DNA of 64,000 bases from Achromobacter insuavis (GTDB taxonomy: Bacteria; Pseudomonadota; Gammaproteobacteria; Burkholderiales; Burkholderiaceae_B), in NCBI RefSeq assembly GCF_902859645.1, contig NZ_CADIJR010000001.1:310001-374000 (forward strand), written 5' to 3'. Position numbers and translations under genes: made by a program. This document shows, in pieces, positions 1-64,000 of this stretch (positions are counted from its first letter, which is position 1; the number at the start of each line of letters is the position of its first letter). The notes beneath the pieces are model-generated. The model was not told the origin of the DNA. It ran no database searches and saw only the letters and a list, made by a program, of their open reading frames with translations.

Positions 1-1
1 C

Positions 2-283
2 ATCAACCTGACGTTCTACGGCAGCCCCGCGGTGCTGGCCCTGATCCGCAAGCGCCTCTACGAGGAGCTGCGGCAGCGGTCTGAGACCGTGGCCGACGTG
101 CGTTATTCGACCGACGGCGAGCAGGCCTGCACCGCCATCAGCCTGCGCAGCGACAGCGGCAACCCGTGGCCCGTGATCACCTGGCTCAGCGACCTGTGCC
201 GCGAGCTCGGTGTGCATACGCTGCGTGTCGGCGTGGCGCCGGCGCCGCGCGCGCAGGCCTCGGCCGTTCCCGTCCCGCATTGA
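2..283 (+). CDS. C-terminal part of a probable MgtC-family protein (5' end outside window)
   Basis: The reading frame is open from the window edge to a TGA and gives about 93 residues without a start. The fragment reads like a small alpha/beta regulatory domain (INLTFYGSP, DVRYSTDGEQA, VITWLSDLCRELGVHTLRV) and has no membrane segment. MgtC proteins end in a soluble ACT-like domain, and mgtC is commonly placed directly before mgtB, as this fragment is before an Mg2+ ATPase gene. The MgtC assignment rests mainly on that neighbour and on the fold-like pattern; another ACT-like domain protein is possible. Confidence 0.5.
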   Translation: MNLTFYGSPAVLALIRKRLYEELRQRSETVADVRYSTDGEQACTAISLRSDSGNPWPVITWLSDLCRELGVHTLRVGVAPAPRAQASAVPVPH

Positions 284-363
284 TCCCGCCTTACCCGATT
301 CTCACTATCCACCAAGCCCGCGCGGGCCGTGGACGGGGGACGCTCGCGCCTTGAGCCGGGCGC

Positions 364-392
364 GCTCCCGCCGACGGCGCGCGGGCGGGAGC
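364..392 (+). promoter_or_regulatory. Leader hairpin covering the ribosome-binding site of the Mg2+ ATPase gene
   Basis: A 9-bp perfect stem (GCTCCCGCC / GGCGGGAGC) encloses an 11-nt loop. Its 3' arm contains the only good Shine-Dalgarno sequence, GGGAG, for the ATG eight bases downstream. When folded it would hide the ribosome-binding site. mgtA-type genes are known for leader-RNA control in enterobacteria; whether this hairpin is Mg2+-responsive is inference. Confidence 0.5.
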
Positions 393-399
393 AGCGAAC

Positions 400-3171
400 A
401 TGAAGCAAGTCCAAGAAGCCTCGTTGCCGGCCCCGCGCGGGCCGCGCAGCGAGAAGACCTCCGCGTCCGGCGCCGCGCCGGGCAAGAACCGCACCATGCC
501 GGTGGCGCGCCATGCCGGCCTGTCGGTGCACGAAAGCCTGCAGACGCTGCAGACGCAGCGCGCCGGCCTGAGCGACGCCGAGGTCGCGGCCCGCCGCGCC
601 GTCGACGGCCTGAACGAGGTCGCGCACGACAAGCCGGCGCCCGCGTGGCTGCAATTGCTGCGCGCCTTCCGCAATCCGTTCGTGCTGGTGCTGCTGGGCC
701 TGGCCGCGGTCTCGTACCTGACCGACATCCAGTTCGCGGCGCCGGCCGATCGCGACTGGACCGGCATCATCATCATGCTGACCATGGTGTCGGTCAGCGG
801 CCTGCTGCGCTTCATCCAGGAATACCGCTCGGGCCGCGCCGCCGAGAAGCTCAAGTCGATGGTGCGCAGCACCGCCACGGTGGTCCGCCGCGACAGCCAT
901 TCCAGCGAGCCGGTGCGGCGCGAACTGCCGATGAACGAACTGGTGCCGGGCGACATCGTCGAGCTGCAGGCCGGCGACATGATTCCGGCCGACATCCGCC
1001 TGCTGCAATCGCGCGACCTGTTCATCAGCCAGGCCATCCTGACGGGCGAGGCGCTGCCGGTCGAGAAGTACGACACGCTGGGCAGCGTCAGCGCCAAGCG
1101 CGCCGAGGCGCAAGCCGGCGAGAACGCCGATCTGCTGGATCTGGCCAACATCTGCTTCATGGGCACCAACGTGGTCAGCGGCACCGCCACCGCGGTGGTG
1201 GTGGGCATCGGGCCGAATACGTACTTCGGCTCGCTGGCCAAGAACGTGGTGTCGACCAAGCGGGTCGAGACCAGCTTCGACCGCGGCGTCAACAGCGTGT
1301 CGTGGCTGCTCATCAAGTTCATGCTGGTGATGGTGCCGATCGTGTTCGTCATCAACGGCGTGACCAAGGGCGACTGGGTCACCGCGCTGACCTTCGCGCT
1401 GGCGGTGGCGGTGGGGCTGACGCCGGAAATGCTGCCGATGATCGTCTCGGCCAACCTGGCCAAGGGCGCGGTGGCGATGGCGCGGCGCAAGGTGGTGGTC
1501 AAGCGGCTCAACTCGGTGCAGAACTTCGGCGCGATGGATGTGCTGTGCACCGACAAGACCGGCACGCTGACGCAGGACCGCATCATCCTGGAACACCATT
1601 TCAACGTCGATGGCGATATTGATGACCAGGTGCTGCGCCTGGGCTGGCTGAACAGCGCCAACCAGAGCGGCCAGCGCAACCTGATGGACCGCGCCATCCT
1701 GGCCCGGGCGCGCGAGCTGCGCGGCTGGGACCGCAGCGCGCATCACGAGAAGGTCGACGAGATTCCGTTCGACTTCGTGCGCCGGCGCCTGTCGGTGGTG
1801 GTGCGCAGCGTCGACGGCGGCCTGGAGATGATCACCAAGGGCGCGGTCGAGGAAATGCTGGCGGTGAGCACGGGCGTGATGATCGACGGGCAGGAACGGC
1901 CGCTGGACGCGGCCATGCGCAAGCGCCTGCTGCGCAGCGCCGAGGCCTACAACCGCGATGGCTTCCGGGTGCTGGTGGTGGCCTCGCGCCGTCTCGAGGA
2001 CAGCGGCCGCACGCAGTTCCAGGCCAGCGATGAAAGCGGGCTGGTGGTGCGCGGCTTCCTGACGTTCCTGGATCCGCCCAAGGATTCGGCGCAGGCCGCG
2101 ATCCGCGCGCTCAACGACTACGGCGTGGCGGTGAAGGTGCTGACCGGCGACAACCCCATCGTGGCGGCCAAGGTCTGCCGCGAGGTGGGCCTGGATCTGG
2201 GCGATGACGACGCGCGCGTGCTGCTGGGCGCCGACATCGAGCAGATGGACGACGTGACGCTGTGCCGCCGCGCCGAGACCGCGGTGCTGTTCGCCAAGCT
2301 GACGCCGCTGCAGAAGTCGCGGGTGGTCAAGGCGCTGCAGGCCAACGGCCACACCGTGGGCTTCCTGGGCGACGGCATCAACGATGCCCCCGCGCTGCGC
2401 GACGCCGACGTCGGCATCTCGGTGGACAGCGGCGCCGACATCGCCAAGGAGACCGCCGACATCGTGTTGCTGGAAAAAGACCTGATGGTGCTGGAACAGG
2501 GCGTCATCAAGGGCCGCGAGACCTTCGGCAACATCCTCAAGTACCTGAACATGACCGCCAGCTCGAACTTCGGCAACGTGTTCTCGGTGCTGGTGGCGTC
2601 GGCCTGGCTGCCGTGGGAGCCGATGCTGTCGCTGCAGCTGCTGATCCAGAACCTGGTGTACGACATCTCGCAGCTGACCCTGCCGTGGGACCGCATGGAC
2701 GATGAGTTCCTGAAGAAGCCGCGCAAGTGGGAAGCGGGCAATATCCAGCGCTTCATGCTGTGGCTGGGGCCGACCTCGTCGGTGTTCGACATCACCACGT
2801 ATTTCCTGATGTGGACGGTGTTCGGCGCGGGCGCGGCCTATGCCCTGCACGGCGGCGACGGCGGCCAGACCATCATGAATTCGGGCTGGTTCATCGAGGG
2901 CCTGGTATCGCAGACTTTCGTGGTGCACATGCTGCGCACCCGCAAGATCCCGTTCCTGCAGAGCACGGCGTCGCTGCCGGTGCTGTTGTCGACCACCGCC
3001 GCGATCGCGCTGGCGTGCTGGCTGCCGTTCTCGCCGATCGCCGAGTCGATCGGGTTCGTGGCCCTGCCGCCGATCTACTTCGGCTGGCTGGCGCTGACCA
3101 TCCTGGGCTACATCGCGCTGACGCAGCAGGTCAAGACCTTCTACATCCGCCGCTATGGCCGCTGGTACTGA
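400..3171 (+). CDS. Magnesium-translocating P-type ATPase (MgtA/MgtB type)
   Basis: Inner-membrane P-type ATPase predicted to import Mg2+ using ATP. The 923 residues are close to the roughly 900 of MgtA/MgtB. Visible motifs are the actuator TGEALPVEK near residue 215, the phosphorylation site DKTGTLTQD with Asp385, and the hinge GDGINDAPAL near 657. The C-terminal membrane half has QLLIQNLVYDISQLTLPWDRMD, typical of the Mg2+ group. The N-terminal 50 residues are hydrophilic and longer than in enterobacterial MgtA; a Met at residue 33 is an alternative start, but the ATG at 400 has GGGAG ahead of it. The upstream MgtC-like fragment and the downstream small membrane gene form the likely operon. 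Confidence 0.93.
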   Translation: MKQVQEASLPAPRGPRSEKTSASGAAPGKNRTMPVARHAGLSVHESLQTLQTQRAGLSDAEVAARRAVDGLNEVAHDKPAPAWLQLLRAFRNPFVLVLLGLAAVSYLTDIQFAAPADRDWTGIIIMLTMVSVSGLLRFIQEYRSGRAAEKLKSMVRSTATVVRRDSHSSEPVRRELPMNELVPGDIVELQAGDMIPADIRLLQSRDLFISQAILTGEALPVEKYDTLGSVSAKRAEAQAGENADLLDLANICFMGTNVVSGTATAVVVGIGPNTYFGSLAKNVVSTKRVETSFDRGVNSVSWLLIKFMLVMVPIVFVINGVTKGDWVTALTFALAVAVGLTPEMLPMIVSANLAKGAVAMARRKVVVKRLNSVQNFGAMDVLCTDKTGTLTQDRIILEHHFNVDGDIDDQVLRLGWLNSANQSGQRNLMDRAILARARELRGWDRSAHHEKVDEIPFDFVRRRLSVVVRSVDGGLEMITKGAVEEMLAVSTGVMIDGQERPLDAAMRKRLLRSAEAYNRDGFRVLVVASRRLEDSGRTQFQASDESGLVVRGFLTFLDPPKDSAQAAIRALNDYGVAVKVLTGDNPIVAAKVCREVGLDLGDDDARVLLGADIEQMDDVTLCRRAETAVLFAKLTPLQKSRVVKALQANGHTVGFLGDGINDAPALRDADVGISVDSGADIAKETADIVLLEKDLMVLEQGVIKGRETFGNILKYLNMTASSNFGNVFSVLVASAWLPWEPMLSLQLLIQNLVYDISQLTLPWDRMDDEFLKKPRKWEAGNIQRFMLWLGPTSSVFDITTYFLMWTVFGAGAAYALHGGDGGQTIMNSGWFIEGLVSQTFVVHMLRTRKIPFLQSTASLPVLLSTTAAIALACWLPFSPIAESIGFVALPPIYFGWLALTILGYIALTQQVKTFYIRRYGRWY

Positions 3172-3189
3172 CATGCCGGGAGAGACGAC

Positions 3190-3384
3190 ATGGAAAAAGC
3201 GTTCGAGGAAATGCGCAAGTTCTCGCGCGACATGCACGCCTACGAGGTCGAACGGGCCGCCTTGCGCCGGCCCGGACAGACGCCGGACCTGCCGGACGGT
3301 CCGCTGATCCCGCTGCGGCTGTTGGTGCCGATGCTGCTGGCGTGGACGTTGGGCGTGGGCGGGATCCTGTGTTTCCTGCCCTGA
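3190..3384 (+). CDS. Small single-helix membrane protein behind the Mg2+ ATPase
   Basis: A 64-residue protein starting 18 bases after the ATPase stop, with a good ribosome-binding site (GGGAGAG). Residues 1-38 are charged (MEKAFEEMRKFSRDMHAYEVERA) and residues about 40-63 form one hydrophobic helix ending in CFLP. No family is recognised. Small membrane peptides such as MgtR and MgtS act on Mg2+ transporters in enterobacteria. This protein is longer and not visibly homologous, but its place in the operon makes a regulatory or stabilising partner role plausible. Confidence 0.65.
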   Translation: MEKAFEEMRKFSRDMHAYEVERAALRRPGQTPDLPDGPLIPLRLLVPMLLAWTLGVGGILCFLP

Positions 3385-3394
3385 CGGCGGGACG

Positions 3395-3427
3395 GGCAGG
3401 CGGGCGGCAAGGCGCCGCCCGCCTGCC
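3395..3427. terminator. Strong hairpin between convergent genes
   Basis: A 13-bp perfect GC stem (GGCAGGCGGGCGG and its complement) with a 7-nt loop lies directly after the small membrane gene and directly before the stop of the opposing short ORF. There is no T-run. The position suggests a bidirectional terminator. Confidence 0.6.
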
Positions 3428-3529
3428 TCAGGCGATGCGGTGCAGCGCCTGGATCACGCCGAGCGCGATCCAGATGCCGACGAGCACGGCGCCGCGGACG
3501 ATCCAGAGGGCCTTGATGGACGGTTTCAT
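3428..3529 (-). CDS. Possible 33-residue membrane miniprotein
   Basis: ATG to TGA encoding MKPSIKALWIVRGAVLVGIW followed by IALGVIQALHRIA: a short basic N-terminus, one 20-residue hydrophobic helix and a basic end. It faces the Mg2+ ATPase operon across a shared terminator hairpin. Its ribosome-binding site is weak (GCAGCCTCCCC before ATG), so it may be spurious. The composition is typical of real bacterial single-helix miniproteins. Confidence 0.35.
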   Translation of the reverse strand: MKPSIKALWIVRGAVLVGIWIALGVIQALHRIA

Positions 3530-3773
3530 GGGGAGGCTGCCGGTAGGCGTTGGCGGGACGGCGCGCCCTGCGGACGCGTCGTTGGGGGACCCGAAAATTA
3601 TAGGAACCGGCCCCTGCGCGGGCGAGGCGCCATTGGGATGGCGGGGATATACCTTGGTATATGCCGGCTTTCCGAAAGTGCGCCGCGGTCCGCGCCTGTC
3701 TCTACAATGGCGTCTCGCGGCGCGCGGCCATCGGGGCCCGGCGCCGGCGTCCATTCAACGGGGTGGCAGCGCC

Positions 3774-4853
3774 ATGTTCCTCAAGCCGGCCAGGTATCTG
3801 AAGCAGCGTCCCGGCGCGGGCGTCGCGTTGCTGGTGGCGCTGATGGCGCTGGTGTTCCTGGTGGACACCTTCACCCGCCTGGAAATCGCCGTGGCGGTGT
3901 TCTACGTGGCGGTGATCCTGGCGGCGCTGAGCTTCCTGCCGCGGCGCGGCGTCACCATTGTGGCGGTGGCGTGCGCGGCGTTGACGCTGCTCAGCCTGTA
4001 CCTCACGCCCAACGGCGGCGTGCTGCGCGAGCTGGGGCTGATCAATGCGCTCATCAGCATCGCCGCCATCGGCGTGACCACCTACCTGGCGCTCAAGCGG
4101 GCGGCGGCCGAGGACGCGGCGTTCGAGGCGCGCACGCAGCTGGCGCGCATGGCGCGCATCCACAGCCTGGGCGAGCTGACCGCGTCGATCGCGCACGAGA
4201 TCAACCAGCCGCTGGCGGCCATCGCCACCAGCGGCAGCGCCTGCCAGCGCTGGCTGGAGCACGATCCGCCCAACATCGAGCGGGCCCTGCGCGCGTTGCA
4301 GCGCATGACCGGCGACGTGCACCGCGCCAGCGAGGTGGTGGCGCGCATCCGCCGCGATGCGCGCAATGCCGCGCCGCAACGCGAGCGGCTGGACCTGGCC
4401 GACGTGATCGGCGAGGTGCTGGAACTGGCCGGCGGCGAACTGGCGCGCAACGAAGTGGTGGTGTCCACCCGCATCCAGGAGCGCGTGCCGGCGGTGCTGG
4501 GCGATCGCGTGCAGCTGGGGCAGGTGCTGGTCAACCTGGTGCTCAACGCCATCGAGGCGATGCAGCAGACCCCGGCCGGCGCGCGCCATCTGACGCTGCG
4601 CCTGTCGTGCCAGGAGCCGGGGCAGGTGCAGTGTTCGTTGACCGACACCGGCCCGGGCCTGGACCCGCAGGCGCGCGAGCGCCTGTTCGATACCTTCTGG
4701 AGCACCAAGCCGGAGGGCACCGGCCTGGGCCTGACCATCAGCCGCGGCATCATCGAGAGCCACGGCGGCAGGTTGTGGGCCGAGCCCGCCGCGCGCGAGG
4801 GCGCGGTGTTCTGTTTCATGCTGCCGGCGGCGGCCGAGGATGAGTCTGCATGA
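3774..4853 (+). CDS. Membrane sensor histidine kinase, FixL/DctB-like core
   Basis: A 359-residue kinase. About four hydrophobic segments fill residues 15-108 and there is no PAS or large periplasmic domain, so sensing is probably within the membrane. The dimerisation box LTASIAHEINQPLAAI puts the phosphorylated His at 141, followed by N box VLVNLVLNAIEAM, DTGPGLD and GTGLGLTIS. The ATG was chosen because the region before it is out of character and a TACAAT -10-like hexamer lies about 55 bases upstream. The stop overlaps the next start (ATGA), so kinase and regulator are translationally coupled. The signal is unknown. Confidence 0.85.
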   Translation: MFLKPARYLKQRPGAGVALLVALMALVFLVDTFTRLEIAVAVFYVAVILAALSFLPRRGVTIVAVACAALTLLSLYLTPNGGVLRELGLINALISIAAIGVTTYLALKRAAAEDAAFEARTQLARMARIHSLGELTASIAHEINQPLAAIATSGSACQRWLEHDPPNIERALRALQRMTGDVHRASEVVARIRRDARNAAPQRERLDLADVIGEVLELAGGELARNEVVVSTRIQERVPAVLGDRVQLGQVLVNLVLNAIEAMQQTPAGARHLTLRLSCQEPGQVQCSLTDTGPGLDPQARERLFDTFWSTKPEGTGLGLTISRGIIESHGGRLWAEPAAREGAVFCFMLPAAAEDESA

Positions 4854-5473
4854 TCGCAAGCACGCGGCCCGAGCCGGCCACGATCCACATCGTCGATGAC
4901 GACGCCTCGCTGCGCGAGTCGCTGGAGGACCTGATGCATTCGGTCGGCCTGCCGGTGCGCGGCTATGGCTCGGCGCAGGAATTCCTGGACGCCGATCCGG
5001 GCGCCGGCCCGGCCTGCCTGGTGCTGGACGTGCGCCTGCCGGGATTGAGCGGCATGGACCTGCTGCGGCGCCTGCAGCAGGCGCGGCGGCGCATGCCGGT
5101 GGTGATGATCACCGGCCACGGCGACATCCCCATGTCGGTCGCGGCGATGAAGCTGGGCGCGGTGGACTTCCTGACCAAGCCTTTCCGCGACCAGGACCTG
5201 CTGGACACCATCCACGCGGCGGTCGAGAAGGATCGCGCGCAACTGGCCAGCGCGTCGGGTTCGGACGAGGTCCAGGCCCGCTGGGACAGCTTGACCGACG
5301 GCGAGAAGGCGGTGATGGAGCGGGTGGTGCGCGGCATGCTGAACAAGCAGATCGCGGCCGAACTCAACGTCAGCGAGATCACGGTCAAGGTGCGGCGCGG
5401 GCGCGTCATGCGCAAGATGCAGGTGCGCACGCTGGCGGACCTGGTGCGCGCGGGCGGGCAACTGGGCGGCTAG
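4850..5473 (+). CDS. FixJ/TodT-like response regulator with LuxR-type HTH
   Basis: 207 residues. The receiver domain spans about 10-125 with the acidic pocket Asp16-18, phospho-acceptor Asp60 (LVLDVRLPG), and Lys110 in LTKPF. A LuxR/NarL-type helix-turn-helix lies at about 145-200 (LTDGEKAVMERVVRGMLNKQ, then IAAELNVSEITVKVRRGRVM). This domain order is that of the FixJ group. It is the cognate partner of the overlapping upstream kinase. No target gene is evident nearby. Confidence 0.88.
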   Translation: MIASTRPEPATIHIVDDDASLRESLEDLMHSVGLPVRGYGSAQEFLDADPGAGPACLVLDVRLPGLSGMDLLRRLQQARRRMPVVMITGHGDIPMSVAAMKLGAVDFLTKPFRDQDLLDTIHAAVEKDRAQLASASGSDEVQARWDSLTDGEKAVMERVVRGMLNKQIAAELNVSEITVKVRRGRVMRKMQVRTLADLVRAGGQLGG

Positions 5474-5492
5474 CGTCCCTGGCCATGGAACG

Positions 5493-5515
5493 GCCAGCCT
5501 CCGGTCGCGGCTGGC
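5493..5515. terminator. Hairpin between convergent operons
   Basis: A stem GCCAGCC / GGCTGGC with a 9-nt loop, 19 bases after the response regulator and before the opposing binding-protein gene. No T-run; placement is the main support. Confidence 0.4.
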
Positions 5516-5603
5516 AGGCCGTCGCCGCCGTGTACAGGCGGCCTCAATCCGCCTTGACAGACCGCTGACGTCGCGGTGCGGGCCGCCTTGTCAGTCGACC
5601 TTG

Positions 5604-6686
5604 TCAGTCCGCCTTGCCGGGCGGTTGCGCCGCCGCGCGCCACAGGTCGAGGAAGTGGCGCTTCTTCAGCGGATCCAGGTACACCAGCAAGCCCACGCCC
5701 AGCGCCACCGGCCGCACCCCCGCCGCCGGCACCACCGAGGCGCCGACCGGCCGCATGCCGGATTGGCGCGCGAGCATGTCCTGGCCGCGCGGCGACAGCA
5801 GGTAGTCGAGAAAGCGCGCGCCCAGGTCGGCGCGCGGCGCCTGCCGCGGAATGATGGCCGAGCGCGACAGCATTAGCGTGTAGTCCTGCGGATAGAGGAT
5901 GGCCAGCGGCGCGCCCTGGTCGATGCGGTGGCGGGTATAGGATTCCAGCAGGTTGTAGGCCAGCGTGATCTCGCCGCGTTCGAGCTTGTCGAGCGCGTGC
6001 TCGGTCGATTCGTGGACGCTCACGCCGTTGCGGCCGAAGGCGGCCAGCAGCGCGCCGGCCAGGCTGTCCAGGCGCGCGTCCTGGGTGGCGGCCAGGTAGC
6101 CGATGCCGCTGCCTTCGACGTCGTAGGTCGAGATGCGGCCGGCCAGCGGCTGGTCGGGCGCCTGCAGCAGGGCCAGCAGTTCGCGGCGGGTGCGCGGCGC
6201 GCGCGCTGCGTCTAGCGTGCGGGTGTCGTAGACCATCACGATGGGATCGGTGCCGATGCTGAAGACCTCGTCGCGCCAGTTGGCCCAGGCGGGCAGGGCG
6301 CGGGTGTCCGGCGACACGTGCGGCTGCGCATGGCCGTCGTTGACCAGCTTGGTCTGCAGGTCCATGGCGCTGCTGATGACCAGGTCGGGGCCGGCCTTCT
6401 CGCCCGGGGCCTGCGCGGCGCGGGCGGTCACTTCGGCATACAGCGCCTGGGTCGACAGCTCCGTGTATTCGAGGCGCACGCCGGGGTTGAGCTGGCTGAA
6501 GTCCTCCAGCACGCCGCGAAACACCTGCACGCTGTTGGAGGCGTGCAGCACCAGCACGTGCTTGCTGTCGGCCGGGCCCAGCGTCAGGCCGTCGGCGCTG
6601 GTCTCGGCGGCGGGGCTGGCGCTCGTCAGGAGCAGGGCGGCGCCGGCCGCGGCCAGGCGCGCGAGCAGGGGAAATCTAGGCGTCAT
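5604..6686 (-). CDS. Periplasmic binding protein coupled to a sensor kinase (iron/phosphoglycerate type)
   Basis: 360 residues beginning with a signal peptide (MTPRFPLLARLAAAGAALLL to ASPAAE). The body resembles ABC-type solute-binding proteins of the Fe3+/FutA or PgtC kind (VLHASNSVQVFRGVLEDF, DLVISSAMDLQTKLVNDG, GTDPIVMVYDTRTLD, RGQDMLARQSGMRP). The start ATG overlaps the kinase stop (ATGACGCCTAG), so it is made with the kinase. No permease or ATPase gene is present. The likely role is to present a ligand to the kinase, as PgtC does in the PgtABC system, rather than to transport. Confidence 0.75.
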   Translation of the reverse strand: MTPRFPLLARLAAAGAALLLTSASPAAETSADGLTLGPADSKHVLVLHASNSVQVFRGVLEDFSQLNPGVRLEYTELSTQALYAEVTARAAQAPGEKAGPDLVISSAMDLQTKLVNDGHAQPHVSPDTRALPAWANWRDEVFSIGTDPIVMVYDTRTLDAARAPRTRRELLALLQAPDQPLAGRISTYDVEGSGIGYLAATQDARLDSLAGALLAAFGRNGVSVHESTEHALDKLERGEITLAYNLLESYTRHRIDQGAPLAILYPQDYTLMLSRSAIIPRQAPRADLGARFLDYLLSPRGQDMLARQSGMRPVGASVVPAAGVRPVALGVGLLVYLDPLKKRHFLDLWRAAAQPPGKAD

Positions 6687-8118
6687 GGGCGTTGGCGGGC
6701 AGGTAGACGACGGCTTCGAGGCCGCCGCCGGGGCGGTTGCTGAGACTGAGCCGGCCCTGGTGGATGTCGACCACGCGCTTGATGATGGACAGCCCCAGGC
6801 CGGCGCCGGGCGTGCGCGGGTTGGGGCCGCGCGAGAAACGCTCGAAGGCGCTTTGCGCCAGCGCGGGCGGGATGCCGGGCCCCTGGTCGGCCACGGTGAT
6901 GCGCCAGCCGGCGTCGTGGCGTTCGAGCCGCACGTCGATGTGGCCGTCGGCCGAGGCGCCATGACGCAGGGCGTTGTCGATCAGGTTCTTGAAGGCCTCG
7001 CGCAGCATCAGGCTGTCGCCCGCGATGCGGGGCGGCGCGCCATCTTCCGCGTCGGGCAGGCGCAGCCGCACGTCGGGTTGCGGGTCGGCCTGCGGCACGG
7101 TGTCGTAGACGGCCTGGGACAGCAGCTCGGCCAGATCCACGGGGCCGAACTTGCGCACGTTGCTGCGATGGATGACGCTGGCGTCGCTGAGCAGCTGGTT
7201 CACCAGCCGCGACAGCTTTTCGGCGTTGCGCAGCACCGCCAGCAGGCTGCGGCGCTGTTCGGCCGGATCTTCCTCGTCCAGCGCCACTTCCATCTGCGCG
7301 TGCAGCGCCGCCAGCGGCGTGCGCAGCTGGTGCGCGGCCTCGGCGATGAACAGGCGCAGGGTATCGAGGTTCTCGGACAGCCGCGCCATGAAGCCGTCGA
7401 GCGAATGCACCAGCGTGTCCAGTTCCTCGGGCACCGGCGCGGCGATCGGATGCAGGTCGGCGGCGCTGCGCGCGGCCAGCTCGCGCTCGATGCGCTGGAT
7501 CGGCGAGAGCGAGCGCTGCAGGCCCCAATAGGCCAGCGCCAGCGCCGCGGCGGTGAAGCCGATCAGCGTCAGCGTGCCCTGCCACAGGATGCTCTCGGCC
7601 AGCGCGTTGCGCGCCTCGCGCGTTTGCGCCACCTGGATCAGCGCGGTTTCGGTGGCGCGCGGGCCGGCGATCTTGCGCTCCATCCATGCCACCCGCACGG
7701 GCTGGCCCTGGTAGCCGGTGGTGAACAGTTGCGGCGCGGCCGCGGCATCGGCGCCGTGGCCGGGCGGGGCGGCCAGGTCGGCGTAACCGGAGATCAGCGC
7801 GCCGTCGGCGGCCGCCACGCGGTAGAACACGCGGTCGCGCGGCGCCTGTTCCAGCAGTGCCAGGGCGGCGTAGGGCATGTCCATCTGCCACTCGCCCTGC
7901 ACCAGCTGCAGGCTGTCCGCCATCGACAGCACCGAGGCGCGCAGCAGTTGGTCGTAGGTGGTGTCGGCGGTCTGCTGCGCATAGCCGCGCACCAGCAGGT
8001 ACAGCGCGCTCAGCCCGACCACGAACAGCGCCAGCAGCATCGCCAGCAGGCGCCGGCGCACGGAAATGCGGTGGGACGGCACCGCCTCAGTCCCGTGGCG
8101 CCAGGGCGGCGTCGGCAT
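6676..8118 (-). CDS. Sensor histidine kinase, TctE family
   Basis: 480 residues. A first membrane helix lies at about 22-45 and a periplasmic region at about 46-180. A second helix at about 180-202 is followed by a HAMP-like segment and the His box FIAEAAHQLRTPLAAL with His263. The ATPase core follows with FKNLIDNALRHG, DQGPGIP and GAGLGLSI. The N-terminus overlaps the regulator gene by 32 bases. TctDE-type pairs sense carboxylates or other nutrients in this group of bacteria. The translationally coupled binding protein downstream suggests ligand detection through that protein. Confidence 0.87.
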   Translation of the reverse strand: MPTPPWRHGTEAVPSHRISVRRRLLAMLLALFVVGLSALYLLVRGYAQQTADTTYDQLLRASVLSMADSLQLVQGEWQMDMPYAALALLEQAPRDRVFYRVAAADGALISGYADLAAPPGHGADAAAAPQLFTTGYQGQPVRVAWMERKIAGPRATETALIQVAQTREARNALAESILWQGTLTLIGFTAAALALAYWGLQRSLSPIQRIERELAARSAADLHPIAAPVPEELDTLVHSLDGFMARLSENLDTLRLFIAEAAHQLRTPLAALHAQMEVALDEEDPAEQRRSLLAVLRNAEKLSRLVNQLLSDASVIHRSNVRKFGPVDLAELLSQAVYDTVPQADPQPDVRLRLPDAEDGAPPRIAGDSLMLREAFKNLIDNALRHGASADGHIDVRLERHDAGWRITVADQGPGIPPALAQSAFERFSRGPNPRTPGAGLGLSIIKRVVDIHQGRLSLSNRPGGGLEAVVYLPANAHDA

Positions 8119-8785
8119 CCCCGGCCGCCGTCAGCAGATAACCCGTGCCGCGCTGCGTCTCGATGCGCAGCGGCGAGCCTTCCAGCTTCTTGCGCAATCG
8201 CGCGATGTAGACCTCGATGGCATTGGGCGCGGCGTCGTCATCGAACGCGAACAGCTTGTTGGCGATCTCGGCCTTGCTGACCGCGCGGTTCATGCCGGCC
8301 AGCAGGATCTCGAGCAGGCTGTACTCGCGCTTGGGCAGATCGATGCGCTGCCCCGCCAGGCTGACCTGCCGCGCCGCGCTGTCGATCACCAGCTCGCCAA
8401 ACCGCAACACTCCCGCTGCCTGCACGCTGGGCCGCCGCAGCAACGCCCGGCAGCGCGCTTCCAGCTCGCGGAAGTCGAACGGCTTGGCCAGGTAATCATC
8501 GGCCCCCGTATCCAGCGCATGCACCCGATCCTCGATATCGATGCGCGCCGTCAACGCCAGCACCGGCGTCTTGCTGCCCCGATCCCGCAACCGATGCAGG
8601 ATCTCGAACCCCGACATGCGCGGCAATCCGATATCCAGGATCACCAGGTCAAAGGTCTCGTACTGCAACACCCCGTCCGCGTTCAACCCATCCATCTGGC
8701 AATCGACGGCATGCCCAAGACGACGCAGTCGCCGTACGAGCGCGTCGGCCAGGTCCTCATCATCTTCGATCACCAGAATCCGCAT
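8087..8785 (-). CDS. OmpR-family response regulator, TctD-like
   Basis: 232 residues. The receiver has Asp8-9, phospho-acceptor Asp51 (LVILDIGLPRMSG) and Lys101 (YLAKPFDF). The winged-helix DNA-binding domain spans about 125-222 (LPKREYSLLEILLAGMNRAV, IEVYIARLRKKL, RGTGYLL). First gene of a regulator-kinase-binding protein operon, which is an unusual fixed trio. The ATG at 8785 begins the canonical MRILVIEDD; longer reading of the frame upstream has repeat-derived sequence and is not coding. Confidence 0.9.
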   Translation of the reverse strand: MRILVIEDDEDLADALVRRLRRLGHAVDCQMDGLNADGVLQYETFDLVILDIGLPRMSGFEILHRLRDRGSKTPVLALTARIDIEDRVHALDTGADDYLAKPFDFRELEARCRALLRRPSVQAAGVLRFGELVIDSAARQVSLAGQRIDLPKREYSLLEILLAGMNRAVSKAEIANKLFAFDDDAAPNAIEVYIARLRKKLEGSPLRIETQRGTGYLLTAAGDADAALAPRD

Positions 8786-9323
8786 GCGCGAGATTGTCGC
8801 ATAGCGCCCCACGCCACCCGCGCACCCAGCGACTACATCCGTCCCCTTGTAACGCCCTGTCATAGCTCCCAGATTCCCCATCAGCGCGCAGCGAACACCC
8901 TCACGCCATCCCCCACCGCGTAAGCCGTTTGGGCCGCCCGCGCGGCCCAAAAAGGCGGGCCCCCCAAACCGCTCCCACGCCGCCGAGGTCCAGCAACGCA
9001 CCAAACCAAGACACCGGTAGTCCGGGGTGGGGCGGGTGTCGCGGAGCGCGCCGTCAGATGCGCCCGACGGAATCCGAAGGAGTCGCCGCAGGCGAGGACG
9101 AGGATGAGGAAGGGGCAGTCCGGAGCGAACGCTCCGGACCGCAATCGCAGGCGCGCCCCGCGACACCCGCCCGCCCTGGACGGCCTACATCTCCTTTGTC
9201 ACCCACTCCCCACCCGACCCCGGCCCTAAAAAAAACGACAGGTTCCAGACAGCTTTTCTTCCTAGTCTTCCGCCCCAGCGCCCCACCGGCGTGCAAATAA
9301 CAACGAGCCCGGAGATACCCCTC
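8786..9323. other. 538-bp intergenic region with repeat copy 1
   Basis: Lies between divergent tctD-like and citrate-transporter genes. The left part holds a hairpin with a 10-bp stem (TTTGGGCCGC / GCGGCCCAAA, loop CCGC) at 8928-8951, which recurs in altered form before repeat copy 2. Then comes the structured repeat, then an A-run and the transporter leader. The frames open through it translate the repeat and are not believed to be genes. Confidence 0.7.
9020..9181 (+). repeat. Structured intergenic repeat, copy 1
   Basis: Shares a core (AGATGCGCCCGA, GGAATCCGAAGGAG, GTCCGGAGCGAACGCTCCGG) with the copies at 18.3 and 25.5 kb. The core has a TCGCC/GGCGA hairpin and a 9-10 bp GTCCGGAGC hairpin. 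It is enclosed by outer arms of about 31 nt that pair with one gap and three mismatches around a perfect CGGGTGTCGCGG block. The outer ends are GTCCGGGG and CCCTGGAC. No coding capacity is credible. Confidence 0.8.
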
Positions 9324-10664
9324 ATGCTATTGACCCTGCTTGGCTTCGGCATGGTGATCACGTTCATGACGCTGATCATGACCAAGCGCCTGTCGCCCCT
9401 GGTGGCGCTGATCCTCGTCCCCATCCTCTTCGCCCTGCTCGGCGGCTTCGGCGCCGGCATCGACAAGATGATGCTCGACGGCATCCGCAAGATCGCGCCC
9501 ACCGGCGTCATGCTGATGTTCGCCATCCTCTACTTCGGCGTGATGATCGACGCCGGCCTGTTCGACCCCATCGTCGGCCGCATCCTGCGCGCCGTGAAGG
9601 GCGACCCGCTCAAGATCGTGGTCGGCACCACCGTGCTGGCGCTGGTGATCTCGCTGGATGGCGACGGCTCCACCACCTACATGATCGTGGTCGCGTCGAT
9701 GCTGCCGCTGTACCGCCGCCTGAAGATGAACGCGCTGTCCATGACCTGTCTGGCGATGCTGGCCAGCGGCGTCATGAACCTGACGCCGTGGGGCGGGCCG
9801 ACCGCGCGCGCCGCCAGCGCGCTGCACGTGGACGCCGGCGACATCTTCGTGCCGCTGGTGCCGGTGATGGGCGTGGCCATCGTCGCGATCCTGGTCCTGG
9901 CCTTCTTCCTGGGCCTGCGCGAACGCCGCCGCCTGGGCGTGCTGTCGCTGCCCGACGGCGCCTCGCTGCACGCCGGCTACGACGAGGACGGTCCCAAGAA
10001 CCTGCCCGAGATCGAGGTCGACCACGACCTGCGCCGTCCCAGGCTGCTGTGGGTCAACGCCGGCCTGACGCTGGCGCTGATGGTGAGCCTGGTGATGGGC
10101 GTGCTGCCGCTGCCGGTGCTGTTCATGATCGCCTTCGCGATCGCCCTGATCATCAACTATCCGAACCTGGCCGAGCAGCGCCGCCGCGTGGCGCAACACG
10201 CCGGCAACGTGCTGTCGGTGGTGTCGCTGATCTTCGCGGCGGGCATCTTCACCGGCATCCTGTCGGGCACGGGCATGGTCGAAGCCATGTCGCGCAGCCT
10301 GCTGGCGGTGATCCCCGACGCGCTCGGGCCGTACCTGGCCGGCATCACCGCGCTGGTCAGCCTGCCGTTCACCTTCTTCATGTCGAACGACGCCTTCTAC
10401 TTCGGCGTGCTGCCGATCCTGAGCGAAGCCGCGCAGGGCTACGGCATCTCGCCGGTGGAAATGGCGCGCGCCTCGCTGATCGGTCAGCCGGTGCACCTGC
10501 TCAGCCCGCTGGTGCCGTCGACCTACCTGCTGGTGGGCCTGGCGGGCGTCGAGTTCGGCGACCACCAGCGCTATTCGCTCAAGTGGGCCACGATGGTGTG
10601 CCTGGTGATGCTGGCGGCCGCGCTGGCGTTCGGCCTGTTCCCCCTGGTCGGTTCCGTCGCCTGA
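9324..10664 (+). CDS. CitMHS-family citrate/divalent metal symporter
   Basis: 446-residue inner-membrane carrier with about 11-12 hydrophobic helices (MLLTLLGFGMVITFMTLI, MLMFAILYFGVMIDAGLFDP, VVGTTVLALVISLDGDGSTT). The MIDAGLFDP and SLDGDGSTTY motifs and the length fit the CitMHS family, which moves citrate complexed with Mg2+ or Ca2+ with protons. The ATG at 9324 has GGAGA nine bases upstream; a GTG at 9291 lacks a site. The downstream reductase starts 39 bases later on the same strand, so co-transcription is likely. Confidence 0.88.
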   Translation: MLLTLLGFGMVITFMTLIMTKRLSPLVALILVPILFALLGGFGAGIDKMMLDGIRKIAPTGVMLMFAILYFGVMIDAGLFDPIVGRILRAVKGDPLKIVVGTTVLALVISLDGDGSTTYMIVVASMLPLYRRLKMNALSMTCLAMLASGVMNLTPWGGPTARAASALHVDAGDIFVPLVPVMGVAIVAILVLAFFLGLRERRRLGVLSLPDGASLHAGYDEDGPKNLPEIEVDHDLRRPRLLWVNAGLTLALMVSLVMGVLPLPVLFMIAFAIALIINYPNLAEQRRRVAQHAGNVLSVVSLIFAAGIFTGILSGTGMVEAMSRSLLAVIPDALGPYLAGITALVSLPFTFFMSNDAFYFGVLPILSEAAQGYGISPVEMARASLIGQPVHLLSPLVPSTYLLVGLAGVEFGDHQRYSLKWATMVCLVMLAAALAFGLFPLVGSVA

Positions 10665-10703
10665 CGGCCGCGCCTCTACGCGTTTCTTGAAAGGAGAACG
10701 TTC

Positions 10704-11444
10704 ATGGCTTTGCGCATTGCTTACGTCACCAGCGGGATGGGCCACACGGGCACCGCGATCTGCCAGGCGCTGCACCACGCGGGCCACCGCGTCATCGCCG
10801 GCTGCGGGCCGCGCTCGTCGCGCAAGGACCACTGGCTGAAGGAACAGAAGTCGCTGGGCTACGACTTCATCGCCTCGGAAGGCGACGCCACCGACTGGGC
10901 CTCGACCGAGGCGGCCTTCGCCAAGGTGCGGCGCGAGGTCGGCGAGATCGACGTGCTGGTCAACAACGCCGGCGCCATGCTCGACATGCGCTTTCGCCAG
11001 ATGAGCCACGCCGACTGGTCGGCGGTGCTGCGCAGCAACCTGGACACGCTGTTCAACAGCACCAAGCAGGTGGTCGACGGCATGGCCGAGCGCGGCTGGG
11101 GCCGCATCATCAACATCGGTTCGGTCGCCGCCGAGAAGGGCCAGATCGGCCAGATCAACTACGCCACCGCCAAGGGCGGCGTCATCGGCTTCACCCGTTC
11201 GCTGGCGCAGGAAGTGGCGGCGCGCGGCGTCACCGTCAACCTGGTGTCGCCGGGCTTTATCGCCGACGACACCGTCAAGGCGTTCCCGCCGGCGCTGCTG
11301 GACCGCATCATCGAAAGCGTGCCGGTGGGCCGCCTGGGCACCGCCAAGGACCTGGCCGGGCTGTGCGCCTGGCTGGCTTCTGACGAGGCGGCGTTCGTGA
11401 CGGGCGCGAACTATGCGATCAATGGCGGCGTGTATATGAGTTGA
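10704..11444 (+). CDS. PhaB-like short-chain dehydrogenase (3-oxoacyl/acetoacetyl-CoA reductase type)
   Basis: 246 residues of the classical SDR fold, NADPH-dependent by family. The cofactor loop reads TSGMGHTG at 9-16, a variant of the usual TGGxxGIG. NNAG is at 87-90 and the catalytic triad is Ser140, Tyr153, Lys157. NYATAKGGVIGFTRSLAQE and the NGGVYMS ending are typical of PhaB. It has a strong ribosome-binding site (AAAGGAGAACG). Pairing with a citrate transporter but no phaC or phaA suggests a role other than polyhydroxybutyrate synthesis, for example reduction of a keto-acid derivative. Confidence 0.82.
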   Translation: MALRIAYVTSGMGHTGTAICQALHHAGHRVIAGCGPRSSRKDHWLKEQKSLGYDFIASEGDATDWASTEAAFAKVRREVGEIDVLVNNAGAMLDMRFRQMSHADWSAVLRSNLDTLFNSTKQVVDGMAERGWGRIINIGSVAAEKGQIGQINYATAKGGVIGFTRSLAQEVAARGVTVNLVSPGFIADDTVKAFPPALLDRIIESVPVGRLGTAKDLAGLCAWLASDEAAFVTGANYAINGGVYMS

Positions 11445-11510
11445 GGGGGGCTTGGCGAGCTTGCTGTCGGTGGTGTCGTCCGGACCTAAGGCAATCGGTG
11501 ATCACTGTGG

Positions 11511-11541
11511 GGAATGGCCCGCCTGAAGGGCCATTCCTTTT
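11511..11541 (+). terminator. Rho-independent terminator of the transporter-reductase operon
   Basis: A 10-bp perfect stem GGAATGGCCC / GGGCCATTCC with a 7-nt loop is followed by TTTT on the plus strand, 66 bases after the reductase stop. Confidence 0.85.
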
Positions 11542-11547
11542 CCCGAG

Positions 11548-11907
11548 CTACACGTCGAGCTGGTCGAACTGGATGCCGAGGGCTGCCGCGATGCGCTCAC
11601 GCGTGCTCTTTCGAGGATTGGCATCGGGGGCTTCCATCGCCGCGTAGCTGGGTTGACGTATGCCCAGCCGGGTGGCCATGTCGATCTGGGTGATCTCCAG
11701 GTACTCGCGCCACGCGCGTACGATGCTCCAGCCATTTCCGCTCATCAACGCAACGACCTCATGGGGAATCGAGCCATCCGCGGGTACCCGCGCAGGACGC
11801 CGGGTCTGGCGCGATTTCTTGCCGGTCAACGCCAGGTATTCCGCGTAGGGAAGGACGACGAACGCAGGCTTGCCGTCGGACTCGAGAATAGTGGGGTGCA
11901 GGCGCAT
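11548..11907 (-). CDS. Antitoxin with Phd/YefM-like N-terminus and XRE helix-turn-helix
   Basis: 119 residues. Residues 1-30 (ILESDGKPAFVVLPYAEYLA) look like the start of a Phd/YefM antitoxin. Residues about 55-119 carry a Cro/CI-type helix-turn-helix (ITQIDMATRLGIRQPSYAAM). It follows the toxin gene by 19 bases in the toxin-first order seen in higBA-type systems. It probably neutralises the RelE-like toxin and represses the shared promoter. The fusion of a Phd-like segment to an XRE domain is uncommon but known in this class. Confidence 0.82.
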   Translation of the reverse strand: MRLHPTILESDGKPAFVVLPYAEYLALTGKKSRQTRRPARVPADGSIPHEVVALMSGNGWSIVRAWREYLEITQIDMATRLGIRQPSYAAMEAPDANPRKSTRERIAAALGIQFDQLDV

Positions 11908-11926
11908 GGAGGTTCCACGGTTGGTA

Positions 11927-12181
11927 TCAATAGGTATTGTCGTCGCGTCGCTTAACTTCCTGAACGTCAATGATGCGAACGGCGGTTGCGACATCAAACA
12001 GGACGCGGTACGCGCCGATCCGCAGACGGAAGCCATATTGGTGTTGGCTGAGTGCCTTGATGTTGTGCATGGCCGGGAAGGCTTCCAGTTTGGCGACTTC
12101 TCCAAGGATGCGTCGTTGATCGCTGACGGGGAGTTTCAACAATTGCCTGACGGCCTTCTTTGCCCAGTTGATGACGTACAC
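11927..12181 (-). CDS. RelE/ParE-superfamily toxin
   Basis: 84 residues from a GTG start. The fold pattern is that of RelE toxins: helices AVRQLLKLPVSDQRRILGEV then AKLEAFP, then the strands YGFRLRIGAYRVLFDV and IIDVQEVKRRDDNTY with basic residues at the end. RelE-type toxins cleave mRNA on the ribosome; ParE types attack gyrase. The KRRDDNTY ending favours RelE. GTG was chosen because an upstream extension would run through the palindromic operator. Local base composition is lower in GC than the neighbours, consistent with acquisition by transfer. Confidence 0.82.
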   Translation of the reverse strand: MYVINWAKKAVRQLLKLPVSDQRRILGEVAKLEAFPAMHNIKALSQHQYGFRLRIGAYRVLFDVATAVRIIDVQEVKRRDDNTY

Positions 12182-12199
12182 AATGCGGAGCCTGTCCAG

Positions 12200-12219
12200 T
12201 ATATAGCTTAATCTATATA
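12200..12219. promoter_or_regulatory. Palindromic operator of the toxin-antitoxin operon
   Basis: TATATAG and CTATATA form a 7-bp perfect inverted repeat around a 6-nt centre, 19 bases upstream of the toxin start in an AT-rich patch that would also hold the -10 region. Such palindromes are the usual autoregulatory targets of XRE antitoxins. Confidence 0.6.
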
Positions 12220-12247
12220 GGTTTACGCCCTGCCAAAGCAAAAGAAG

Positions 12248-12278
12248 CAGGAACCTGAGACTTTCTAAGGTTCCTGCC
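12248..12278 (-). terminator. Rho-independent terminator of the SDR gene
   Basis: A 10-bp perfect stem GCAGGAACCT / AGGTTCCTGC with an 11-nt loop. Read on the minus strand it is followed by TTCTTTTGC, downstream of the SDR gene stop. Confidence 0.75.
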
Positions 12279-12368
12279 CACACGTATCAAGCTTGTTGCG
12301 TGTTTCTAGGACAATCGACTGATTCTTCGCCGAGCGTCTGCGGCGCGAGAATGTCCACGGCGGCGCTA

Positions 12369-13133
12369 TTACCCCCGATTGACCGACACCCCGCCATCCA
12401 CCAGCAATGCCGTGCCGGTGGTGAAGCTGGACGCGTCCGAGGCCAGGTACAGGGCCGAGCGCGCGATCTCGGCCGGCGTGGCCAGGCGCTTGAGCGCGTG
12501 CAGGCCTTCGATGTAGCGGCGCGCCTCGGGCGAGTCCATCGAGGCGCGGCCCATCGGCGTGTCGGTGCCGCCGGGCAGCAGGGCGTTGGCGCGGATGCCC
12601 TGGGCGCCGTATTCCACGGCGATGGCCTGGACCAGGCCGATCAGGCCGGCCTTGCTGGCGGCGTAGGCGCCCATGCCCGGAAAGCCCGCGGTATGGCCGA
12701 CGAACGTGGACGTGAAGACCAGCGAGCCGCCGCCGCGCCGCAACAGGGCCGGGATCTGGTGGCGCGCGCCGAGGAAGGCGCTGCCCAGGTTGGTGTCCAG
12801 GATCTGGCGCCATGCGTCGGGCGCGAGCTGGTGCAGGGGCACGGCCTCGCCGGTCATGCCGGCGTTGTTGAAGGCGATGTCCAGTCCGCCGAAGCGGCGC
12901 TCGGCGACGGTGACGGCGGCTTCGGCCACGGCCTCGTCGCGCACGTCGCCGGCCAGCGGCACGGCGCGGCCGCCGGCGGCCTCGATGTCCGCCACCAGGC
13001 GTTCCAGTTCGGCCTGGCGCCGCGCCACCAGGACCAGGTCCGCGCCCTCGCGCGCGAACAGCTTGGCCGCTTCGTAACCGATGCCTGAACTGGCGCCCGT
13101 GATGATGGCGACCTTGCCGGTCAGTTGCTGCAT
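12369..13133 (-). CDS. Short-chain dehydrogenase/reductase
   Basis: 254 residues of the classical SDR family. TGASSGIG at 12-19 binds NAD(P), NNAG is at 89-92, and the catalytic residues are Ser142, Tyr157 and Lys161 (YAASK). The C-terminus ends GTALLVDGGVSVNRG. The start has a good site (AAGGAA, 6-7 bases). It stands alone with its own terminator; the substrate cannot be read from the sequence. Confidence 0.85.
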   Translation of the reverse strand: MQQLTGKVAIITGASSGIGYEAAKLFAREGADLVLVARRQAELERLVADIEAAGGRAVPLAGDVRDEAVAEAAVTVAERRFGGLDIAFNNAGMTGEAVPLHQLAPDAWRQILDTNLGSAFLGARHQIPALLRRGGGSLVFTSTFVGHTAGFPGMGAYAASKAGLIGLVQAIAVEYGAQGIRANALLPGGTDTPMGRASMDSPEARRYIEGLHALKRLATPAEIARSALYLASDASSFTTGTALLVDGGVSVNRG

Positions 13134-13339
13134 GATGGTTCCTTGTGGGTGAATGAGCCGCCACGATAGGCAGGCCGCGTCGGCCGCGCTATCCGGTTCT
13201 TGCGTTCCCGGCCGGTCGCGCCTGAAGGGGCGGTTCCGGCGTCTCCTCGGGTCGCGCCGGCGAGGCGGTCGCGCTGGCATGCGGCCGCGCCTGGGCCGTG
13301 CCACAATCGGCGCTGGTTGATCGAATACAGAGGAACGCC

Positions 13340-13699
13340 ATGACAGTCCGGTCCCGCCGCGCCGCCCTGGGCGCGGGCGCAATGGCTCTGCTGCTGTTGG
13401 CCGCTTGCGGCAAGAAGACGGAATATCCGCCCGAGGTGCAACGCGCCACCTACGGTTCCTGCCTGGCAGGCTTCAAGGCCAAGGCGCCGCCCGCCATCGC
13501 CGCCGGCGATGTGGACGCCAAGGCCAAGGGCTATTGCCAGTGCGTGATGGATGGCCTGCAGTCCAAGGTGCCGGTGAAGGATTTCCTGCGCTACGACGAG
13601 CTGCTGGCCACCAAGGTCAACAACGCCGAAAGCGAGAAGCTGGGCGCGCAGGTGATGGCCGTGGTCAATGTCTGCCTGAAGCAGATTCCGGACCTGTAG
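13340..13699 (+). CDS. Small lipoprotein with four further cysteines
   Basis: 119 residues. A signal peptide with twin basic start (MTVRSRRAAL) ends in the lipobox LLAAC with lipid-modified Cys23. Cys41, Cys66, Cys68 and Cys112 remain in the mature part (YGSCLAGF, GYCQCVMDG, VNVCLKQ) and could form two disulfides. No domain is recognised; the single CXC and helical content do not settle a function. It has its own ribosome-binding site (AGAGGAA) and terminator. Confidence 0.75.
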   Translation: MTVRSRRAALGAGAMALLLLAACGKKTEYPPEVQRATYGSCLAGFKAKAPPAIAAGDVDAKAKGYCQCVMDGLQSKVPVKDFLRYDELLATKVNNAESEKLGAQVMAVVNVCLKQIPDL

Positions 13700-13723
13700 G
13701 CGCCACGGCGGCGCCAACAACAC

Positions 13724-13748
13724 GGCCGCCCTGGATGACGGGGCGGCC
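13724..13748 (+). terminator. Terminator of the small lipoprotein gene
   Basis: Stem GGCCGCCC / GGGCGGCC with a 9-nt loop, followed by TTCGTGTCTTT, 25 bases after the stop. Confidence 0.7.
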
Positions 13749-13867
13749 TTCGTGTCTTTCAGCGGTGCTCAGGCCTGGCCAAGTCTGTTGGCGGGAAGGC
13801 CGCGGGCGCTGCGGGCGATGTGCCCGTCATACTGCGGGGTGATGCGCGGACCGTGCCGCGAACGGCG

Positions 13868-14038
13868 TCAGGCGCGTTGCGGATTGGCGGCGGCGGACGT
13901 CTTGTCCTTTTCCGTTTGCGCCTGCTTGCGCGCGGCGTCTTCTTTCTGCTGCTGGCTCTGCTGTTCCTGTTGCTTGTTGGGCGACTGGTTCTGGTCCGGT
14001 TGGTTGGACGAAGCCTGATAGCGGGTGGGGAAAGTCAT
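13868..14038 (-). CDS. Small Gln-rich hydrophilic protein
   Basis: 56 residues with a clear ribosome-binding site (AAGAGGT, 7 bases before ATG). The middle is almost all Gln, Lys, Glu and Asp (NKQQEQQSQQQKEDAARKQA), so it is probably disordered or a short helix. No signal peptide, no family recognised. The ribosome-binding site and the biased but coherent composition argue that it is real. Confidence 0.55.
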   Translation of the reverse strand: MTFPTRYQASSNQPDQNQSPNKQQEQQSQQQKEDAARKQAQTEKDKTSAAANPQRA

Positions 14039-14277
14039 GATGCGTACCTCTTGGTTGGATGCGGCGAGATGCCACCAACCCACGGTAGTCCGCTGCGGTG
14101 ATATCCCCTAACGTTCATTTGAAACAAACAATCTTGCCGGCAAACGTGCGTGTGGCAGGCGCGGGCGCTGACAGCGGTCGGGCCGGATCCCGGGGCCTGT
14201 CCGAGCGCAGGCGTGCGGTGATAACTGGTGTAAAGTGGAGAACACCATATTTCCTGAAGGACACAAAGGTGCCTGAA

Positions 14278-14622
14278 ATGAACGAAACCGGCGTGCTGCT
14301 TTTCTCCTATGGAACCTTGCAGGACAAGGCCGTGCAGCGCGCCAACTTCGGCCGCGAACTCAACGGCCGGGCCGACGCCATGCTGGGCTACGTGCAGCGC
14401 TGGGTCGAGATCACCGACCCCGAGGTGATCAAGACCAGCGGCCTGGCGCGGCATCCCATCGTCAGCGCCAGCGACGACCCGCGCGACGAGGTGGCGGGCA
14501 TGGTGTTCGAGATCACCGGCCAGGAGCTCGAAGCCGCCGACCGCTACGAAGTGTCCGACTACAAGCGGGTCTCGGTGCGCCTGAAGTCCGGCGCGCAGGC
14601 CTGGGTGTACGTCAAGGCCTGA
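14278..14622 (+). CDS. Gamma-glutamylcyclotransferase-like (AIG2/GGCT fold) protein
   Basis: 114 residues. The fold signature LFSYGTLQ sits near the N-terminus and the likely catalytic Glu is in AADRYEVSDYKR, as in GGCT/AIG2-like proteins. Members open gamma-glutamyl amines to 5-oxoproline, though many have unknown substrates. ATG at 14278 has AAAGG eight bases upstream. A GTG three codons earlier with GAAGGA ahead of it is an equally possible start. Confidence 0.75.
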   Translation: MNETGVLLFSYGTLQDKAVQRANFGRELNGRADAMLGYVQRWVEITDPEVIKTSGLARHPIVSASDDPRDEVAGMVFEITGQELEAADRYEVSDYKRVSVRLKSGAQAWVYVKA

Positions 14623-14643
14623 GCCGGCGCGGATGGCGCCGTC

Positions 14644-16164
14644 TCAGCCCTTCAGGCCAAGACGGCGCGCCAGCTTGTGCAGGTTGCTGGCGTCGATTTC
14701 AAGCGCGCGCGCGGCGCCGGCCCAGCTGCCCTGGTGCCGTTCGAGCGCCTGGCGGATCGCCTGGCGCTGGCAGGCGTCGACCGCGCCGCGCAGCGTCTGC
14801 GTGGCGCCGGCCGGCAGGGCCGGTTGTTCGGGTGGGGGCGCCGGCAGGGCGCCGTCCTCCAGGTCCAGCAGGCCAGCGCCCAGCGTCACGATCTCGTTGC
14901 GATGAGCGCCATGGCTGACGGCCTTGATGGCGGCGCGGCTGATGACGTGTTCCAGTTCGCGCACGTTGCCGGGCCAGCGGTAGCGGCTCAGCATGTCCTC
15001 GGCCTCGGGTGACAGCCGCAGGCTGCGCAGCCCCAGGCGGGCGCGATTCAGTTCCAGGTAGCGGCCGGCCAGCAGCAGCACGTCGCGGCCGCGTTCGCGC
15101 AGCGGCGGGATCGGCACCGGATAGACCGACAGGCGGTGGTACAGGTCGGCGCGGAAATCGCCCTGGCGCACCCGATCGCGCAGGTCGCGGTTGGTGGCGG
15201 CAACGATGCGCACGTCCACGGTGCGCGGGCGGTCGTCGCCAAGCCGCTGGATTTCGCCGTTCTGCAGCGTGCGCAGCAGCTTGGCCTGCACCGCCAGCGG
15301 CAATTCGCCCACCTCGTCCAGGAACAGCGTGCCGCCATTGGCGGCTTCGAAGCGGCCGGGCCGCTCGCTCATCGCGCCGGAGAACGCGCCCTTGGCATGG
15401 CCGAACAGTTCGCTTTCGGCCAGCGATTCCGGCAGCGCCGCGCAGTTCACGTGCACCAGCGGCTTGCCGCGGCGGCGCGACTGGCGGTGCACGCGATGCG
15501 CGAACAATTCCTTGCCGACGCCGGTCTCGCCCAGCAGCAGGATCGGCAGCTCGGAGTCCGCCACCACCTCGATCTCGTGCAGCAGCCGGCCGATGGCCTC
15601 GCTCTGGCCAAGGATGTCGCTGTCGTCGGCCAGCGCGCTGTCCGTCGGCGCGGCGCCGCGCGCCAGCCGCAGGGCGCGCGTTTCGGCCTCCAGGCGGGTC
15701 ACGCGCAGGGCTGCCTCGACCAGCACGATCATCTCGCGCAGGTCCGACTGCGCCTCGGCGTCGAAGGTGCCGACCTCCAGCGCGTCCAGCGTCAGCACGC
15801 CCCAGGGCTGGCCCTCGATATGCAGGCTGGTGCCCATGCAGTCGTGCACCGGCAGCGGTTCGCCCGCCATGCCGTTGATCAGGCCGTCGTACGGATCGGG
15901 CAGGGTGCTGTCATGGTGGAAACAGGTGACGCCGCGGCGCGCCAGGATGGCTGCCAGCCGCGGATGCTGCTGGACCGCGAAGCGGCGACCGAGCGCATCC
16001 TGGGTCAGGCCGTCCACGGCGATCGGCCGCAGGTGGTCGGCCTCCAGCTGCAGCAGGGCGACGGCGCCGCAGCGGAAATGGGCCCGCAGTCCGGCTGCCA
16101 GCCGCTGCAATCGCACGGCGGCGGGCAGGTCCACGACCAGGTCGGTAAGCAACAGGTTTTGCAT
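14644..16164 (-). CDS. norR: Nitric-oxide-responsive sigma-54 activator NorR
   Basis: 506 residues, the usual NorR length. The N-terminal GAF domain (about 1-165) carries Asp and Cys residues of the kind that hold the NO-sensing iron (TLPDPYDGL, VHDCMGTSLHIEG, TLDALEVG). The AAA+ domain has Walker A GETGVGKE, GAFSGA in place of GAFTGA, and Walker B GGTLFLDEVGEL. A Fis-type helix-turn-helix ends the protein (GSWAGAARALEIDASNLHKL). It is divergent from ytfE with three GT-N7-AC sites and a sigma-54 promoter between. It should activate ytfE on nitric oxide. Confidence 0.92.
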   Translation of the reverse strand: MQNLLLTDLVVDLPAAVRLQRLAAGLRAHFRCGAVALLQLEADHLRPIAVDGLTQDALGRRFAVQQHPRLAAILARRGVTCFHHDSTLPDPYDGLINGMAGEPLPVHDCMGTSLHIEGQPWGVLTLDALEVGTFDAEAQSDLREMIVLVEAALRVTRLEAETRALRLARGAAPTDSALADDSDILGQSEAIGRLLHEIEVVADSELPILLLGETGVGKELFAHRVHRQSRRRGKPLVHVNCAALPESLAESELFGHAKGAFSGAMSERPGRFEAANGGTLFLDEVGELPLAVQAKLLRTLQNGEIQRLGDDRPRTVDVRIVAATNRDLRDRVRQGDFRADLYHRLSVYPVPIPPLRERGRDVLLLAGRYLELNRARLGLRSLRLSPEAEDMLSRYRWPGNVRELEHVISRAAIKAVSHGAHRNEIVTLGAGLLDLEDGALPAPPPEQPALPAGATQTLRGAVDACQRQAIRQALERHQGSWAGAARALEIDASNLHKLARRLGLKG

Positions 16165-16166
16165 GG

Positions 16167-16221
16167 GTTGATCGTACCCTTGCGGGTCATAAATACCGCA
16201 TCCTGGCCGGGTGGTTTTCAC
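16167..16221. promoter_or_regulatory. Three NorR-type enhancer sites (GT-N7-AC)
   Basis: GTTGATCGTAC at 16167, GTCATAAATAC at 16186 and GTGGTTTTCAC at 16211 each match the GT-N7-AC pattern of NorR enhancers. E. coli norR-norVW also has three such sites. They lie between the norR start and the sigma-54 promoter. The four-base pattern alone is weak; three within 55 bp in this position is the support. Confidence 0.65.
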
Positions 16222-16261
16222 CCTTTAATTTGCAAGCCCTTGATTTGGCGCAAGCATTTCC

Positions 16262-16277
16262 TGGCATGGATCTCGCT
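16262..16277 (+). promoter_or_regulatory. Sigma-54 promoter of ytfE
   Basis: TGGCATGGATCTCGCT matches the -24/-12 consensus (TGGCACG-N4-TTGCW) with the essential GG and GC exactly 10 bases apart and only two mismatches. Transcription would begin near 16287, leaving a leader of about 28 bases containing GGAG. Confidence 0.75.
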
Positions 16278-16314
16278 ACTGCTCAAGCACCCTCATCAAG
16301 CATGGAGAAACGCA

Positions 16315-16995
16315 ATGAGCATGGTTGAGCAGTCCCTGGGCCAGTTGGCCCGCAGCATTCCCGGCGCCACCCAGGTGTTCCACGAGTACCAGCTGGACTT
16401 CTGCTGTGGCGGCAAGAAAAGCCTGGCCGAGGCGGCGGCGCAGCGCTCGCTGGACGCGGCCCAGATCGAGGCGCGCCTGCAGGCCCTGGCGGGCGCGGCG
16501 TCGGACGAGCGCGATTGGGGCCAGGCCAGCCCGGGCGACCTGATCGACCACATCCTGGCGCGCTACCACGAGGTCCACCGGCAGCAGCTGCCCGAACTGA
16601 TCCGGCTGGCGATGAAGGTCGAGCAGGTGCATGCCGACAGCCCCGATTGCCCGACCGGCCTGGCCGACCACCTGCGCGACATGCGCCAGGAGCTGGAAAG
16701 CCATATGCAGAAGGAAGAGCAGGTGCTGTTCCCGATGCTGGCGCGCGGCCATGGCGCCATGGCGGTCATGCCGATCACCATGATGCGCATGGAGCACGAC
16801 GATCACGGCGTGGCGCTGGAGCGCCTGATGGCGCTGACGCACGACCTGACGCTGCCGCGCGCCGCCTGCAATACCTGGCGCGCGCTGTACCTGGGAATCG
16901 GCACGTTCAAGCAGGACCTGATGGCCCACATCCACCTGGAGAACAACATCCTGTTCGAGAACGCCGAGGCCGAGGCGGTCCGGCCGCGCGGCTAG
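16315..16995 (+). CDS. ytfE: Di-iron protein for repair of nitrosatively damaged iron-sulfur clusters
   Basis: 226 residues of the RIC/YtfE/ScdA family. The N-terminal ScdA-type segment has FCCGGKKSL, and the hemerythrin-like four-helix bundle supplies His and Glu iron ligands (DHILARYHEVHR, SHMQKEEQVLFPML, MEHDDHG, AHIHLENNILF). Family members repair Fe-S centres after NO or oxidative stress in the cytoplasm. NorR and sigma-54 control is indicated by the upstream region. The start has GGAG seven bases away. Confidence 0.92.
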   Translation: MSMVEQSLGQLARSIPGATQVFHEYQLDFCCGGKKSLAEAAAQRSLDAAQIEARLQALAGAASDERDWGQASPGDLIDHILARYHEVHRQQLPELIRLAMKVEQVHADSPDCPTGLADHLRDMRQELESHMQKEEQVLFPMLARGHGAMAVMPITMMRMEHDDHGVALERLMALTHDLTLPRAACNTWRALYLGIGTFKQDLMAHIHLENNILFENAEAEAVRPRG

Positions 16996-17300
16996 CGTTC
17001 CTGCGCGGGAAGGTCGCGCAGCCGGCGCAGCAAGGTCGCGTGCGCGGCCAGGTCGGCCGGGCGGTGCTTGCGCGCGGTCGTGGCCGGATAGTTGCCCAGG
17101 AAATTGCCATTGCGCCAGTCAGCGGCCGGTCTGACCGGCCGCGGCGCGAAGCCGCCGCCGCAGTTGGGGCAGACATTGCCCAGCACCTCGTCGGCGCAAC
17201 GCACGCAAAACGTGCATTCGAAACTGCAGATCCGCGCGTCGGCGCTGGCCGGGGGCAGGTCGGCGTCGCAGTGTTCACAGCTGGGGCGCAATTCAAGCAT
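16992..17300 (-). CDS. DUF1272-like Cys-rich zinc-ribbon protein
   Basis: 102 residues. The first half has paired cysteines spaced for metal binding (CEHCDADLPP, CSFECTFCVRCA, NVCPNCGGGF), as in the DUF1272 family of short proteins. The rest is polar and basic. It has a good ribosome-binding site (CAGGAA). Its stop overlaps the ytfE stop by 4 bases in convergent orientation. Function unknown; the metal is probably zinc. Confidence 0.8.
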   Translation of the reverse strand: MLELRPSCEHCDADLPPASADARICSFECTFCVRCADEVLGNVCPNCGGGFAPRPVRPAADWRNGNFLGNYPATTARKHRPADLAAHATLLRRLRDLPAQER

Positions 17301-17556
17301 GGCGGATTCCTGAAAAGGATGGTCAGCCAGCGTACCCGGCACTCGCCGGCGGATCGAGGACATGGTCGGACAATTCGCGGCCGGAAACGGCCACGCGCCG
17401 AGGCGGCAGGGCCGCGCCGGTCGGCCCTGTCCAGCCAAAAATCCGCCCAAAATCAATACCCTGCGAAACGCGGTAAATTGGGGCCGTGGTAACAGCGCCC
17501 CAGGCGCGGGCACGCCGGCCTGCCGGTCATCCCGCGCCTGTATCGTGCCGAATCCG

Positions 17557-17583
17557 TATAAGATGCGAAATTGGCGCCAATTT
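17557..17583 (+). promoter_or_regulatory. AsnC-type regulator promoter with operator site 1
   Basis: A -10 hexamer TATAAG is followed six bases later by the perfect 16-bp palindrome AAATTGGCGCCAATTT (17568-17583), which lies over the expected start point, 24 bp (centre) before the regulator ATG. The placement suggests autorepression. The identical 16-mer occurs at site 2. Confidence 0.7.
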
Positions 17584-17599
17584 TTACGCGGGAACAATC

Positions 17600-18025
17600 A
17601 TGGACACACTAGATCAGCAATTGCTGGGGCTGTTGCGCGCCGACGCACGCGCAACCGTGGCAACCCTGGCCAAAAAGCTCGACGTCTCACGGGGCACCAT
17701 CAACAACCGCATCGCGCGGATGGAAGACGACGGCATCATCGTCGGCTATACCGTCAGGCTGCGCCCCGAATCCGAACCCGACCAGATCGGCGCCTGGATG
17801 AACATCGCCGTCGATGGCAACGAAACCCGCCGCGTCGTCAGCATCCTCCTGGGCGACCCCGCCGTCGTCGCCCTGCACGACACCAACGGCCGCTGGGACC
17901 TGCTGGCCGAACTGCGCGTCGCCAACATCGAGGAAATGTCCCGCGTCCTGGACCGCGTTCGCCTCATCAAGGCCATCTCCGCGACGGAAACCAGCATCCA
18001 CCTGAAAAGCTACAAACTCGATTGA
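17600..18025 (+). CDS. Lrp/AsnC-family transcriptional regulator
   Basis: 141 residues. The N-terminal helix-turn-helix (LGLLRADARATVATLAKKLD, VSRGTINNRIARMEDDGII) is followed by the RAM/AsnC ligand and oligomer domain (about 65-141). The start ATG has GGAAC upstream; frames further upstream include the operator and are not coding. Members bind palindromes as octamers or dimers of dimers and respond to amino acids or related small molecules. It probably controls itself, the hydrolase-ABC operon, and two binding-protein promoters that carry the same palindrome. Confidence 0.9.
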   Translation: MDTLDQQLLGLLRADARATVATLAKKLDVSRGTINNRIARMEDDGIIVGYTVRLRPESEPDQIGAWMNIAVDGNETRRVVSILLGDPAVVALHDTNGRWDLLAELRVANIEEMSRVLDRVRLIKAISATETSIHLKSYKLD

Positions 18026-18584
18026 CCGGCCGCGCGACCAAGCCAGTCAGCTGGTCCGCCCCGGAACATGTCGCCCGCGCCACACCTTCCGACCCCGGCC
18101 CCCGCGCCCACCCTTCCGTCGAAAGCGCCCAATCGCCACCCCTGTCCCGTTGAAGGCCCCCCTTCAACGCTCCCCCTGGCACGCCCAAACGCCCAAACAG
18201 GCCGCCCGCGCGGCCGCCTTTGGGCAACCCCGCAAGACCTTCCCTCCAACGAACCCGCCCCGCCACGAAGCCCAAGCACCCGGTACTCCCCAGCGGCGCC
18301 TCAAAACACACTGACGCAGCGTGGTGGTCTGTCCGGGCGGAGGGCGGGGCGTGTAGATGCGCCCGACGGAATCCGAAGGAGTCGCCGCAGGCGAGGACGA
18401 GGATGAGGACGGGGTAGTCCGGAGCGAAGGCTCCGGACCGCAATCGTAGCCCCGCCCTCCGCCCGGACAGGCCGCCACGCGTCAAAAGAACTCCAACCGT
18501 CGCCAAAAAAAGCCCCCAAGTCATCCCCCCGCCACAATCACCGGTTAGGGATTCCCCCCGGTTGCCCCCAACACCCCCTGTTCC
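18026..18584. other. C-rich intergenic region carrying repeat copy 2
   Basis: About 560 bp with no believable gene. The plus strand is strongly C-rich and G-poor. A hairpin at 18191-18225 (arms GCCCAAA and GGCCGC, loop CCGC) resembles the one beside repeat copy 1, and CCAAGCACCCGGTACTCC near 18268 echoes CCAAGACACCGGTAGTCC near 9005. The repeat element follows. Confidence 0.6.
18331..18468 (+). repeat. Structured intergenic repeat, copy 2
   Basis: The 98-nt core (18351-18448) is enclosed by perfectly complementary arms of 20 nt, or 22 counting two more flanking pairs (18329-18350 with 18449-18470). The arm sequence (GTCCGGGCGGAGGGCGGGGC) differs from the other copies beyond the first seven bases. 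Core hairpins: TCGCC-GCA-GGCGA and GTCCGGAGC-GAAG-GCTCCGGAC. Same orientation as copy 1. Confidence 0.85.
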
Positions 18585-18602
18585 TAAAATTGGCGCCAAT
18601 TT
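18562..18602 (+). promoter_or_regulatory. Promoter of the hydrolase-ABC operon with operator site 2
   Basis: TTGCCC (18562-18567) and TAAAAT (18585-18590) are exactly 17 bp apart. The perfect palindrome AAATTGGCGCCAATTT (18587-18602) overlaps the -10 box and start point, so a bound regulator would block initiation. The 16 bases are identical to those at site 1. Confidence 0.75.
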
Positions 18603-18666
18603 AGTCAAACATCCCCCGCCAGCAACACCCCCCGGCCTTCCACACTCCCCGGGAATCGAGGAAATC

Positions 18667-19530
18667 ATGCAGTCCACCGCAGCACCCACCCTGGCCCCCG
18701 ACGCCGCCCGCGCCCGCGCCATGTACGACCTTGGCCACAGCACCGTCTTCGCCTCGCGCATCGACCCGCGCTTCTCGTACTGCATGTACGTCCCCCCGCA
18801 CATCGACCAGGCCAAGCACCCGATGGAGCTGGTCGTCATCATGCACGGCACCGGCCGCGCCTTCGTCGAATACCGCGACGCCTTCGCCGAATTCGCCCGC
18901 TGGAACGACTGCATCGTGCTGTGCCCGCTGTTCCCCGTCAGCCCGCTCGGCGACGGCAACCGCGACGGCTTCAAGCAGCTGATCGAAGGCGACATCCGCT
19001 ACGACCACATCCTGCAGGGCATGGTCGCCGAAGTCGGCGAGAAATTCGGCCGCGACTTCACCCGCTTCGCCCTGTTCGGCTATTCGGGCGGCGGCCAGTT
19101 CGTCAACCGCTACACCCTGCTGCACCCGGAAACCCTGTGGGCCGCCTCGATCGGCGCGCCCGGCTCGGTCACGCTGCTCGACCCCAGCCAGGACTGGTGG
19201 GTCGGCGTGCGCGGCGCCGAAGCCCGCTTCGGCAAGGCTGTCGACATCGAGGCCCTGCGCCAGGTCGCGGTGCACATGATCGTCGGCAAGGCCGACCTGG
19301 AAACCTGGGAAATCACCCACCGCGAAGGCGGCAAGTTCTTCATGCCCGGCGCCAACTCCGCCGGCGCCACCCGCCCGGAACGCCTGGAATCGCTGCGCCG
19401 CTCGTTCGAGGCGGCCGGCGTCAAGGCCGTGCTGGACGTGGTCGAGAACGTGCCGCACGACGGTCTCAAGTGCGTCGGCCAGGTGCAGGACTTCCTGGCC
19501 GCCGAACTGCGCAAACTGCGAAATGAATAA
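18667..19530 (+). CDS. Alpha/beta hydrolase of the AsnC regulon
   Basis: 287 residues, cytoplasmic (no signal peptide). The nucleophile elbow GYSGGG places Ser140. The oxyanion segment is IMHGTGR, the acid is probably Asp210 in VGKADLE, and the His is His264 in VPHDGLK. Overall it resembles polyhydroxybutyrate-depolymerase-like or esterase-type hydrolases. First gene of the operon with the ABC permeases 61 bases downstream, so it probably cleaves the imported compound. An AsnC operator lies over its promoter. Confidence 0.82.
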   Translation: MQSTAAPTLAPDAARARAMYDLGHSTVFASRIDPRFSYCMYVPPHIDQAKHPMELVVIMHGTGRAFVEYRDAFAEFARWNDCIVLCPLFPVSPLGDGNRDGFKQLIEGDIRYDHILQGMVAEVGEKFGRDFTRFALFGYSGGGQFVNRYTLLHPETLWAASIGAPGSVTLLDPSQDWWVGVRGAEARFGKAVDIEALRQVAVHMIVGKADLETWEITHREGGKFFMPGANSAGATRPERLESLRRSFEAAGVKAVLDVVENVPHDGLKCVGQVQDFLAAELRKLRNE

Positions 19531-19591
19531 CATCAAAAACAAGATCGGCGGCGGGCGCGCAAGCGCCTGTCTGCCGCGATAGGAGAGGGCC

Positions 19592-20536
19592 ATGCTGCGT
19601 TTCGCGCTATCCCGTATCGTCATGGCCATTCCGACACTGCTGATCGTGGCAGTGGCGGTGTTCGTCATGATCCGCCTGATTCCGGGCGATCCCGCGCAAC
19701 TGCTGCTGGGCGACCTGGCCACGCCGGCGGCGCTGGCCGACCTGCGCGCGCGCCTGGGGCTGGACCAGACCTGGCCCACCCAGTTCGGCATCTGGTTCGG
19801 CAACATGCTGCATGGCGACCTGGGTTCGTCCATCAACACCGGCCAGCCCGTGCTGCCGCTGGTGTGGGACCGCTTCCTGATCAGCGGCCGCGTGGTGCTG
19901 GTGGCCGTGCTGTTCGCCGCGCTGGTGGCCGTGCCCGCCGGCATGATCGCCGCCTGGAAGCAGAACAAGGCGCCCGACCTGATCCTGGTCGGCACCGCCA
20001 CGCTGCTGGTGTCCATCCCCACGTTCTGGCTCGGCCTGCTGCTGCTGATCTTCTTCGGCCTGAAGCTGCAATGGCTGCCGGTGGTGGGCTACGTGTCCAT
20101 CGGCGAAGACTGGAAGGCCGGCCTGCTGTACCTGGCCATGCCGATCCTGACGCTGTTCCTGCACGAGATCGGCGTGCTGATGCGCATGGCGCGCGCCAGC
20201 ACCCTGGAAGTGCTGCGGCTGGACTACATCACCCACGCCCGCGCCAAGGGCCTTTCGGAATCCGCGGTGCTGATGCGCCACGCCTTCCGCAACGCCTTCG
20301 GCCCCACCTGGACGCTGATCGGCCTGGTGCTGGGCAACCTGCTCGGCGGCATCGCCGTGGTCGAAACCGTGTTCACCATTCCCGGCCTGGGCCGGCTGCT
20401 GGTGGATTCGATCTTCGCCCGCGACTATCCCGTGATCCAGGGCTGCCTGCTGTTCGTCGGCGTGATCTACGTGATCGTCAACCTGCTGATCGACCTCTGC
20501 TATCCCATCTTTGACCCGAGAGTGACCGCCGAATGA
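19592..20536 (+). CDS. Peptide-type ABC transporter permease, DppB-like
   Basis: 314 residues with six membrane helices, beginning MLRFALSRIVMAIPTLLIVA as DppB proteins do. The EAA loop that contacts the ATPase is DYITHARAKGLSESAVLMRH. It has a strong ribosome-binding site (AGGAGAGG) and overlaps the next permease by four bases (ATGA). It forms the membrane pore with that protein. Confidence 0.92.
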   Translation: MLRFALSRIVMAIPTLLIVAVAVFVMIRLIPGDPAQLLLGDLATPAALADLRARLGLDQTWPTQFGIWFGNMLHGDLGSSINTGQPVLPLVWDRFLISGRVVLVAVLFAALVAVPAGMIAAWKQNKAPDLILVGTATLLVSIPTFWLGLLLLIFFGLKLQWLPVVGYVSIGEDWKAGLLYLAMPILTLFLHEIGVLMRMARASTLEVLRLDYITHARAKGLSESAVLMRHAFRNAFGPTWTLIGLVLGNLLGGIAVVETVFTIPGLGRLLVDSIFARDYPVIQGCLLFVGVIYVIVNLLIDLCYPIFDPRVTAE

Positions 20537-21354
20537 AAAAGCGAATTGCAGCTAACGCGCTGATAGGCGGCGTGATCGTGGCGGCGATGATCGTCGCGGC
20601 GATCATGGGCGCCTTCTGGACGCCGCACGACCCGCTCAAGATCAACTTCGTGGCGCGCCTGAAGCCGCCGGGCGGCGAATTCCTGCTGGGCACCGACGAG
20701 TTCGGCCGCGACGAGCTGTCGCGCCTGCTGGCCGGCGCTTCCAGCAGCGTCTGGATCAGCCTGCTGACGGTGGGTTTCGCCATCGTCGCCGGCACCATCA
20801 TCGGCACCCTGACCGGCTTCGTGCGCGGCTGGACCGACCGCATCATCATGGCCTTCAACAACGCCCTGCTGGCCTTCCCCGGCCTGCTGCTGGCGCTGGG
20901 CCTGCTGGCGGTGGTCGGCGCCAACAAGTACGGCATCATCCTGGCGCTGGGCCTGGCCTACACGCCGTCGGTGACCCGTATCGTGCGTGGCACGGTGCTG
21001 TCGCTGCGCGAGAAGGAGTTCATCGAATCCTCGCGCGTGCTGGGCAACTCCGAGCTCTACACCATGGTGCGCCACGTGCTGCCCAATTGCGTCGCGCCGC
21101 TGACGGTGCTGGCGACCTCGATGTTCGGCTGGGTGATCCTGGCGGAAAGCGCGCTGTCCTTCCTGGGCCTGGGCGTGCCGCCTCCCGCGCCGACCTGGGG
21201 CAACATGCTGGCCGCCGCCCGTCCGTTCATGGCGCAGGCCTCCTATCTTTCCATTCTTCCCGGCCTGGCCATCGCGCTCGCGCTGCTCGGGATCAACCTG
21301 CTGGGCGACGCGGTGCGAGACCGCTTTGATCCCCGCATGAGGGGCGTGCAATGA
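20533..21354 (+). CDS. Peptide-type ABC transporter permease, DppC-like
   Basis: 273 residues with six hydrophobic helices. The DppC hallmarks are [17 protein letters not shown] after the first helix, the EAA loop [20 protein letters not shown], and the ending [13 protein letters not shown]. Start and stop both overlap neighbours by ATGA, so the three transporter genes are translationally coupled. Confidence 0.92.
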
Positions 21355-23006
21355 GCGCACTGGTTACTGTATCGAATCTGTCCCTGACCGTCGGCCGTGG
21401 CGGCCGCGAAATCGTCGGCGGCGTGTCCTTCGAGGTGGCGCCGGGCGAAATGGTCGGCATCGTCGGCGAGTCCGGCAGCGGCAAGACCCAGGCGGCGCGC
21501 GCCATCATGGGCCTGACGCCGCCGCCGCTGGTGGTGGCCGGCGGCTCGATCCGCTTCGAGGGCGTGGAAGTCACCCAGGCCAGCCCGGCCGCGCTGCGCA
21601 AGCTGCGCGGCGCGCGCATCGGCATGGTGTTCCAGGAACCCATGACCTCGCTCAACCCGTCCATGTCCATCGGGCGCCAGCTGGACGAAGGGCTCAAGCT
21701 GCATCGCCGCGACCTGTCGACGGCGCAGCGCCGCGAACGCATCCTGGAGATGCTGCGCCGCGTCGGCATCCGCGACCCGAAGGCCGCCGTCGAGGCCTGG
21801 CCGCACGAGTTCTCGGGCGGCATGCGCCAGCGCATGATGCTGGCCTCGGTGATGCTGCTGGAGCCGGCGCTGCTGATCGCCGACGAGCCCACCACCGCGC
21901 TCGACGCGGTGGTGCAGCGCGACGTGCTGGAACTGATGGTCGACCTGACGCGCGAGCACAACACGGCCGTGCTGATGATCAGCCACGACCTGCCGATGGT
22001 GGCGCGCTATACCGAACGCATGGTGGTGATGCAGCACGGCAAGGTGCTGGAGACCGGCACCACCGCCGGCATCCTCGAACGGCCGCAGCATCCCTACACC
22101 CGCAAGCTGCTGGACGCGATGCCGCGCCGCCTGCCGGCGCGTCCGCCGATCCAGGAAGCGCCGATCGTCGAGGTCAGGAACCTGGTGGTCGACTACGCCG
22201 GCCACCAGCGCCTGTTCTCGCGCACCGGCGCCAAGCGCGCGCTCAATGGCATCGACCTGCACGTCAAGCCGCGCGAAGTGGTGGCGGTGGTGGGCGGCTC
22301 GGGTTCCGGCAAGACCACGCTGGGCCGCGCCATCGCCGGCCTGCTGTCGCCGACTTCGGGCCAGATCCTGTTCCGCAACCAGCCGGTCAGCCGCCGTTCG
22401 CCGGCATGGCGCGACTACCGCCTGAACTGCCAGATGGTGTTCCAGGACCCGTATTCGTCGCTCGACCCGCGCATGACCATCGGCGAGCTGGTGGGCGAGG
22501 GCCTGCGCATGCTGGTCGACATGCCGGCCGCCGACAAGCGCCGCCGCGTGGACGAAGTGCTGGCCGAAGTCGGCCTGGGCTCGGAATACGCCAAGCGCTT
22601 TCCGCACGAACTGTCCGGCGGCCAGCGCCAGCGCGTGGCCATCGCCCGCGCGGTGGTGCGGCGGCCGTCTTTCGTCATCGCCGATGAACCGGTGTCGGCG
22701 CTGGACGTGACGGTGCGGGCGCAGGTGCTGGACCTGTTCGCCGACCTGCAGGAACGCCACGGCTTCTCCTGCCTGTTCATCAGCCACGACCTGGGCGTGG
22801 TGGAACAGGTGGCCGACCGGGTGGTGGTGATGCGCGACGGCGGCATCGTCGAGCAGGGCACGCGCGACACGGTGTTCGACCAGCCGCGCGAGGAATACAC
22901 CCGCAGCCTGCTGTCGGCGATTCCCGCGCTGGAATCGACCGAAACCGGGGGCGTGCGCCTGCGCTGGCGGCTGGACCAGCAGGAGCCGTCGCGGGCCACG
23001 GCCTGA
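21351..23006 (+). CDS. Fused double ATPase of the peptide-type importer (GsiA/YejF-like)
   Basis: 551 residues with two complete ABC domains. The first has Walker A GESGSGKT, signature SGGMRQR and [12 protein letters not shown]. The second has [16 protein letters not shown] and [12 protein letters not shown]. This is the DppD plus DppF fusion seen in GsiA and YejF. It powers import through the two upstream permeases. The binding proteins are encoded elsewhere in the same region, at 23.9-25.5 and 25.8-27.3 kb. Confidence 0.93.
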
Positions 23007-23014
23007 GGGGACGG

Positions 23015-23051
23015 GTCCGCGCCGGCCGGGGCTTGCCGTCCCGGCGCGGAC
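23015..23051 (+). terminator. Hairpin ending the hydrolase-ABC operon
   Basis: An 11-bp perfect stem GTCCGCGCCGG / CCGGCGCGGAC with a 15-nt loop begins nine bases after the ATPase stop. The bases after it are TTATGCATAAAAT, part of the next promoter, so the T-run is poor. Confidence 0.55.
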
Positions 23052-23061
23052 TTATGCATAA
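23052..23061. promoter_or_regulatory. Palindrome TTATGCATAA before the GntR gene
   Basis: A 10-bp perfect palindrome overlapping a -10-like ATAAAAT, 37 bases before the GntR-family ATG. It is a candidate site for autoregulation. Confidence 0.4.
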
Positions 23062-23097
23062 AATACGCGGTTTGGATTTGATTCACGGGAGTGGTCC

Positions 23098-23718
23098 ATG
23101 CCGAAAGCGGCGGCGACACAGCCGGGCCTGGTTGACCGTATTGCCCTGGATATTCAGTCGGGGGTATACGGCCCCGGCGCGTGGCTGAAACAGATCGATT
23201 TGCAGGAACGTTACGGCGCCAAGCGCCTGGACGTGCGGCGCGCGCTCGACCAATTGACCGCCAAGCGGCTGATCGCGCACATCCCCAACCGGGGTTACCA
23301 CGTCTACACGATGGATCCGGACCAGCATGTGCAGATCCGCGACATCCGCGTGCTGCTGGAAACCGGCGCCGCGGCCGACCTGATGCCCAACGTCACGGCG
23401 GCCAAGGTGCGCGCCCTGCGCACGCTGGCCGAGCGTTTCTCCAAGCTGCTGCAGGACGGCACGCTGCTGGAGCAGTACGAGGTCAACCTGGCGTTCCACG
23501 CCGGCATGTACGACATGTGCTCGAACCGCGAACTAGCGGCCCTGATCCAGGAAACGCGCGCGCGCGGACCGGCGGCGCCGGCCAAGGAATGGGTCACGCG
23601 TTCGCGCATCGAGATCTCGGCGCGCGAGCACTTCGACATGGTCGAGGCGCTCGAGGCGCGCGACGTCAAGCGCCTGCAGAAGATCATCGCCCAGCACGTC
23701 GGCCAGGACATTTCCTGA
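23098..23718 (+). CDS. GntR-family regulator with FCD ligand domain
   Basis: 206 residues. Winged helix-turn-helix at about 10-72 (VDRIALDIQSGVYGPGAWLK, RLDVRRALDQLTAKRLIAHI), then an all-helical FCD domain (LLETGAAADLM, FHAGMYDMCSNRELAALIQE, REHFDMVEALEARD). The FCD His and Asp residues usually bind a metal and a small carboxylate. It sits between the importer genes and the first binding-protein gene. It may tune this uptake locus in addition to the AsnC regulator. Confidence 0.87.
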   Translation: MPKAAATQPGLVDRIALDIQSGVYGPGAWLKQIDLQERYGAKRLDVRRALDQLTAKRLIAHIPNRGYHVYTMDPDQHVQIRDIRVLLETGAAADLMPNVTAAKVRALRTLAERFSKLLQDGTLLEQYEVNLAFHAGMYDMCSNRELAALIQETRARGPAAPAKEWVTRSRIEISAREHFDMVEALEARDVKRLQKIIAQHVGQDIS

Positions 23719-23746
23719 CCCGACGCGGGCGCGACGGCCCGGTTTT

Positions 23747-23779
23747 CGCGGCGGCCTTCCTGAAAAGGAGGCCGCCGCG
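23747..23779 (+). terminator. Terminator of the GntR gene
   Basis: Stem CGCGGCGGCCT / AGGCCGCCGCG, 11 perfect pairs with an 11-nt loop, 29 bases after the stop. No strong T-run follows. Confidence 0.55.
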
Positions 23780-23849
23780 GTCATTTCGGGGCCGCTTTCA
23801 GGGATACCCCGGATACCGCATCGGCCATTAGCCTGCATAATGGGCAGCT

Positions 23850-23865
23850 ATTTTGGCGCCAATAT
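23850..23865 (+). promoter_or_regulatory. Operator site 3 of the AsnC-type regulator
   Basis: ATTTTGGCGCCAATAT, with the same TTGGCGCCAA core as sites 1 and 2 and identical over 16 bases to site 4. A -10-like CATAAT lies at 23836-23841, so the palindrome covers the start region of the first binding-protein gene. Confidence 0.7.
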
Positions 23866-23908
23866 AGTCATGAATCCGGCGTCGCATGCCCCCGGGGGAA
23901 TTTCCGCA

Positions 23909-25468
23909 ATGCACCACCTTCCTGTTTCCCGAGCGCTCGCGCTCAGCCTGGCCCTGGCCGCCGCAGGCGCGGCCCAGGCCGCCACCCTGACCATCGCCCA
24001 GCCGGCCGACATCCGCTCGACCAATCCGGGCGTCAACCGCGATAACACCACCGACGGCGTGGTGCTGAACATGGTGGAAGGCCTGGTCGGCTACCGGGAG
24101 AACGGCACGGTGGCGCCGTTGCTGGCCAAATCGGTCGACCTGTCCGAAGACGGACTGACCTATACCTTCAAGCTGCGCGACGGCGTCAAGTTCCACAACG
24201 GCGCCACGCTGACCTCGGCCGACGTGATCTGGAGCTGGCAGCGCTACATGGACGCGAAGACGGACTGGCGCTGCCGCAGCGACTTCGACGGCCGCAATGG
24301 CCTGAAGGTCACGGACGTGACCGCGCCCGATGCGCAGACCGTCATCATGAAGATCGACCGCAAGTCGGCCGTGTTCCTCGATTCGCTGGCCCGCACCGAC
24401 TGCGGCATGACCGCGATCCTGAGCAAGGATTCGGTCAACGCCGATGGCTCCTGGAAGGAGCCGGTCGGCACCGGCCCGTACCAGTTCAAGGAGTGGAAGC
24501 GCGGCGAGTACGTGCTGCTGACCGCGTTCAAGGACTACGTCTCGCCCAGCGCCGGCGACAAGCCGGACGGCTACGTCGGCGCCAAGCGCCCGCTGGCCGA
24601 CGAGGTCAAGTTCCTGGTGGTGCCGGACCCGTCGACCGCCAAGGCCGGCCTGGTGTCGGGCGCGATCGACGCCAGCCAGATCACCATCACGGACGTGGCC
24701 GAGCTCAAGAAGAGCAAGACCGTGTCGGTGATGAGCCCGCACGACGCCACCAAGCACACGCTGCTGTTCCAGACGCAGGATCCGGTGCTCAAGAACGTCA
24801 AGCTGCGCCAGGCGATCGCGGCGGCGCTGGACATTCCGCAGGTGGTGGCGGCGGCCTCCGAAGGCCTGGGCCAGTTGAACAACTCGGCGGTGTACGCGGG
24901 GTCGGCCTACTACCAGGAGACCGAGAAGCGCACCTACAAGTACGATCCGGCGCGCGCGCAGCAGCTGCTCAAGGAAGCGGGCTACAAGGGCGAGCCGATC
25001 GTCATCTACGCCAACAAGCGGGCGCACGTGCCGAGCTATCAGGTGGCGGTGATCGCGCAGGCGATGATGCAGGCGGTGGGCATCAATGCCAAGATCGAGG
25101 TGCTGGAATGGGCCACGCAGCTGGACCGCTACAACACGGGCAAGTACCAGATCAGTTCGTTCACGTTCTCGTCGCGGATCGATCCGGCGCTGAGCTTCGA
25201 GCAGTTCGCGGGCGACAAGACCAAGCAGCCGCGCAAGGTCTGGGATGATCCCGAGGCGCAGAAGCTGATCGACGAGAGCTTCCTGGAGTCGGATCCGGCG
25301 AAGCGGCAGAAGCTGTTTGACCAGCTGCATACGTTGATGCTGGAGCAGACGCCGATGTTGGTGCTTTATAACGGGGCGGATGCCTGGGCTACGAATAAGC
25401 GGGTTGAGGGGTTTTCGGTTTGGGAGGGGAAGCCGCGGGCCTGGGAGACTAAGATCGTTGGCAAGTAA
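23909..25468 (+). CDS. Peptide-type ABC solute-binding protein 1
   Basis: 519 residues of the DppA/OppA class (SBP_bac_5). The signal peptide is MHHLPVSRALALSLALAAAG to AQA. Landmarks are DIRSTNPGVNRDNTTDGVVL, FKLRDGVKFHNGATLTSADV and GTGPYQFKEWKRGEY. The ATG at 23909 follows GGGGGA and directly precedes the signal peptide; upstream in-frame ATGs would add a tail across the operator. It should deliver ligand to the importer at 19.6-23.0 kb. Clearly paralogous to the protein encoded at 25.8-27.3 kb. Confidence 0.9.
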   Translation: MHHLPVSRALALSLALAAAGAAQAATLTIAQPADIRSTNPGVNRDNTTDGVVLNMVEGLVGYRENGTVAPLLAKSVDLSEDGLTYTFKLRDGVKFHNGATLTSADVIWSWQRYMDAKTDWRCRSDFDGRNGLKVTDVTAPDAQTVIMKIDRKSAVFLDSLARTDCGMTAILSKDSVNADGSWKEPVGTGPYQFKEWKRGEYVLLTAFKDYVSPSAGDKPDGYVGAKRPLADEVKFLVVPDPSTAKAGLVSGAIDASQITITDVAELKKSKTVSVMSPHDATKHTLLFQTQDPVLKNVKLRQAIAAALDIPQVVAAASEGLGQLNNSAVYAGSAYYQETEKRTYKYDPARAQQLLKEAGYKGEPIVIYANKRAHVPSYQVAVIAQAMMQAVGINAKIEVLEWATQLDRYNTGKYQISSFTFSSRIDPALSFEQFAGDKTKQPRKVWDDPEAQKLIDESFLESDPAKRQKLFDQLHTLMLEQTPMLVLYNGADAWATNKRVEGFSVWEGKPRAWETKIVGK

Positions 25469-25502
25469 GTAGCTTTTTTCGGGCGATCTTTTTTCTGGGG
25501 CC

Positions 25503-25668
25503 GTCCGGGGCGGCGTTGGCCTGGCGTGCGCGGGGCTACGATTGCGGTCCGGAGCGTTCGCTCCGGACTTTCCCTTCGTCATCTTCGTCACAGCCTTCGG
25601 CTGTTCCTTCAGATTCCCTCGGGCGCATCTACACGCCCCGCGCACGCCAGGCCAACGCCGCCCCGGAC
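25503..25668 (-). repeat. Structured intergenic repeat, copy 3 (inverted)
   Basis: The 98-nt core at 25537-25634, read on the minus strand, has exactly the same length as that of copy 2. It is enclosed by 34-bp perfectly complementary arms (25503-25536 with 25635-25668) unlike those of the other copies except the outer GTCCGGGG. The first core hairpin is ACAGCC-GAA-GGCTGT, where copies 1 and 2 have TCGCC-GCA-GGCGA. Located between the convergent binding-protein genes, where it may also stop transcription. Confidence 0.87.
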
Positions 25669-25728
25669 TCCACCGTTGAAGCTTGACGGTTGCCGGGGCG
25701 GTTTTATTTTTTCGGGTGTCGCAATGCA

Positions 25729-25752
25729 AAGAGGCCGCTTTCGCGGCCTCTT
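25729..25752 (-). terminator. Terminator of the C45 hydrolase-binding protein operon
   Basis: A 10-bp perfect stem AAGAGGCCGC / GCGGCCTCTT with a 4-nt loop, 23 bases beyond the binding-protein 2 stop; on the minus strand it continues TTTGCATTGC. Confidence 0.65.
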
Positions 25753-25775
25753 CGTTTGGTGCGGTGTTGCGGTGG

Positions 25776-27338
25776 TTACTTCGCCACGCGTTCCACTTCC
25801 CAGGCGCGCGGCTTCTTCACGGCCCAGGGGGTGTAGCCCTTGATGTCGGTGCGGAAGGCGCCGATGTCCAGGCCGTTGTAGAGCGGGATGCTGGGGACGT
25901 CGGCCAGGAACAGCTTGTGCAGCTGGTCGAAGGAGGCCTGGCGCTTGGCGTGGTCGGTGTCGACCGAGGCGGCGTCCAGGAGTTTCTGGGCGTCGGGGTT
26001 GTCCCAGACCTTGCGCGGCTGCTTGGCCTTGTCGCCGGTGACCATTTCGTAGTTCAGCGCCGCGTCCAGGCGGGCGGAGTACGGGAAGGTCATCATCTGG
26101 TAGGTGCCGGCGTTGTAGCGGTCGAGCTGCGTGGCCCATTCGGACACGGACAGCTTGGCGTTGATGCCGACGGCCTGCAGCATGGCCTGGATGATGACGG
26201 CGGAGTTGTACGACTGCGGGTAGCGCTTGGTCGTGATCAGCTCCAGCTCCTGGCCCTTGTAGCCGGCTTCCTTGAGCAGCTTCTGGGACAGCGCGGGGTC
26301 GTATTTCCAGCCTTCCTTCTGGGTCGCGTCGTTGTACGGCGAGACCAGCGGGACGATGGAGTTGTTGGGCTTGGCCAGGCCTTCGGTGACGGCGGCGGCC
26401 AACTGGTCGTAGTCGATGGCGTGGGCCAGGGCCTGGCGGATCTTGGGATTGGACAGCAGCGGGTCCTTGGTCTGCAGCAGCAGCGCGGTCATGCTCATGA
26501 CGGGCGCGTAGGCGACCTTGACGTTGGGGGTGCCTTGCAGCACCGGCACGTCGTTGTTGGAGACGTCCTCGATGATGTCGATGTTGCCGCGTTGCAGGGC
26601 GGCCTTGGCGGTGGAGTCGTCGGGCACGATGACGAAGCGCACTTCATCGACCAGGGGGCGCTTGGAGCCGGTGTAGCCGTCGCGCTTGCCGTCGCGGTTG
26701 GCGTAGTCGGCGAACTTGGTCAGGCGCACGTATTCGCCGCGCTTCCATTCGGCGAAGGCGAAGGGGCCGGTGCCGATGGGCTTGTCCCAGCTGCCGTCGG
26801 CCTTGACCGAGGCCTTCTGCAGGATGCCCGTGCCGCCACAGTCGGCGCGCGCCAGCGAGGCCAGGAACAGGCTGCTGGGTTTTTCCAGGTGGTAGACCAC
26901 GGTCTGGGCGTCGGGCGCCTCGACGCCGGTGACCTTGACGGTGCCGCGGCCATCGAATTCGCTGGCGCAGCGCCAGCCGGAGTTGGCGGCGGTGTAGTGC
27001 TGCCAGGTCCAGAGCACGTCGGCCGAGGTCAGCGGCGCGCCGTTGTGGAACTTGACGCCCTGGCGCAGCTTGAAGGTGTAGGTCTTGCCGTCGGGGCTGA
27101 TGTCGATGGACTCGGCCAGCAGCGGGCGCACTTCGGCGTCCTCGCCGTAGGCCACCAGGCCCTCGACGATGTGCAGCACCACCGCGTCGCTGTTGCTGTC
27201 GCGGTTGACGCCGGGCTCGGTCGAGCGGATGTCGGCGGTGAACGAGATGCGCAGCGGGGCCGGCGCCTGGGCCAGGGCGGAGCCGGCCAGCGTGCCCAAC
27301 GCCAGGGCAACCGCGGTAGTCAGGAGTTTTGTTTTCAT
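25776..27338 (-). CDS. Peptide-type ABC solute-binding protein 2
   Basis: 520 residues with a signal peptide (MKTKLLTTAVALALGTLAGS to ALA). It aligns end to end with binding protein 1 (shared ADIRST-PGVNRD, YTFKLR-GVKFHNGA-LTSADV, EWATQLDRYN-G-YQ, KQPRKVWD). It is the distal gene of an operon that begins with the C45 hydrolase. No extra permeases accompany it, so it most likely uses the same importer with a different ligand preference. Confidence 0.9.
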   Translation of the reverse strand: MKTKLLTTAVALALGTLAGSALAQAPAPLRISFTADIRSTEPGVNRDSNSDAVVLHIVEGLVAYGEDAEVRPLLAESIDISPDGKTYTFKLRQGVKFHNGAPLTSADVLWTWQHYTAANSGWRCASEFDGRGTVKVTGVEAPDAQTVVYHLEKPSSLFLASLARADCGGTGILQKASVKADGSWDKPIGTGPFAFAEWKRGEYVRLTKFADYANRDGKRDGYTGSKRPLVDEVRFVIVPDDSTAKAALQRGNIDIIEDVSNNDVPVLQGTPNVKVAYAPVMSMTALLLQTKDPLLSNPKIRQALAHAIDYDQLAAAVTEGLAKPNNSIVPLVSPYNDATQKEGWKYDPALSQKLLKEAGYKGQELELITTKRYPQSYNSAVIIQAMLQAVGINAKLSVSEWATQLDRYNAGTYQMMTFPYSARLDAALNYEMVTGDKAKQPRKVWDNPDAQKLLDAASVDTDHAKRQASFDQLHKLFLADVPSIPLYNGLDIGAFRTDIKGYTPWAVKKPRAWEVERVAK

Positions 27339-27411
27339 GGATGCGTTTCCAGGGGTTGCGCGGGCGGCCGGGGGATCCGGCCGCCGCCAGCGGTCAGGGG
27401 ACCGGGAAAGC

Positions 27412-28548
27412 TCAGGCCGCGGCCAGCAGCTCGGGCTCGGCGTCCAGGCTGTAACGGGTGAAGGTGCGGTTCAGCGCCGGCAGCGGCGCCACTTCCATCA
27501 GGCCGGCGGCCGGTTCCATGACGACCATGGCGACGGTGGCCGACAGGTTGTCGTGGCTGCCGGGGCGCGGCGGGCGGCAGACCGAGTAGGGCGTGCCGAA
27601 GTCGTCGAACAGCGCGCGCTTGAGGTCTTCGCGGGTCAGCTTGTCCTTCTCGTTCAGCAGGCGGCGCACGCGCCAGTCGCGGTAGGCGCTTTCCGGGGTG
27701 CTGGCGCGGCCGGTGTCGCGCAGCTTGCCCAGGGCGACTTCGCTGACCCAGTGGTTGGCGTGCACGATCAGGTCGTCGGCGCCCGGGTAGATCGGGAAGG
27801 CTTCATCGGTGGTGCACTCGTAATCGACGCCGAAGCCGGCGGCCATGCCGATCATGATGTTGTTCGAGCACGACTTCTGGGTGGTGCTGACGGCCTTGAT
27901 GGCCAGCGCGAAGTGTTCCTGCTCCAGCACCTTGCGGCGGATCAGCGACAGCGGCACGCCGAGCTGGCGGAAGTCGCGGTCGGACTCCAGGTAGTTGGCG
28001 GTGATCGACACGCCGGCGCTGTTCAGGCCGCTGCGGGCCAGGCCGCCGGCCTCGACGAAGGTCAGGATGTCCGGGCCGTTGTCGTTGCGCACGCGCAGCA
28101 CGATGGCGGTCTCGGCGCACTCGGCGCGCCAGTCCCAGTTCTGGCCGTGGATCAGGCGGCCGTTGGCCGAGCGGGTCGGCAGGATCAGGGCGCCGGTGCA
28201 GCCGTCGCCCGGTTCGAGCTCGGCGGCCTTCTTCTTTTCGGCGCGGGCCTTGGCGATGACTTCGGTGCGGGCGTTGACCATCACGATGTCTTCGAAGGGC
28301 ACGTTGGCGCCGGCGGCGATGCCGCGCATTTCCTCGAGGTAATGCGGCGCGAAGTTCTCGATCTCGCGGGCGAAGCTTTCGATCAGGCGGGTGCGCGCCA
28401 TGGCGTCGTAGCCCAGGTCGACCAGCGTCTGGCCGTACATGGCGGCGCTCTTGCGCACGCGGTCGGCGGCCTGCTGGCCGTAGGCGCGGCCGCGGGCCTC
28501 GGGGGTACCGGAGACCGATACGAACGGGAATTGGGTGATCTGGGTCAT
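27412..28548 (-). CDS. C45-type Ntn-hydrolase (acyl-CoA:6-APA acyltransferase-like)
   Basis: 378 residues. The family fingerprint is DGCTGALIL, where Gly116-Cys117 is the expected self-cleavage site and Cys117 the N-terminal nucleophile. Further motifs are IHGQNWDWR, GLNSAGVSITANYL and HANHWVS. In fungi this family makes penicillins; bacterial members hydrolyse or exchange N-acyl groups of unknown compounds. No signal peptide, so it acts in the cytoplasm. ATG at 28548 is preferred; a TTG six codons earlier is possible, and neither has a clear ribosome-binding site. It shares operator site 4 and its operon with binding protein 2. Confidence 0.87.
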   Translation of the reverse strand: MTQITQFPFVSVSGTPEARGRAYGQQAADRVRKSAAMYGQTLVDLGYDAMARTRLIESFAREIENFAPHYLEEMRGIAAGANVPFEDIVMVNARTEVIAKARAEKKKAAELEPGDGCTGALILPTRSANGRLIHGQNWDWRAECAETAIVLRVRNDNGPDILTFVEAGGLARSGLNSAGVSITANYLESDRDFRQLGVPLSLIRRKVLEQEHFALAIKAVSTTQKSCSNNIMIGMAAGFGVDYECTTDEAFPIYPGADDLIVHANHWVSEVALGKLRDTGRASTPESAYRDWRVRRLLNEKDKLTREDLKRALFDDFGTPYSVCRPPRPGSHDNLSATVAMVVMEPAAGLMEVAPLPALNRTFTRYSLDAEPELLAAA

Positions 28549-28606
28549 GGACGGATAGCGGCGCAAGGCGCCGTGAGGTCGGGGGAGAGGAGGGAATGTT
28601 GCAAAA

Positions 28607-28632
28607 ATATTAGCTTATTTTGGCGCCAATAT
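28607..28632 (-). promoter_or_regulatory. Operator site 4 with -10 box of the C45 hydrolase operon
   Basis: ATTTTGGCGCCAATAT at 28617-28632 is identical over 16 bases to site 3. On the minus strand it lies directly upstream of a -10 box TAATAT (28612-28607), so the palindrome fills the spacer between -35 and -10. Confidence 0.7.
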
Positions 28633-28776
28633 TACCCAGGGTTTGCCCGGGGATAACGGTCCGCCAGGACCCGCGAAAGACCCGCGGCAGCGGTCTGGGA
28701 GGGGCGCCGCCGCGTCCGCCGGCTCCCGCCGCCAGGCCGGCGGACAGGCCGCGCCGGCTGGGCGGCGGCGCATCGG

Positions 28777-29547
28777 TCAGGCGCCGGCCGCGTGTTCGCG
28801 CGCCAGGTCGTCGCAGCGGGCAAAGCCGGCGCCGGCGGCGCGCAGCCGGTCGAGCAGCCGCTCGATCATCTGCAGCCGGGCGGCGCGTCCCACGCCGTTG
28901 TCCGCGCGCGGGTGCAGCGTCAGGCAGGCGTAGCCCTCGGCCGCCAGCAGCGCGTCGCCCTGTTCGGCCAGGTGCGCATAGGCGCGGTCCTGGGTCACGC
29001 GGCGGCCGAAATGGCTGGCGTCGCACAGGCCCTCGCTCCAGGGCAGTTCGATCATGCCGGGGGCGCCGTCGGCGTCCAGCGCGTAGGGCGCGTCGTCGTC
29101 GATGGCGCTGCTGTCGTAGCGGTAGCCCAGCTCGCGCAGCAAGGGCAGGGTGCGCGCGCTGAAGCCGCCGCCGGTCCAGCGAAAGCCCTGCGGCGCCTGG
29201 CCGGTCAGCGCCGCCAGGCGGTCGCGGCCGCGTTGCAGCACCTCGGCCTCGCGCTCGCCCAGCGTGGCCAGGTCTTCGAAGGCGTTGCCCTGCGAGGCGG
29301 CTTCGTGGCCGTCGCGCAGGCTTCGTTCCAGCAGGTCGCGGCAGCGCTCGGCCTCGAAGGCGGGCCAGAACAGGGTGGCGCGGATTTCCTGGCGCCGCAG
29401 CATGTCCAGCACCCGCGCCAGGCCGCCGCCATAGGTGTAGCGGCCGTGGCCGTCGCGGCCGTGCAGTTCGTGTTCCGGGCGGGCGGCGGCTTCGGGGCCG
29501 ATGCCCTGCACGTTGAGGGTGACCAGTACGGTCTTGGGGGCCGTCAT
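28777..29547 (-). CDS. Polysaccharide-deacetylase-fold protein with degenerate metal site
   Basis: 256 residues of the NodB/PuuE carbohydrate esterase fold. The usual catalytic Asp motif (T-D-V-D-G) reads TLNVQGIG. The metal motif H-x3-H (GHEIAAHGY in the neighbour) reads GHEAASQGN, so key Asp and His residues are missing. It keeps FRWTGGGFSARTLPLLRELG, YRYDSSAIDDDAPY and TLHPRADNG. Its start overlaps the stop of the intact paralogue by ATGA. It is probably a pseudoenzyme or one half of a heteromeric enzyme. Confidence 0.78.
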   Translation of the reverse strand: MTAPKTVLVTLNVQGIGPEAAARPEHELHGRDGHGRYTYGGGLARVLDMLRRQEIRATLFWPAFEAERCRDLLERSLRDGHEAASQGNAFEDLATLGEREAEVLQRGRDRLAALTGQAPQGFRWTGGGFSARTLPLLRELGYRYDSSAIDDDAPYALDADGAPGMIELPWSEGLCDASHFGRRVTQDRAYAHLAEQGDALLAAEGYACLTLHPRADNGVGRAARLQMIERLLDRLRAAGAGFARCDDLAREHAAGA

Positions 29548-30434
29548 GCGGTTCTCCAGGCGGCGGGGTGGGCCAGGCAGTGGCGGGCCAGCGCGGCCAG
29601 CGTCATGCAGTGCACGTCCGGCTGGGCGCCGACGTAGGCCAGGAAGCGGTCCATGGCGGCGGCGCGGGCCGGCGTGCCGGAACCGCCGGCGGCCTTGGGG
29701 TGCACCGTCAGGTGGATGTAGCCCTCGGCCTGGCGCAGCGCCTCGAATTCCTCGATCCAGTTGTCGCAGGCCTCGGCCGCCAGGCTGTGGCCGGTGAAAT
29801 AGAACGGATAGTCGTCCAGCGACACCGTGTTGTTGGGCAGCATGACGAAGCCATCGCCGCCCTCGGCCGGCAGGTAGGGGCGGTCACGGTCCTTTTCGCT
29901 GGCGTCGTAGCAATAGCCGAGCCGGCGCAGCGTGGGCAGGGTGCGGTGGCTCTTGCGGCCCGACGGCGAACACCAGCCCACCGGCGTCACGCCCAGCTGC
30001 CGCTGGATCAGGGTGTGGGTCTTTTCCAGCAGCGCGGGTTCGTCCTCGCCCAGGTCCCAGGCTTCGTGCAGGTAGCCATGCGCCGCGATCTCGTGGCCGG
30101 CGGCCAGGATGGCGCGGAAGGTGTCCGGGTAATGCTCGACGTCGTAGCCGCAGGCGAAGAAGGTCGCCGGCATGGCGTGGCGCGCCAGGATCTCCAGGTG
30201 GCGCGGCACGCCGCGGCGGATGGCGTAGCGGCCGGCGGTATGGATGCCGGCGCTGGGGAATTGCTTGCGGCCGACCTCGACGGCGGGGCCGTCGACGTGA
30301 ACGGTCACGCACACCACGGCGCGCACCGGCGGGGCTGATGGCGCGCGCCGTCCCTCGGCGCGTAGTTCATGGTCGAGCGCCAGCCAGGGATTGGCGGCGG
30401 CGTCCAGCGGGACGCCATAGGGAATGGCTTGCAT
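29544..30434 (-). CDS. Polysaccharide deacetylase family hydrolase (PuuE/PgdA-like), motifs intact
   Basis: 296 residues, no signal peptide. The catalytic Asp is in TVHVDGPAVE, the metal ligands in AAGHEIAAHGYLHEAWDL, and the substrate loop in SPSGRKSHRTLPTLRRLGYC; TVHPKAAGGSG lies near the end. These cytoplasmic members hydrolyse amide bonds in N-acetyl sugars, allantoin or cyclic imides. The start overlaps the binding-protein stop (TGATG) and the stop overlaps the degenerate paralogue, so all three are co-translated. The Bug protein may indicate a carboxylate or ureide substrate. Confidence 0.85.
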   Translation of the reverse strand: MQAIPYGVPLDAAANPWLALDHELRAEGRRAPSAPPVRAVVCVTVHVDGPAVEVGRKQFPSAGIHTAGRYAIRRGVPRHLEILARHAMPATFFACGYDVEHYPDTFRAILAAGHEIAAHGYLHEAWDLGEDEPALLEKTHTLIQRQLGVTPVGWCSPSGRKSHRTLPTLRRLGYCYDASEKDRDRPYLPAEGGDGFVMLPNNTVSLDDYPFYFTGHSLAAEACDNWIEEFEALRQAEGYIHLTVHPKAAGGSGTPARAAAMDRFLAYVGAQPDVHCMTLAALARHCLAHPAAWRTA

Positions 30435-31447
30435 CAGGTGGCCTTGATATTGGCGTTCTTGATCAGGGTGCGCCATTTCTCGCTTTCGGTGGCGACGAAA
30501 CGGCGCAGTTCTTCGGGCGTGCCGCCGTGCAGTTCCAGCCCGTTCTGCGTCAGCTGCGCCAGGGCGGGTTGCTTGAGCGCGCTCTGCACCGCGCCGTTGA
30601 GCGTCTGGACGATGGCCGGTGGCGTGCCGGCGGGCACGAACACGCCGTTCCAGCCGATCGCCTGATAGCCCGGATAGCCGGACTCGGCCACCGTCGGCAC
30701 GTCGGGCAGGGCAGGCGAGCGCGCGGCGGACGTCACCGCCAGCGGCCGTGATTTGCCGCCCTGGATGAATTGCTGCTGGTTGATCACCACGTCCATCAGC
30801 ACCGGGAACTGGCCGCCCAGGAAATCGTTGACCGCCGCCGCCGCGCCCTTGTAGGGCACGCCGGGCAGGTCGAGGCCGGCCGTGGCCTTGAGCAGTTCCA
30901 TCGCCAGGTGCGCCGAGCTGCCGTTCTGCGTGATGCCGTAGAAGTACTTGCCGGGGTTGGCCTTGATGAGGGCGACGAACTCCTGCAGGGTCTTGGCCGG
31001 AAACGACGGATGCACCACCAGCACGTTGTTGTAGTAGCAGACCATCGAGACCGGCTCGAAGTCCTTGATGGGGTCGTAGGCGATGTTCTCGTACAGGCTC
31101 TGGTTCACGGTGTGGGTGCCGGTGGAGCCGAGCGCGACGGTGTAGCCGTCGGGCGCCGAACGCGCCGCCTGCTGGGTGCCGATGATGCCGGCCGCGCCGC
31201 CCTTGTTGATCACCACCACGCTCTGCTTGAGCGCTTCGCCGATGCCCTGGGCCAGCGGCCGCGCCACCAGGTCGGTGCCGCCGCCCGCCGGGAACGGCAC
31301 GATGAACTGGATCGGGTGTTCCGACGGGTAGCCGGCCGCGCGGGCCAGGCCGGGGCGGGCGAGCGCGGCGCCCGCCAACGAGGCGGCCGACGCCGCCATG
31401 AATTGCCGGCGGCTGATGCCGCCGGGCCTGCTGCTGGACTGCTTCAT
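30434..31447 (-). CDS. Bug-type (TctC-family) periplasmic solute-binding protein
   Basis: 337 residues with a twin-arginine-like signal (SRRQFMAASAASLAGAALA). Bug hallmarks are PIQFIVPFPAGGGTDLVARP, VVINKGGAAGIIGTQQAARS, DGYTVALGSTGTHTVN and VPTVAESGYPGYQAIGWNGV. The family binds organic carboxylates for TctAB transporters or for signalling. No tctAB genes are in the window, which is common for these proteins in Bordetella and Achromobacter. Leads an operon with two deacetylase-fold genes; IclR regulator divergent. Confidence 0.92.
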   Translation of the reverse strand: MKQSSSRPGGISRRQFMAASAASLAGAALARPGLARAAGYPSEHPIQFIVPFPAGGGTDLVARPLAQGIGEALKQSVVVINKGGAAGIIGTQQAARSAPDGYTVALGSTGTHTVNQSLYENIAYDPIKDFEPVSMVCYYNNVLVVHPSFPAKTLQEFVALIKANPGKYFYGITQNGSSAHLAMELLKATAGLDLPGVPYKGAAAAVNDFLGGQFPVLMDVVINQQQFIQGGKSRPLAVTSAARSPALPDVPTVAESGYPGYQAIGWNGVFVPAGTPPAIVQTLNGAVQSALKQPALAQLTQNGLELHGGTPEELRRFVATESEKWRTLIKNANIKAT

Positions 31448-31534
31448 GCGATTTCCCCTTGGATGTGCATGCCGGGCGAGGCGGGCCGCGGACTTTTCGC
31501 TGTCCGCTGGCCTGCTGCTTCAGTATCATTATTC

Positions 31535-31583
31535 GATAAAAAACAATCTTCACCAATTAGTTTTTATCTATAAATGATAAAAA
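31535..31583. promoter_or_regulatory. Repeated GATAAAAA boxes between Bug operon and IclR gene
   Basis: GATAAAAAA at 31535, TTTTTATC at 31561-31568 and GATAAAAA at 31576-31583. The last two form an 8-bp perfect inverted repeat around TATAAAT. The AT-rich patch lies between the divergent genes, so these are candidate IclR-family binding sites and also hold the promoters. Confidence 0.55.
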
Positions 31584-31712
31584 TAGCGAAGACGATAGCG
31601 AGAAGCAGAGCGTTGGGTGAGAAGCGATAGCGGAGGGTTATGGCGCAGGGGCGCGCCGGGATCGCTGTGATACGCTGCGCCGGTTCCGCCTCGCCCACCG
31701 TCCGCCGATTCC

Positions 31713-32483
31713 ATGTCCACCCTGAAGCGCGCCCTCGCGATCCTCGACCTCTTCAGCCTGGCCACGCCGGTGCTGACGGCCGAAGAGATCATCTCCAAGC
31801 TGTCCTACTCGGCGCCGACCGGCTACCGCTACATCCGCGACCTGTCGGACCTGGGCTACCTGCTGCGCATGACGGGCGGCGGCTACAAGCTGGGGCCGCG
31901 CATCATCGAGCTGGACCATCTCATCATCGACGGCGATCCGGTGCTGGGCGTGGCCCGGCCGATCATGCGCGAGGTGGTGGACCAGGTCGGCGGCGACGTG
32001 CTGCTCAGCGTCATCCACGGCCTGCGGATCCTCAACATCCACCACGAACGCGGGCCCGACGCGCTCGGCATCCCGCACGGCCGCGGCCGCGCCCACCCGC
32101 TGTTCCGCGGCGCCACCGCCAAGACCATCATCGCGTTCCTGCCGCGCAAGGACCAGCGCAGACTCTACGAAGGGCACGCCGCCGAGGTCGAGGCCGCGGG
32201 CCTGGGGCCGACGCAGGCCGAGTTCATCCGCCACCTGGACGAGATCCGGGTGCGTGGGGCGTATCTGGGGGTGGGCGAGATTTCGCCGGAACGCGCCGGC
32301 ATCGCGGTGCCGGTGTTTCAGGAAGACCGGCGCATCTTCGGCGCGCTGACCGTGACCTTCCTGGCGACCCGGCTCAACACCATTGCGCAGGACAAGACCA
32401 CGGCGCTGCTGCAGGCGGCGGCGCGGCGCATCGAATCCCTGGCGCTGGCGTCCCGCATCAAGGAACAGGCCCCCGCGCCGTAG
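31713..32483 (+). CDS. IclR-family transcriptional regulator
   Basis: 256 residues. N-terminal winged helix (LKRALAILDLFSLATPVLTA, SAPTGYRYIRDLSDLGYLLR), then the IclR effector domain from about 80 (GGDVLLSVIHGLRILNIHHE, RAHPLFRGATAKTIIAFLPR, YLGVGEISPERAGIAVPVFQ). The effector is usually a small organic acid. Divergent from the Bug-deacetylase operon, which it probably controls. Confidence 0.9.
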   Translation: MSTLKRALAILDLFSLATPVLTAEEIISKLSYSAPTGYRYIRDLSDLGYLLRMTGGGYKLGPRIIELDHLIIDGDPVLGVARPIMREVVDQVGGDVLLSVIHGLRILNIHHERGPDALGIPHGRGRAHPLFRGATAKTIIAFLPRKDQRRLYEGHAAEVEAAGLGPTQAEFIRHLDEIRVRGAYLGVGEISPERAGIAVPVFQEDRRIFGALTVTFLATRLNTIAQDKTTALLQAAARRIESLALASRIKEQAPAP

Positions 32484-32519
32484 GCGTCGGGGGCCTGTGG
32501 GCCGCTCGGATCGAGCGGC
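32466..32519. terminator. Two hairpins between convergent IclR and efflux-channel genes
   Basis: A 9-bp stem CAGGCCCCC / GGGGGCCTG spans the IclR stop codon, and a second stem GCCGCTC / GAGCGGC (32501-32519) follows. No T-run; they separate convergent genes. Confidence 0.5.
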
Positions 32520-32524
32520 GCGGG

Positions 32525-34072
<1,548 letters not shown>

Positions 34073-34074
34073 CG

Positions 34075-37000
34075 TCAGGCTCCTCGTTCTACGTTGTCGC
34101 CGGCGTGGGCGCCGGGCGGCACGCCTTCGGGCTCCTCGCGCTCGTCGTGGCGCACGCGGAACCAGGCCGCGTACAGCGCGGGCAGGAAGAACAGCGTCAG
34201 CACCGTGGCGCTGGTGATGCCGCCCATCAGCGCGGTGGCCATGGGGCCGAAGAAGTTGCTGCGCAGCAGCGGGATCAGCGCCAGCACCGCGGCCGCCGCG
34301 GTCAGCGTGATGGGACGGAAGCGCCGCACCGTGGCGCCGACGATGGCGTCGACGCGCTTGTGGCCGGCGCTGATGTCCTGTTCGATCTGGTCGACCAGAA
34401 TCACCGAGTTGCGCATGATGATGCCGAACATCGCGATCACGCCCAGCATGGCGACAAAGCCGAACGGCTTGCCGAACAGCAGCAGCGCGGCCACCACGCC
34501 GATCAGGCCGAGCGGCGCGGTCAGCACCACCATCAGCACGCGGGCGAAGCTTTGCAGCTGCACCATCAGCAGCGTCAGCACCGCCACGATCATGATCGGC
34601 ATCTGCGCATTGATGGACGACTGGCCCTTGGCGCTTTCCTCGACCGGACCGCCGACCTCGATGCGGTAGCCGACGGGCAGTTCGGCGCGCAGCGCGTCCA
34701 GCTTCCTGTCGATGGCGTGGGTGACGTCGATGCCCTGCGCGCCGGCCTTGACGTCGGCCTGCACGGTGATGGTGGGCTGGCGGTCGCGTTCCCAGATCAC
34801 GCCGTACTCCAGGCCGTAGCGCACCTGGCCCAGGCTGCCCAGCGGCACCGGGCCGTTGGGCGTGGGCATGGCCAGCGTGGCCAGGCGGCCCGGGTCGACG
34901 CGTTCGCTGTCGGGGGCGCGCAGGCTGACGTTGATCAGCTTGTCGCGCTCGCGGTACTGCGTCACGGTGTAGCCCGACAGCGTCATCGCCAGGAAGCTGG
35001 AGATGTCGTTCGAGCTTACGCCCACTTCGCGCGCCTTCTGCTGGTCGATGTCGAAGCGCACCGAGCGCTCGGACGGCTCGTCCCAGTCGAACTGCACGTT
35101 GACCGAGCGGCTGTCGGCGCGCACTTCGGCGGCCACCTTCTCGGCCACCTGGCGCACCTCGGGGATCTTGTCGCCGCTGACGCGGAACTGCACCTGGAAG
35201 CCCACCGGCGGGCCGTTCTCCAGCCGCGACAGGCGGCTGCGGATCGCCGGGAACTGCTCGTGCAGCACCGGTTCGAGCCAGTGCGCCAGTTTTTCGCGGT
35301 CTTCCACCGAGTTGGCGGTGATGACGATCTGCGCGAAGTTGGGCGTGGCCAGCTGCTGGTCCAGCGGCAGGTAGAAGCGCGGCGCGCCGGTGCCGACGAA
35401 GCTCACCGAATGGGCGATCTCGGGCCGGCCGTCCAGCACCTTTTCAAGCCGCTCGACCTGGCGCAGCGTGGCGGCGAACGAGGCGCCTTCCTGCAGCCGC
35501 ACGTCCACCAGCAGCTCGGTGCGGTCCGAGCTGGGGAAGAACTGCTGCGGCACCAGGCCGAAGCCGACCATCGACACCACGAACAGCGCCACGGTCGCCA
35601 GCAGCACGCGCCAGCGGCGGTCCACGCACCACGCCACCCAGCCGCGCAGGCGCTGGTAGAAGCGGGTGTTGTAGATGTCGTGCTCGTGGTCATCGGGCAG
35701 GTGAGCCTCGCGCTTGCGCTCGGGCAGCATGCGATAACCCAGCAGCGGGATCAGCACCACCGCGGCGAACCACGAGGTGATCAGCGCGATCGCCGACACC
35801 TGGAAGATCGAACGGGTGTATTCGCCGGTGCTGGACTTGGCCAGCGCGATCGGCAGGAAGCCGGCCACCGTCACCAGCGTGCCGGTCAGCATCGGGAAGG
35901 CGGTGCTGGTGTAGGCGAAGGCGGCGGCGCGCGCGCGGCTCCAGCCCTGTTCCAGCTTCACCGCCATCATCTCGACCGCGATGATGGCGTCGTCCACCAG
36001 CAGGCCCAGCGCCAGCACCAGCGTGCCCAGCGAGACCTTGTGCAGGCCGATGCCGAACATGTCCATGAACAGCGCGGTCACCGCCAGCACCACCGGAATC
36101 GAGATCACCACCACCATGCCGGTGCGCAGGCCCAGCGACACCAGGCTGACGATCAGCACGATGGCCACGGCCTCGGCCACCGAGCGCAGGAACTCGTCCA
36201 CCGAGAACGACACCGCCTTGGGCATGCTCGACACTTCGGTCAGCGTCAGGCCGGCCGGCAGCCGCGCCTTGAGTTCGCCGAACTTGGCGTCCAGGGCCTT
36301 GCCCAGGTGCACCACGTCCTGGCCGGGCTGCATGGTGATGCCGATGCCCAGCACCGGCTCGCCGCGCGTGCGCATCTGCTCGGCCGGGGGATCGTCATAG
36401 CCGCGGTGGATGGTGGCGATATCGCCCAGCCGGATCGACTTGCCGTTGACGCGGATCAGCGTCTCGGCCAGCGCCCGGGTGTCCTGGAACTGGCCGCTGG
36501 GACGCACGAACACGCGGTCGTCGGCCGTGGTCAGGGTGCCGGCGCTGGCCACCGCGTTCTGGCTGTTGATGGCCTCGGCGATCTGCTGCGGCGACACGCC
36601 CAGCCGCGTCAGCTGCGTGTTGCTGATCTCGATATAGACGTGCTCGGGCTGCTCGCCGAAGTAATCGACCTTGGCCACGCCCGGCACGCGCAGCAGCACG
36701 GTGCGCAGGCTGTCGGCGTAGTCGCGCAATTGCGCCGGCGAGAAGCCGTCGCCCGCCAGGGTGTAGATGTTGGTGTAGACGTCGCCGAACTCGTCATTGA
36801 AGAACGGCCCCTGCACGCCCTGCGGCAGCGTCGCGCCGATGTCGCCGACCTTCTTGCGCACCTGGTACCACTCGTTGGCCACCTCGCTGGCCGGCGCCGA
36901 GTCCTTCATGGTGAAGAAGATCAGCGATTCGCCGGGACGCGAGTAGCTGCGCAGGAAGTCCGTGGACGGTGTTTCCTGCAGTTTCTTGGCGATGCGGTCG

Positions 37001-37248
37001 GTGACCTGCTCCTGCACCTGCTGCGAGGTGGCGCCGGGCCACAGGGTCTTGATGACCATCACGCGGAACGTGAAGGGCGGGTCTTCGGACTGCGCCAGGC
37101 GCGAATACGACAGCACGCCGAACAGCGTCACCAGCGTGATCAGGAAGATCACCAGCGGCTGGTGCCGCAGCGCCCAGGCCGACAGGTTGAACTTGCCTTC
37201 CTCGTGGCGGTGCGCGGCGTTCTGATTCTCGGGAACCGGCGCGCTCAT
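34075..37248 (-). CDS. RND multidrug efflux pump, TriC-like
   Basis: 1057 residues with 12 membrane helices and two large periplasmic loops. The first helix region is LRHQPLVIFLITLVTLFGVL, and the proton-relay aspartates are in LGLLVDDAIIAVEMM. The DIRQ-like second half ends FGIIMRNSVILVDQIEQD and VRRFRPITLTAAAAVLALIP. The sequence sits nearer to TriC and related single-polypeptide drug pumps than to MexB. It overlaps the adaptor gene by four bases. A TetR gene is divergent from the operon. Confidence 0.9.
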   Translation of the reverse strand: MSAPVPENQNAAHRHEEGKFNLSAWALRHQPLVIFLITLVTLFGVLSYSRLAQSEDPPFTFRVMVIKTLWPGATSQQVQEQVTDRIAKKLQETPSTDFLRSYSRPGESLIFFTMKDSAPASEVANEWYQVRKKVGDIGATLPQGVQGPFFNDEFGDVYTNIYTLAGDGFSPAQLRDYADSLRTVLLRVPGVAKVDYFGEQPEHVYIEISNTQLTRLGVSPQQIAEAINSQNAVASAGTLTTADDRVFVRPSGQFQDTRALAETLIRVNGKSIRLGDIATIHRGYDDPPAEQMRTRGEPVLGIGITMQPGQDVVHLGKALDAKFGELKARLPAGLTLTEVSSMPKAVSFSVDEFLRSVAEAVAIVLIVSLVSLGLRTGMVVVISIPVVLAVTALFMDMFGIGLHKVSLGTLVLALGLLVDDAIIAVEMMAVKLEQGWSRARAAAFAYTSTAFPMLTGTLVTVAGFLPIALAKSSTGEYTRSIFQVSAIALITSWFAAVVLIPLLGYRMLPERKREAHLPDDHEHDIYNTRFYQRLRGWVAWCVDRRWRVLLATVALFVVSMVGFGLVPQQFFPSSDRTELLVDVRLQEGASFAATLRQVERLEKVLDGRPEIAHSVSFVGTGAPRFYLPLDQQLATPNFAQIVITANSVEDREKLAHWLEPVLHEQFPAIRSRLSRLENGPPVGFQVQFRVSGDKIPEVRQVAEKVAAEVRADSRSVNVQFDWDEPSERSVRFDIDQQKAREVGVSSNDISSFLAMTLSGYTVTQYRERDKLINVSLRAPDSERVDPGRLATLAMPTPNGPVPLGSLGQVRYGLEYGVIWERDRQPTITVQADVKAGAQGIDVTHAIDRKLDALRAELPVGYRIEVGGPVEESAKGQSSINAQMPIMIVAVLTLLMVQLQSFARVLMVVLTAPLGLIGVVAALLLFGKPFGFVAMLGVIAMFGIIMRNSVILVDQIEQDISAGHKRVDAIVGATVRRFRPITLTAAAAVLALIPLLRSNFFGPMATALMGGITSATVLTLFFLPALYAAWFRVRHDEREEPEGVPPGAHAGDNVERGA

Positions 37249-38423
37249 GATGCGAAGTCCTCGGGGTGCAGCGGCGGCACCGCGCGGACCTTCTCGCCGG
37301 CCGACACGGCGTGCACGCCTTGCCAGACCACGCGCTCGCCGGCCTGCACGCCCTGCGTCAGGGTGACGCTGCGGGCGTCGTAGCGCAGCACCTGCACGCG
37401 ACGCAGTTCCAGCGTGTCTTCCTGCGGCTTGACGATCCAGACCGCCGGCTCGCCGTTGTCATGGAACAGCGCGGTCGCCGGCACCGTGTAGGTGGTGGCG
37501 CCGTTGGCCTGGCGGTTGTCGAAGCTGATGTTGGCGGTCATGCCCAGTCGCACCTCGGGCGAGGGCGACTCCAGCGTCAGCTTGGCGCGGTAGGTGCGGC
37601 TCTGCGGATCGGCCGCCGGCGCGATCTCGCGCAGCACGGCGCTGAAGGTCTGGCCGGGCAGCGGCGCCAGCGTGACGGTGGCGCGCTGGCCGATGGCCAG
37701 GCCCGCCAGCACGCTTTCGGGCACGTCGCACAGGGCGTCGACGTCGCCCGCCCAGGCCAGGTTGTAGACCGCCTGGCCCGCCGCCACGTTCTGGCCGGTG
37801 TCGGCCTGCTCGGCGGTGATGACGCCGGCGTGGTCGGCGGCCAGGGTGGTGTAGTTGAGCTGGTCGGCCGACAGGGCCGCCTGCTGCGCCGCCTGGTCGC
37901 GCTGCGCCAGCGCCGAGGCGTAGGCGTTGCGGGTCTGTTCGAGCTGGTTGGCGGCGATCAGGTTTTCCCTGGACTGGGCGCGGTCGCGGTCCAGCTGCTG
38001 CTTGGCGTAGTCCAGCTGGTGCTGGGCGGCCGACAGCTGGGCGCGGGCGGCGGCGGCGTTCTTGGTGGCGTCGGCGGGGTCGAGCCTGGCGACCACCTGG
38101 CCCGGCTTGACCGTGTCGCCCAGCCGGACCTTGCGTTCGATGATCTTGCCGCCCACCCGGAACGACAGCGGCGTGCTGTAGCGCGCCTGCACTTCGCCGG
38201 GCAGGGTCCAGGCCGGCAGCGCCGAATCGGCCTTGGCCGGCATGGCCACCACTGGACGCGGCGGCGGCGGCTCGGCCTCCTTGCTGCCGCAGCCGGCCAG
38301 CGCCAGCGTCAGCGCCAGGGCGAGCGCGGGCCAGGGGCGGCGCAGGACAGGATGGGAAAGCGCCGCGGCATGGGCGGCGGGATTGCGCGCGGCGACGGGC
38401 GCGCAAGAACCTGAAGAATTCAC
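37245..38423 (-). CDS. RND periplasmic adaptor lipoprotein
   Basis: 392 residues from a GTG preceded by GAGGTG. The lipobox ALAGC gives Cys45 after an unusually long signal region. Then come the lipoyl/barrel-sandwich halves (FRVGGKIIERKVRLGDTVKP and AADHAGVITAEQADTGQNVA) around a coiled-coil hairpin (about 125-195), and the beta-barrel and membrane-proximal domains. It links the pump to the channel. First gene of the operon, with a palindrome and TetR gene upstream. An ATG start further upstream would lie outside the signal peptide and is unlikely. Confidence 0.87.
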   Translation of the reverse strand: MNSSGSCAPVAARNPAAHAAALSHPVLRRPWPALALALTLALAGCGSKEAEPPPPRPVVAMPAKADSALPAWTLPGEVQARYSTPLSFRVGGKIIERKVRLGDTVKPGQVVARLDPADATKNAAAARAQLSAAQHQLDYAKQQLDRDRAQSRENLIAANQLEQTRNAYASALAQRDQAAQQAALSADQLNYTTLAADHAGVITAEQADTGQNVAAGQAVYNLAWAGDVDALCDVPESVLAGLAIGQRATVTLAPLPGQTFSAVLREIAPAADPQSRTYRAKLTLESPSPEVRLGMTANISFDNRQANGATTYTVPATALFHDNGEPAVWIVKPQEDTLELRRVQVLRYDARSVTLTQGVQAGERVVWQGVHAVSAGEKVRAVPPLHPEDFAS

Positions 38424-38537
38424 GAAACACCTCGCGACGCGGGCAGGAGGGGGAAACGGGACGCGAGGCGGCAGGCCCTTGCAGGCCGGCGCGCGGCACC
38501 CTGGCAATCCGATACGGGATGGATTCTAATTCGGGTG

Positions 38538-38551
38538 TGTATTCAAATACA
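38538..38551. promoter_or_regulatory. TetR operator between first efflux operon and its regulator
   Basis: TGTATTCAAATACA is a perfect inverted repeat of 6 bp around 2 bp, in an AT-rich gap between divergent genes, 40 bases before the TetR ATG. Confidence 0.6.
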
Positions 38552-38591
38552 AGTGTGAATCTGAAATCGTTCCAGATGATAGAATCGCCCC

Positions 38592-39215
38592 ATGTCAAAA
38601 GTCCGCCTTACCCGAGAGCAAAGCCGCGACCAGACGCGCCAGCGTCTGCTCGATGCCGCGCAATCGATCTTCCTGACCAAGGGTTTCGTCGCCGCCAGCG
38701 TCGAGGACATCGCCGAACTGGCCGGCTATACCCGCGGCGCCTTCTATTCCAATTTCGCCAGCAAGTCCGAACTGTTCCTGCAGCTGCTCAAGCGCGACCA
38801 TGAAAACGTGATGAGCGACATGCGCGCCATCTTCGAGGCCGGCGAGACCCGCCAGCAGATGGAAGACAGCGTGCTGCACTACTACAGCAACCATTTCCGC
38901 GACAACGAGTGCTTCCTGCTGTGGATGGAAGCCAAGCTGCAGGCCGCCCGCGATCCCGAATTCCGCGTCGGCTTCATCGCCTGTATGGGCGAGCTGCGCG
39001 AAGCCACCACCGAATACATCCGCCAGTTCTCCGAGCGCGTCGGCACGCCCCTGCCGCTGCCCGCGCGCGAGCTGGCCATCGGCCTGCTGGCGCTGTCCGA
39101 CGGCATGCAATTCAGCTTCGCCTTCGACCCGCAGAACGTCAGCGCCGAGACCACCGAATCGGTGCTGGCGGGGTTCTTCCGCCGCGTGGTATTCGGCGAA
39201 CGCGACCCCGGCTAG
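38592..39215 (+). CDS. TetR-family repressor of the adjacent efflux operon
   Basis: 207 residues. N-terminal helix-turn-helix (AQSIFLTKGFVAASVEDIAE, LAGYTRGAFYSNFASKSELF), then an all-helical ligand domain (about 70-207). It is divergently placed to the adaptor-pump-channel operon with a palindrome between, the standard arrangement for a local repressor released by pump substrates. Confidence 0.9.
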   Translation: MSKVRLTREQSRDQTRQRLLDAAQSIFLTKGFVAASVEDIAELAGYTRGAFYSNFASKSELFLQLLKRDHENVMSDMRAIFEAGETRQQMEDSVLHYYSNHFRDNECFLLWMEAKLQAARDPEFRVGFIACMGELREATTEYIRQFSERVGTPLPLPARELAIGLLALSDGMQFSFAFDPQNVSAETTESVLAGFFRRVVFGERDPG

Positions 39216-39401
39216 GGCCGCCCGGCCCGACGGCGACCCGCGCGGCCGGCCCGGGCCCGGATGCCGGGCGCGGTGCGGCCATGCGACGCGGGCATTGTCA
39301 CGGCCAGCGGCGGCATGATAGTAATAACGGCGGCGCGCCGGCTGGACTGAGGGGGCCAGCGCCGCAGCCTTTGGCATCCCTCGGGCGAAAGGAGCGGCAG
39401 C

Positions 39402-41372
39402 ATGTCTTCAGAAACCCGACCATCCACCATCAACCGCCCGGTCTTCTATTCGGCGGCGCTGTTCACGCTGCTGCTGGTGGGCTTTGCCATCACGGCGCCC
39501 AGGACCGCGCAGAATCTGTTCGAATCGATCCAGGCCTGGATCCTGGGCAACGCCAGCTGGTTCTACATCCTGGTGGTCGCCATCATCCTGCTGTCGGTGG
39601 CGTTCCTGGCCATCAGCCGCTATGGCGACATCAAGCTGGGGCCCGATCACAGCGAGCCCGACTACCGCAACTTCACCTGGTTCGCCATGCTGTTCTCGGC
39701 GGGCATGGGCATCGGCCTGATGTTCTTCGGCGTGGCCGAGCCGGTCATGCACTTCATGTCGCCGCCGGTGGGTGAGGGCGCCACCGCGGCCGCCGCGCGC
39801 GAATCCATGAAGATCACCTTCTTCCATTGGGGCCTGCACGCCTGGGCCATCTACGCGGTGGTGGCGCTGACGCTGGCATTCTTCAGCTTCCGCCACGGCC
39901 TGCCGCTGACCCTGCGCTCGGCCCTGTATCCGCTGATCGGCAATCGCATCCACGGCCCCATCGGCCACGCGGTCGACGTGTTCGCCATCATCGGCACCGT
40001 GCTGGGCGTGGCGACTTCGCTGGGACTGGGCGTGGCGCAGATGAACAGCGGGCTGAACCATCTGTTCGGCATTCCCGTGGGCGTGATGCCGCAGATCATC
40101 CTGATCGTCATCACCTGCGGGCTGGCCACGCTGTCGGTGGCCAGCGGCCTGGACAAGGGCATCCGCATCCTGTCCGAGGCCAACATGGTGCTGGCGGTGA
40201 TCCTGCTGCTGTTCGTGCTGGTGGCCGGCCCCACCGTGTTCCTGCTGCAGACCTTCGTGCAGAACACCGGCGCCTACCTGTCGGACATCGTCAACAAGAC
40301 CTTCAACCTGTACGCCTACGAGCCGACCGACTGGATCGGCGGCTGGACCCTGTTCTACTGGGGCTGGTGGATCGCCTGGTCGCCGTTCGTCGGCCTGTTC
40401 ATCGCCCGCATCTCGCGCGGGCGCACCATCCGCGAATTCGTCAGCGGCGTGCTGCTGGTGCCGGCCGGCTTCACGCTGTTCTGGATGACGGTGTTCGGCG
40501 ATACCGCCATCCACTTCATCCTGGTCGACGGCATCAAGGGGTTCGCCGATACGGTCAAACAAGACAATTCGCTGGCGCTGTTCGCGTTCTTCGAGCTGCT
40601 GCCCTGGAGCAGCGTGATCTCGATCTTCGCCATCGCGATGGTGGCGGTGTTCTTCGTCACCTCGGCCGACTCGGGCGCGCTGGTGGTGGACCTGCTGGCC
40701 TCGGGCGGCGCCGACCGCACGCCGGTGTGGCAGCGCATCTTCTGGTCGCTGTCGATGGGCGCGGTGGCCATCGCGCTGCTGCTGGCCGACGGCCTGACGG
40801 CGTTGCAGACGGCCACCATCGCCAGCGCGCTGCCGTTCTCGATCATCCTGCTGCTGTCGTTGTGGGGGCTGTTCAAGGCGCTCAGGCTCGACGCCACCAA
40901 GCGTGGCATCCGCTACCAGTCGCTGACGCTGTCGCGCCCCGCGCGCGGTGGCCAGTCGTGGGAGCGGCGGCTGCGCAACATGGTCATGATGCCGCGCCGC
41001 GCCCACGTGCTGCGCTTCATCGCGGATGTGGTGACCCCGGCGCTGGAGGACGTGGCCGATGAACTGCGCAAGCAGGGCTACGCCGTCGCGGTCAAGGAAA
41101 GCGACGGCGAGGGCGGGGTGGTGCTGGAGGTGAACCACGGCGAACACCTGGACTTCTTCTATTCGGTGCGGCCGCAGGCCTTCGTGCGGCCCAGCCTGAC
41201 GCCCGAAGAGGCCGCCGACGAGGAAGAGCGCAAGTACTTCCGCGCCGAGGTCCACCTGCGCGAGGGCGGACAGGACTACGACATCATGGGCTGGAGCCGC
41301 GACGCCGTCATCGGCGACATCCTCGACCAGTACGAACGCCACCGCCACTACCTGCACATGGTGCGCACGTAG
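39402..41372 (+). CDS. BCCT-family choline/betaine transporter, BetT-like
   Basis: 656 residues with 12 helices. Family motifs are GMGIGLMFFGVAEPVMHF and the Trp-rich binding segment FYWGWWIAWSPFVGLFIARI. A soluble C-terminal domain of about 150 residues (from about 505) is that of BetT-type carriers, where it senses osmotic stress. Likely substrates are choline or glycine betaine with protons or sodium. No bet genes are adjacent. Ribosome-binding site AAAGGAG; terminator present. Confidence 0.92.
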   Translation: MSSETRPSTINRPVFYSAALFTLLLVGFAITAPRTAQNLFESIQAWILGNASWFYILVVAIILLSVAFLAISRYGDIKLGPDHSEPDYRNFTWFAMLFSAGMGIGLMFFGVAEPVMHFMSPPVGEGATAAAARESMKITFFHWGLHAWAIYAVVALTLAFFSFRHGLPLTLRSALYPLIGNRIHGPIGHAVDVFAIIGTVLGVATSLGLGVAQMNSGLNHLFGIPVGVMPQIILIVITCGLATLSVASGLDKGIRILSEANMVLAVILLLFVLVAGPTVFLLQTFVQNTGAYLSDIVNKTFNLYAYEPTDWIGGWTLFYWGWWIAWSPFVGLFIARISRGRTIREFVSGVLLVPAGFTLFWMTVFGDTAIHFILVDGIKGFADTVKQDNSLALFAFFELLPWSSVISIFAIAMVAVFFVTSADSGALVVDLLASGGADRTPVWQRIFWSLSMGAVAIALLLADGLTALQTATIASALPFSIILLLSLWGLFKALRLDATKRGIRYQSLTLSRPARGGQSWERRLRNMVMMPRRAHVLRFIADVVTPALEDVADELRKQGYAVAVKESDGEGGVVLEVNHGEHLDFFYSVRPQAFVRPSLTPEEAADEEERKYFRAEVHLREGGQDYDIMGWSRDAVIGDILDQYERHRHYLHMVRT

Positions 41373-41415
41373 CCCTGGCGTTGCGCCCTGGGCGCAAGCC
41401 TGTTTCCCCGCAAAC

Positions 41416-41441
41416 CGCCGGCCTTCGCCGGCGTTTTTTTT
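41416..41441 (+). terminator. Rho-independent terminator of the BCCT transporter
   Basis: Stem CGCCGGC / GCCGGCG with CTTC loop followed by eight T residues, 43 bases after the stop. A textbook intrinsic terminator. Confidence 0.93.
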
Positions 41442-41471
41442 GGCCATTTCCCGCCGATAGGTTTTCTTAAT

Positions 41472-41522
41472 CCTAAACATTACTTTAGGTTTTTTGACTT
41501 CGTCCGATTTTTCAAGGATTAT
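41472..41522 (+). promoter_or_regulatory. Promoter and inverted repeat of the second RND operon
   Basis: TTGACT (41494-41499) and GATTAT (41517-41522) are 17 bp apart, a strong sigma-70 match. Five bases upstream of the -35 box lies CCTAAA-N6-TTTAGG, a perfect 6+6 inverted repeat (41472-41489). That position suits an activator or a repressor. No divergent regulator exists; the SufR-like gene at the end of the operon is the nearest candidate. Confidence 0.7.
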
Positions 41523-41556
41523 CCAAGCAATTCCTTTGATAAATAGTGAGAGAGTC

Positions 41557-42687
41557 ATGAAGGCGAAATCAGGCGCATGGGCGGCCGGGGTGCTGGCCCT
41601 GGCGGTAGTGGCGGGGGGCGGGCTGTACTGGAAATTCGGCGGCGCGTCGCACAAGGGCGGCTGGGCCATGGCGCCGGCCAAGGTGGCGGTGGCGCCCGTG
41701 TTGCAGGCGGATTTCCCGGCGGCGCTGTCGGGCATCGCCTCGCTCGAGGCGACCCGGCAGGTGCTGGTGCCGGCCGAAGTCGACGGCCGGGTGGCGCAGA
41801 TCCTGTTCACCCCCGGCGAGCGGGTGCGCGCCGGGCAGCTGCTGGTGCAGCTGAACGACGCGCCCGAGCAGGGCGAACTGGCGCGGCTGCAGGCCCAGGC
41901 CAGGAACGCCCGGGCGCTGCTGGAACGCACCCGCCGCCTGGTGCCGCAGCAGGCGGCCACGCGCGAGCAGCTGGACCAGGCCCAGGCCGACTACGACCAG
42001 GCCGCCGGCGAGATCAAGCGGGTCCAGGCCCTGATCGAGCAGAAGCGCATCAAGGCCCCGTTCGACGGCGTGCTCGGCGTGCGCCGGGTCAACCTGGGCC
42101 AGTTCGCCCGCGCCGGCGATCCGCTGGTGTCGCTGACCGACGCGGCCAGCGTCTACGCCAACATCACGCTGCCCGAGCAGGCGCTGGGCGCGCTGCGCGC
42201 CGGCCAGCCGGTGACCGTGACGGTCGACGCCCACGCCGGCCGGGTCTTCGACGGCACCGTCACCACCATCGAACCGCAGGTCGACCCGGGCTCGCGCACC
42301 GTGCGGGTGCAGGCCACGCTGGCCAACGCCGACGGCGCGCTCGCGGCCGGCATGTTCGCCCATGGCCAGGTGGTGCTGCCGCCGCGGCCCGGCGTGCTGA
42401 CCGTGCCAGAAACCGCCATCAGCTACAGCGCCTATGGCGACTCGGTCTACGTGGTGACGCCGCCCAAGGGCGGCGAGGCGTCGGCGCCGCCGACCGTGAC
42501 CCAGGCCTACGTGCGGACCGCCGAGCGCGTGCGCGGCCGGGTGGTGGTGACCAAGGGCCTCAAGCCGGGCGACCGCGTGGTGACCTCGGGCCAGCTGCGC
42601 CTGCACAACGGCGCACCCGTCGAGATCAGCGCCCAGGACACCGTGGCGCTGGACGCCGCGCCGCAATCCGTGGCGCAAGCCCGCTGA
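41557..42687 (+). CDS. RND periplasmic adaptor, membrane-anchored type
   Basis: 376 residues with an N-terminal hydrophobic anchor (AAGVLALAVVAGGGLYWKF) and no lipobox. Lipoyl halves are ASLEATRQVLVPAEVDGRVA and IKAPFDGVLGVRRVNLGQFA, with a coiled coil at about 105-165. The C-terminal domain is rich in beta strands. First gene of the second efflux operon, with a strong promoter 28 bases upstream of the expected start point. Confidence 0.9.
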   Translation: MKAKSGAWAAGVLALAVVAGGGLYWKFGGASHKGGWAMAPAKVAVAPVLQADFPAALSGIASLEATRQVLVPAEVDGRVAQILFTPGERVRAGQLLVQLNDAPEQGELARLQAQARNARALLERTRRLVPQQAATREQLDQAQADYDQAAGEIKRVQALIEQKRIKAPFDGVLGVRRVNLGQFARAGDPLVSLTDAASVYANITLPEQALGALRAGQPVTVTVDAHAGRVFDGTVTTIEPQVDPGSRTVRVQATLANADGALAAGMFAHGQVVLPPRPGVLTVPETAISYSAYGDSVYVVTPPKGGEASAPPTVTQAYVRTAERVRGRVVVTKGLKPGDRVVTSGQLRLHNGAPVEISAQDTVALDAAPQSVAQAR

Positions 42688-42703
42688 ACCCGCGGAGCCG
42701 ATC

Positions 42704-45700
42704 ATGAAGTTCACCGATCTGTTCGTCCGCCGGCCGGTGCTGGCGCTGGTGGTCAGCACGCTGCTGCTGTTGCTCGGGTTGCGCGCCCTGAGCGGCCTGC
42801 CGATCCGCCAGTACCCGCTGACCGAAAGCACCACCATCACCATCACCACGCAGTACCCGGGCGCCTCGCCCGACCTGATGCAGGGCTTCGTCACCCAGCC
42901 CATCGCGCAATCCGTCGCCACCGTCGAGGGCATCGACTACCTGTCGTCGTCCTCGACCCAGGGGCGCAGCGTGATCACGGTGCGCATGAAGCTCAATGCC
43001 GATTCCAACAAGGCCATGACCGAGGTCATGGCCAAGGTCAACGAAGTCAAATACCGCCTGCCGCAGGACGCCTACGACCCGGTGTTGGTCAAGTCCGCCG
43101 GCGAGGCCACCGCCGTGGCCTACGTGGGGTTCTCCAGTTCCACCATGTCGCTGCCGGCGCTGACCGACTACCTGTCGCGCGTGGTGCAGCCGCAGCTGTC
43201 GTCCATCGACGGCGTGGCCAGCGTGGAGCTGTATGGCGGCCAGAAGCTGGCGATGCGCGTCTGGCTCGACCCCGACCGGCTGGCCGCGCGCGGCATCTCG
43301 GCCGGCGAACTGGCCGAGGCCCTGCGCCAGAACAACGTGCAGGCGGCGCCCGGCCAGGCCAAGGGCCTGTACGTGGTGTCCAACATCAAGGTCAACACCG
43401 ACCTGGTCAACGTGGCCGAGTTCCGCGACATGGTCATCAAGCGCGAGGGCGACGCCATCGTGCGCCTGGGTGACGTGGCCACGGTTGAACTGGGCGCGGC
43501 CTCGACCGACTCCAGCGGCCTGATGGATGGCGAGCCGGCCGTGTATTTCGGCCTGAACGCCACGCCGGTCGGCAACCCGCTGGTGATCGTCAAGCGCCTG
43601 AACGAACTGCTGCCCAACATCAAGCAGAACCTGCCGCCCGGCACCAGCGTGCAAGTGCCGTTCGAGCTGGCGCGCTTCATCAGCGCCTCGATCGACGGCG
43701 TGGTGCACACGCTGATGGAAGCCATCGTCATCGTGGTGGCGGTGATTTTCCTGTGCCTGGGCTCGCTGCGCGCGGTGCTGATCCCGGTGGTCACCATTCC
43801 GCTGTCGATGCTGGGCGGCGCGGCCATCATGGCGCTGTTCGGCTTCAGCGTGAACCTGCTGACGCTGCTGGCCATGGTGCTGGCCATCGGCCTGGTGGTG
43901 GACGACGCCATCGTGGTGGTCGAGAACGTGCACCGCCATATCGAGGAAGGCAAGTCGCCGGTGCGCGCGGCCCTGATCGGCGCGCGCGAAGTGGCCGGCC
44001 CGGTGATCGCCATGACCATCACGCTGGCTGCGGTGTACGCGCCGATCGGGCTGATGGGCGGGCTGACCGGTTCGCTGTTCAAGGAATTCGCCTTCACGCT
44101 GGCGGGGGCGGTGGTGGTGTCGGGCGTGATCGCGCTGACGCTGTCGCCGGTGATGAGTTCGTTCCTGCTCAACAGCCAGGTGTCCGAAGGCTGGATGGCG
44201 CGCCGCGCCGAGCATTTCTTCGGCCGCCTGGGCGAGGCCTACGGCCGGCTGCTGGATGTGTCGCTGCACCATCGCTGGGTCACCGGCCTGCTGGCGGTGG
44301 CGGTGATGGCCAGCCTGCCGTTCCTGTACAACGCCGCCCAGCGCGAGCTGGCGCCGGTCGAGGACCAGTCCACCGTGCTCACCGCGATCAAGTCGCCGCA
44401 GCACGCCAACATCGACTACGTCGAGAAATTCGGCAAGAAGTGGGACGACGTGATGGCGACGCTGCCCGAACAGAAGGGCCGCTGGCTGATCAACGGCTCG
44501 GACGGCGTGTCCAACAGCATCGGCGGCGTCGACTTCGTCGACTGGCACGAGCGCAAGCGCTCGGCCGACCAGATCCAGGCCGACATGCAGTCGATGGTCA
44601 ACCAGATCGAGGGCAGCAACATCTTCGCCTTCCAGCTGCCGCCGCTGCCCGGCTCGACCGGCGGCCTGCCGGTGCAGATGGTCATCATGAGCGCGGCCGA
44701 CTACCCGGTGGTCTACGAGGCCATGGAAAACCTGAAGCAGGCGGCGCGCGCCAGCGGCCTGTTCATGGTGGTCGACAGCGACCTGGACTACAACAACCCG
44801 GTGGTGCAGCTGAAGGTGGACCGCGCCAAGGCCAACAGCCTGGGCGTCACCATGAAGGCGGTGGGGGACACACTGGCGGTGCTGGTGGGCGAGAACTACA
44901 TCAACCGCTTCGGCATGGATGGCCGCTCGTACGACGTGATCCCGCAGAGCCTGCGCGAGCAGCGCATCTCGCCCGAATCGCTGGCGCGGTACTACGTCAA
45001 GAGCGCCAGCGGCGCGCAGGTGTCGCTGTCGAACATCGTGTCGGTGTCGATGGGCGTCGAGCCCAACAAGCTGACCCAGTTCAACCAGCTCAACGCCGCC
45101 ACCTTCCAGGCCATCCCGATGCCGGGCGTGACCATGGGCGACGCGGTGCAGTTCCTGACGCGCCAGGCGCAGCAGCTGCCGGCCGGCTTCAGCTATGACT
45201 GGCAATCGGACGCGCGCCAGTTCAGCCAGGAAGGTTCGGCGCTGATGATCACCTTCATCTTCGCCATCATCGTCATCTACCTGGTGCTGGCGGCGCAGTA
45301 CGAAAGCCTGCGCGACCCGTTCATCATCCTGGTGAGCGTGCCGCTGTCGATCTGCGGCGCGCTGATCCCGCTGGCGCTGGGCATGGCGACCATCAACATC
45401 TACACCCAGATCGGGCTGGTGACGCTGATCGGGCTGATCAGCAAGCACGGCATCCTGATGGTGGAGTTCGCCAACGAGATGCAGGTCAGCCACGGCCTGG
45501 ACCGGCGCAGCGCCATGGAGCACGCCGCCCGCATCCGCCTGCGCCCCATCCTGATGACCACCGCCGCCATGGTGGTGGGCCTGATTCCGCTGTTGTTCGC
45601 CAGCGGCGCCGGCGCCCACAGCCGCTACAGCCTGGGGCTGGTGATCGTGGTCGGCATGCTGGTCGGCACGCTCTTCACGCTGTTCGTGCTGCCCACCGTC

Positions 45701-45823
45701 TACACCGTGCTGGCGCGCGATCACCGCGCCGCCAACGACACGCCGCGCGCCCGCGAACTGGCGCAGGCGCAGGCCGAGGACGCGCCGCCGCTCGCGACGT
45801 CGCAGCCGGCCGCCACGCATTGA
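42704..45823 (+). CDS. RND efflux pump, HAE1 family
   Basis: 1039 residues with 12 helices. It begins MKFTDLFVRRPVLALVVSTL, with YPGASPDLMQGFVTQPIAQS in the first loop and LAIGLVVDDAIVVVENVHRH as the proton relay. The second half has TLIGLISKHGILMVEFANEM. It resembles the MexK/VexD-like branch rather than MexB or MexY. The gene follows the adaptor by 16 bases and precedes its channel by 8. Confidence 0.92.
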   Translation: MKFTDLFVRRPVLALVVSTLLLLLGLRALSGLPIRQYPLTESTTITITTQYPGASPDLMQGFVTQPIAQSVATVEGIDYLSSSSTQGRSVITVRMKLNADSNKAMTEVMAKVNEVKYRLPQDAYDPVLVKSAGEATAVAYVGFSSSTMSLPALTDYLSRVVQPQLSSIDGVASVELYGGQKLAMRVWLDPDRLAARGISAGELAEALRQNNVQAAPGQAKGLYVVSNIKVNTDLVNVAEFRDMVIKREGDAIVRLGDVATVELGAASTDSSGLMDGEPAVYFGLNATPVGNPLVIVKRLNELLPNIKQNLPPGTSVQVPFELARFISASIDGVVHTLMEAIVIVVAVIFLCLGSLRAVLIPVVTIPLSMLGGAAIMALFGFSVNLLTLLAMVLAIGLVVDDAIVVVENVHRHIEEGKSPVRAALIGAREVAGPVIAMTITLAAVYAPIGLMGGLTGSLFKEFAFTLAGAVVVSGVIALTLSPVMSSFLLNSQVSEGWMARRAEHFFGRLGEAYGRLLDVSLHHRWVTGLLAVAVMASLPFLYNAAQRELAPVEDQSTVLTAIKSPQHANIDYVEKFGKKWDDVMATLPEQKGRWLINGSDGVSNSIGGVDFVDWHERKRSADQIQADMQSMVNQIEGSNIFAFQLPPLPGSTGGLPVQMVIMSAADYPVVYEAMENLKQAARASGLFMVVDSDLDYNNPVVQLKVDRAKANSLGVTMKAVGDTLAVLVGENYINRFGMDGRSYDVIPQSLREQRISPESLARYYVKSASGAQVSLSNIVSVSMGVEPNKLTQFNQLNAATFQAIPMPGVTMGDAVQFLTRQAQQLPAGFSYDWQSDARQFSQEGSALMITFIFAIIVIYLVLAAQYESLRDPFIILVSVPLSICGALIPLALGMATINIYTQIGLVTLIGLISKHGILMVEFANEMQVSHGLDRRSAMEHAARIRLRPILMTTAAMVVGLIPLLFASGAGAHSRYSLGLVIVVGMLVGTLFTLFVLPTVYTVLARDHRAANDTPRARELAQAQAEDAPPLATSQPAATH

Positions 45824-45831
45824 GGAATCTC

Positions 45832-47262
45832 ATGAATCATCCCGACCTTTCCAAACGCCTGCGCCGCGGCGCCGCGGTGCTGCTGGCCGCGCTGGCCACC
45901 GCCGGCTGCGCCGTGGGCCCCGACTACCAGAAACCCCAGGCCGCGCCGGTGGCGCTGGCCAGCCCCGAGCAGGCGCTGTTCTCCACCGACCGGCTGCAGC
46001 AGGACTGGTGGAAGCAGCTGCAGGACCCGCAACTGGACCGGCTGATCACGCTGGCGCTGCAACGCAACCATGACATCCGTATCGCCCAGGCCCGCCTGGC
46101 CGAGTCGCGCGCGGTGCTGGACGAGAAGGAACTCGACCAGTTCCCCACCGTGACGCTGGGCGGGCGCTTCGAGCGCAGCCTGTCGCAGGCCAATCCCGGC
46201 GTGGCGGGCGAGCGCAACCTGGCCAAGAGTTATCGCGCCGGCTTCGACGCCGCCTGGGAGATCGACCTGTTTGGCCGCCTGCGCCGCGCGGCCGAGGGCG
46301 CGGCGGCGCGCAGCGAAGCCCAGGCCGCCGACCTGGCGCAGGCCCGCATCGTGGTGGTGGCCGAGGTGGCGCGCAACTACTTCGAGCTGCGCGGCGCCGA
46401 GCAACGCCTGGCGGTGGCGCGCGCCAACTTGGACAGCCAGCGCGACAGCCTGCGCGTGATCCAGGCCATGGTGTCGGCCGGCCGCGGCGACGAGGGCGAC
46501 CTGGCCAGCGCCCGCGCCGAACTCGAAACCGTGCAGGCCAGCGTGCCGCTGCAGGAAACCGCCCGGCGCCTGGCGCTGTACCGCCTGGCGGTGCTGGCCG
46601 GCCTGCGCCCGGTGGAACTGGGCGAACTGGACGCGGCCACGCCGCAGCCGCCGCTGGCGGCGCGCCTGCCGATCGGCGACGTCGGCGCCTTGCTGTCGCG
46701 CCGTCCCGACATCCGGGCGGCCGAGCGCAACATGGCGGCGGCCAATGCCGACGTGGGCGTGGCCACCGCCGAGCTGTATCCCCGCATCGACCTGGGCGGT
46801 TTCCTCGGCTTCGTGGCCTTGCGCGGGGCCGATTTCGGCAGCGCCTCCAGCCGCGCCTTCAGCGTGGCGCCCGGCGTCAACTGGCCGGCCTTCCACCTGC
46901 CGACCGCGCTGGCCCGCAAGCGCGCCGCCCAGGCGCGTTCGCAGGGCGAGGTGGCGCGCTATGAGCAGACCGTGCTGCAGGCGGTCGAGGAACTGGAGGG
47001 GGCGCTGACGCAGTACGGCCAGACCCAGCAGCGGCTCGGCAACCTGGCGCAGGCGGCCGGCCACAGCGGCCGCGCGGCGGAGCTGGCGCGCCTGCGCTAC
47101 CGTGAAGGCAGCGCGCCGTACCTGACGGTGCTGGACGCGCAGCGCACGCAACTGCGGGCGCAGGATGCGGTGGCGCAGGCCGAAACGGCTTCCTATACCA
47201 GCCTGGTCGCCCTCTACAAGGCGCTGGGCGGCGGCTGGGAGGCGCAATCCGTGGCACCATAG
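45832..47262 (+). CDS. RND outer-membrane channel lipoprotein (NodT/OprM family)
   Basis: 476 residues with lipobox ATAGC and Cys26. Channel hairpins include RNHDIRIAQARLAESRAVLD and RRPDIRAAERNMAAANADVG, with the ending ASYTSLVALYKALGGGWEAQ. The ATG at 45832 follows GAGGA; a start 12 bases earlier has no site. Third component of the second efflux system. Confidence 0.92.
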   Translation: MNHPDLSKRLRRGAAVLLAALATAGCAVGPDYQKPQAAPVALASPEQALFSTDRLQQDWWKQLQDPQLDRLITLALQRNHDIRIAQARLAESRAVLDEKELDQFPTVTLGGRFERSLSQANPGVAGERNLAKSYRAGFDAAWEIDLFGRLRRAAEGAAARSEAQAADLAQARIVVVAEVARNYFELRGAEQRLAVARANLDSQRDSLRVIQAMVSAGRGDEGDLASARAELETVQASVPLQETARRLALYRLAVLAGLRPVELGELDAATPQPPLAARLPIGDVGALLSRRPDIRAAERNMAAANADVGVATAELYPRIDLGGFLGFVALRGADFGSASSRAFSVAPGVNWPAFHLPTALARKRAAQARSQGEVARYEQTVLQAVEELEGALTQYGQTQQRLGNLAQAAGHSGRAAELARLRYREGSAPYLTVLDAQRTQLRAQDAVAQAETASYTSLVALYKALGGGWEAQSVAP

Positions 47263-47287
47263 GGGCTTGGCGCCTTTCCCACTTTCC

Positions 47288-47950
47288 ATGTCCGACGACA
47301 GCCTGTCCCATCCCATTTCCTGGCAACCGCACCAGCCGGCGGACCGCGTGCTCATGACGCTCAAGACGCGCGGCCCGCAGTCGGTCGCGGTCATCGCCAA
47401 GGCGCTCGACGTCACGGCCGAGGCGGTGCGCCAGCAGATGGCGCGCCTGCACGCGGACGGCCTGGTGGATTCGGAAAGCCGCAGCGCCGGGCGCGGCCGG
47501 CCCACGCAGATCTGGTTCCTGACCGATGCCGGCAACCGGCGCTTCCCCGACACGCACGCCGACATGACGGTGCAGATGATCAACGCCGTGCGCCAGGTGT
47601 TCGGCGACGATGGCGTGGACAAGCTGATCTCGGTGCGCGAGGCCGCCATGCTGGCCACCTACCGGCAGGCGCTGGAAGGCGCCAGCGATCTGCCGCAGCG
47701 GCTCGAATGCCTGGCGCGGGTGCGCTCGGCCGAGGGCTACATGGCCGAGATGCGCCGCGACGGCGACGACTTCCTGTTCATCGAGAACCACTGCCCCATC
47801 TGTGCGGCGGCCCAGGCCTGTATGGGCTTTTGCCGCAGCGAGCTGGAACTGTTCCGGCAGGTGCTGGGCGAGGGCGTGCGGGTCGAGCGCGAAGAGCACA
47901 TCCTGCTGGGCGCGCGCCGCTGCGCCTACCGCGTCAGCGCGCGCGCCTGA
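47288..47950 (+). CDS. SufR/DeoR-like helix-turn-helix regulator with Cys cluster
   Basis: 220 residues. A winged helix (about 18-82: RVLMTLKTRGPQSVAVIAKA, VTAEAVRQQMARLHADGLVD) is followed by a dimer domain and a Cys-rich end. Cys169, Cys172, Cys178, Cys182 (NHCPICAAAQACMGFC) and Cys212 (GARRCAYRV) resemble the iron-sulfur ligands of SufR-type regulators. It lies 25 bases after the channel gene, so it belongs to the efflux operon. It may control the pump in response to redox stress or iron. The Fe-S assignment is inference. Confidence 0.83.
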   Translation: MSDDSLSHPISWQPHQPADRVLMTLKTRGPQSVAVIAKALDVTAEAVRQQMARLHADGLVDSESRSAGRGRPTQIWFLTDAGNRRFPDTHADMTVQMINAVRQVFGDDGVDKLISVREAAMLATYRQALEGASDLPQRLECLARVRSAEGYMAEMRRDGDDFLFIENHCPICAAAQACMGFCRSELELFRQVLGEGVRVEREEHILLGARRCAYRVSARA

Positions 47951-47998
47951 CCCGCCAGGGCGGCGCGTCCCGCATCACCGCCCAATGGCCCGGTGGCG

Positions 47999-49390
47999 TC
48001 AGGACGCTGGCGATGCGCCGTCGTCCCAGCCGCCCAGGGCCTTGTACAGATCCACCGCATTGACCAGCCGGCGCTGCTGCAGCCGGATGTATTCCTGCTC
48101 CGACTCGAACAGGCTGCGCTGGGCCTCCAGCATCTCCAGGTAGTTCGCCACCCCGCGCGCATAGCGCCGCTCGGCCAGCCGCTGGCGCTCGCGGTCGGCG
48201 TCGCGCACCTTGCGCTGGGCCTCGATCTGGTCGCGCAGCGCGTCGCGCGCCGACAGGGCGTCGGCCACGTCGCGGAACGCCGCCTGGATGCTGCCCTCGT
48301 ACTGCGCCACCGCGATGTGTTTGCGGGTCTCGGCCAGCGACAGGTTGGCGCGGTTGCGGCCGGCGTTGAAGATCGGCAGCGTCAGGCGCGGCGCGAAGCT
48401 CCAGCCGCCGGTGCCGCCGCTGAACAGGTCAGAGAAGCGGTCGGCGGTGGTGCCGATGTCCGTGGTCAGCTGCACCGACGGGAAGAACGCCGCGCGCGCC
48501 GCGCCGATGTCGGCGTTGGCCGCGCGCAGCGCCTGTTCCGCCTGGCGCAGGTCGGGGCGGCGCGTCAGCAGCTCGGACGGCAGGCCAGCCGCCAGCGGCG
48601 TCAGCGCCTGGCTTTCGAGCGGCGTCGCATCGACGCCGACCGGCAGGGTGAAGTCGCCCGCCAGCAGGCCCAGCGCATGCCGCGCCAGGCTGGCCTCGCG
48701 GGTCAGCTCGGCGCGCGTGGCGCGCGAGCTTTCCACCAGCATCTGCGCGGTGCGCAGGCCGATGGCGGTCTCCAGCCCGGCGTCATAACGGCGCTGGGTC
48801 AGCTTGAGCGAGGCCTCGCGCAGCGCCAGGGTGCTGTCGGTCAGGCGCAACTGCTCGGCCAGCGAACGCTGGTTGAAGTAGGCGGTGGCGGTTTCCGCCA
48901 CCAGCGCCAGCGTCGCGGCGCGGTGCGCCTCTTCGCTCGCCAGGTAGCGCGCCAACGCCGCATCCGACAGGCTCCGCACCCGGCCGAAGAAATCCAGCTC
49001 GAACGCGGTGATGCCGACCGCGGCGCGGTAGCGGTTGGCCACCGGCATGCGCGGCTGGCCCGGTTCGGCGGCGCGGCCGCGGCTGAATTCGCCGCTGGCG
49101 TCGATCGACGGCAGGCGTTCCGATTGCTGCACGCCATACAGCGCGCGCGCCTCCTCGATGCGCAGCGCCGCCACCCGCAGGTCGCGGTTGTTGGCCAGCG
49201 CGGCCGCGATCCAGGTCTGCAGCGCCGGGTCGTTGAAATAGGCGCGCCAGTCCGGCGGCGCGGCCGCCTGGCCGGGCTGCGCCGGCGTGTCGTACTGCGC
49301 CGGCACCGGCGCCGCGGGGCGCTCATGGGTGGGCGCCAGCGAGCAGCCGGACAGGGCCAGCGCCAGCAGGGTCATTGCCACGGGTTTCAT
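47999..49390 (-). CDS. oprZ: Outer-membrane channel of the AxyXY pump
   Basis: 463 residues with lipobox LALSGC and Cys16. TolC-like helices include NNRDLRVAALRIEEARALYG and RRPDLRQAEQALRAANADIG. It overlaps axyY by four bases and completes the adaptor-pump-channel order known for axyXY-oprZ of Achromobacter xylosoxidans. The name rests on that gene order and the AxyZ match; no alignment was possible here. Confidence 0.83.
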   Translation of the reverse strand: MKPVAMTLLALALSGCSLAPTHERPAAPVPAQYDTPAQPGQAAAPPDWRAYFNDPALQTWIAAALANNRDLRVAALRIEEARALYGVQQSERLPSIDASGEFSRGRAAEPGQPRMPVANRYRAAVGITAFELDFFGRVRSLSDAALARYLASEEAHRAATLALVAETATAYFNQRSLAEQLRLTDSTLALREASLKLTQRRYDAGLETAIGLRTAQMLVESSRATRAELTREASLARHALGLLAGDFTLPVGVDATPLESQALTPLAAGLPSELLTRRPDLRQAEQALRAANADIGAARAAFFPSVQLTTDIGTTADRFSDLFSGGTGGWSFAPRLTLPIFNAGRNRANLSLAETRKHIAVAQYEGSIQAAFRDVADALSARDALRDQIEAQRKVRDADRERQRLAERRYARGVANYLEMLEAQRSLFESEQEYIRLQQRRLVNAVDLYKALGGWDDGASPAS

Positions 49391-52300
49391 GGCGTCGTCT
49401 CCAGCGATTCGCGGCCCTCGGGGCGCGCGGGGCGGGCGCGCATGCCGACCATGCGCCCCACGATGAGAAAGAACAGCGGCACCAGGAACACCGCCAGCAC
49501 GGTCGCGGTGATGATCCCGCCCAGCACGCCGGTGCCGATGGCGGCCTGCGCGCCCGAGGCGGCGCCGCTGGCCAGCGCCAGCGGCAGCACGCCCACGCCG
49601 AACGCCAGCGAGGTCATCACGATCGGCCGCAGCCGCAGCCGCGCCGCTTCCAGCGTGGCCGACAGGACGCCCTGGCCGTCGCGCACCAGGTCCTTGGCCA
49701 CTTCCACGATCAGGATCGCGTTCTTGGCCGACAGGCCGATGGTGGCGATCAGGCCGACCTTGAAGTAGATGTCGTTGGGCATGCCGCGCACCGTCACGCC
49801 CAACAGCGCGCCGATCACGCCCAGCGGCACCACCAGGATCACCGCCAGCGGAATCGACCAGCTTTCATACAGCGCCGCCAGCGCCAGGAACACGATCAGC
49901 ACCGACAGCGCGAACAGCACCGGCGCCTGGTTGCCGGACAGCCGCTCTTCGTACGACTGGCCCGACCAGTCGAAGCCGATGCCGCGCGGCAGCTCGGCCG
50001 CCAGCGTTTCCATGGCGCGCATGGCCTCGCCGCTGCTGTGGCCCGGCGCCGCCGAGCCGTTGATGGTGAACGACGGGAAGCCGTTGTAGCGGTTCAGCTG
50101 CGGCGGGCCCATCGACCATTTCAGCGTGGCGAACGCCGACAGGGGCACCATCTGGCCCTGCAGGTTGCGCACGTGCAGGCGCGAGATGTCGTCCACGTCC
50201 ACGCGGCGCTTGCCGTCGGCCTGCACCGTCACGCGCCGCACCTGGCCGTTGAGCATGAAGTCGCCGATGTACTCCGAGCCATACATCACCGCCAGCGCGG
50301 TGTTGATCTCGTCGATCGGCACGCCCATGGCCTGCGCCTTGTCGCGGTCGACGCGCAATTGCAGTTGCGGCGCCTCTTCCTGGCCGGCGAACACCACTTC
50401 GGTCAGCGCGGGATGCTCGGCGGCCTTGGCCAGCAGCTTCTGGCGCGCCTGTGTCAGGGCTTCGTAGCCGAGGCCGCCGCGATCCTGCAGCCGGAAGTCG
50501 AAGCCCGAGGTCGAGCCCAGGTCCGGCAGCGGCGGCGAGTTGAGCGCGAACACCATCAGGTTCTTGCGATCCGCGAATGCCTTGTTGATGCGCTTGACCA
50601 CCGCATCGACGTGCAGCGAAGCGTCGCGCCGCTCCTGCCAGTCCTTGAGCGTGACGAAGAACATGGCGGAGTTCGGCCCGCTGCCGTACTGGCTGAAGCC
50701 GTTGACCGAGTACACGTACTGCACCGGCTCGTGCTCCATCATGTAGCGCTCGACGTCCTTGACCACCGCCATGGTCTCGGCCTGCGGCGAGCCCTGCGGC
50801 AGGATCACCATGGCCATGAAGCTGCCCTGGTCCTCGTCCGGCAGGAACGACGACGGCAGGCGCGCGAACAGCAGCGCCGCCACGCCGATCACCAGCGCGT
50901 AGGCCAGCCCGAAGCGCACCGGCCGCGCCAGCACGCCGGCCACGCGCGCCGTATAGCGCGTGGTCAGGCGCGCGAAGGCGCGGTTGAACCAGCCGAAGAA
51001 GCCGCGCTTCTCGTGGTGGCCCGCCGGGATCGGCTTGAGCAGGCTGGCGCACAGCGCCGGCGTCAGCGACAGCGCCAGGAAGGCCGAGAAGGCGATCGAC
51101 ACCGCCAGCGTCACGGCGAACTGGCGGTAGATGTTGCCCACCGCGCCGTCGAAGAACGCCATCGGCACGAACACCGACACCAGCACCACCGTGATGCCGA
51201 CGATGGCGCCGCTGATCTGGCCCATGGCCTTGACCGTGGCGTCATGCGGCGACAGGCCTTCCTCGGCCATGATGCGCTCGACGTTCTCGACCACCACGAT
51301 GGCGTCGTCCACCAGAATGCCGATGGCCAGCACCATGCCGAACATCGTCAGCACGTTGATCGAATAGCCCAGTCCCAGCATCACCCCCAGCGTGCCCAGC
51401 AGCGCCACCGGCACCACCAGCGTCGGGATCAGCGTGGCGCGCAGGTTCTGCATGAACAGGTACATCACGCAGAACACCAGCGCCACCGCCTCCAGCAGCG
51501 TCATCAGCACCTTCTTGATCGAGATCTCGACGAAGGTGGACGTTTCATACGGAATGTCCCAGCTCACGCCCGGCGGGAAGTACTGCGCCAGCTCGCGCAT
51601 GGTCTCGCGGATGCGGCGGGTGGTCTCGACCGCGTTCGAGCCGGGCGCCAGCTTGATGCCCAGGCCGGTGCCGGTCAGGCCGTTGACGCGCGACAGGTAC
51701 ATGTAGTCGGTGCCGCCCAGCTCCACCCGCGCCACGTCCTTCAGGCGCAGCGTGGCGCCGCCCGGCAGCGCCCGCAGTGGAATGTTGGCGAACTGCTCCG
51801 GCGTGTGCAGCGATTCCCCCGCCACGATGCTGGCGTTCAGCGGCGCGTCCTTCGGCACGGCCTGGTTGCCCAGTTCGCCGATGGTGACGCGCGCGTTGTG
51901 GCTGCGCAGGGCCGAGACGATGTCGCCCGGCGTCAGCGACAGGGCGGTGAGCTTGACCGGGTCGGGCCAGATGCGCATCGCGGCTTCCGCGCCGAACAGC
52001 TGCACCTTGCCCACGCCCTCGACCCGCCGCAGCGCCTGCAGCACGTTGGAGGCGGCCAGTTCGCCCAGCTGCATGTCGTCCAGGCTGCCGTCGGACTTCA
52101 GCGACACCACCAGCTGGATGTTGTCGGCCGCCTTTTCCACCCGCACGCCGTCGCGCCGCACCGATTCGGGCAGGCGCGGCTCGACCGCCTTCAGCCGGTT
52201 CTGTACTTCCACCGCCGCGATGTCGGGGTTGGTGCCCTGCTTGAAGGTCAGGTTGATGCTGGCCCAGCCGGTCGAATCGCTGCTGGACGAGGTGTACATC

Positions 52301-52524
52301 AGGCCCGGGGCGCCGTTCATCTCGCGTTCGATGATGGCGGTGACGGCTTCCTCGACCACCTTGGCCGAAGCGCCGGGATAGCTGGCGCCGATGTTGACGA
52401 CGGGCGGAGCGATGTCCGGATACTGCGCCACCGGCAGCGCGCGGATCGACAACAGGCCGACCAGCGCGATGAGCAGCGAGATCACCCACGCGAAAACGGG
52501 GCGATCGATAAAGAAACGCGCCAT
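49387..52524 (-). CDS. axyY: AxyY RND pump (MexY-like)
   Basis: 1045 residues with 12 helices. The start MARFFIDRPVFAWVISLLIA is shared with MexY and MexB, and LAIGILVDDAIVVVENVERI is the proton relay. GLIATIGLSAKNAILIVEVA lies in the second half. In Achromobacter AxyXY-OprZ exports aminoglycosides and some other drugs and underlies innate aminoglycoside resistance. It starts six bases after axyX. Regulation is expected from AxyZ, encoded divergently. Confidence 0.87.
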   Translation of the reverse strand: MARFFIDRPVFAWVISLLIALVGLLSIRALPVAQYPDIAPPVVNIGASYPGASAKVVEEAVTAIIEREMNGAPGLMYTSSSSDSTGWASINLTFKQGTNPDIAAVEVQNRLKAVEPRLPESVRRDGVRVEKAADNIQLVVSLKSDGSLDDMQLGELAASNVLQALRRVEGVGKVQLFGAEAAMRIWPDPVKLTALSLTPGDIVSALRSHNARVTIGELGNQAVPKDAPLNASIVAGESLHTPEQFANIPLRALPGGATLRLKDVARVELGGTDYMYLSRVNGLTGTGLGIKLAPGSNAVETTRRIRETMRELAQYFPPGVSWDIPYETSTFVEISIKKVLMTLLEAVALVFCVMYLFMQNLRATLIPTLVVPVALLGTLGVMLGLGYSINVLTMFGMVLAIGILVDDAIVVVENVERIMAEEGLSPHDATVKAMGQISGAIVGITVVLVSVFVPMAFFDGAVGNIYRQFAVTLAVSIAFSAFLALSLTPALCASLLKPIPAGHHEKRGFFGWFNRAFARLTTRYTARVAGVLARPVRFGLAYALVIGVAALLFARLPSSFLPDEDQGSFMAMVILPQGSPQAETMAVVKDVERYMMEHEPVQYVYSVNGFSQYGSGPNSAMFFVTLKDWQERRDASLHVDAVVKRINKAFADRKNLMVFALNSPPLPDLGSTSGFDFRLQDRGGLGYEALTQARQKLLAKAAEHPALTEVVFAGQEEAPQLQLRVDRDKAQAMGVPIDEINTALAVMYGSEYIGDFMLNGQVRRVTVQADGKRRVDVDDISRLHVRNLQGQMVPLSAFATLKWSMGPPQLNRYNGFPSFTINGSAAPGHSSGEAMRAMETLAAELPRGIGFDWSGQSYEERLSGNQAPVLFALSVLIVFLALAALYESWSIPLAVILVVPLGVIGALLGVTVRGMPNDIYFKVGLIATIGLSAKNAILIVEVAKDLVRDGQGVLSATLEAARLRLRPIVMTSLAFGVGVLPLALASGAASGAQAAIGTGVLGGIITATVLAVFLVPLFFLIVGRMVGMRARPARPEGRESLETTP

Positions 52525-52530
52525 GGCGGT

Positions 52531-53706
52531 TTACCTTTTTTCGTGATTTCCCGCGGTCGCCGCGGGCGCGCTCGGCGCGGCCCGCTCGACCGGTTTGATT
52601 TTCTGGCCCGGGGCCAGCTGCGCGGCGTTTTCCACCACCACGCGTTCGCCGCCCGTCAGCCCCTCGGTGACGACCCAGTTCGGGCCCAGCAGCCGATGCG
52701 CCGCCACCGGCACGCTGCGCAGCTCGCCGTCATCGCCGGCCACCAGCAGGTGCGCGCCGTCGGCGTTGCGCAGCAGGGCGTTGCGCGGCACCAGGTAGGT
52801 GTCGCGGTTGACCGCTTGCTCCAGCCGCACCCGCACGTACATGCCCGGCAGCAGTTCGCGTCCCGGGTTGTCGAACAGCGCGCGCATGGTCACGTTGTCG
52901 GTGCCGGGATCGACCGCCAGGTCGGCGAACGACAGCGTGCCGCCCTGGCCGTACTCGGAACCGTCCGGCAGCAGCAGGCGCACCCGCATCTTGTCGGGCG
53001 CGACGCCTTGCAGGGCGCCGGCGCGGATCTGCTTCTGCAGCTGCATGACTTCGGCCGCGGGCTGCGAGAAGTTGACGTAGATCGGGTCGAGCTGCTGCAC
53101 CACCGTCAGCGGCGTGGCCTGGCCTTCGCCCACCAGCGCGCCCTCGGTGACCAGCGCGCGGCGCGCGCGGCCGTCGATCGGCGAGGTGACGCGGGCGTAT
53201 TCCAGCCGCAGCCTGGCGCTTTGCAGGTTGGCCTTGGCCAGCGCCACTTCGGCGCGGGCCTGACGCTCCTCGGCCACGCTTTCGGCATGGTCGCGTTCGC
53301 TGATGGCGCGGTCCGACACCAGATCGGCATAGCGGCGCAGCTTGTCGGCGGCGGCCGACAGGTTGGCCTGGGCGCGCGCCAGCGAGGCGGCCTCGGAATC
53401 GTAGGCGGCCTGCAGCGGCGCCGGGTCGATCTGGAACAGCGGCGTGCCGCGCGTCACTTCCTGGCCTTCCTCATACAGGCGGCGGGTCACGATGCCGGCC
53501 ACGCGGGCGCGGACCTCGGCTTCGCGATAGGGCTCCAGCCGGCCGGGCAGTTCGCTGGCGACGGCGGTGGGCGTGGCCTTGGCCACGATGACACCGACTT
53601 CGGCGGGGGCCTTGGCGGCTTCGGGGGTTTCCTGCTTCGAGCATGCGGAAACGAGAACCAGTACGGATGCGAATGCGAGCGTTCTGAGGGGAACTCGGTG
53701 CGTCAT
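52531..53706 (-). CDS. axyX: AxyX periplasmic adaptor lipoprotein (MexX-like)
   Basis: 391 residues. The lipobox LVSAC gives Cys22. The lipoyl halves are REAEVRARVAGIVTRRLYEE and EYARVTSPIDGRARRALVTE, with a coiled-coil hairpin between. First gene of the pump operon. There is little sign of a Shine-Dalgarno sequence before its ATG, only an A-rich run. The divergent repressor gene is 244 bases away, across two inverted repeats. Confidence 0.87.
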   Translation of the reverse strand: MTHRVPLRTLAFASVLVLVSACSKQETPEAAKAPAEVGVIVAKATPTAVASELPGRLEPYREAEVRARVAGIVTRRLYEEGQEVTRGTPLFQIDPAPLQAAYDSEAASLARAQANLSAAADKLRRYADLVSDRAISERDHAESVAEERQARAEVALAKANLQSARLRLEYARVTSPIDGRARRALVTEGALVGEGQATPLTVVQQLDPIYVNFSQPAAEVMQLQKQIRAGALQGVAPDKMRVRLLLPDGSEYGQGGTLSFADLAVDPGTDNVTMRALFDNPGRELLPGMYVRVRLEQAVNRDTYLVPRNALLRNADGAHLLVAGDDGELRSVPVAAHRLLGPNWVVTEGLTGGERVVVENAAQLAPGQKIKPVERAAPSAPAATAGNHEKR

Positions 53707-53791
53707 TTTTTTAAAAATTATTGTGAGGCGCCCGTTGCGGGCGAGAGAGGGAAAGTCGCGGGTTTTCCCTGTGGGGTCGGCAGTCTATCAT

Positions 53792-53850
53792 TTAATCCGT
53801 CATGCTTGATTAATTGTTTTGTTCGAAAGTATGCTGGCGTCTGCATACTT
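53792..53850. promoter_or_regulatory. Candidate AxyZ operators between axyX and axyZ
   Basis: Two inverted repeats lie in the AT-rich gap: AAGTATGC-N8-GCATACTT (53827-53850), 8 perfect pairs, and TTAATC-N10-GATTAA (53792-53813). The first has the length of a TetR-family operator and is the better candidate. Confidence 0.6.
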
Positions 53851-53950
53851 CTTTACAGTGCGCAGCCGGCGGCCCCCGCAAGACGGGCCGCCGTTTTCAT
53901 ATCGCCTGTTCCCGTTCCCTCAACCCCTGTTTCCCCAAGGAGATCCCTGT

Positions 53951-54589
53951 ATGGCCCGCAAGACGAAAGAAGAATCCCAACGCACCCGCGACCGCATCCT
54001 GGACGCCGCCGAGCACGTGTTCCTGTCCAGGGGCGTGGCCAGCACCACCATGAGCGATATCGCCGATTTCGCGGGCGTGTCCCGGGGCGCCGTCTACGGC
54101 CACTACAAGAACAAGATCGACGTCTGCATCGCCATGTGCGACCGGGCCCTGGGGGAAGCGGTGTCGCTGACCCGCGTGTCGACCGATGGCGAGGCGCTGG
54201 AAGCGCTCTATGCCTCGATGCGCCAGTACGTGCAGATCTACGCAGAGGAAGGCTCGGTGCAGCGCGTGCTGGAAATCCTCTACCTGAAATGCGAGCGCAG
54301 CGACGAGAACGCGCCGCTGCTGCGCCGCCGCGACCTGTGGGAGCGCCACGCCCTGCGTACTTCGGAAAAACTGCTGCGCGCCGCCGTCAGCCGCGAGGAC
54401 CTGCCGCCCGCGCTCGACGTGCGCCTGTCCAATGTCTACCTGCACTCCCTGGTCGAGGGCGTGTTCGGCACGATCTGCTGGTCCGATCGCCTCAAGGGCG
54501 ATATCTGGCCGCGCGTCGAGCGCATGCTCCGCGCCGCCATCGACACGCTGCGCCTGTCGCCGCAACTGCGCTTGCCGCAGGCCGCCTGA
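53951..54589 (+). CDS. axyZ: AxyZ, TetR-family repressor of axyXY-oprZ
   Basis: 212 residues from the ATG with AAGGAG eight bases upstream. Helix-turn-helix: AEHVFLSRGVASTTMSDIAD, FAGVSRGAVYGHYKNKIDVC. The all-helical ligand domain follows. Residue 29 is Val, the position where a Val-to-Gly change is known from pump-derepressed clinical Achromobacter, so this copy appears wild-type there. That match also supports the chosen start. It lies divergent to axyX, as MexZ does to mexXY. Confidence 0.88.
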   Translation: MARKTKEESQRTRDRILDAAEHVFLSRGVASTTMSDIADFAGVSRGAVYGHYKNKIDVCIAMCDRALGEAVSLTRVSTDGEALEALYASMRQYVQIYAEEGSVQRVLEILYLKCERSDENAPLLRRRDLWERHALRTSEKLLRAAVSREDLPPALDVRLSNVYLHSLVEGVFGTICWSDRLKGDIWPRVERMLRAAIDTLRLSPQLRLPQAA

Positions 54590-54597
54590 CCCCGTCG

Positions 54598-54628
54598 ACG
54601 CGGACGCCGCCGCCATGGCCGTCCGCGT
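54598..54628 (+). terminator. Hairpin after axyZ
   Basis: Stem ACGCGGAC / GTCCGCGT with a 15-nt loop, nine bases after the axyZ stop. No T-run. Confidence 0.45.
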
Positions 54629-54661
54629 GGCCATGCCGCGCCGGGGGGATCCGCGCGCCCC

Positions 54662-54667
54662 TACAAT
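54662..54667 (+). promoter_or_regulatory. -10 box placing the LysR transcript start at the ATG
   Basis: TACAAT is six bases from the LysR start codon, so transcription would begin at or beside the A of ATG. There is no Shine-Dalgarno sequence. This suggests a leaderless message. Confidence 0.45.
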
Positions 54668-54673
54668 CCGGGC

Positions 54674-55570
54674 ATGACCCTCAAGCAACTCGAAGCCTTC
54701 TATTGGGCCGCCACCTGCGCCAGTTTCGCCGTGGCGGCCGAGCGGCTGCACCTGTCGGTGTCGTCGCTGTCCAAGCGCATCGCCGAACTCGAGGACGCGC
54801 TGGGCCAGCCGCTGTTCGACCGCAGCGGCCACAAGGCGGTCCTGACCGACGCTGGCCAGCGGCTGCTGCCGCAGGCGCGCGAGCTGCTGGCCGCCGCCGA
54901 CCGGATCCGCGCCTCGCTGGCCGAGACGCCGGGCCTGCGCGGCCGCTGCCGTTTCGGCGTGGGCGAGCTGACCGCGCTGACCTGGCTGCCGCGCCTGATC
55001 GGCGTGGTGCGCGCCGCCTATCCCGACCTGGTGCTGGAGCCCTATGTGGATATCGGCCAGGTGCTGGAGCAGCGCGTGGCCGACGGCGAACTGGACTTCG
55101 CCGTCATCGCCGGGCGCTCCTCGCGCCCCAACATCGCTTCCACGCCGATCGGCGAAGCCGCGTTCGCCTGGGCCGCGGCGCCGGCCGCGCTGGCGGGCGC
55201 GACCCGCATGGCGCCCGGCCTGCTGGCGCGGCTGCCGCTGGTGACCCTGCCGGCGGGCGCGGGCACCACCCGCATCGTCGACGACTGGCTGGCCGGACGC
55301 GACGTGGCCGGCGAACGGCTCTGCTGCAACAACTGGGGCGCCATCGCCGGCCTGCTGATCGAGGGCACCGGCGTGGGGCTGCTGCCCAGCCACTGGGCGC
55401 GGGCGTTGCAGGACGAGGGCAGCCTGCGGGTGCTGGCGTGCGACCCGGCGCCGGCGGCCTTGCCGTATTCCTTCCAGTACCGCCGCGACGACACCCGGCC
55501 GCTGGTCGGCAAGCTGCGCGAAGCCGTGCTGGCGGCGGTCGACTTCTCGGCGCCTTGCCGCCTGCCTTGA
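54674..55570 (+). CDS. LysR-family transcriptional regulator
   Basis: 298 residues. N-terminal helix-turn-helix (LEAFYWAATCASFAVAAERL, HLSVSSLSKRIAELEDALGQ) and a type 2 periplasmic-binding effector domain (about 90-295). It precedes, on the same strand, a peptide-binding protein and a gamma-glutamyltransferase-like gene, which it may control. Otherwise the target is unknown. Confidence 0.9.
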   Translation: MTLKQLEAFYWAATCASFAVAAERLHLSVSSLSKRIAELEDALGQPLFDRSGHKAVLTDAGQRLLPQARELLAAADRIRASLAETPGLRGRCRFGVGELTALTWLPRLIGVVRAAYPDLVLEPYVDIGQVLEQRVADGELDFAVIAGRSSRPNIASTPIGEAAFAWAAAPAALAGATRMAPGLLARLPLVTLPAGAGTTRIVDDWLAGRDVAGERLCCNNWGAIAGLLIEGTGVGLLPSHWARALQDEGSLRVLACDPAPAALPYSFQYRRDDTRPLVGKLREAVLAAVDFSAPCRLP

Positions 55571-55583
55571 GACCGCGCGTCGG

Positions 55584-55608
55584 GCCCGCCGCGCAACGGC
55601 GCGCGGGC
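55584..55608 (+). terminator. Hairpin after the LysR gene
   Basis: Arms GCCCGC and GCGGGC plus GCGC/GCGC around an AACG loop, with one bulged C, 14 bases after the stop. No T-run. Confidence 0.4.
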
Positions 55609-55828
55609 GACCTGTCCGCAAGGCGGTCGCCGCGGGGGCGTTTGGGTCGCTGACAGCCGCCGCTCTATACAATCGTGCCGCGCCTGGCGCAGAATCCAAA
55701 CAAGAACGTGCGCAACGGGGGGATGGGCCCGGCGATGCAGCACGGCTCGGGGTCTGTTCCCTCACTGCCAGGCGGCGCGCCGCCCGGCGCGCGGGGAAGC
55801 AGGCCGCCTGAATCGACGGAGATCATTC

Positions 55829-57331
55829 ATGCGTAAACTTTGCCTCGCCATGGCCATGGCGGGAATGCTGGCCAGCGGGCTGGCCCACGCCCAATCGACC
55901 CTGCGGGTCGGCCTGCAGGACGACCCGGACGTGCTCGATCCGACCCGCGCCCGCACCTTCGTCGGCCGCATCGTGTTCGCTTCGCTGTGCGACAAGCTGG
56001 TCGACATCACGCCGGACCTGAAGTTCGTGCCGCAGCTGGCCCAGTCCTGGAGCACCAGCCCGGACAACAAGACGCTGACCTTCAAGCTGCGCACCGACGC
56101 CGTGTTCCATGACGGCACGCCGATCGACGCCGCCGCGGTCAAGGCCAACCTGGATCGCGCCCGCACGCTGCCCGACAGCAACCGCAAGAGCGAACTGGCC
56201 ACCGTGGCCAGCGTCGACGCGCCCGACGCCAGCACCGTGGTGCTGCACCTGTCCGAGCCCGACGCCTCGCTGCTGTCGCAGCTGTCCGACCGCGCCGGCA
56301 TGATGATCTCGCCCGCCTCGTTCGACAAGGATCCCGGCGGCAAGCCGGTGTGCTCCGGCCCGTACCAGTTCAAGGAACGGGTGCAGAACGACCGCATCGT
56401 GCTTGAGAAATTTCCCAAGTATTGGGACGCCGCCAACTATCACTTCGACCGTGTCGTCTTCACGCCGATCCCCGACAACACCGTGCGCCTGAACAACCTG
56501 CGCGCCGGCGACCTCGACATCATCGAGCGCGTGGCGCCCAGCGACGCCAAGGCGGTCAAGGACGACGCCAACCTGCGCCTGGCCCCGGTCACCGGCCTGG
56601 GCTTCCAGTCGATCTCGGTCAACCTGGGCAACGGCGCGCGCGCCAACAATCCGCTGGCCAAGGACAAGCGCGTGCGCCAGGCGCTCGACCTCGCCATCGA
56701 CCGCGACGTGCTCAACCAGGTCATCGGCGAAGGCCAGTACCAGCCGGCCTACCAGCCGTTCCCGCCGGCCAGCTTCGCCTACAACAAGTCGTTCGAGCAC
56801 GCCGGCCGCGATCCCAAGAAGGCCCAGGCCCTGCTCAAGGAAGCGGGCTTCGACCGCGTCAAGTTCGAGATCACCTTCGGCAACAACACCACCATGCAGC
56901 AGGTCTTCGAACTGGTGCAGGCCATGGGCGCCGAGGCCGGTTTCGACATCACCCTGCGTCCCGTCGAGTTCGCCTCGCTGCAATCGTCGCTGGCGCGTGG
57001 TGACTTCGAAGTCGGCCAGAGCGGCTGGTCGGGCCGGGTCGATCCCAGCGGCAACATCCACCAGTACCTCAGCTGCAAGGGCAACCTGAACGACGGCAAG
57101 TTCTGCGACCCCGAGGCCGACAAGCTGCTCAACGACGCCCGCGCCGAGCCGGACACCGCCAAGCGCCGCGCCATGTACGACAAGGTGCTGTCGGTGATGC
57201 AGGACCAGCGTCCCATCGTCTACCTGTTCTACCTGCCGTGGACCTTCGGCACGCAGAAGAAGCTGGAAGGCTTCGTGCCGTATCCCGATGGCCTGATCCG
57301 CCTGAAGGGCGTCAGCCTCGCCAGGAAGTAG
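55829..57331 (+). CDS. Peptide-type ABC solute-binding protein with gamma-glutamyl enzyme partner
   Basis: 500 residues of the DppA/GsiB class. Signal peptide MRKLCLAMAMAGMLASGLAH-A. Landmarks are VGLQDDPDVLDPTRARTFVG, FKLRTDAVFHDGTPIDAAAV and GQSGWSGRVDPSGNIHQYLS. The start follows GGAGA. No permease or ATPase genes are nearby. It is not close to the two binding proteins at 23.9-27.3 kb. The next gene is a gamma-glutamyltransferase homologue, hinting at glutathione or gamma-glutamyl peptides as ligand. Confidence 0.9.
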   Translation: MRKLCLAMAMAGMLASGLAHAQSTLRVGLQDDPDVLDPTRARTFVGRIVFASLCDKLVDITPDLKFVPQLAQSWSTSPDNKTLTFKLRTDAVFHDGTPIDAAAVKANLDRARTLPDSNRKSELATVASVDAPDASTVVLHLSEPDASLLSQLSDRAGMMISPASFDKDPGGKPVCSGPYQFKERVQNDRIVLEKFPKYWDAANYHFDRVVFTPIPDNTVRLNNLRAGDLDIIERVAPSDAKAVKDDANLRLAPVTGLGFQSISVNLGNGARANNPLAKDKRVRQALDLAIDRDVLNQVIGEGQYQPAYQPFPPASFAYNKSFEHAGRDPKKAQALLKEAGFDRVKFEITFGNNTTMQQVFELVQAMGAEAGFDITLRPVEFASLQSSLARGDFEVGQSGWSGRVDPSGNIHQYLSCKGNLNDGKFCDPEADKLLNDARAEPDTAKRRAMYDKVLSVMQDQRPIVYLFYLPWTFGTQKKLEGFVPYPDGLIRLKGVSLARK

Positions 57332-57346
57332 GCATCAAGCCAGACG

Positions 57347-57373
57347 CGGGACCCGGTTGCGGGTCCCGTTTTT
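57347..57373 (+). terminator. Terminator between binding protein and gamma-glutamyltransferase genes
   Basis: Stem CGGGACCC / GGGTCCCG with a 6-nt loop followed by TTTTT, 15 bases after the binding-protein stop. If read-through is partial it would set binding protein above enzyme. Confidence 0.85.
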
Positions 57374-57423
57374 ACTTATCTTGCGGCCACCGGCCTGCGC
57401 GCCGTCCGCAACAGGATCGCACC

Positions 57424-59223
57424 ATGTTTACGACTCGCCCGGAAATCCTCGGCACCTTCGGTGTCGTGACCTCCACCCATTGGCTGGCCAGCTCGGCCGG
57501 CATGTCGCTGCTGGAGCGCGGCGGCAACGCATTCGACGCCTGTGTCGCCTCGGCCTTCGTGCTGCAGGTGGTCGAGCCCCACCTGGTCGGCCCGGCCGGC
57601 GAAGTGCCGGCGGTGTTCTACTCGGCCCGCACCGGCCGCGTCGAAGTGCTGTGTGGCCAGGGCACCACCCCGGCGGCCGCCACGCTCGAGCGCTACCGCG
57701 CCGAAGGCCTCAAGCTGATTCCCGGCAACGGCCTGCTGGCCACCGTCATTCCCGGCGCCTTCGACGCCTGGATGCAATTGCTGCGCGACCACGGCACGAT
57801 GCGCGTGCGCGACGTGCTGGAACCCGCCATCTACTACGCCGAGCACGGCCACGCGCTGATGCCGCGCATCTCCAACACCATCGCCGGCCTGAAGGACTTC
57901 TTCCAGGCCCACTGGCCCACCACCGCGCAGGTCTACCTGCCTGGCGGCAACGTGCCCGAGGCCCGCAAGCTGTTCCGCAACCCGGCGCTGGCCGCCACCT
58001 GGACCCGCGTGCTGCAGGCCGCCGAACAGGCCGGCGGCGACCGCGAGCGCCAGATCGAGGCGGCCCGCGACGCCTTCTACCGCGGCTTCGTCGCCGAGGC
58101 GATCGACAAGTTCGCGCGCGGCAACGAGGTCATGGACGAAAGCGGCGAACGCCATCGCGGCGTGATCACCGCCGACGACCTGGCCGGCTGGTCCGCCAGC
58201 TACGACCAGCCCGCCACCTATGACTACCACGGCTATACCGTGGCCAAGGCGGGCGCCTGGAGCCAGGGGCCGGTGTTCCTGCAGACCCTGGCGCTGCTCA
58301 AGGACATGGACCTGGCCGGCGTCGGCCCGACCAGCGCCGAGTTCGTGCACCGCGTCACCGAGGCCATGAAGCTGGCCTTCGCCGACCGCGAGGCCTACTA
58401 CGGCGATCCCGCCTTCGTCGACGTGCCGCTGGCCCAGCTGCTGTCCGACGAGTACAACGACGCGCGCCGCGCCCTCATCGGCGAACAGGCCTCGCAGGAC
58501 CTGCGGCCCGGCCAGATCCCCGGTTTCGAGGCGCAGGTGGCGCGGGTGATGGACACGCTGCAGCGCCTGTCCAAGGTCTCGGCCCCCGGCAGCGCGACCA
58601 ACGAGCCGACGATGGCCGACATGCGCGCCTCGGTCAAGCGCGGCGACACCACCCACGTCGACGTCATCGACCGCTGGGGCAACATGATCTCGGCCACGCC
58701 GTCGGGCGGCTGGTTCCAGTCCTCGCCGGTGATCCCGGAACTGGGTTTCGGCCTGAACACCCGCGCCCAGATGTTCTGGCTGGAAGAGGGCCTGCCGGGC
58801 ACGCTGGCGCCGGGCAAGCGTCCGCGCACCACGCTGACGCCATCGCTGGCGCTGCGCGAGGGCCGGCCCTACCTGGCGTTCGGCACGCCGGGCGGCGACC
58901 AGCAGGAGCAATGGCAGCTGCTGTTCTTCCTGCGTCACGCGCACCATGGCCTGAACCTGCAGGAAGCCATCGACCTGCCGATGTCGCACACCATGCACTT
59001 CCCCTCGTCGTTCTACCCGCGCGACCGCAAGCCGGGCCATCTGGCGGTGGAGAGCGGCTTCGGCGCCGAGACCATCGCCGCCCTGCGCGCCCGCGGCCAC
59101 CAGATCGAGGAGGTGCCGCAATGGTCGGTCGGCCGCCTGACCGCGGCCTCGCGCGACGCCGACGGCCTGCTGCACGCGGCCGCCACGCCGCGCCTGATGC
59201 AGGCTTACGCGGTCGGCCGGTGA
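57424..59223 (+). CDS. Gamma-glutamyltransferase-family protein, cytoplasmic type
   Basis: 599 residues. The expected self-processing Thr is Thr409, in RGDTTHVDVIDRWGNM, matching the TTH signature of the family. LERGGNAFDACVASAFVLQV and TLTPSLALREGRPYLAFGTP are further family features. No signal peptide is visible, unlike periplasmic Ggt, so it probably works on imported substrate. The residue before the Thr is Asp. The enzyme transfers or hydrolyses gamma-glutamyl groups, such as from glutathione; substrate here is inferred from the binding-protein neighbour. Confidence 0.87.
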   Translation: MFTTRPEILGTFGVVTSTHWLASSAGMSLLERGGNAFDACVASAFVLQVVEPHLVGPAGEVPAVFYSARTGRVEVLCGQGTTPAAATLERYRAEGLKLIPGNGLLATVIPGAFDAWMQLLRDHGTMRVRDVLEPAIYYAEHGHALMPRISNTIAGLKDFFQAHWPTTAQVYLPGGNVPEARKLFRNPALAATWTRVLQAAEQAGGDRERQIEAARDAFYRGFVAEAIDKFARGNEVMDESGERHRGVITADDLAGWSASYDQPATYDYHGYTVAKAGAWSQGPVFLQTLALLKDMDLAGVGPTSAEFVHRVTEAMKLAFADREAYYGDPAFVDVPLAQLLSDEYNDARRALIGEQASQDLRPGQIPGFEAQVARVMDTLQRLSKVSAPGSATNEPTMADMRASVKRGDTTHVDVIDRWGNMISATPSGGWFQSSPVIPELGFGLNTRAQMFWLEEGLPGTLAPGKRPRTTLTPSLALREGRPYLAFGTPGGDQQEQWQLLFFLRHAHHGLNLQEAIDLPMSHTMHFPSSFYPRDRKPGHLAVESGFGAETIAALRARGHQIEEVPQWSVGRLTAASRDADGLLHAAATPRLMQAYAVGR

Positions 59224-59299
59224 GCCGCGTGCCGGCGCGCCCGCGAGGCGCGCGCCGGCACGGTTGCGACGATTTGCCGGCATGGGCTATCTTTTGCCC

Positions 59300-60274
59300 A
59301 TGACGCCTATCCAGCAGAGCCCGGCGACAGGGGCTCGTCCCCTGACGGGACACGAACCTCTCTTCATCGTCCTGAACACCGGCTCCGGGCGCGGCGACGC
59401 GCAAGCGCTGCAGGACATCATCCGCCGCGTGCTCGACGAAGCGGGCCGGCGCTACCAGTTGATGCCGGTCGACGACCCGTCGCGCCTGACCGCCACCGCC
59501 CGCGACGCCGTGGCGCAGGCGCGCCAGGCGGACGGCATCGTGGTCGCCGCGGGCGGCGACGGCACCCTCAACGCCGTCGCCAGCCAGGTGCTGGGGCAGG
59601 GCGTGCCCTTCGGCATCCTGCCGCAAGGCACCTTCAATTACTTCGGCCGCCGCTACGGCATTTCGCAGGACACCGAAGCGGCGCTGCGCGGCCTGCTCGG
59701 CGGCGAGCTGCGGCCGGTGCAGGTCGGCCTGCTCAACGGCCGCCTGTTCCTGGTGAACGCCAGCCTCGGCCTGTATCCCCAGTTGCTGGAAGATCGCGAA
59801 GCCTACAAGCAGCGCTTCGGCCGCAGCCGCCTGGTGGCGTTGTGGTCCGGACTGGTGACCCTGCTGCGCGCGCCGCGCCAGCTCGGCCTGCGCCTGGAAT
59901 ACGAAGGCCGGGTGCGCGACCTGCGCGCGCCGACGCTGGTGGTGGGCAACAACCGCCTGCAGCTGGAACACATCGGCATCGACCCGACCGAACTGGACCG
60001 CAACCGCCTGGTGGCCATGGCGACCCGGCCGGTCGGCACGCTGGCGCTGTATGGCCTGTTGCTGCGCGGGCTGTTCAGCCGCCTGGGCGATGCCGAACAC
60101 GTCGTCAATTTTGCTTTTGACCGCCTGGCGGTGTCCATCCGCGGACGCCGCCGGGTCAAGGTCGCCATGGATGGAGAGATTTCCTGGATGGATGCCCCGC
60201 TGGAATTCAAGGTGTCCGAAACGCCGCTGCCGTTGGTCGTGCCGGTCGATGCGCCGGACGGAGCGCGCCCATGA
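59300..60274 (+). CDS. Diacylglycerol kinase-like lipid kinase
   Basis: 324 residues. The catalytic domain has the nucleotide loop GGDGTLN at 85-91, with FIVLNTGSGRGDAQ at the start and QGTFNYFGRRYG following, as in DAGK/YegS/sphingosine kinase proteins. VAMDGEISWMDAPLEFKV near the end is the usual C-terminal feature. The ATG at 59300 is preferred, with an in-frame ATG at 59282 also possible; neither has a Shine-Dalgarno sequence. It overlaps the phosphoesterase gene by ATGA. Confidence 0.87.
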   Translation: MTPIQQSPATGARPLTGHEPLFIVLNTGSGRGDAQALQDIIRRVLDEAGRRYQLMPVDDPSRLTATARDAVAQARQADGIVVAAGGDGTLNAVASQVLGQGVPFGILPQGTFNYFGRRYGISQDTEAALRGLLGGELRPVQVGLLNGRLFLVNASLGLYPQLLEDREAYKQRFGRSRLVALWSGLVTLLRAPRQLGLRLEYEGRVRDLRAPTLVVGNNRLQLEHIGIDPTELDRNRLVAMATRPVGTLALYGLLLRGLFSRLGDAEHVVNFAFDRLAVSIRGRRRVKVAMDGEISWMDAPLEFKVSETPLPLVVPVDAPDGARP

Positions 60275-61065
60275 CCCGCATCCTGCAATTCTCCGACACG
60301 CATTTCGGCACCGAGCGCAAGCCGGTGGTCGAGGCCGCCCTGGACCTGGCCCGCGCGCTGGCGCCGGACTTGGTGGTGATCAGCGGCGACATCACCCAGC
60401 GCGCCCGGCGCGGCCAGTTCGCCGCCGCCCGCAAGTTCATCGAGCGCTTGTCGCTGCCCGTGCTGGCGGTGCCGGGCAACCACGACATCCCCCTGTTCAA
60501 TCTTTTCGCGCGCGCGCTCAATCCCTACGGCAACTACAAGCGCGCGCTCGGCGCCGTGCTGGAGCCGATCTACGAGACGCCGGGCCTGCTGGCCATCGGC
60601 GTCAACACCACGCGGCCCCGGCGGCGCAAGGACGGCGAGATTTCCGACGCGCAGATCGCGCGGGTGGCGCAGCGCCTGCGCCAGGCCAGGCCGGGCCAGT
60701 TGCGCGTGGTGGTGGCGCACCATCCGGTGCGCGCCAAGGTGGAATCCGACCGCTTCAACCTGCTGATCGGCCGCGAACGGGCGCTGTCGGCCTGGGGCCA
60801 GGCCGGCGTCGACCTGATCCTGGGCGGCCACATCCACCTGCCCTATGTCCTGCCCGCCAGCGCCAATCCGGCGGTGGCGGCCGGCTGGGTGGTGCAGGCC
60901 GGCACCACGTGCTCGCGCCGGGTGCGCGGCAACATTCCCAATTCGGTCAACGTGATCACCTGCGAAGCGGACGGCGATACGCGGGTCTGCCATGTCGAGC
61001 GGTGGGACTATGCCGCCGCCACCCACGCCTTCGCGCCGGTCGACAAGACCCTGGTCGCCGGCTAG
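60271..61065 (+). CDS. Calcineurin-like metallophosphoesterase
   Basis: 264 residues. The dimetal motifs are complete: FSDTHFG, VISGDITQRAR, VPGNHDIPLF, VVAHHPVRAK and LGGHIHLPY. Substrates range from cyclic nucleotides to lipid and nucleotide diphosphates. Being coupled to a lipid kinase and followed by a PAP2 phosphatase, a phospholipid or isoprenoid-phosphate role is most likely. No signal peptide. Confidence 0.9.
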   Translation: MTRILQFSDTHFGTERKPVVEAALDLARALAPDLVVISGDITQRARRGQFAAARKFIERLSLPVLAVPGNHDIPLFNLFARALNPYGNYKRALGAVLEPIYETPGLLAIGVNTTRPRRRKDGEISDAQIARVAQRLRQARPGQLRVVVAHHPVRAKVESDRFNLLIGRERALSAWGQAGVDLILGGHIHLPYVLPASANPAVAAGWVVQAGTTCSRRVRGNIPNSVNVITCEADGDTRVCHVERWDYAAATHAFAPVDKTLVAG

Positions 61066-61095
61066 CGGTGACGGGGCCATCATGAAGGGGGCGCG

Positions 61096-61863
61096 ATGAT
61101 CGATGCCGATGCGGCCTGGGTGGCCTCCCATGCGTTGCTCCTGTTCACGCTGCTGCCGCTGGGCGCCGCCGCCATCGCGGTGGCGCTGACGCGCGCCTAT
61201 GCGCAGGCCGCGCCGGCCCTGCGCATGGCCGGCTGGATCGGGGCGGTGGCCCTGTCGGCCGCGGCGTTCCTGGCGCTGGCCGCGGCGGTGACCCGTCCCG
61301 GCGTGGTGGTCGAGTTCGACAGCGCCCTGGCGGGCGCCCTCAGCATGTCGCTGGGGGATTCCGTGCTGTGGCTGCTGTCGTGGTTCACCACGCTCGGCGA
61401 CCGGATGTTCCTCACGGTCCTCGCCGTCCTGGCGACCGCCGCGCTGCTGTGGCGGCGGCAGTGGCGGCTGGCGGCGTTCTATGCGGTGGCCACCGCTGGT
61501 GGCGGCCTGCTCAACCGGATGCTCAAGCTGGGTTTCGAGCGCGTGCGGCCCGAGCATGACCATGGATTCGCCACCGCGCTGGGCTGGAGCTTTCCGAGCG
61601 GCCATGCCTCGGCCGCCATGGCGGTGTACGGCGGGGCCTGCTACCTGGCCTGGCGCCTGGCGCCGGTTTCCTGGCGGCTGCCCGGCGTGGCGCTGGCGGC
61701 GGGGCTGGTGATGGCGATCGGCCTGAGCCGCGTGCTGCTGCAGGTGCACTTCGCCAGCGACGTGGCGGCCGGCTTCGCCATCACCTTCGTCTGGCTGTCG
61801 CTATGCGTGGCGGCCACTGAAGGCCTGGCGCGTTCAGCGCGGCGCGATCAAGGCGTTCAATAG
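61096..61863 (+). CDS. PAP2-family membrane phosphatase
   Basis: 255 residues with about six helices. The PAP2 signature is complete: KLGFERVRPEHD, then SFPSGHASAAMAVYG, then SRVLLQVHFASDVAAG. Such enzymes dephosphorylate phosphatidate, phosphatidylglycerol-phosphate or undecaprenyl-diphosphate on the outer face of the inner membrane. Third gene of a lipid-phosphate module. Its 3' end overlaps the opposing dehydrogenase gene by 30 bases. Confidence 0.9.
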   Translation: MIDADAAWVASHALLLFTLLPLGAAAIAVALTRAYAQAAPALRMAGWIGAVALSAAAFLALAAAVTRPGVVVEFDSALAGALSMSLGDSVLWLLSWFTTLGDRMFLTVLAVLATAALLWRRQWRLAAFYAVATAGGGLLNRMLKLGFERVRPEHDHGFATALGWSFPSGHASAAMAVYGGACYLAWRLAPVSWRLPGVALAAGLVMAIGLSRVLLQVHFASDVAAGFAITFVWLSLCVAATEGLARSARRDQGVQ

Positions 61864-62268
61864 CCGCGCGCCCGGCTCGCCCGCGCCCGCCGGCCGCAGC
61901 GGCGCGCAGGCATAACGGCCGCCGGCGCTGGCGATGGCCTGGTCCAGGCGCCGCGCGCGCTCGGGCGGCGGCGGCTCCAGATCCACGATCAGCTTGCCGG
62001 CCACCGGCGCGCTGACCTCGCCATCGCTGAACCGTTCCAGCGTGCGGTCGATCTCGCGCTCGCGCGGCAGGGCCAGCACGATGGTGTCGGACTCCGCCAG
62101 CGCCTCGCGCGCCGAGGTCGCCAGCGTGGCGCTGCCGCGAAAGTCCTCGCAACGGTCCGGATCGATGTCGTAAACGGTCAGGGCGATATCGGGTTCGGCC
62201 GCCAGCAGGCGGCGCGCCGCCTGGGTGCCGGTGTGGCCCATCCCGACGATGCTGATGCGCAGGCTCAT
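61834..62268 (-). CDS. Truncated beta-hydroxyacid-dehydrogenase-like NAD-binding protein
   Basis: 144 residues covering only the Rossmann half of 6PGDH/3-hydroxyisobutyrate dehydrogenase proteins (about 290 residues). Visible are ISIVGMGHTGTQAARRLLAA at the N-terminus, SDTIVLALPRE, and KLIVDLEPPPPE, but the helical catalytic domain is absent. The start overlaps the thioesterase stop by ATGA. It may be a decayed enzyme or a small regulatory NAD-binding protein. The intact reading frame and coupling suggest it is still expressed. Confidence 0.72.
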   Translation of the reverse strand: MSLRISIVGMGHTGTQAARRLLAAEPDIALTVYDIDPDRCEDFRGSATLATSAREALAESDTIVLALPREREIDRTLERFSDGEVSAPVAGKLIVDLEPPPPERARRLDQAIASAGGRYACAPLRPAGAGEPGARLLNALIAPR

Positions 62269-62711
62269 GATTTGGGTACCGACCAGGTGCTGACGATGTG
62301 CGCCAGCGGCTCAGCGGCGCCGGCGGCGGTCAGGATGACCTCGCCGGCGGACAGGCGGCCGACCTTCAGCAACCGGGCGTCGGCGTGGATCGCGCCGGCC
62401 GGGCTCTTGCGCAGGAAATTGATGGTCAGGCTGGCGGTTACCGCGTGGGCCTGGCCCGTGGCGCCGACCACCGCGGCGTACATCGCCAGGTCGGCCAGCC
62501 CCATCAGCATCGGCCCGGCGACGATGCCGCCGAGCCGCTGATGGCTGTCGCGCGCGGGCAGGACGGCCAGGGCGGTGCCGCGGCCGATCCGCTCCACCTC
62601 GATCCCCAACAGCAGGGAAAACGGATGCTGCTCGGCCAGCAGCAGCCGGAAGTCGGCCAGGCTGATCAGCGACGCATCGGCGTCGTCGCGGGGCAGGGGG
62701 GAGGGCGTCAT
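62265..62711 (-). CDS. PaaI-type hotdog-fold thioesterase
   Basis: 148 residues. The hotdog helix and loop are in DSHQRLGGIVAGPMLMGLAD, followed by AVTASLTINFLRKSP. The usual active-site Asn/Asp-Gly pattern of PaaI is partly changed (GGIVAGP). It probably hydrolyses acyl-CoA thioesters. The start overlaps the TetR stop by ATGA. Middle gene of a TetR-thioesterase-dehydrogenase operon. Confidence 0.8.
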   Translation of the reverse strand: MTPSPLPRDDADASLISLADFRLLLAEQHPFSLLLGIEVERIGRGTALAVLPARDSHQRLGGIVAGPMLMGLADLAMYAAVVGATGQAHAVTASLTINFLRKSPAGAIHADARLLKVGRLSAGEVILTAAGAAEPLAHIVSTWSVPKS

Positions 62712-63322
62712 CGTTGTTCCAGCGCGAGGCAATAATGATCCAGCAGGACATCGGCCTGCTGGCCCAGGGATTTCAGGCGGCGGGTGTGCAGCAGCAGCAA
62801 CAGCCCGATCAGATAGGTGAAGACGTTCATCTGCTCGACCTGCGCCGCCTCGGGCGGCCAGGACTTGGTCCGGGCCAGGGCCTGGCCCAGCACGTCGACG
62901 CACAGCCGCAGGCGCTGGTTCAGCCGCTCGTCCATGTCGCGGCCCAGGCCGCGCGGCCCCAGCCCCTGGAACAGATACAGCCCCAGCGAGAAATCGGTTG
63001 GACGCTCGGCGTAGTAGCCGAAGAACGCCTGGATCGCCTGGCGGGCCGCCGCCGCGGGGCTGCCGCCCGACGTGGCGCTCAAGAGGTGGGTGTGCAGGCG
63101 CTGCAGCGATTCGTCCAGCAGGGCGCCGTACAGGACTTCCTTGCCCGCGAACCAGGGGTAGATCGCGCCCGTGGTGCAGCCGGCTTCCTTGGCGATGGCG
63201 CGCAGCGTGGTCTTTTCCAGGCCGTCGCGCTCGAAGACGCGCTGGGCGGCGTCCAGGATCATCTGGCGGCGCAGGGCGCTCAGGCGTTCATTGCGGTCGG
63301 CGCGCTGGGTGGGCGTGGGCAT
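62708..63322 (-). CDS. TetR-family regulator
   Basis: 204 residues. Helix-turn-helix AQRVFERDGLEKTTLRAIAK, EAGCTTGAIYPWFAGKEVLY. The C-terminal domain is helical with a hydrophobic stretch (VFTYLIGLLLLLHT). It begins the operon with the thioesterase and dehydrogenase fragment, so self-control and response to an acyl-CoA or fatty acid are plausible. Palindromes lie upstream. Confidence 0.88.
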   Translation of the reverse strand: MPTPTQRADRNERLSALRRQMILDAAQRVFERDGLEKTTLRAIAKEAGCTTGAIYPWFAGKEVLYGALLDESLQRLHTHLLSATSGGSPAAAARQAIQAFFGYYAERPTDFSLGLYLFQGLGPRGLGRDMDERLNQRLRLCVDVLGQALARTKSWPPEAAQVEQMNVFTYLIGLLLLLHTRRLKSLGQQADVLLDHYCLALEQR

Positions 63323-63763
63323 GGGCGGGGATCAGGACCATTGCATTGTTCCGAAATAATATCGGCGGTTTATTTAAATAACAATGTTATCGAAACTGAC
63401 GGATGCCGGCTTGGCGGGCGTCCCCGGCGGTCGCCGCGAAAATGCGCCCAACCGGCCTGCGGGGAGTGCGGAAGGAGTCTGAAAGAAAGATCGTGGCGAT
63501 TCGTTGTTTATTGGGGCCAGGGCTGAAAGTCGCGTGAATACGTGGTCGTCGGGAAAATGCAGGGTTAGCCCTAGTGGGATCGGTCTGATGTTGCAATATC
63601 CCAACAGGGCTGTCGCAAACCTGCACTTTTCTGGTGTCGACCATAGCCAGCCCCCCTGATTTTTGATGCAATAGCGTCAACTTCCCTTCGCGGAGTTAGG
63701 GGGGCGGCAGGCTGGTTTGCTGGATTGCTGCTCTTGTCACTCAAATCAACGGAGATTTCTTAA
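63323..63763. other. 441-bp intergenic region before the porin gene
   Basis: Lies between divergent TetR and porin genes. The left 70 bp is AT-rich and holds palindromes. The rest shows no convincing gene; an opposing frame at 63387-63680 looks like chance. A run CCCCCCT (63651-63657) and AGGGGGG (63698-63704) could pair in the porin leader. Confidence 0.55.
63370..63390. promoter_or_regulatory. Adjacent palindromes upstream of the TetR operon
   Basis: TTATTTAAATAA (63370-63381) is a perfect 12-bp palindrome and overlaps ATAAC-AAT-GTTAT (63378-63390). They lie 48-68 bases upstream of the TetR ATG and are candidate autoregulatory operators or promoter elements. Confidence 0.5.
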
Positions 63764-64000
63764 ATGAAAAAGACTCTGCTCGCTGCCGCCCTGCTCGCCG
63801 GTTTCGCCGGTGTCGCCCAGGCAGAAACGTCTGTCACCCTGTACGGCATCATCGACACGGGTATCGGCTACAACAAGATCAGCGGTGCTGGCGATGCCAA
63901 GAACGGCAGCAAGATCGGCATGATCAACGGCGTCCAGAACGGTTCGCGCTGGGGTCTGCGTGGCTCGGAAGATCTGGGTGACGGCCTGCGCGCTGTTTTC
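63764..64000 (+). CDS. Gram-negative porin, N-terminal part (3' end outside window)
   Basis: 79 residues to the window edge. Signal peptide MKKTLLAAALLAGFAGVAQA then ETSVTLYGIIDTGIGYNKIS, and NGSRWGLRGSEDLGDGLRAV, the start of a 16-strand general porin as in Bordetella and Achromobacter. GGAG nine bases before the ATG. Forms outer-membrane trimers for passive diffusion. Confidence 0.92.
   Translation, partial: MKKTLLAAALLAGFAGVAQAETSVTLYGIIDTGIGYNKISGAGDAKNGSKIGMINGVQNGSRWGLRGSEDLGDGLRAVF

Follow-up and report, generated by a model that had tools for sequence, protein, structure and literature searches.

REP/BIME sequences are RAYT-associated palindromes thought to protect mRNA 3' ends or to aid termination. 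In Bordetella and other Betaproteobacteria, the Beta-proteobacterial repeat element (BRE) is mostly intergenic, about 90 bp long, arranged head-to-tail in tandem in places and present in 8-22 copies per Bordetella genome; Northern blots show a small RNA from the bprJ region, which holds one such element (Hot et al. 2011, PMC3110155). Two stem-loop families, Bor-1 and Bor-2, have also been described (Petrillo et al. 2008, PMC2267715); in the part of that paper considered here, Bor-2 of B. bronchiseptica is an intergenic sequence of 167 nt, listed with 17(6) copies, for which a conserved stem-loop is predicted at an RNAz value of 1.00. Beyond these Bordetella families, we found in the literature no description of the repeat reported below, for Achromobacter or generally. 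As to how paired arms may change together, intrastrand template switching gives a 5' G/T asymmetry in which G-C and U-A pairs outnumber C-G and A-U pairs; the data, in the part of that study considered here, come from rRNA stems and microRNAs, and the authors themselves describe their strongest evidence on how short stems are maintained as circumstantial (Monttinen and Loytynoja 2022, PMC8794818).

We analyzed a window of 64,000 nt from Achromobacter insuavis (contig NZ_CADIJR010000001.1, positions 310,001 to 374,000), in which an earlier note had described three intergenic copies of a repeat with a common core and self-complementary arms. All three copies are present where the note placed them and fall between genes according to our own gene calls (Table 1). 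Their common core measures about 93-98 nt, and the window holds no other full-length match to it. In the unit of about 165 nt (165-200 nt), the long basal stem P1 leads through a short internal loop to P2 and on to a three-way junction, from which a variable hairpin (P3) and the hairpin P4 branch off. Compared with 200 dinucleotide shuffles each, the three copies folded with z values of -16.6, -12.0 and -8.7, and none of the 200 shuffles was as good in any case. The description of the arms required revision: where a perfect arm of 22 nt had been assigned to copy 2, we find a 32-bp pairing that includes two G.U pairs; the stems of all three copies are about 32-34 bp rather than of differing lengths; and the supposedly shared outer GTCCGGG/CCCGGAC is a coincidence, being terminal in copies 1 and 3 and internal in copy 2. 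Copies elsewhere in a 200-copy set end in many other letters.

Table 1. Structured repeat copies and neighboring palindromic modules, in window coordinates.
Feature	Position	Strand	Details
Copy 1 of structured repeat	9020..9181	+	P1 arms 9020-9052 and 9150-9181; divergent genes either side
Copy 1 P4 hairpin	9118..9139	+	GTCCGGAGC-GAAC-GCTCCGGAC; structure analysis
Copy 2	18319..18480	+	P1 arms 18319-18350 and 18449-18480 (32 bp, two of them G.U)
Copy 2 P4 hairpin	18417..18438	+	structure analysis
Copy 3	25503..25668	-	P1 34 bp, perfect; arms 25635-25668 and 25503-25536
Copy 3 P4 hairpin	25547..25568	-	structure analysis
Palindromic GC-rich module upstream of copy 1	8930..8949	.	TGGGCCGCCCGCGCGGCCCA; like composite interiors, judged by eye
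Palindromic GC-rich module upstream of copy 2	18190..18225	.	CGCCCAAACAGGCCGCCCGCGCGGCCGCCTTTGGGC; like composite interiors, judged by eye

The family model matches copy 3 over its whole length (335503-335668 of its own contig). Copy 3 is flanked by convergent genes ending at 25468 (+) and 25776 (-) and is the only window copy in such a position, copy 2 lying between co-directional genes. Copy 1 looks like a recombinant of two alleles, as judged by eye from the alignments: on the left, arm and flank agree with the allele of one related genome (G011), on the right with that of two others (G009/G040), and each of these alleles pairs perfectly in its own arms. The imperfect pairing of copy 1 would therefore reflect this apparent recombination.

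The repeats form a real family, and the structured-element reading holds. The host genome contains at least 40 matches, of which two are partial. In a family-wide model search the repeat is present in 14 of the 43 genera of the host's family; this search and a second one scored at most 10 matches per genome, so that their copy numbers are lower bounds. A scan of seven loci against Rfam 15, at E values up to 1, returned five weak matches, all below gathering scores, and the search for plasmid carriage of the repeat gave no match. The P1 stem, of about 31-34 bp, is near-unique in sequence at each locus, equal-length arms from different copies being on average 57-71% alike; the core is conserved, and the letters of the internal loop are nearly invariant across genera. 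In the larger set called for by the earlier note, here 200 distinct full-length copies, the arm score was at least 15 in 194 and below 15 in 6, and the pairing score of 28.5 in true copies dropped to 8.8 when arms were swapped between copies. Two-sided change was observed in 36 of 56 pairs among 70 Achromobacter copies and in 47 of 56 among 27 copies from other genera. Covariation scores were 0.402 (0.100 when shuffled) within Achromobacter and 0.739 (0.150 when shuffled) across genera, the latter from an alignment fitted to the model. With shuffled alignments and slid structures as controls, and some alignments fitted to the model, the observed covariation was reached by 0 of 500 shuffles, and slid structures scored at most 0.118. 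The proposal that pairing is kept while sequence drifts is thus borne out by both the arm pairing and the covariation.

The pairing is also strand-specific. On the core strand, P1 mismatches were G.T in 113 cases and A.C in 12 (176 distinct arm pairs with a score of at least 15), a lean repeated in 105 orthologue-group representatives (76:8), in the 27 copies from other genera (20:2) and in every arm class (19:2, 56:6, 33:4 and, for the remainder, 5:0). The sense fold was stabler than the antisense fold in 184 of 194 copies, and the 5' side of P1 carries an excess of G and T (GC 3081 versus CG 1631; TA 526 versus AT 175). Because mismatches on this strand are G.T and not A.C, it is the fold of one strand, as RNA or single-stranded DNA, that is selected; the bias does not tell these two apart. 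Of the three origins suggested in the earlier note, a structured RNA (as a single-strand fold) and a mechanism rewriting one arm from the other gain support, whereas a cruciform is disfavoured by the 113:12 ratio.

The same evidence bears on the idea of a DNA-level element with no RNA role, acting either as a cruciform or hairpin to which nucleoid proteins, gyrase or a recombination enzyme would bind, or as the preferred landing place of insertion sequences. Nested insertions occur in all three paired composites of one genome (G087), with a transposase that, from our reading of the protein, we take to be of the IS256 family; an 8-bp duplication, CTAGCGCC, was seen by eye at one of these insertions only (L405). 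Such insertions would suit a landing place, and REP sequences are known targets of insertion sequences according to the part of the literature considered here (PMC1525189). A DNA-level element would also suit the palindromic arms, which are long, often perfect and placed between convergent genes, a setting in which supercoil accumulates. A cruciform is strand-symmetric, however, and leaves both the G.T excess and the conserved single-strand loop letters unexplained; we consider this explanation improbable.

Comparison of orthologous loci revealed coupled change of the two arms. In 32 orthologue groups, one pair each, selected for outer flanks at least 93% alike, ungapped arms of at least 27 nt, equal offsets and inner flanks at least 80% alike, there were 45 two-sided compensated substitutions (30 transversions and 15 transitions), 22 one-sided substitutions, 10 visible G.U intermediates and 5 mirrored internal indels, another five of ten two-sided indel flags having been excluded as end-length differences only. 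One-sided changes are undercounted here, since copies with gapped arms were excluded and arm detection itself requires pairing. Flanks showed 305 transitions to 288 transversions; the transversion excess of two-sided changes is modest (p 0.02). Two-sided transversion flips occurred at 30 of 1134 pair positions, some of which belong to the adjoining core, compared with 288 transversions in 5373 inner-flank sites, or at about half the flank rate. Looser tallies, in which register shifts that follow mirrored indels inflate the counts and which we do not take as evidence, gave 420 two-sided kept, 11 two-sided broken and 233 one-sided changes in 179 redundant pairs, and 150, 2 and 42, respectively, in 52 groups with one pair each; in the latter the outer non-coding flank was 5.2% diverged (25/480 sites) and the inner flank 12.4%.

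These counts can be set against selection alone, in which an RNA stem would acquire ordinary compensatory substitutions, unfit intermediates being quickly rescued in large populations, with no copying of arms. The strand-specific G.T bias, the near-invariant internal loop and the visible G.U intermediates are what selection would leave; two-sided transversion flips at about half the flank rate speak against selection alone, as do the mirrored indels and the two-sided transversion-to-transition ratio of 30:15 (288:305 in flanks), where the G.U route predicts transitions. We regard it as unlikely, while still deserving serious consideration. Transversion flips and mirrored indels bypass G.U intermediates and thereby favour template switching from arm to arm together with selection, in agreement with the arm-rewriting option of the earlier note. 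Whole-element conversion from paralogues was rejected as the source of the arm changes, since the changes are local and equal-length arms of different copies are so unlike. Core identity was 91.6% between orthologues (non-identical pairs) and 87.6% between paralogues of one genome; paralogous cores thus do not, as a rule, evolve in concert, although the core of copy 2 shows strong differences, with swaps, between orthologues. Some core changes resemble exchange between paralogues, another possible coupling mechanism.

Adjacent copies less than 2 kb apart faced outward in 67 cases, the same way in 3 and inward in none, and the outward-facing pairs enclose non-coding, palindrome-rich DNA, mostly between convergent genes. 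Among the 157 copies (of the 194 with an arm score of at least 15) that have a called gene on both sides, none lies wholly within a called gene and 96 lie between convergent genes; contexts are approximate, as genes came from our own codon-score finder, only complete containment was considered and orthologous copies were counted repeatedly. In three related 400-kb stretches, where the same loci are counted in three genomes, 8 of 32 convergent intergenic regions of at least 150 nt held a copy, compared with 7 of 287 other regions. Sense-strand flanks are C-rich and G-poor in 50-nt bins (C 0.41 and G 0.25 inside; C 0.38 and G 0.17 outside), as is typical of Rho-type sites on composition alone, while 70 convergent regions lacking the element, in stretches not exactly position-matched, gave C 0.33 and G 0.32.

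The outer foot lies a median of 56 nt from the neighboring gene end in the convergent class, and in some species without the element a short GC-rich palindrome occupies the same gene end (L222, L227), as might be expected of ordinary intrinsic, bidirectional terminators. A T-tract follows the hairpin in 0 of 105 copies on the sense strand and 1 of 105 on the antisense strand, however, and the size and junction of the element go far beyond a terminator hairpin, so that this reading is very improbable.

The layout also recalls a non-autonomous mobile element, whose hairpins would be processed transposon ends (REP/HUH-like or other) recognized by a transposase as single-stranded DNA. Multiple copies, outward-facing ends, GTAG-like feet in some copies and the threefold occurrence in one genome of a composite of about 1.17 kb, at 88-91% identity, agree with this idea. 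Against it, Y1_Tnp (PF01797) has no match in the host genome and occurs in only 10 of 43 genomes of the genus; six genomes with at least 20 matches each (G000, the host, and G011, G009, G020, G003 and G037) have no Y1; and no copy lies in the DNA around five of the 18 Y1 places listed (L338-L342), on which grounds RAYT-mobilised REP was rejected. Three other repeat-rich genomes (G006, G029, G031) do have Y1. Over 400 kb, all six element sites of the host are common to G011, one of them collapsed by deletion, and neither the aligned orthologous regions nor this comparison contained a clean empty site or target duplication. The G.T bias, moreover, follows the core strand in every arm class, and the core strands of paired copies are opposite, unlike a single transferred strand. 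An autonomous enzyme inside the composite was rejected as well, as the ORF lists and aligned interiors of five composites (C19, C99, C1, C13, C20) share no gene. Overall, we consider a mobile element rather improbable.

From the fold, covariation, strand bias, layout, location and coupled arm evolution that the copies display, we infer BIME-like 3'-end or insulator elements. The strand-specific element of about 165 nt forms, as an outward-facing pair, the ends of a palindrome-rich composite that lies mostly in the 3' space of convergent genes; within read-through transcripts its fold may work as RNA to protect mRNA 3' ends, and together with the C-rich, G-poor sense flanks it may aid Rho-type termination or the insulation of convergent genes. 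Template switching during replication would repeatedly copy one arm onto the other, with selection also keeping complementarity, such that each locus drifts in sequence and its hairpin stays near-perfect. Taken as one explanation, the structured element, its 3'-end or insulator role and arm copying with selection stand at about even chances. The nearest gene reads a paired element antisense, so a sense RNA would need long read-through or an internal promoter, both putative. Since a strand-specific G.T excess would not be expected from template switching by itself, two processes must be assumed. The narrower proposal, that the hairpins are kept perfect mainly by template switching at a rate near that of point mutation, with selection only on the folding strand, is tentative and falls somewhat short of even.

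The analysis adds a large, strongly covarying structured repeat without an Rfam match and gives a natural setting in which to study how long hairpins stay perfect in bacteria. Each genome offers tens of independent loci with a long stem, together with orthologues and with non-coding flanks as a clock, and the repeat is thus a clean system for asking whether a compensatory change in an RNA stem reflects two mutations under selection or one template-switch event. If the proposed mechanism is true, the repeats would demonstrate genome-wide that a mutation mechanism, rather than selection for compensatory mutations, can maintain long RNA stems, and would show that covariation alone can overstate selection on structure. 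The repeats also carry the warning that a DNA copying process can in part satisfy RNA covariation tests.

Compared with known systems, the repeat resembles REP/BIME in being multi-copy, intergenic, palindromic, inverted and in mosaics with other palindromes, as well as in its preference for convergent genes and its nested insertion sequences. It differs in having, in place of hairpins of 20-40 bp, a three-way-junction structure of about 165 nt; its arms are hypervariable between loci around a conserved core; and no Y1 transposase was found in the host genome. Of the REP foot tags GTAG/CGTC, GTAG occurs in some copies (copy 1 and several paired ends) and other letters in many. BRE is set apart by description, not by sequence, the Achromobacter repeat being about 165-200 nt and forming outward-facing pairs. 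Bor-2, compared by description only, is possibly the same family in Bordetella; in the part of PMC2267715 considered here, neither covariation nor arm rewriting nor a composite arrangement is reported for that family. Finally, template-switch hairpins (PMC8794818, in the part considered) and E. coli quasipalindrome hot spots share with the repeat the simultaneous multi-base compensatory changes, the perfecting of imperfect inverted repeats and the surplus of G-C and U-A pairs over their reversed forms; those systems are rRNA, microRNAs and reporter genes, whereas in Achromobacter the stems are long and stand at many independent intergenic loci for which orthologues exist.

The three copies of the element that an earlier note had placed in the window were confirmed, a BLAST search with the core returning them as the only full-length matches within the window, and all three fold far below their dinucleotide shuffles (Table). 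The long basal stem, P1, measures approximately 31–34 bp in most copies, and its two arms enclose a core formed by P2 and a three-way junction with P3 and P4. In copy 2, an arm described earlier as 22 nt of perfect pairing belongs to a 32-bp stem with two G.U pairs, and the outer GTCCGGG, put forward as a motif common to the copies, turned out to be coincidental. Between P1 and P2 lies a short internal loop, often GTGTA/GTA. P2 is mostly GATGCG/CGCAATC in Achromobacter and GGAGCCG/CGGCTCC in G087, a compared genome that we take to be Bordetella-like; P3 is a variable hairpin whose internal-loop letters, GAAGG ... GACGA, are nearly invariant. P4 reads GTCCGGAGC-GAAG or GAAC-GCTCCGGAC in Achromobacter and GTCCGCCGC-GAAG-GCGGCGGAC in G087, with loops that are mostly GNAG in other genera.

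Copies of the element in the window, with gene context and folding score
Copy	Positions	Strand	Neighbouring genes	z against dinucleotide shuffles
1	9020-9181	+	divergent	-16.6
2	18319-18480	+	co-directional	-12.0
3	25503-25668	-	convergent	-8.7

The arm pairing claimed for these three copies is maintained in a larger set, with an arm score of at least 15 in 194 of 200 copies and a lower one in the other six; true copies scored 28.5, compared with 8.8 when arms were swapped between copies. A covariance model was built, and covariation exceeded both shuffled and slid controls in two alignments. In A1 (70 sequences), 95.2% of cells pair and both sides change in 36 of 56 pairs, with a covariation of 0.402 (0.100 shuffled, at most 0.098 slid). 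For A2, which comprises 27 copies from other genera, the values were 96.1%, 47 of 56, and 0.739 (0.150 shuffled, at most 0.118 slid), and are to be read knowing that A2, like alignment A3, was fitted to the covariance model and so leans towards structure.

Mismatches in P1 distinguish the two strands. On the core strand, which carries the fold, 176 distinct arm pairs contain 113 G.T and 12 A.C mismatches; the ratio is 76:8 with one copy per orthologue group (105 copies) and 20:2 in other genera (27 copies), and the lean is common to every arm class (19:2, 56:6, 33:4, and 5:0 in the class of other arms). Mutational strand bias fails to explain this excess, because CT and AG transitions in the inner flanks of that strand occur in nearly equal numbers (161 and 144). 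Core-strand RNA is also more stable than the opposite strand in 184 of 194 copies. Taken together, and judged from sequence, these observations mean that a single strand, RNA or ssDNA, folds and that the fold matters.

To trace the evolution of the arms, we sorted orthologues into groups by their outer flank, which gave 32 comparisons with at least 93% identity in the outer flank and 11.0% divergence in the inner non-coding flank. In the arms there were 45 two-sided matched substitutions, 10 one-sided changes to G.U, and 12 to a broken pair. Ordinary compensatory evolution passes through G.U and should favour transitions, whereas the two-sided changes comprised 30 transversions and 15 transitions, against 288:305 in the flanks (p 0.02). 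Coupling between the arms is needed because flips such as G-C to C-G occur about half as often as transversions in the inner flank, and because an internal indel is mirrored in both arms in five comparisons (L464/L093, L032/L003, L006/L174, L015/L439, and G040/G011 at copy 1). Arm-to-arm copying could, at its extreme, be the only force keeping the arms paired; the 22 one-sided changes that persist, filters that undercount such changes, and the modest transversion excess all weigh against this. According to portions of PMC8794818 and PMC7202029, two-sided flips and mirrored indels are known to arise by template switching at imperfect palindromes, and the former also deduces that G-C should outnumber C-G and U-A outnumber A-U; P1 has the same asymmetry (3081:1631 and 526:175, respectively). 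Template switching alone cannot yield the strand-specific G.T bias, and therefore selection on the folded strand is also needed.

Two window copies show possible marks of exchange. In an alignment judged by eye, the left arm and left flank of copy 1 match G011, while its right arm and right flank match G009 and G040, so that this copy looks like a recombinant of two alleles; each parental allele is perfectly paired, and the two are separated by matched two-arm changes, among them a mirrored one-base indel. Strong differences set the core of copy 2 apart from those of its orthologues in close relatives (L183-L186, L188, L189), with differing P3 variants and locus-specific arms, which suggests apex-centred exchange with other copies.

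Matches were present in 42 of 43 genus genomes, own genome included (at least 40 scored matches). The exception, G023, a small assembly of 4.9 Mb, also gave none with R1, the covariance model from 70 copies, or R2, to which distant members were added. Across 268 family genomes, R1 found members in 57 genomes and 6 of 43 genera, and R2 in 68 genomes and 14 genera; of 300 genomes drawn from the order, three matched, all inside the same family. A pattern scan of named genomes returned at least 112 stretches, the 80 listed being all from Achromobacter, and plasmid records gave no match to the element. In genera with few copies, those at L414, L415, L420 and L422 lie near gene ends, three of the four in sense orientation, beside genes that we take from their protein tails to be ffh, lon and gatB, and may represent an older, parental form. 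At L152, three same-orientation copies with identical arms, approximately 1.45–1.5 kb apart (core starts 4040, 5489, 6976), may have arisen by tandem amplification of some larger unit.

Of the neighbouring copies less than 2 kb apart, 67 pairs are outward-facing, three share one orientation and none is inward-facing (loci partly redundant), and the outward-facing arrangement is seen again in three other genera (g5, g15, g28). The examined pairs, including those of G087, enclose several GC-rich palindromic modules, and composites of approximately 1.17 kb at three own-genome places are 88-91% alike. In the G011:C1 region orthologous to G000:C1:68018-69087, one such composite has collapsed to one hairpin's left half and the other's right half joined at the P4 palindrome, by its sequence a deletion between two P4 hairpins. 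All three paired G087 composites (L403, L404, L405) carry an insertion sequence in the palindromic interior, presumably of the IS256 family as read from its protein; one holds a second, truncated copy, and in L405 alone an 8-bp target duplication was seen by eye. Insertion sequences may preferentially target the composite palindromes.

None of 157 copies lies wholly within a gene call, and 96 of them lie between convergent genes, compared with 11 of 80 background intergenic regions of at least 200 nt (p 1e-12). Over three related genomes, a copy is present in 8 of 32 convergent intergenic regions of at least 150 nt, compared with 7 of 287 other regions (p 2e-5). For copies of the convergent class, the right, outer foot lies a median of 56 nt from the end of the neighbouring gene, relative to which the element reads antisense. 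A T-tract after the hairpin was absent on the sense strand (0 of 105 copies) and found once on the antisense strand (1 of 105). For approximately 200 nt inside the hairpin and 60 nt outside, the sense strand is rich in C and poor in G, a composition lacking in 70 convergent regions without the element. By analogy, we take this to be a 3'-end element of BIME-like type. Each convergent gene would have a stable hairpin close to its stop codon, and the C-rich sense-strand flanks that precede the far hairpin would, by the rules of Rho utilisation, suit Rho-dependent termination, so that read-through of each gene would be stopped before entering its convergent partner. Arm-to-arm copying and selection acting on the strand that folds would jointly keep the arms paired. 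Sequence comparisons show the steps of structure and evolution directly; transcription, termination and 3'-end protection we infer.

Among known repeats, REP sequences also occur between convergent genes and serve as IS targets, in the available part of PMC1525189; a search of the own genome gave no Y1 transposase, the enzyme by which REP/RAYT systems are defined, and no Rfam family reached its gathering score in the seven loci scanned. In the portions consulted of their descriptions, GTAG-tagged REPs (PMC3733652) and the Bor repeats of 26-30 bp (PMC1590033) are smaller than the element, and the Bordetella BRE (PMC3110155), shorter and in tandem at some loci, is likewise set apart by description. 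Bor-2 of Petrillo (PMC2267715), 167 nt long and intergenic in the part of that source available, may, compared by description rather than sequence, be the Bordetella branch of the element's family.
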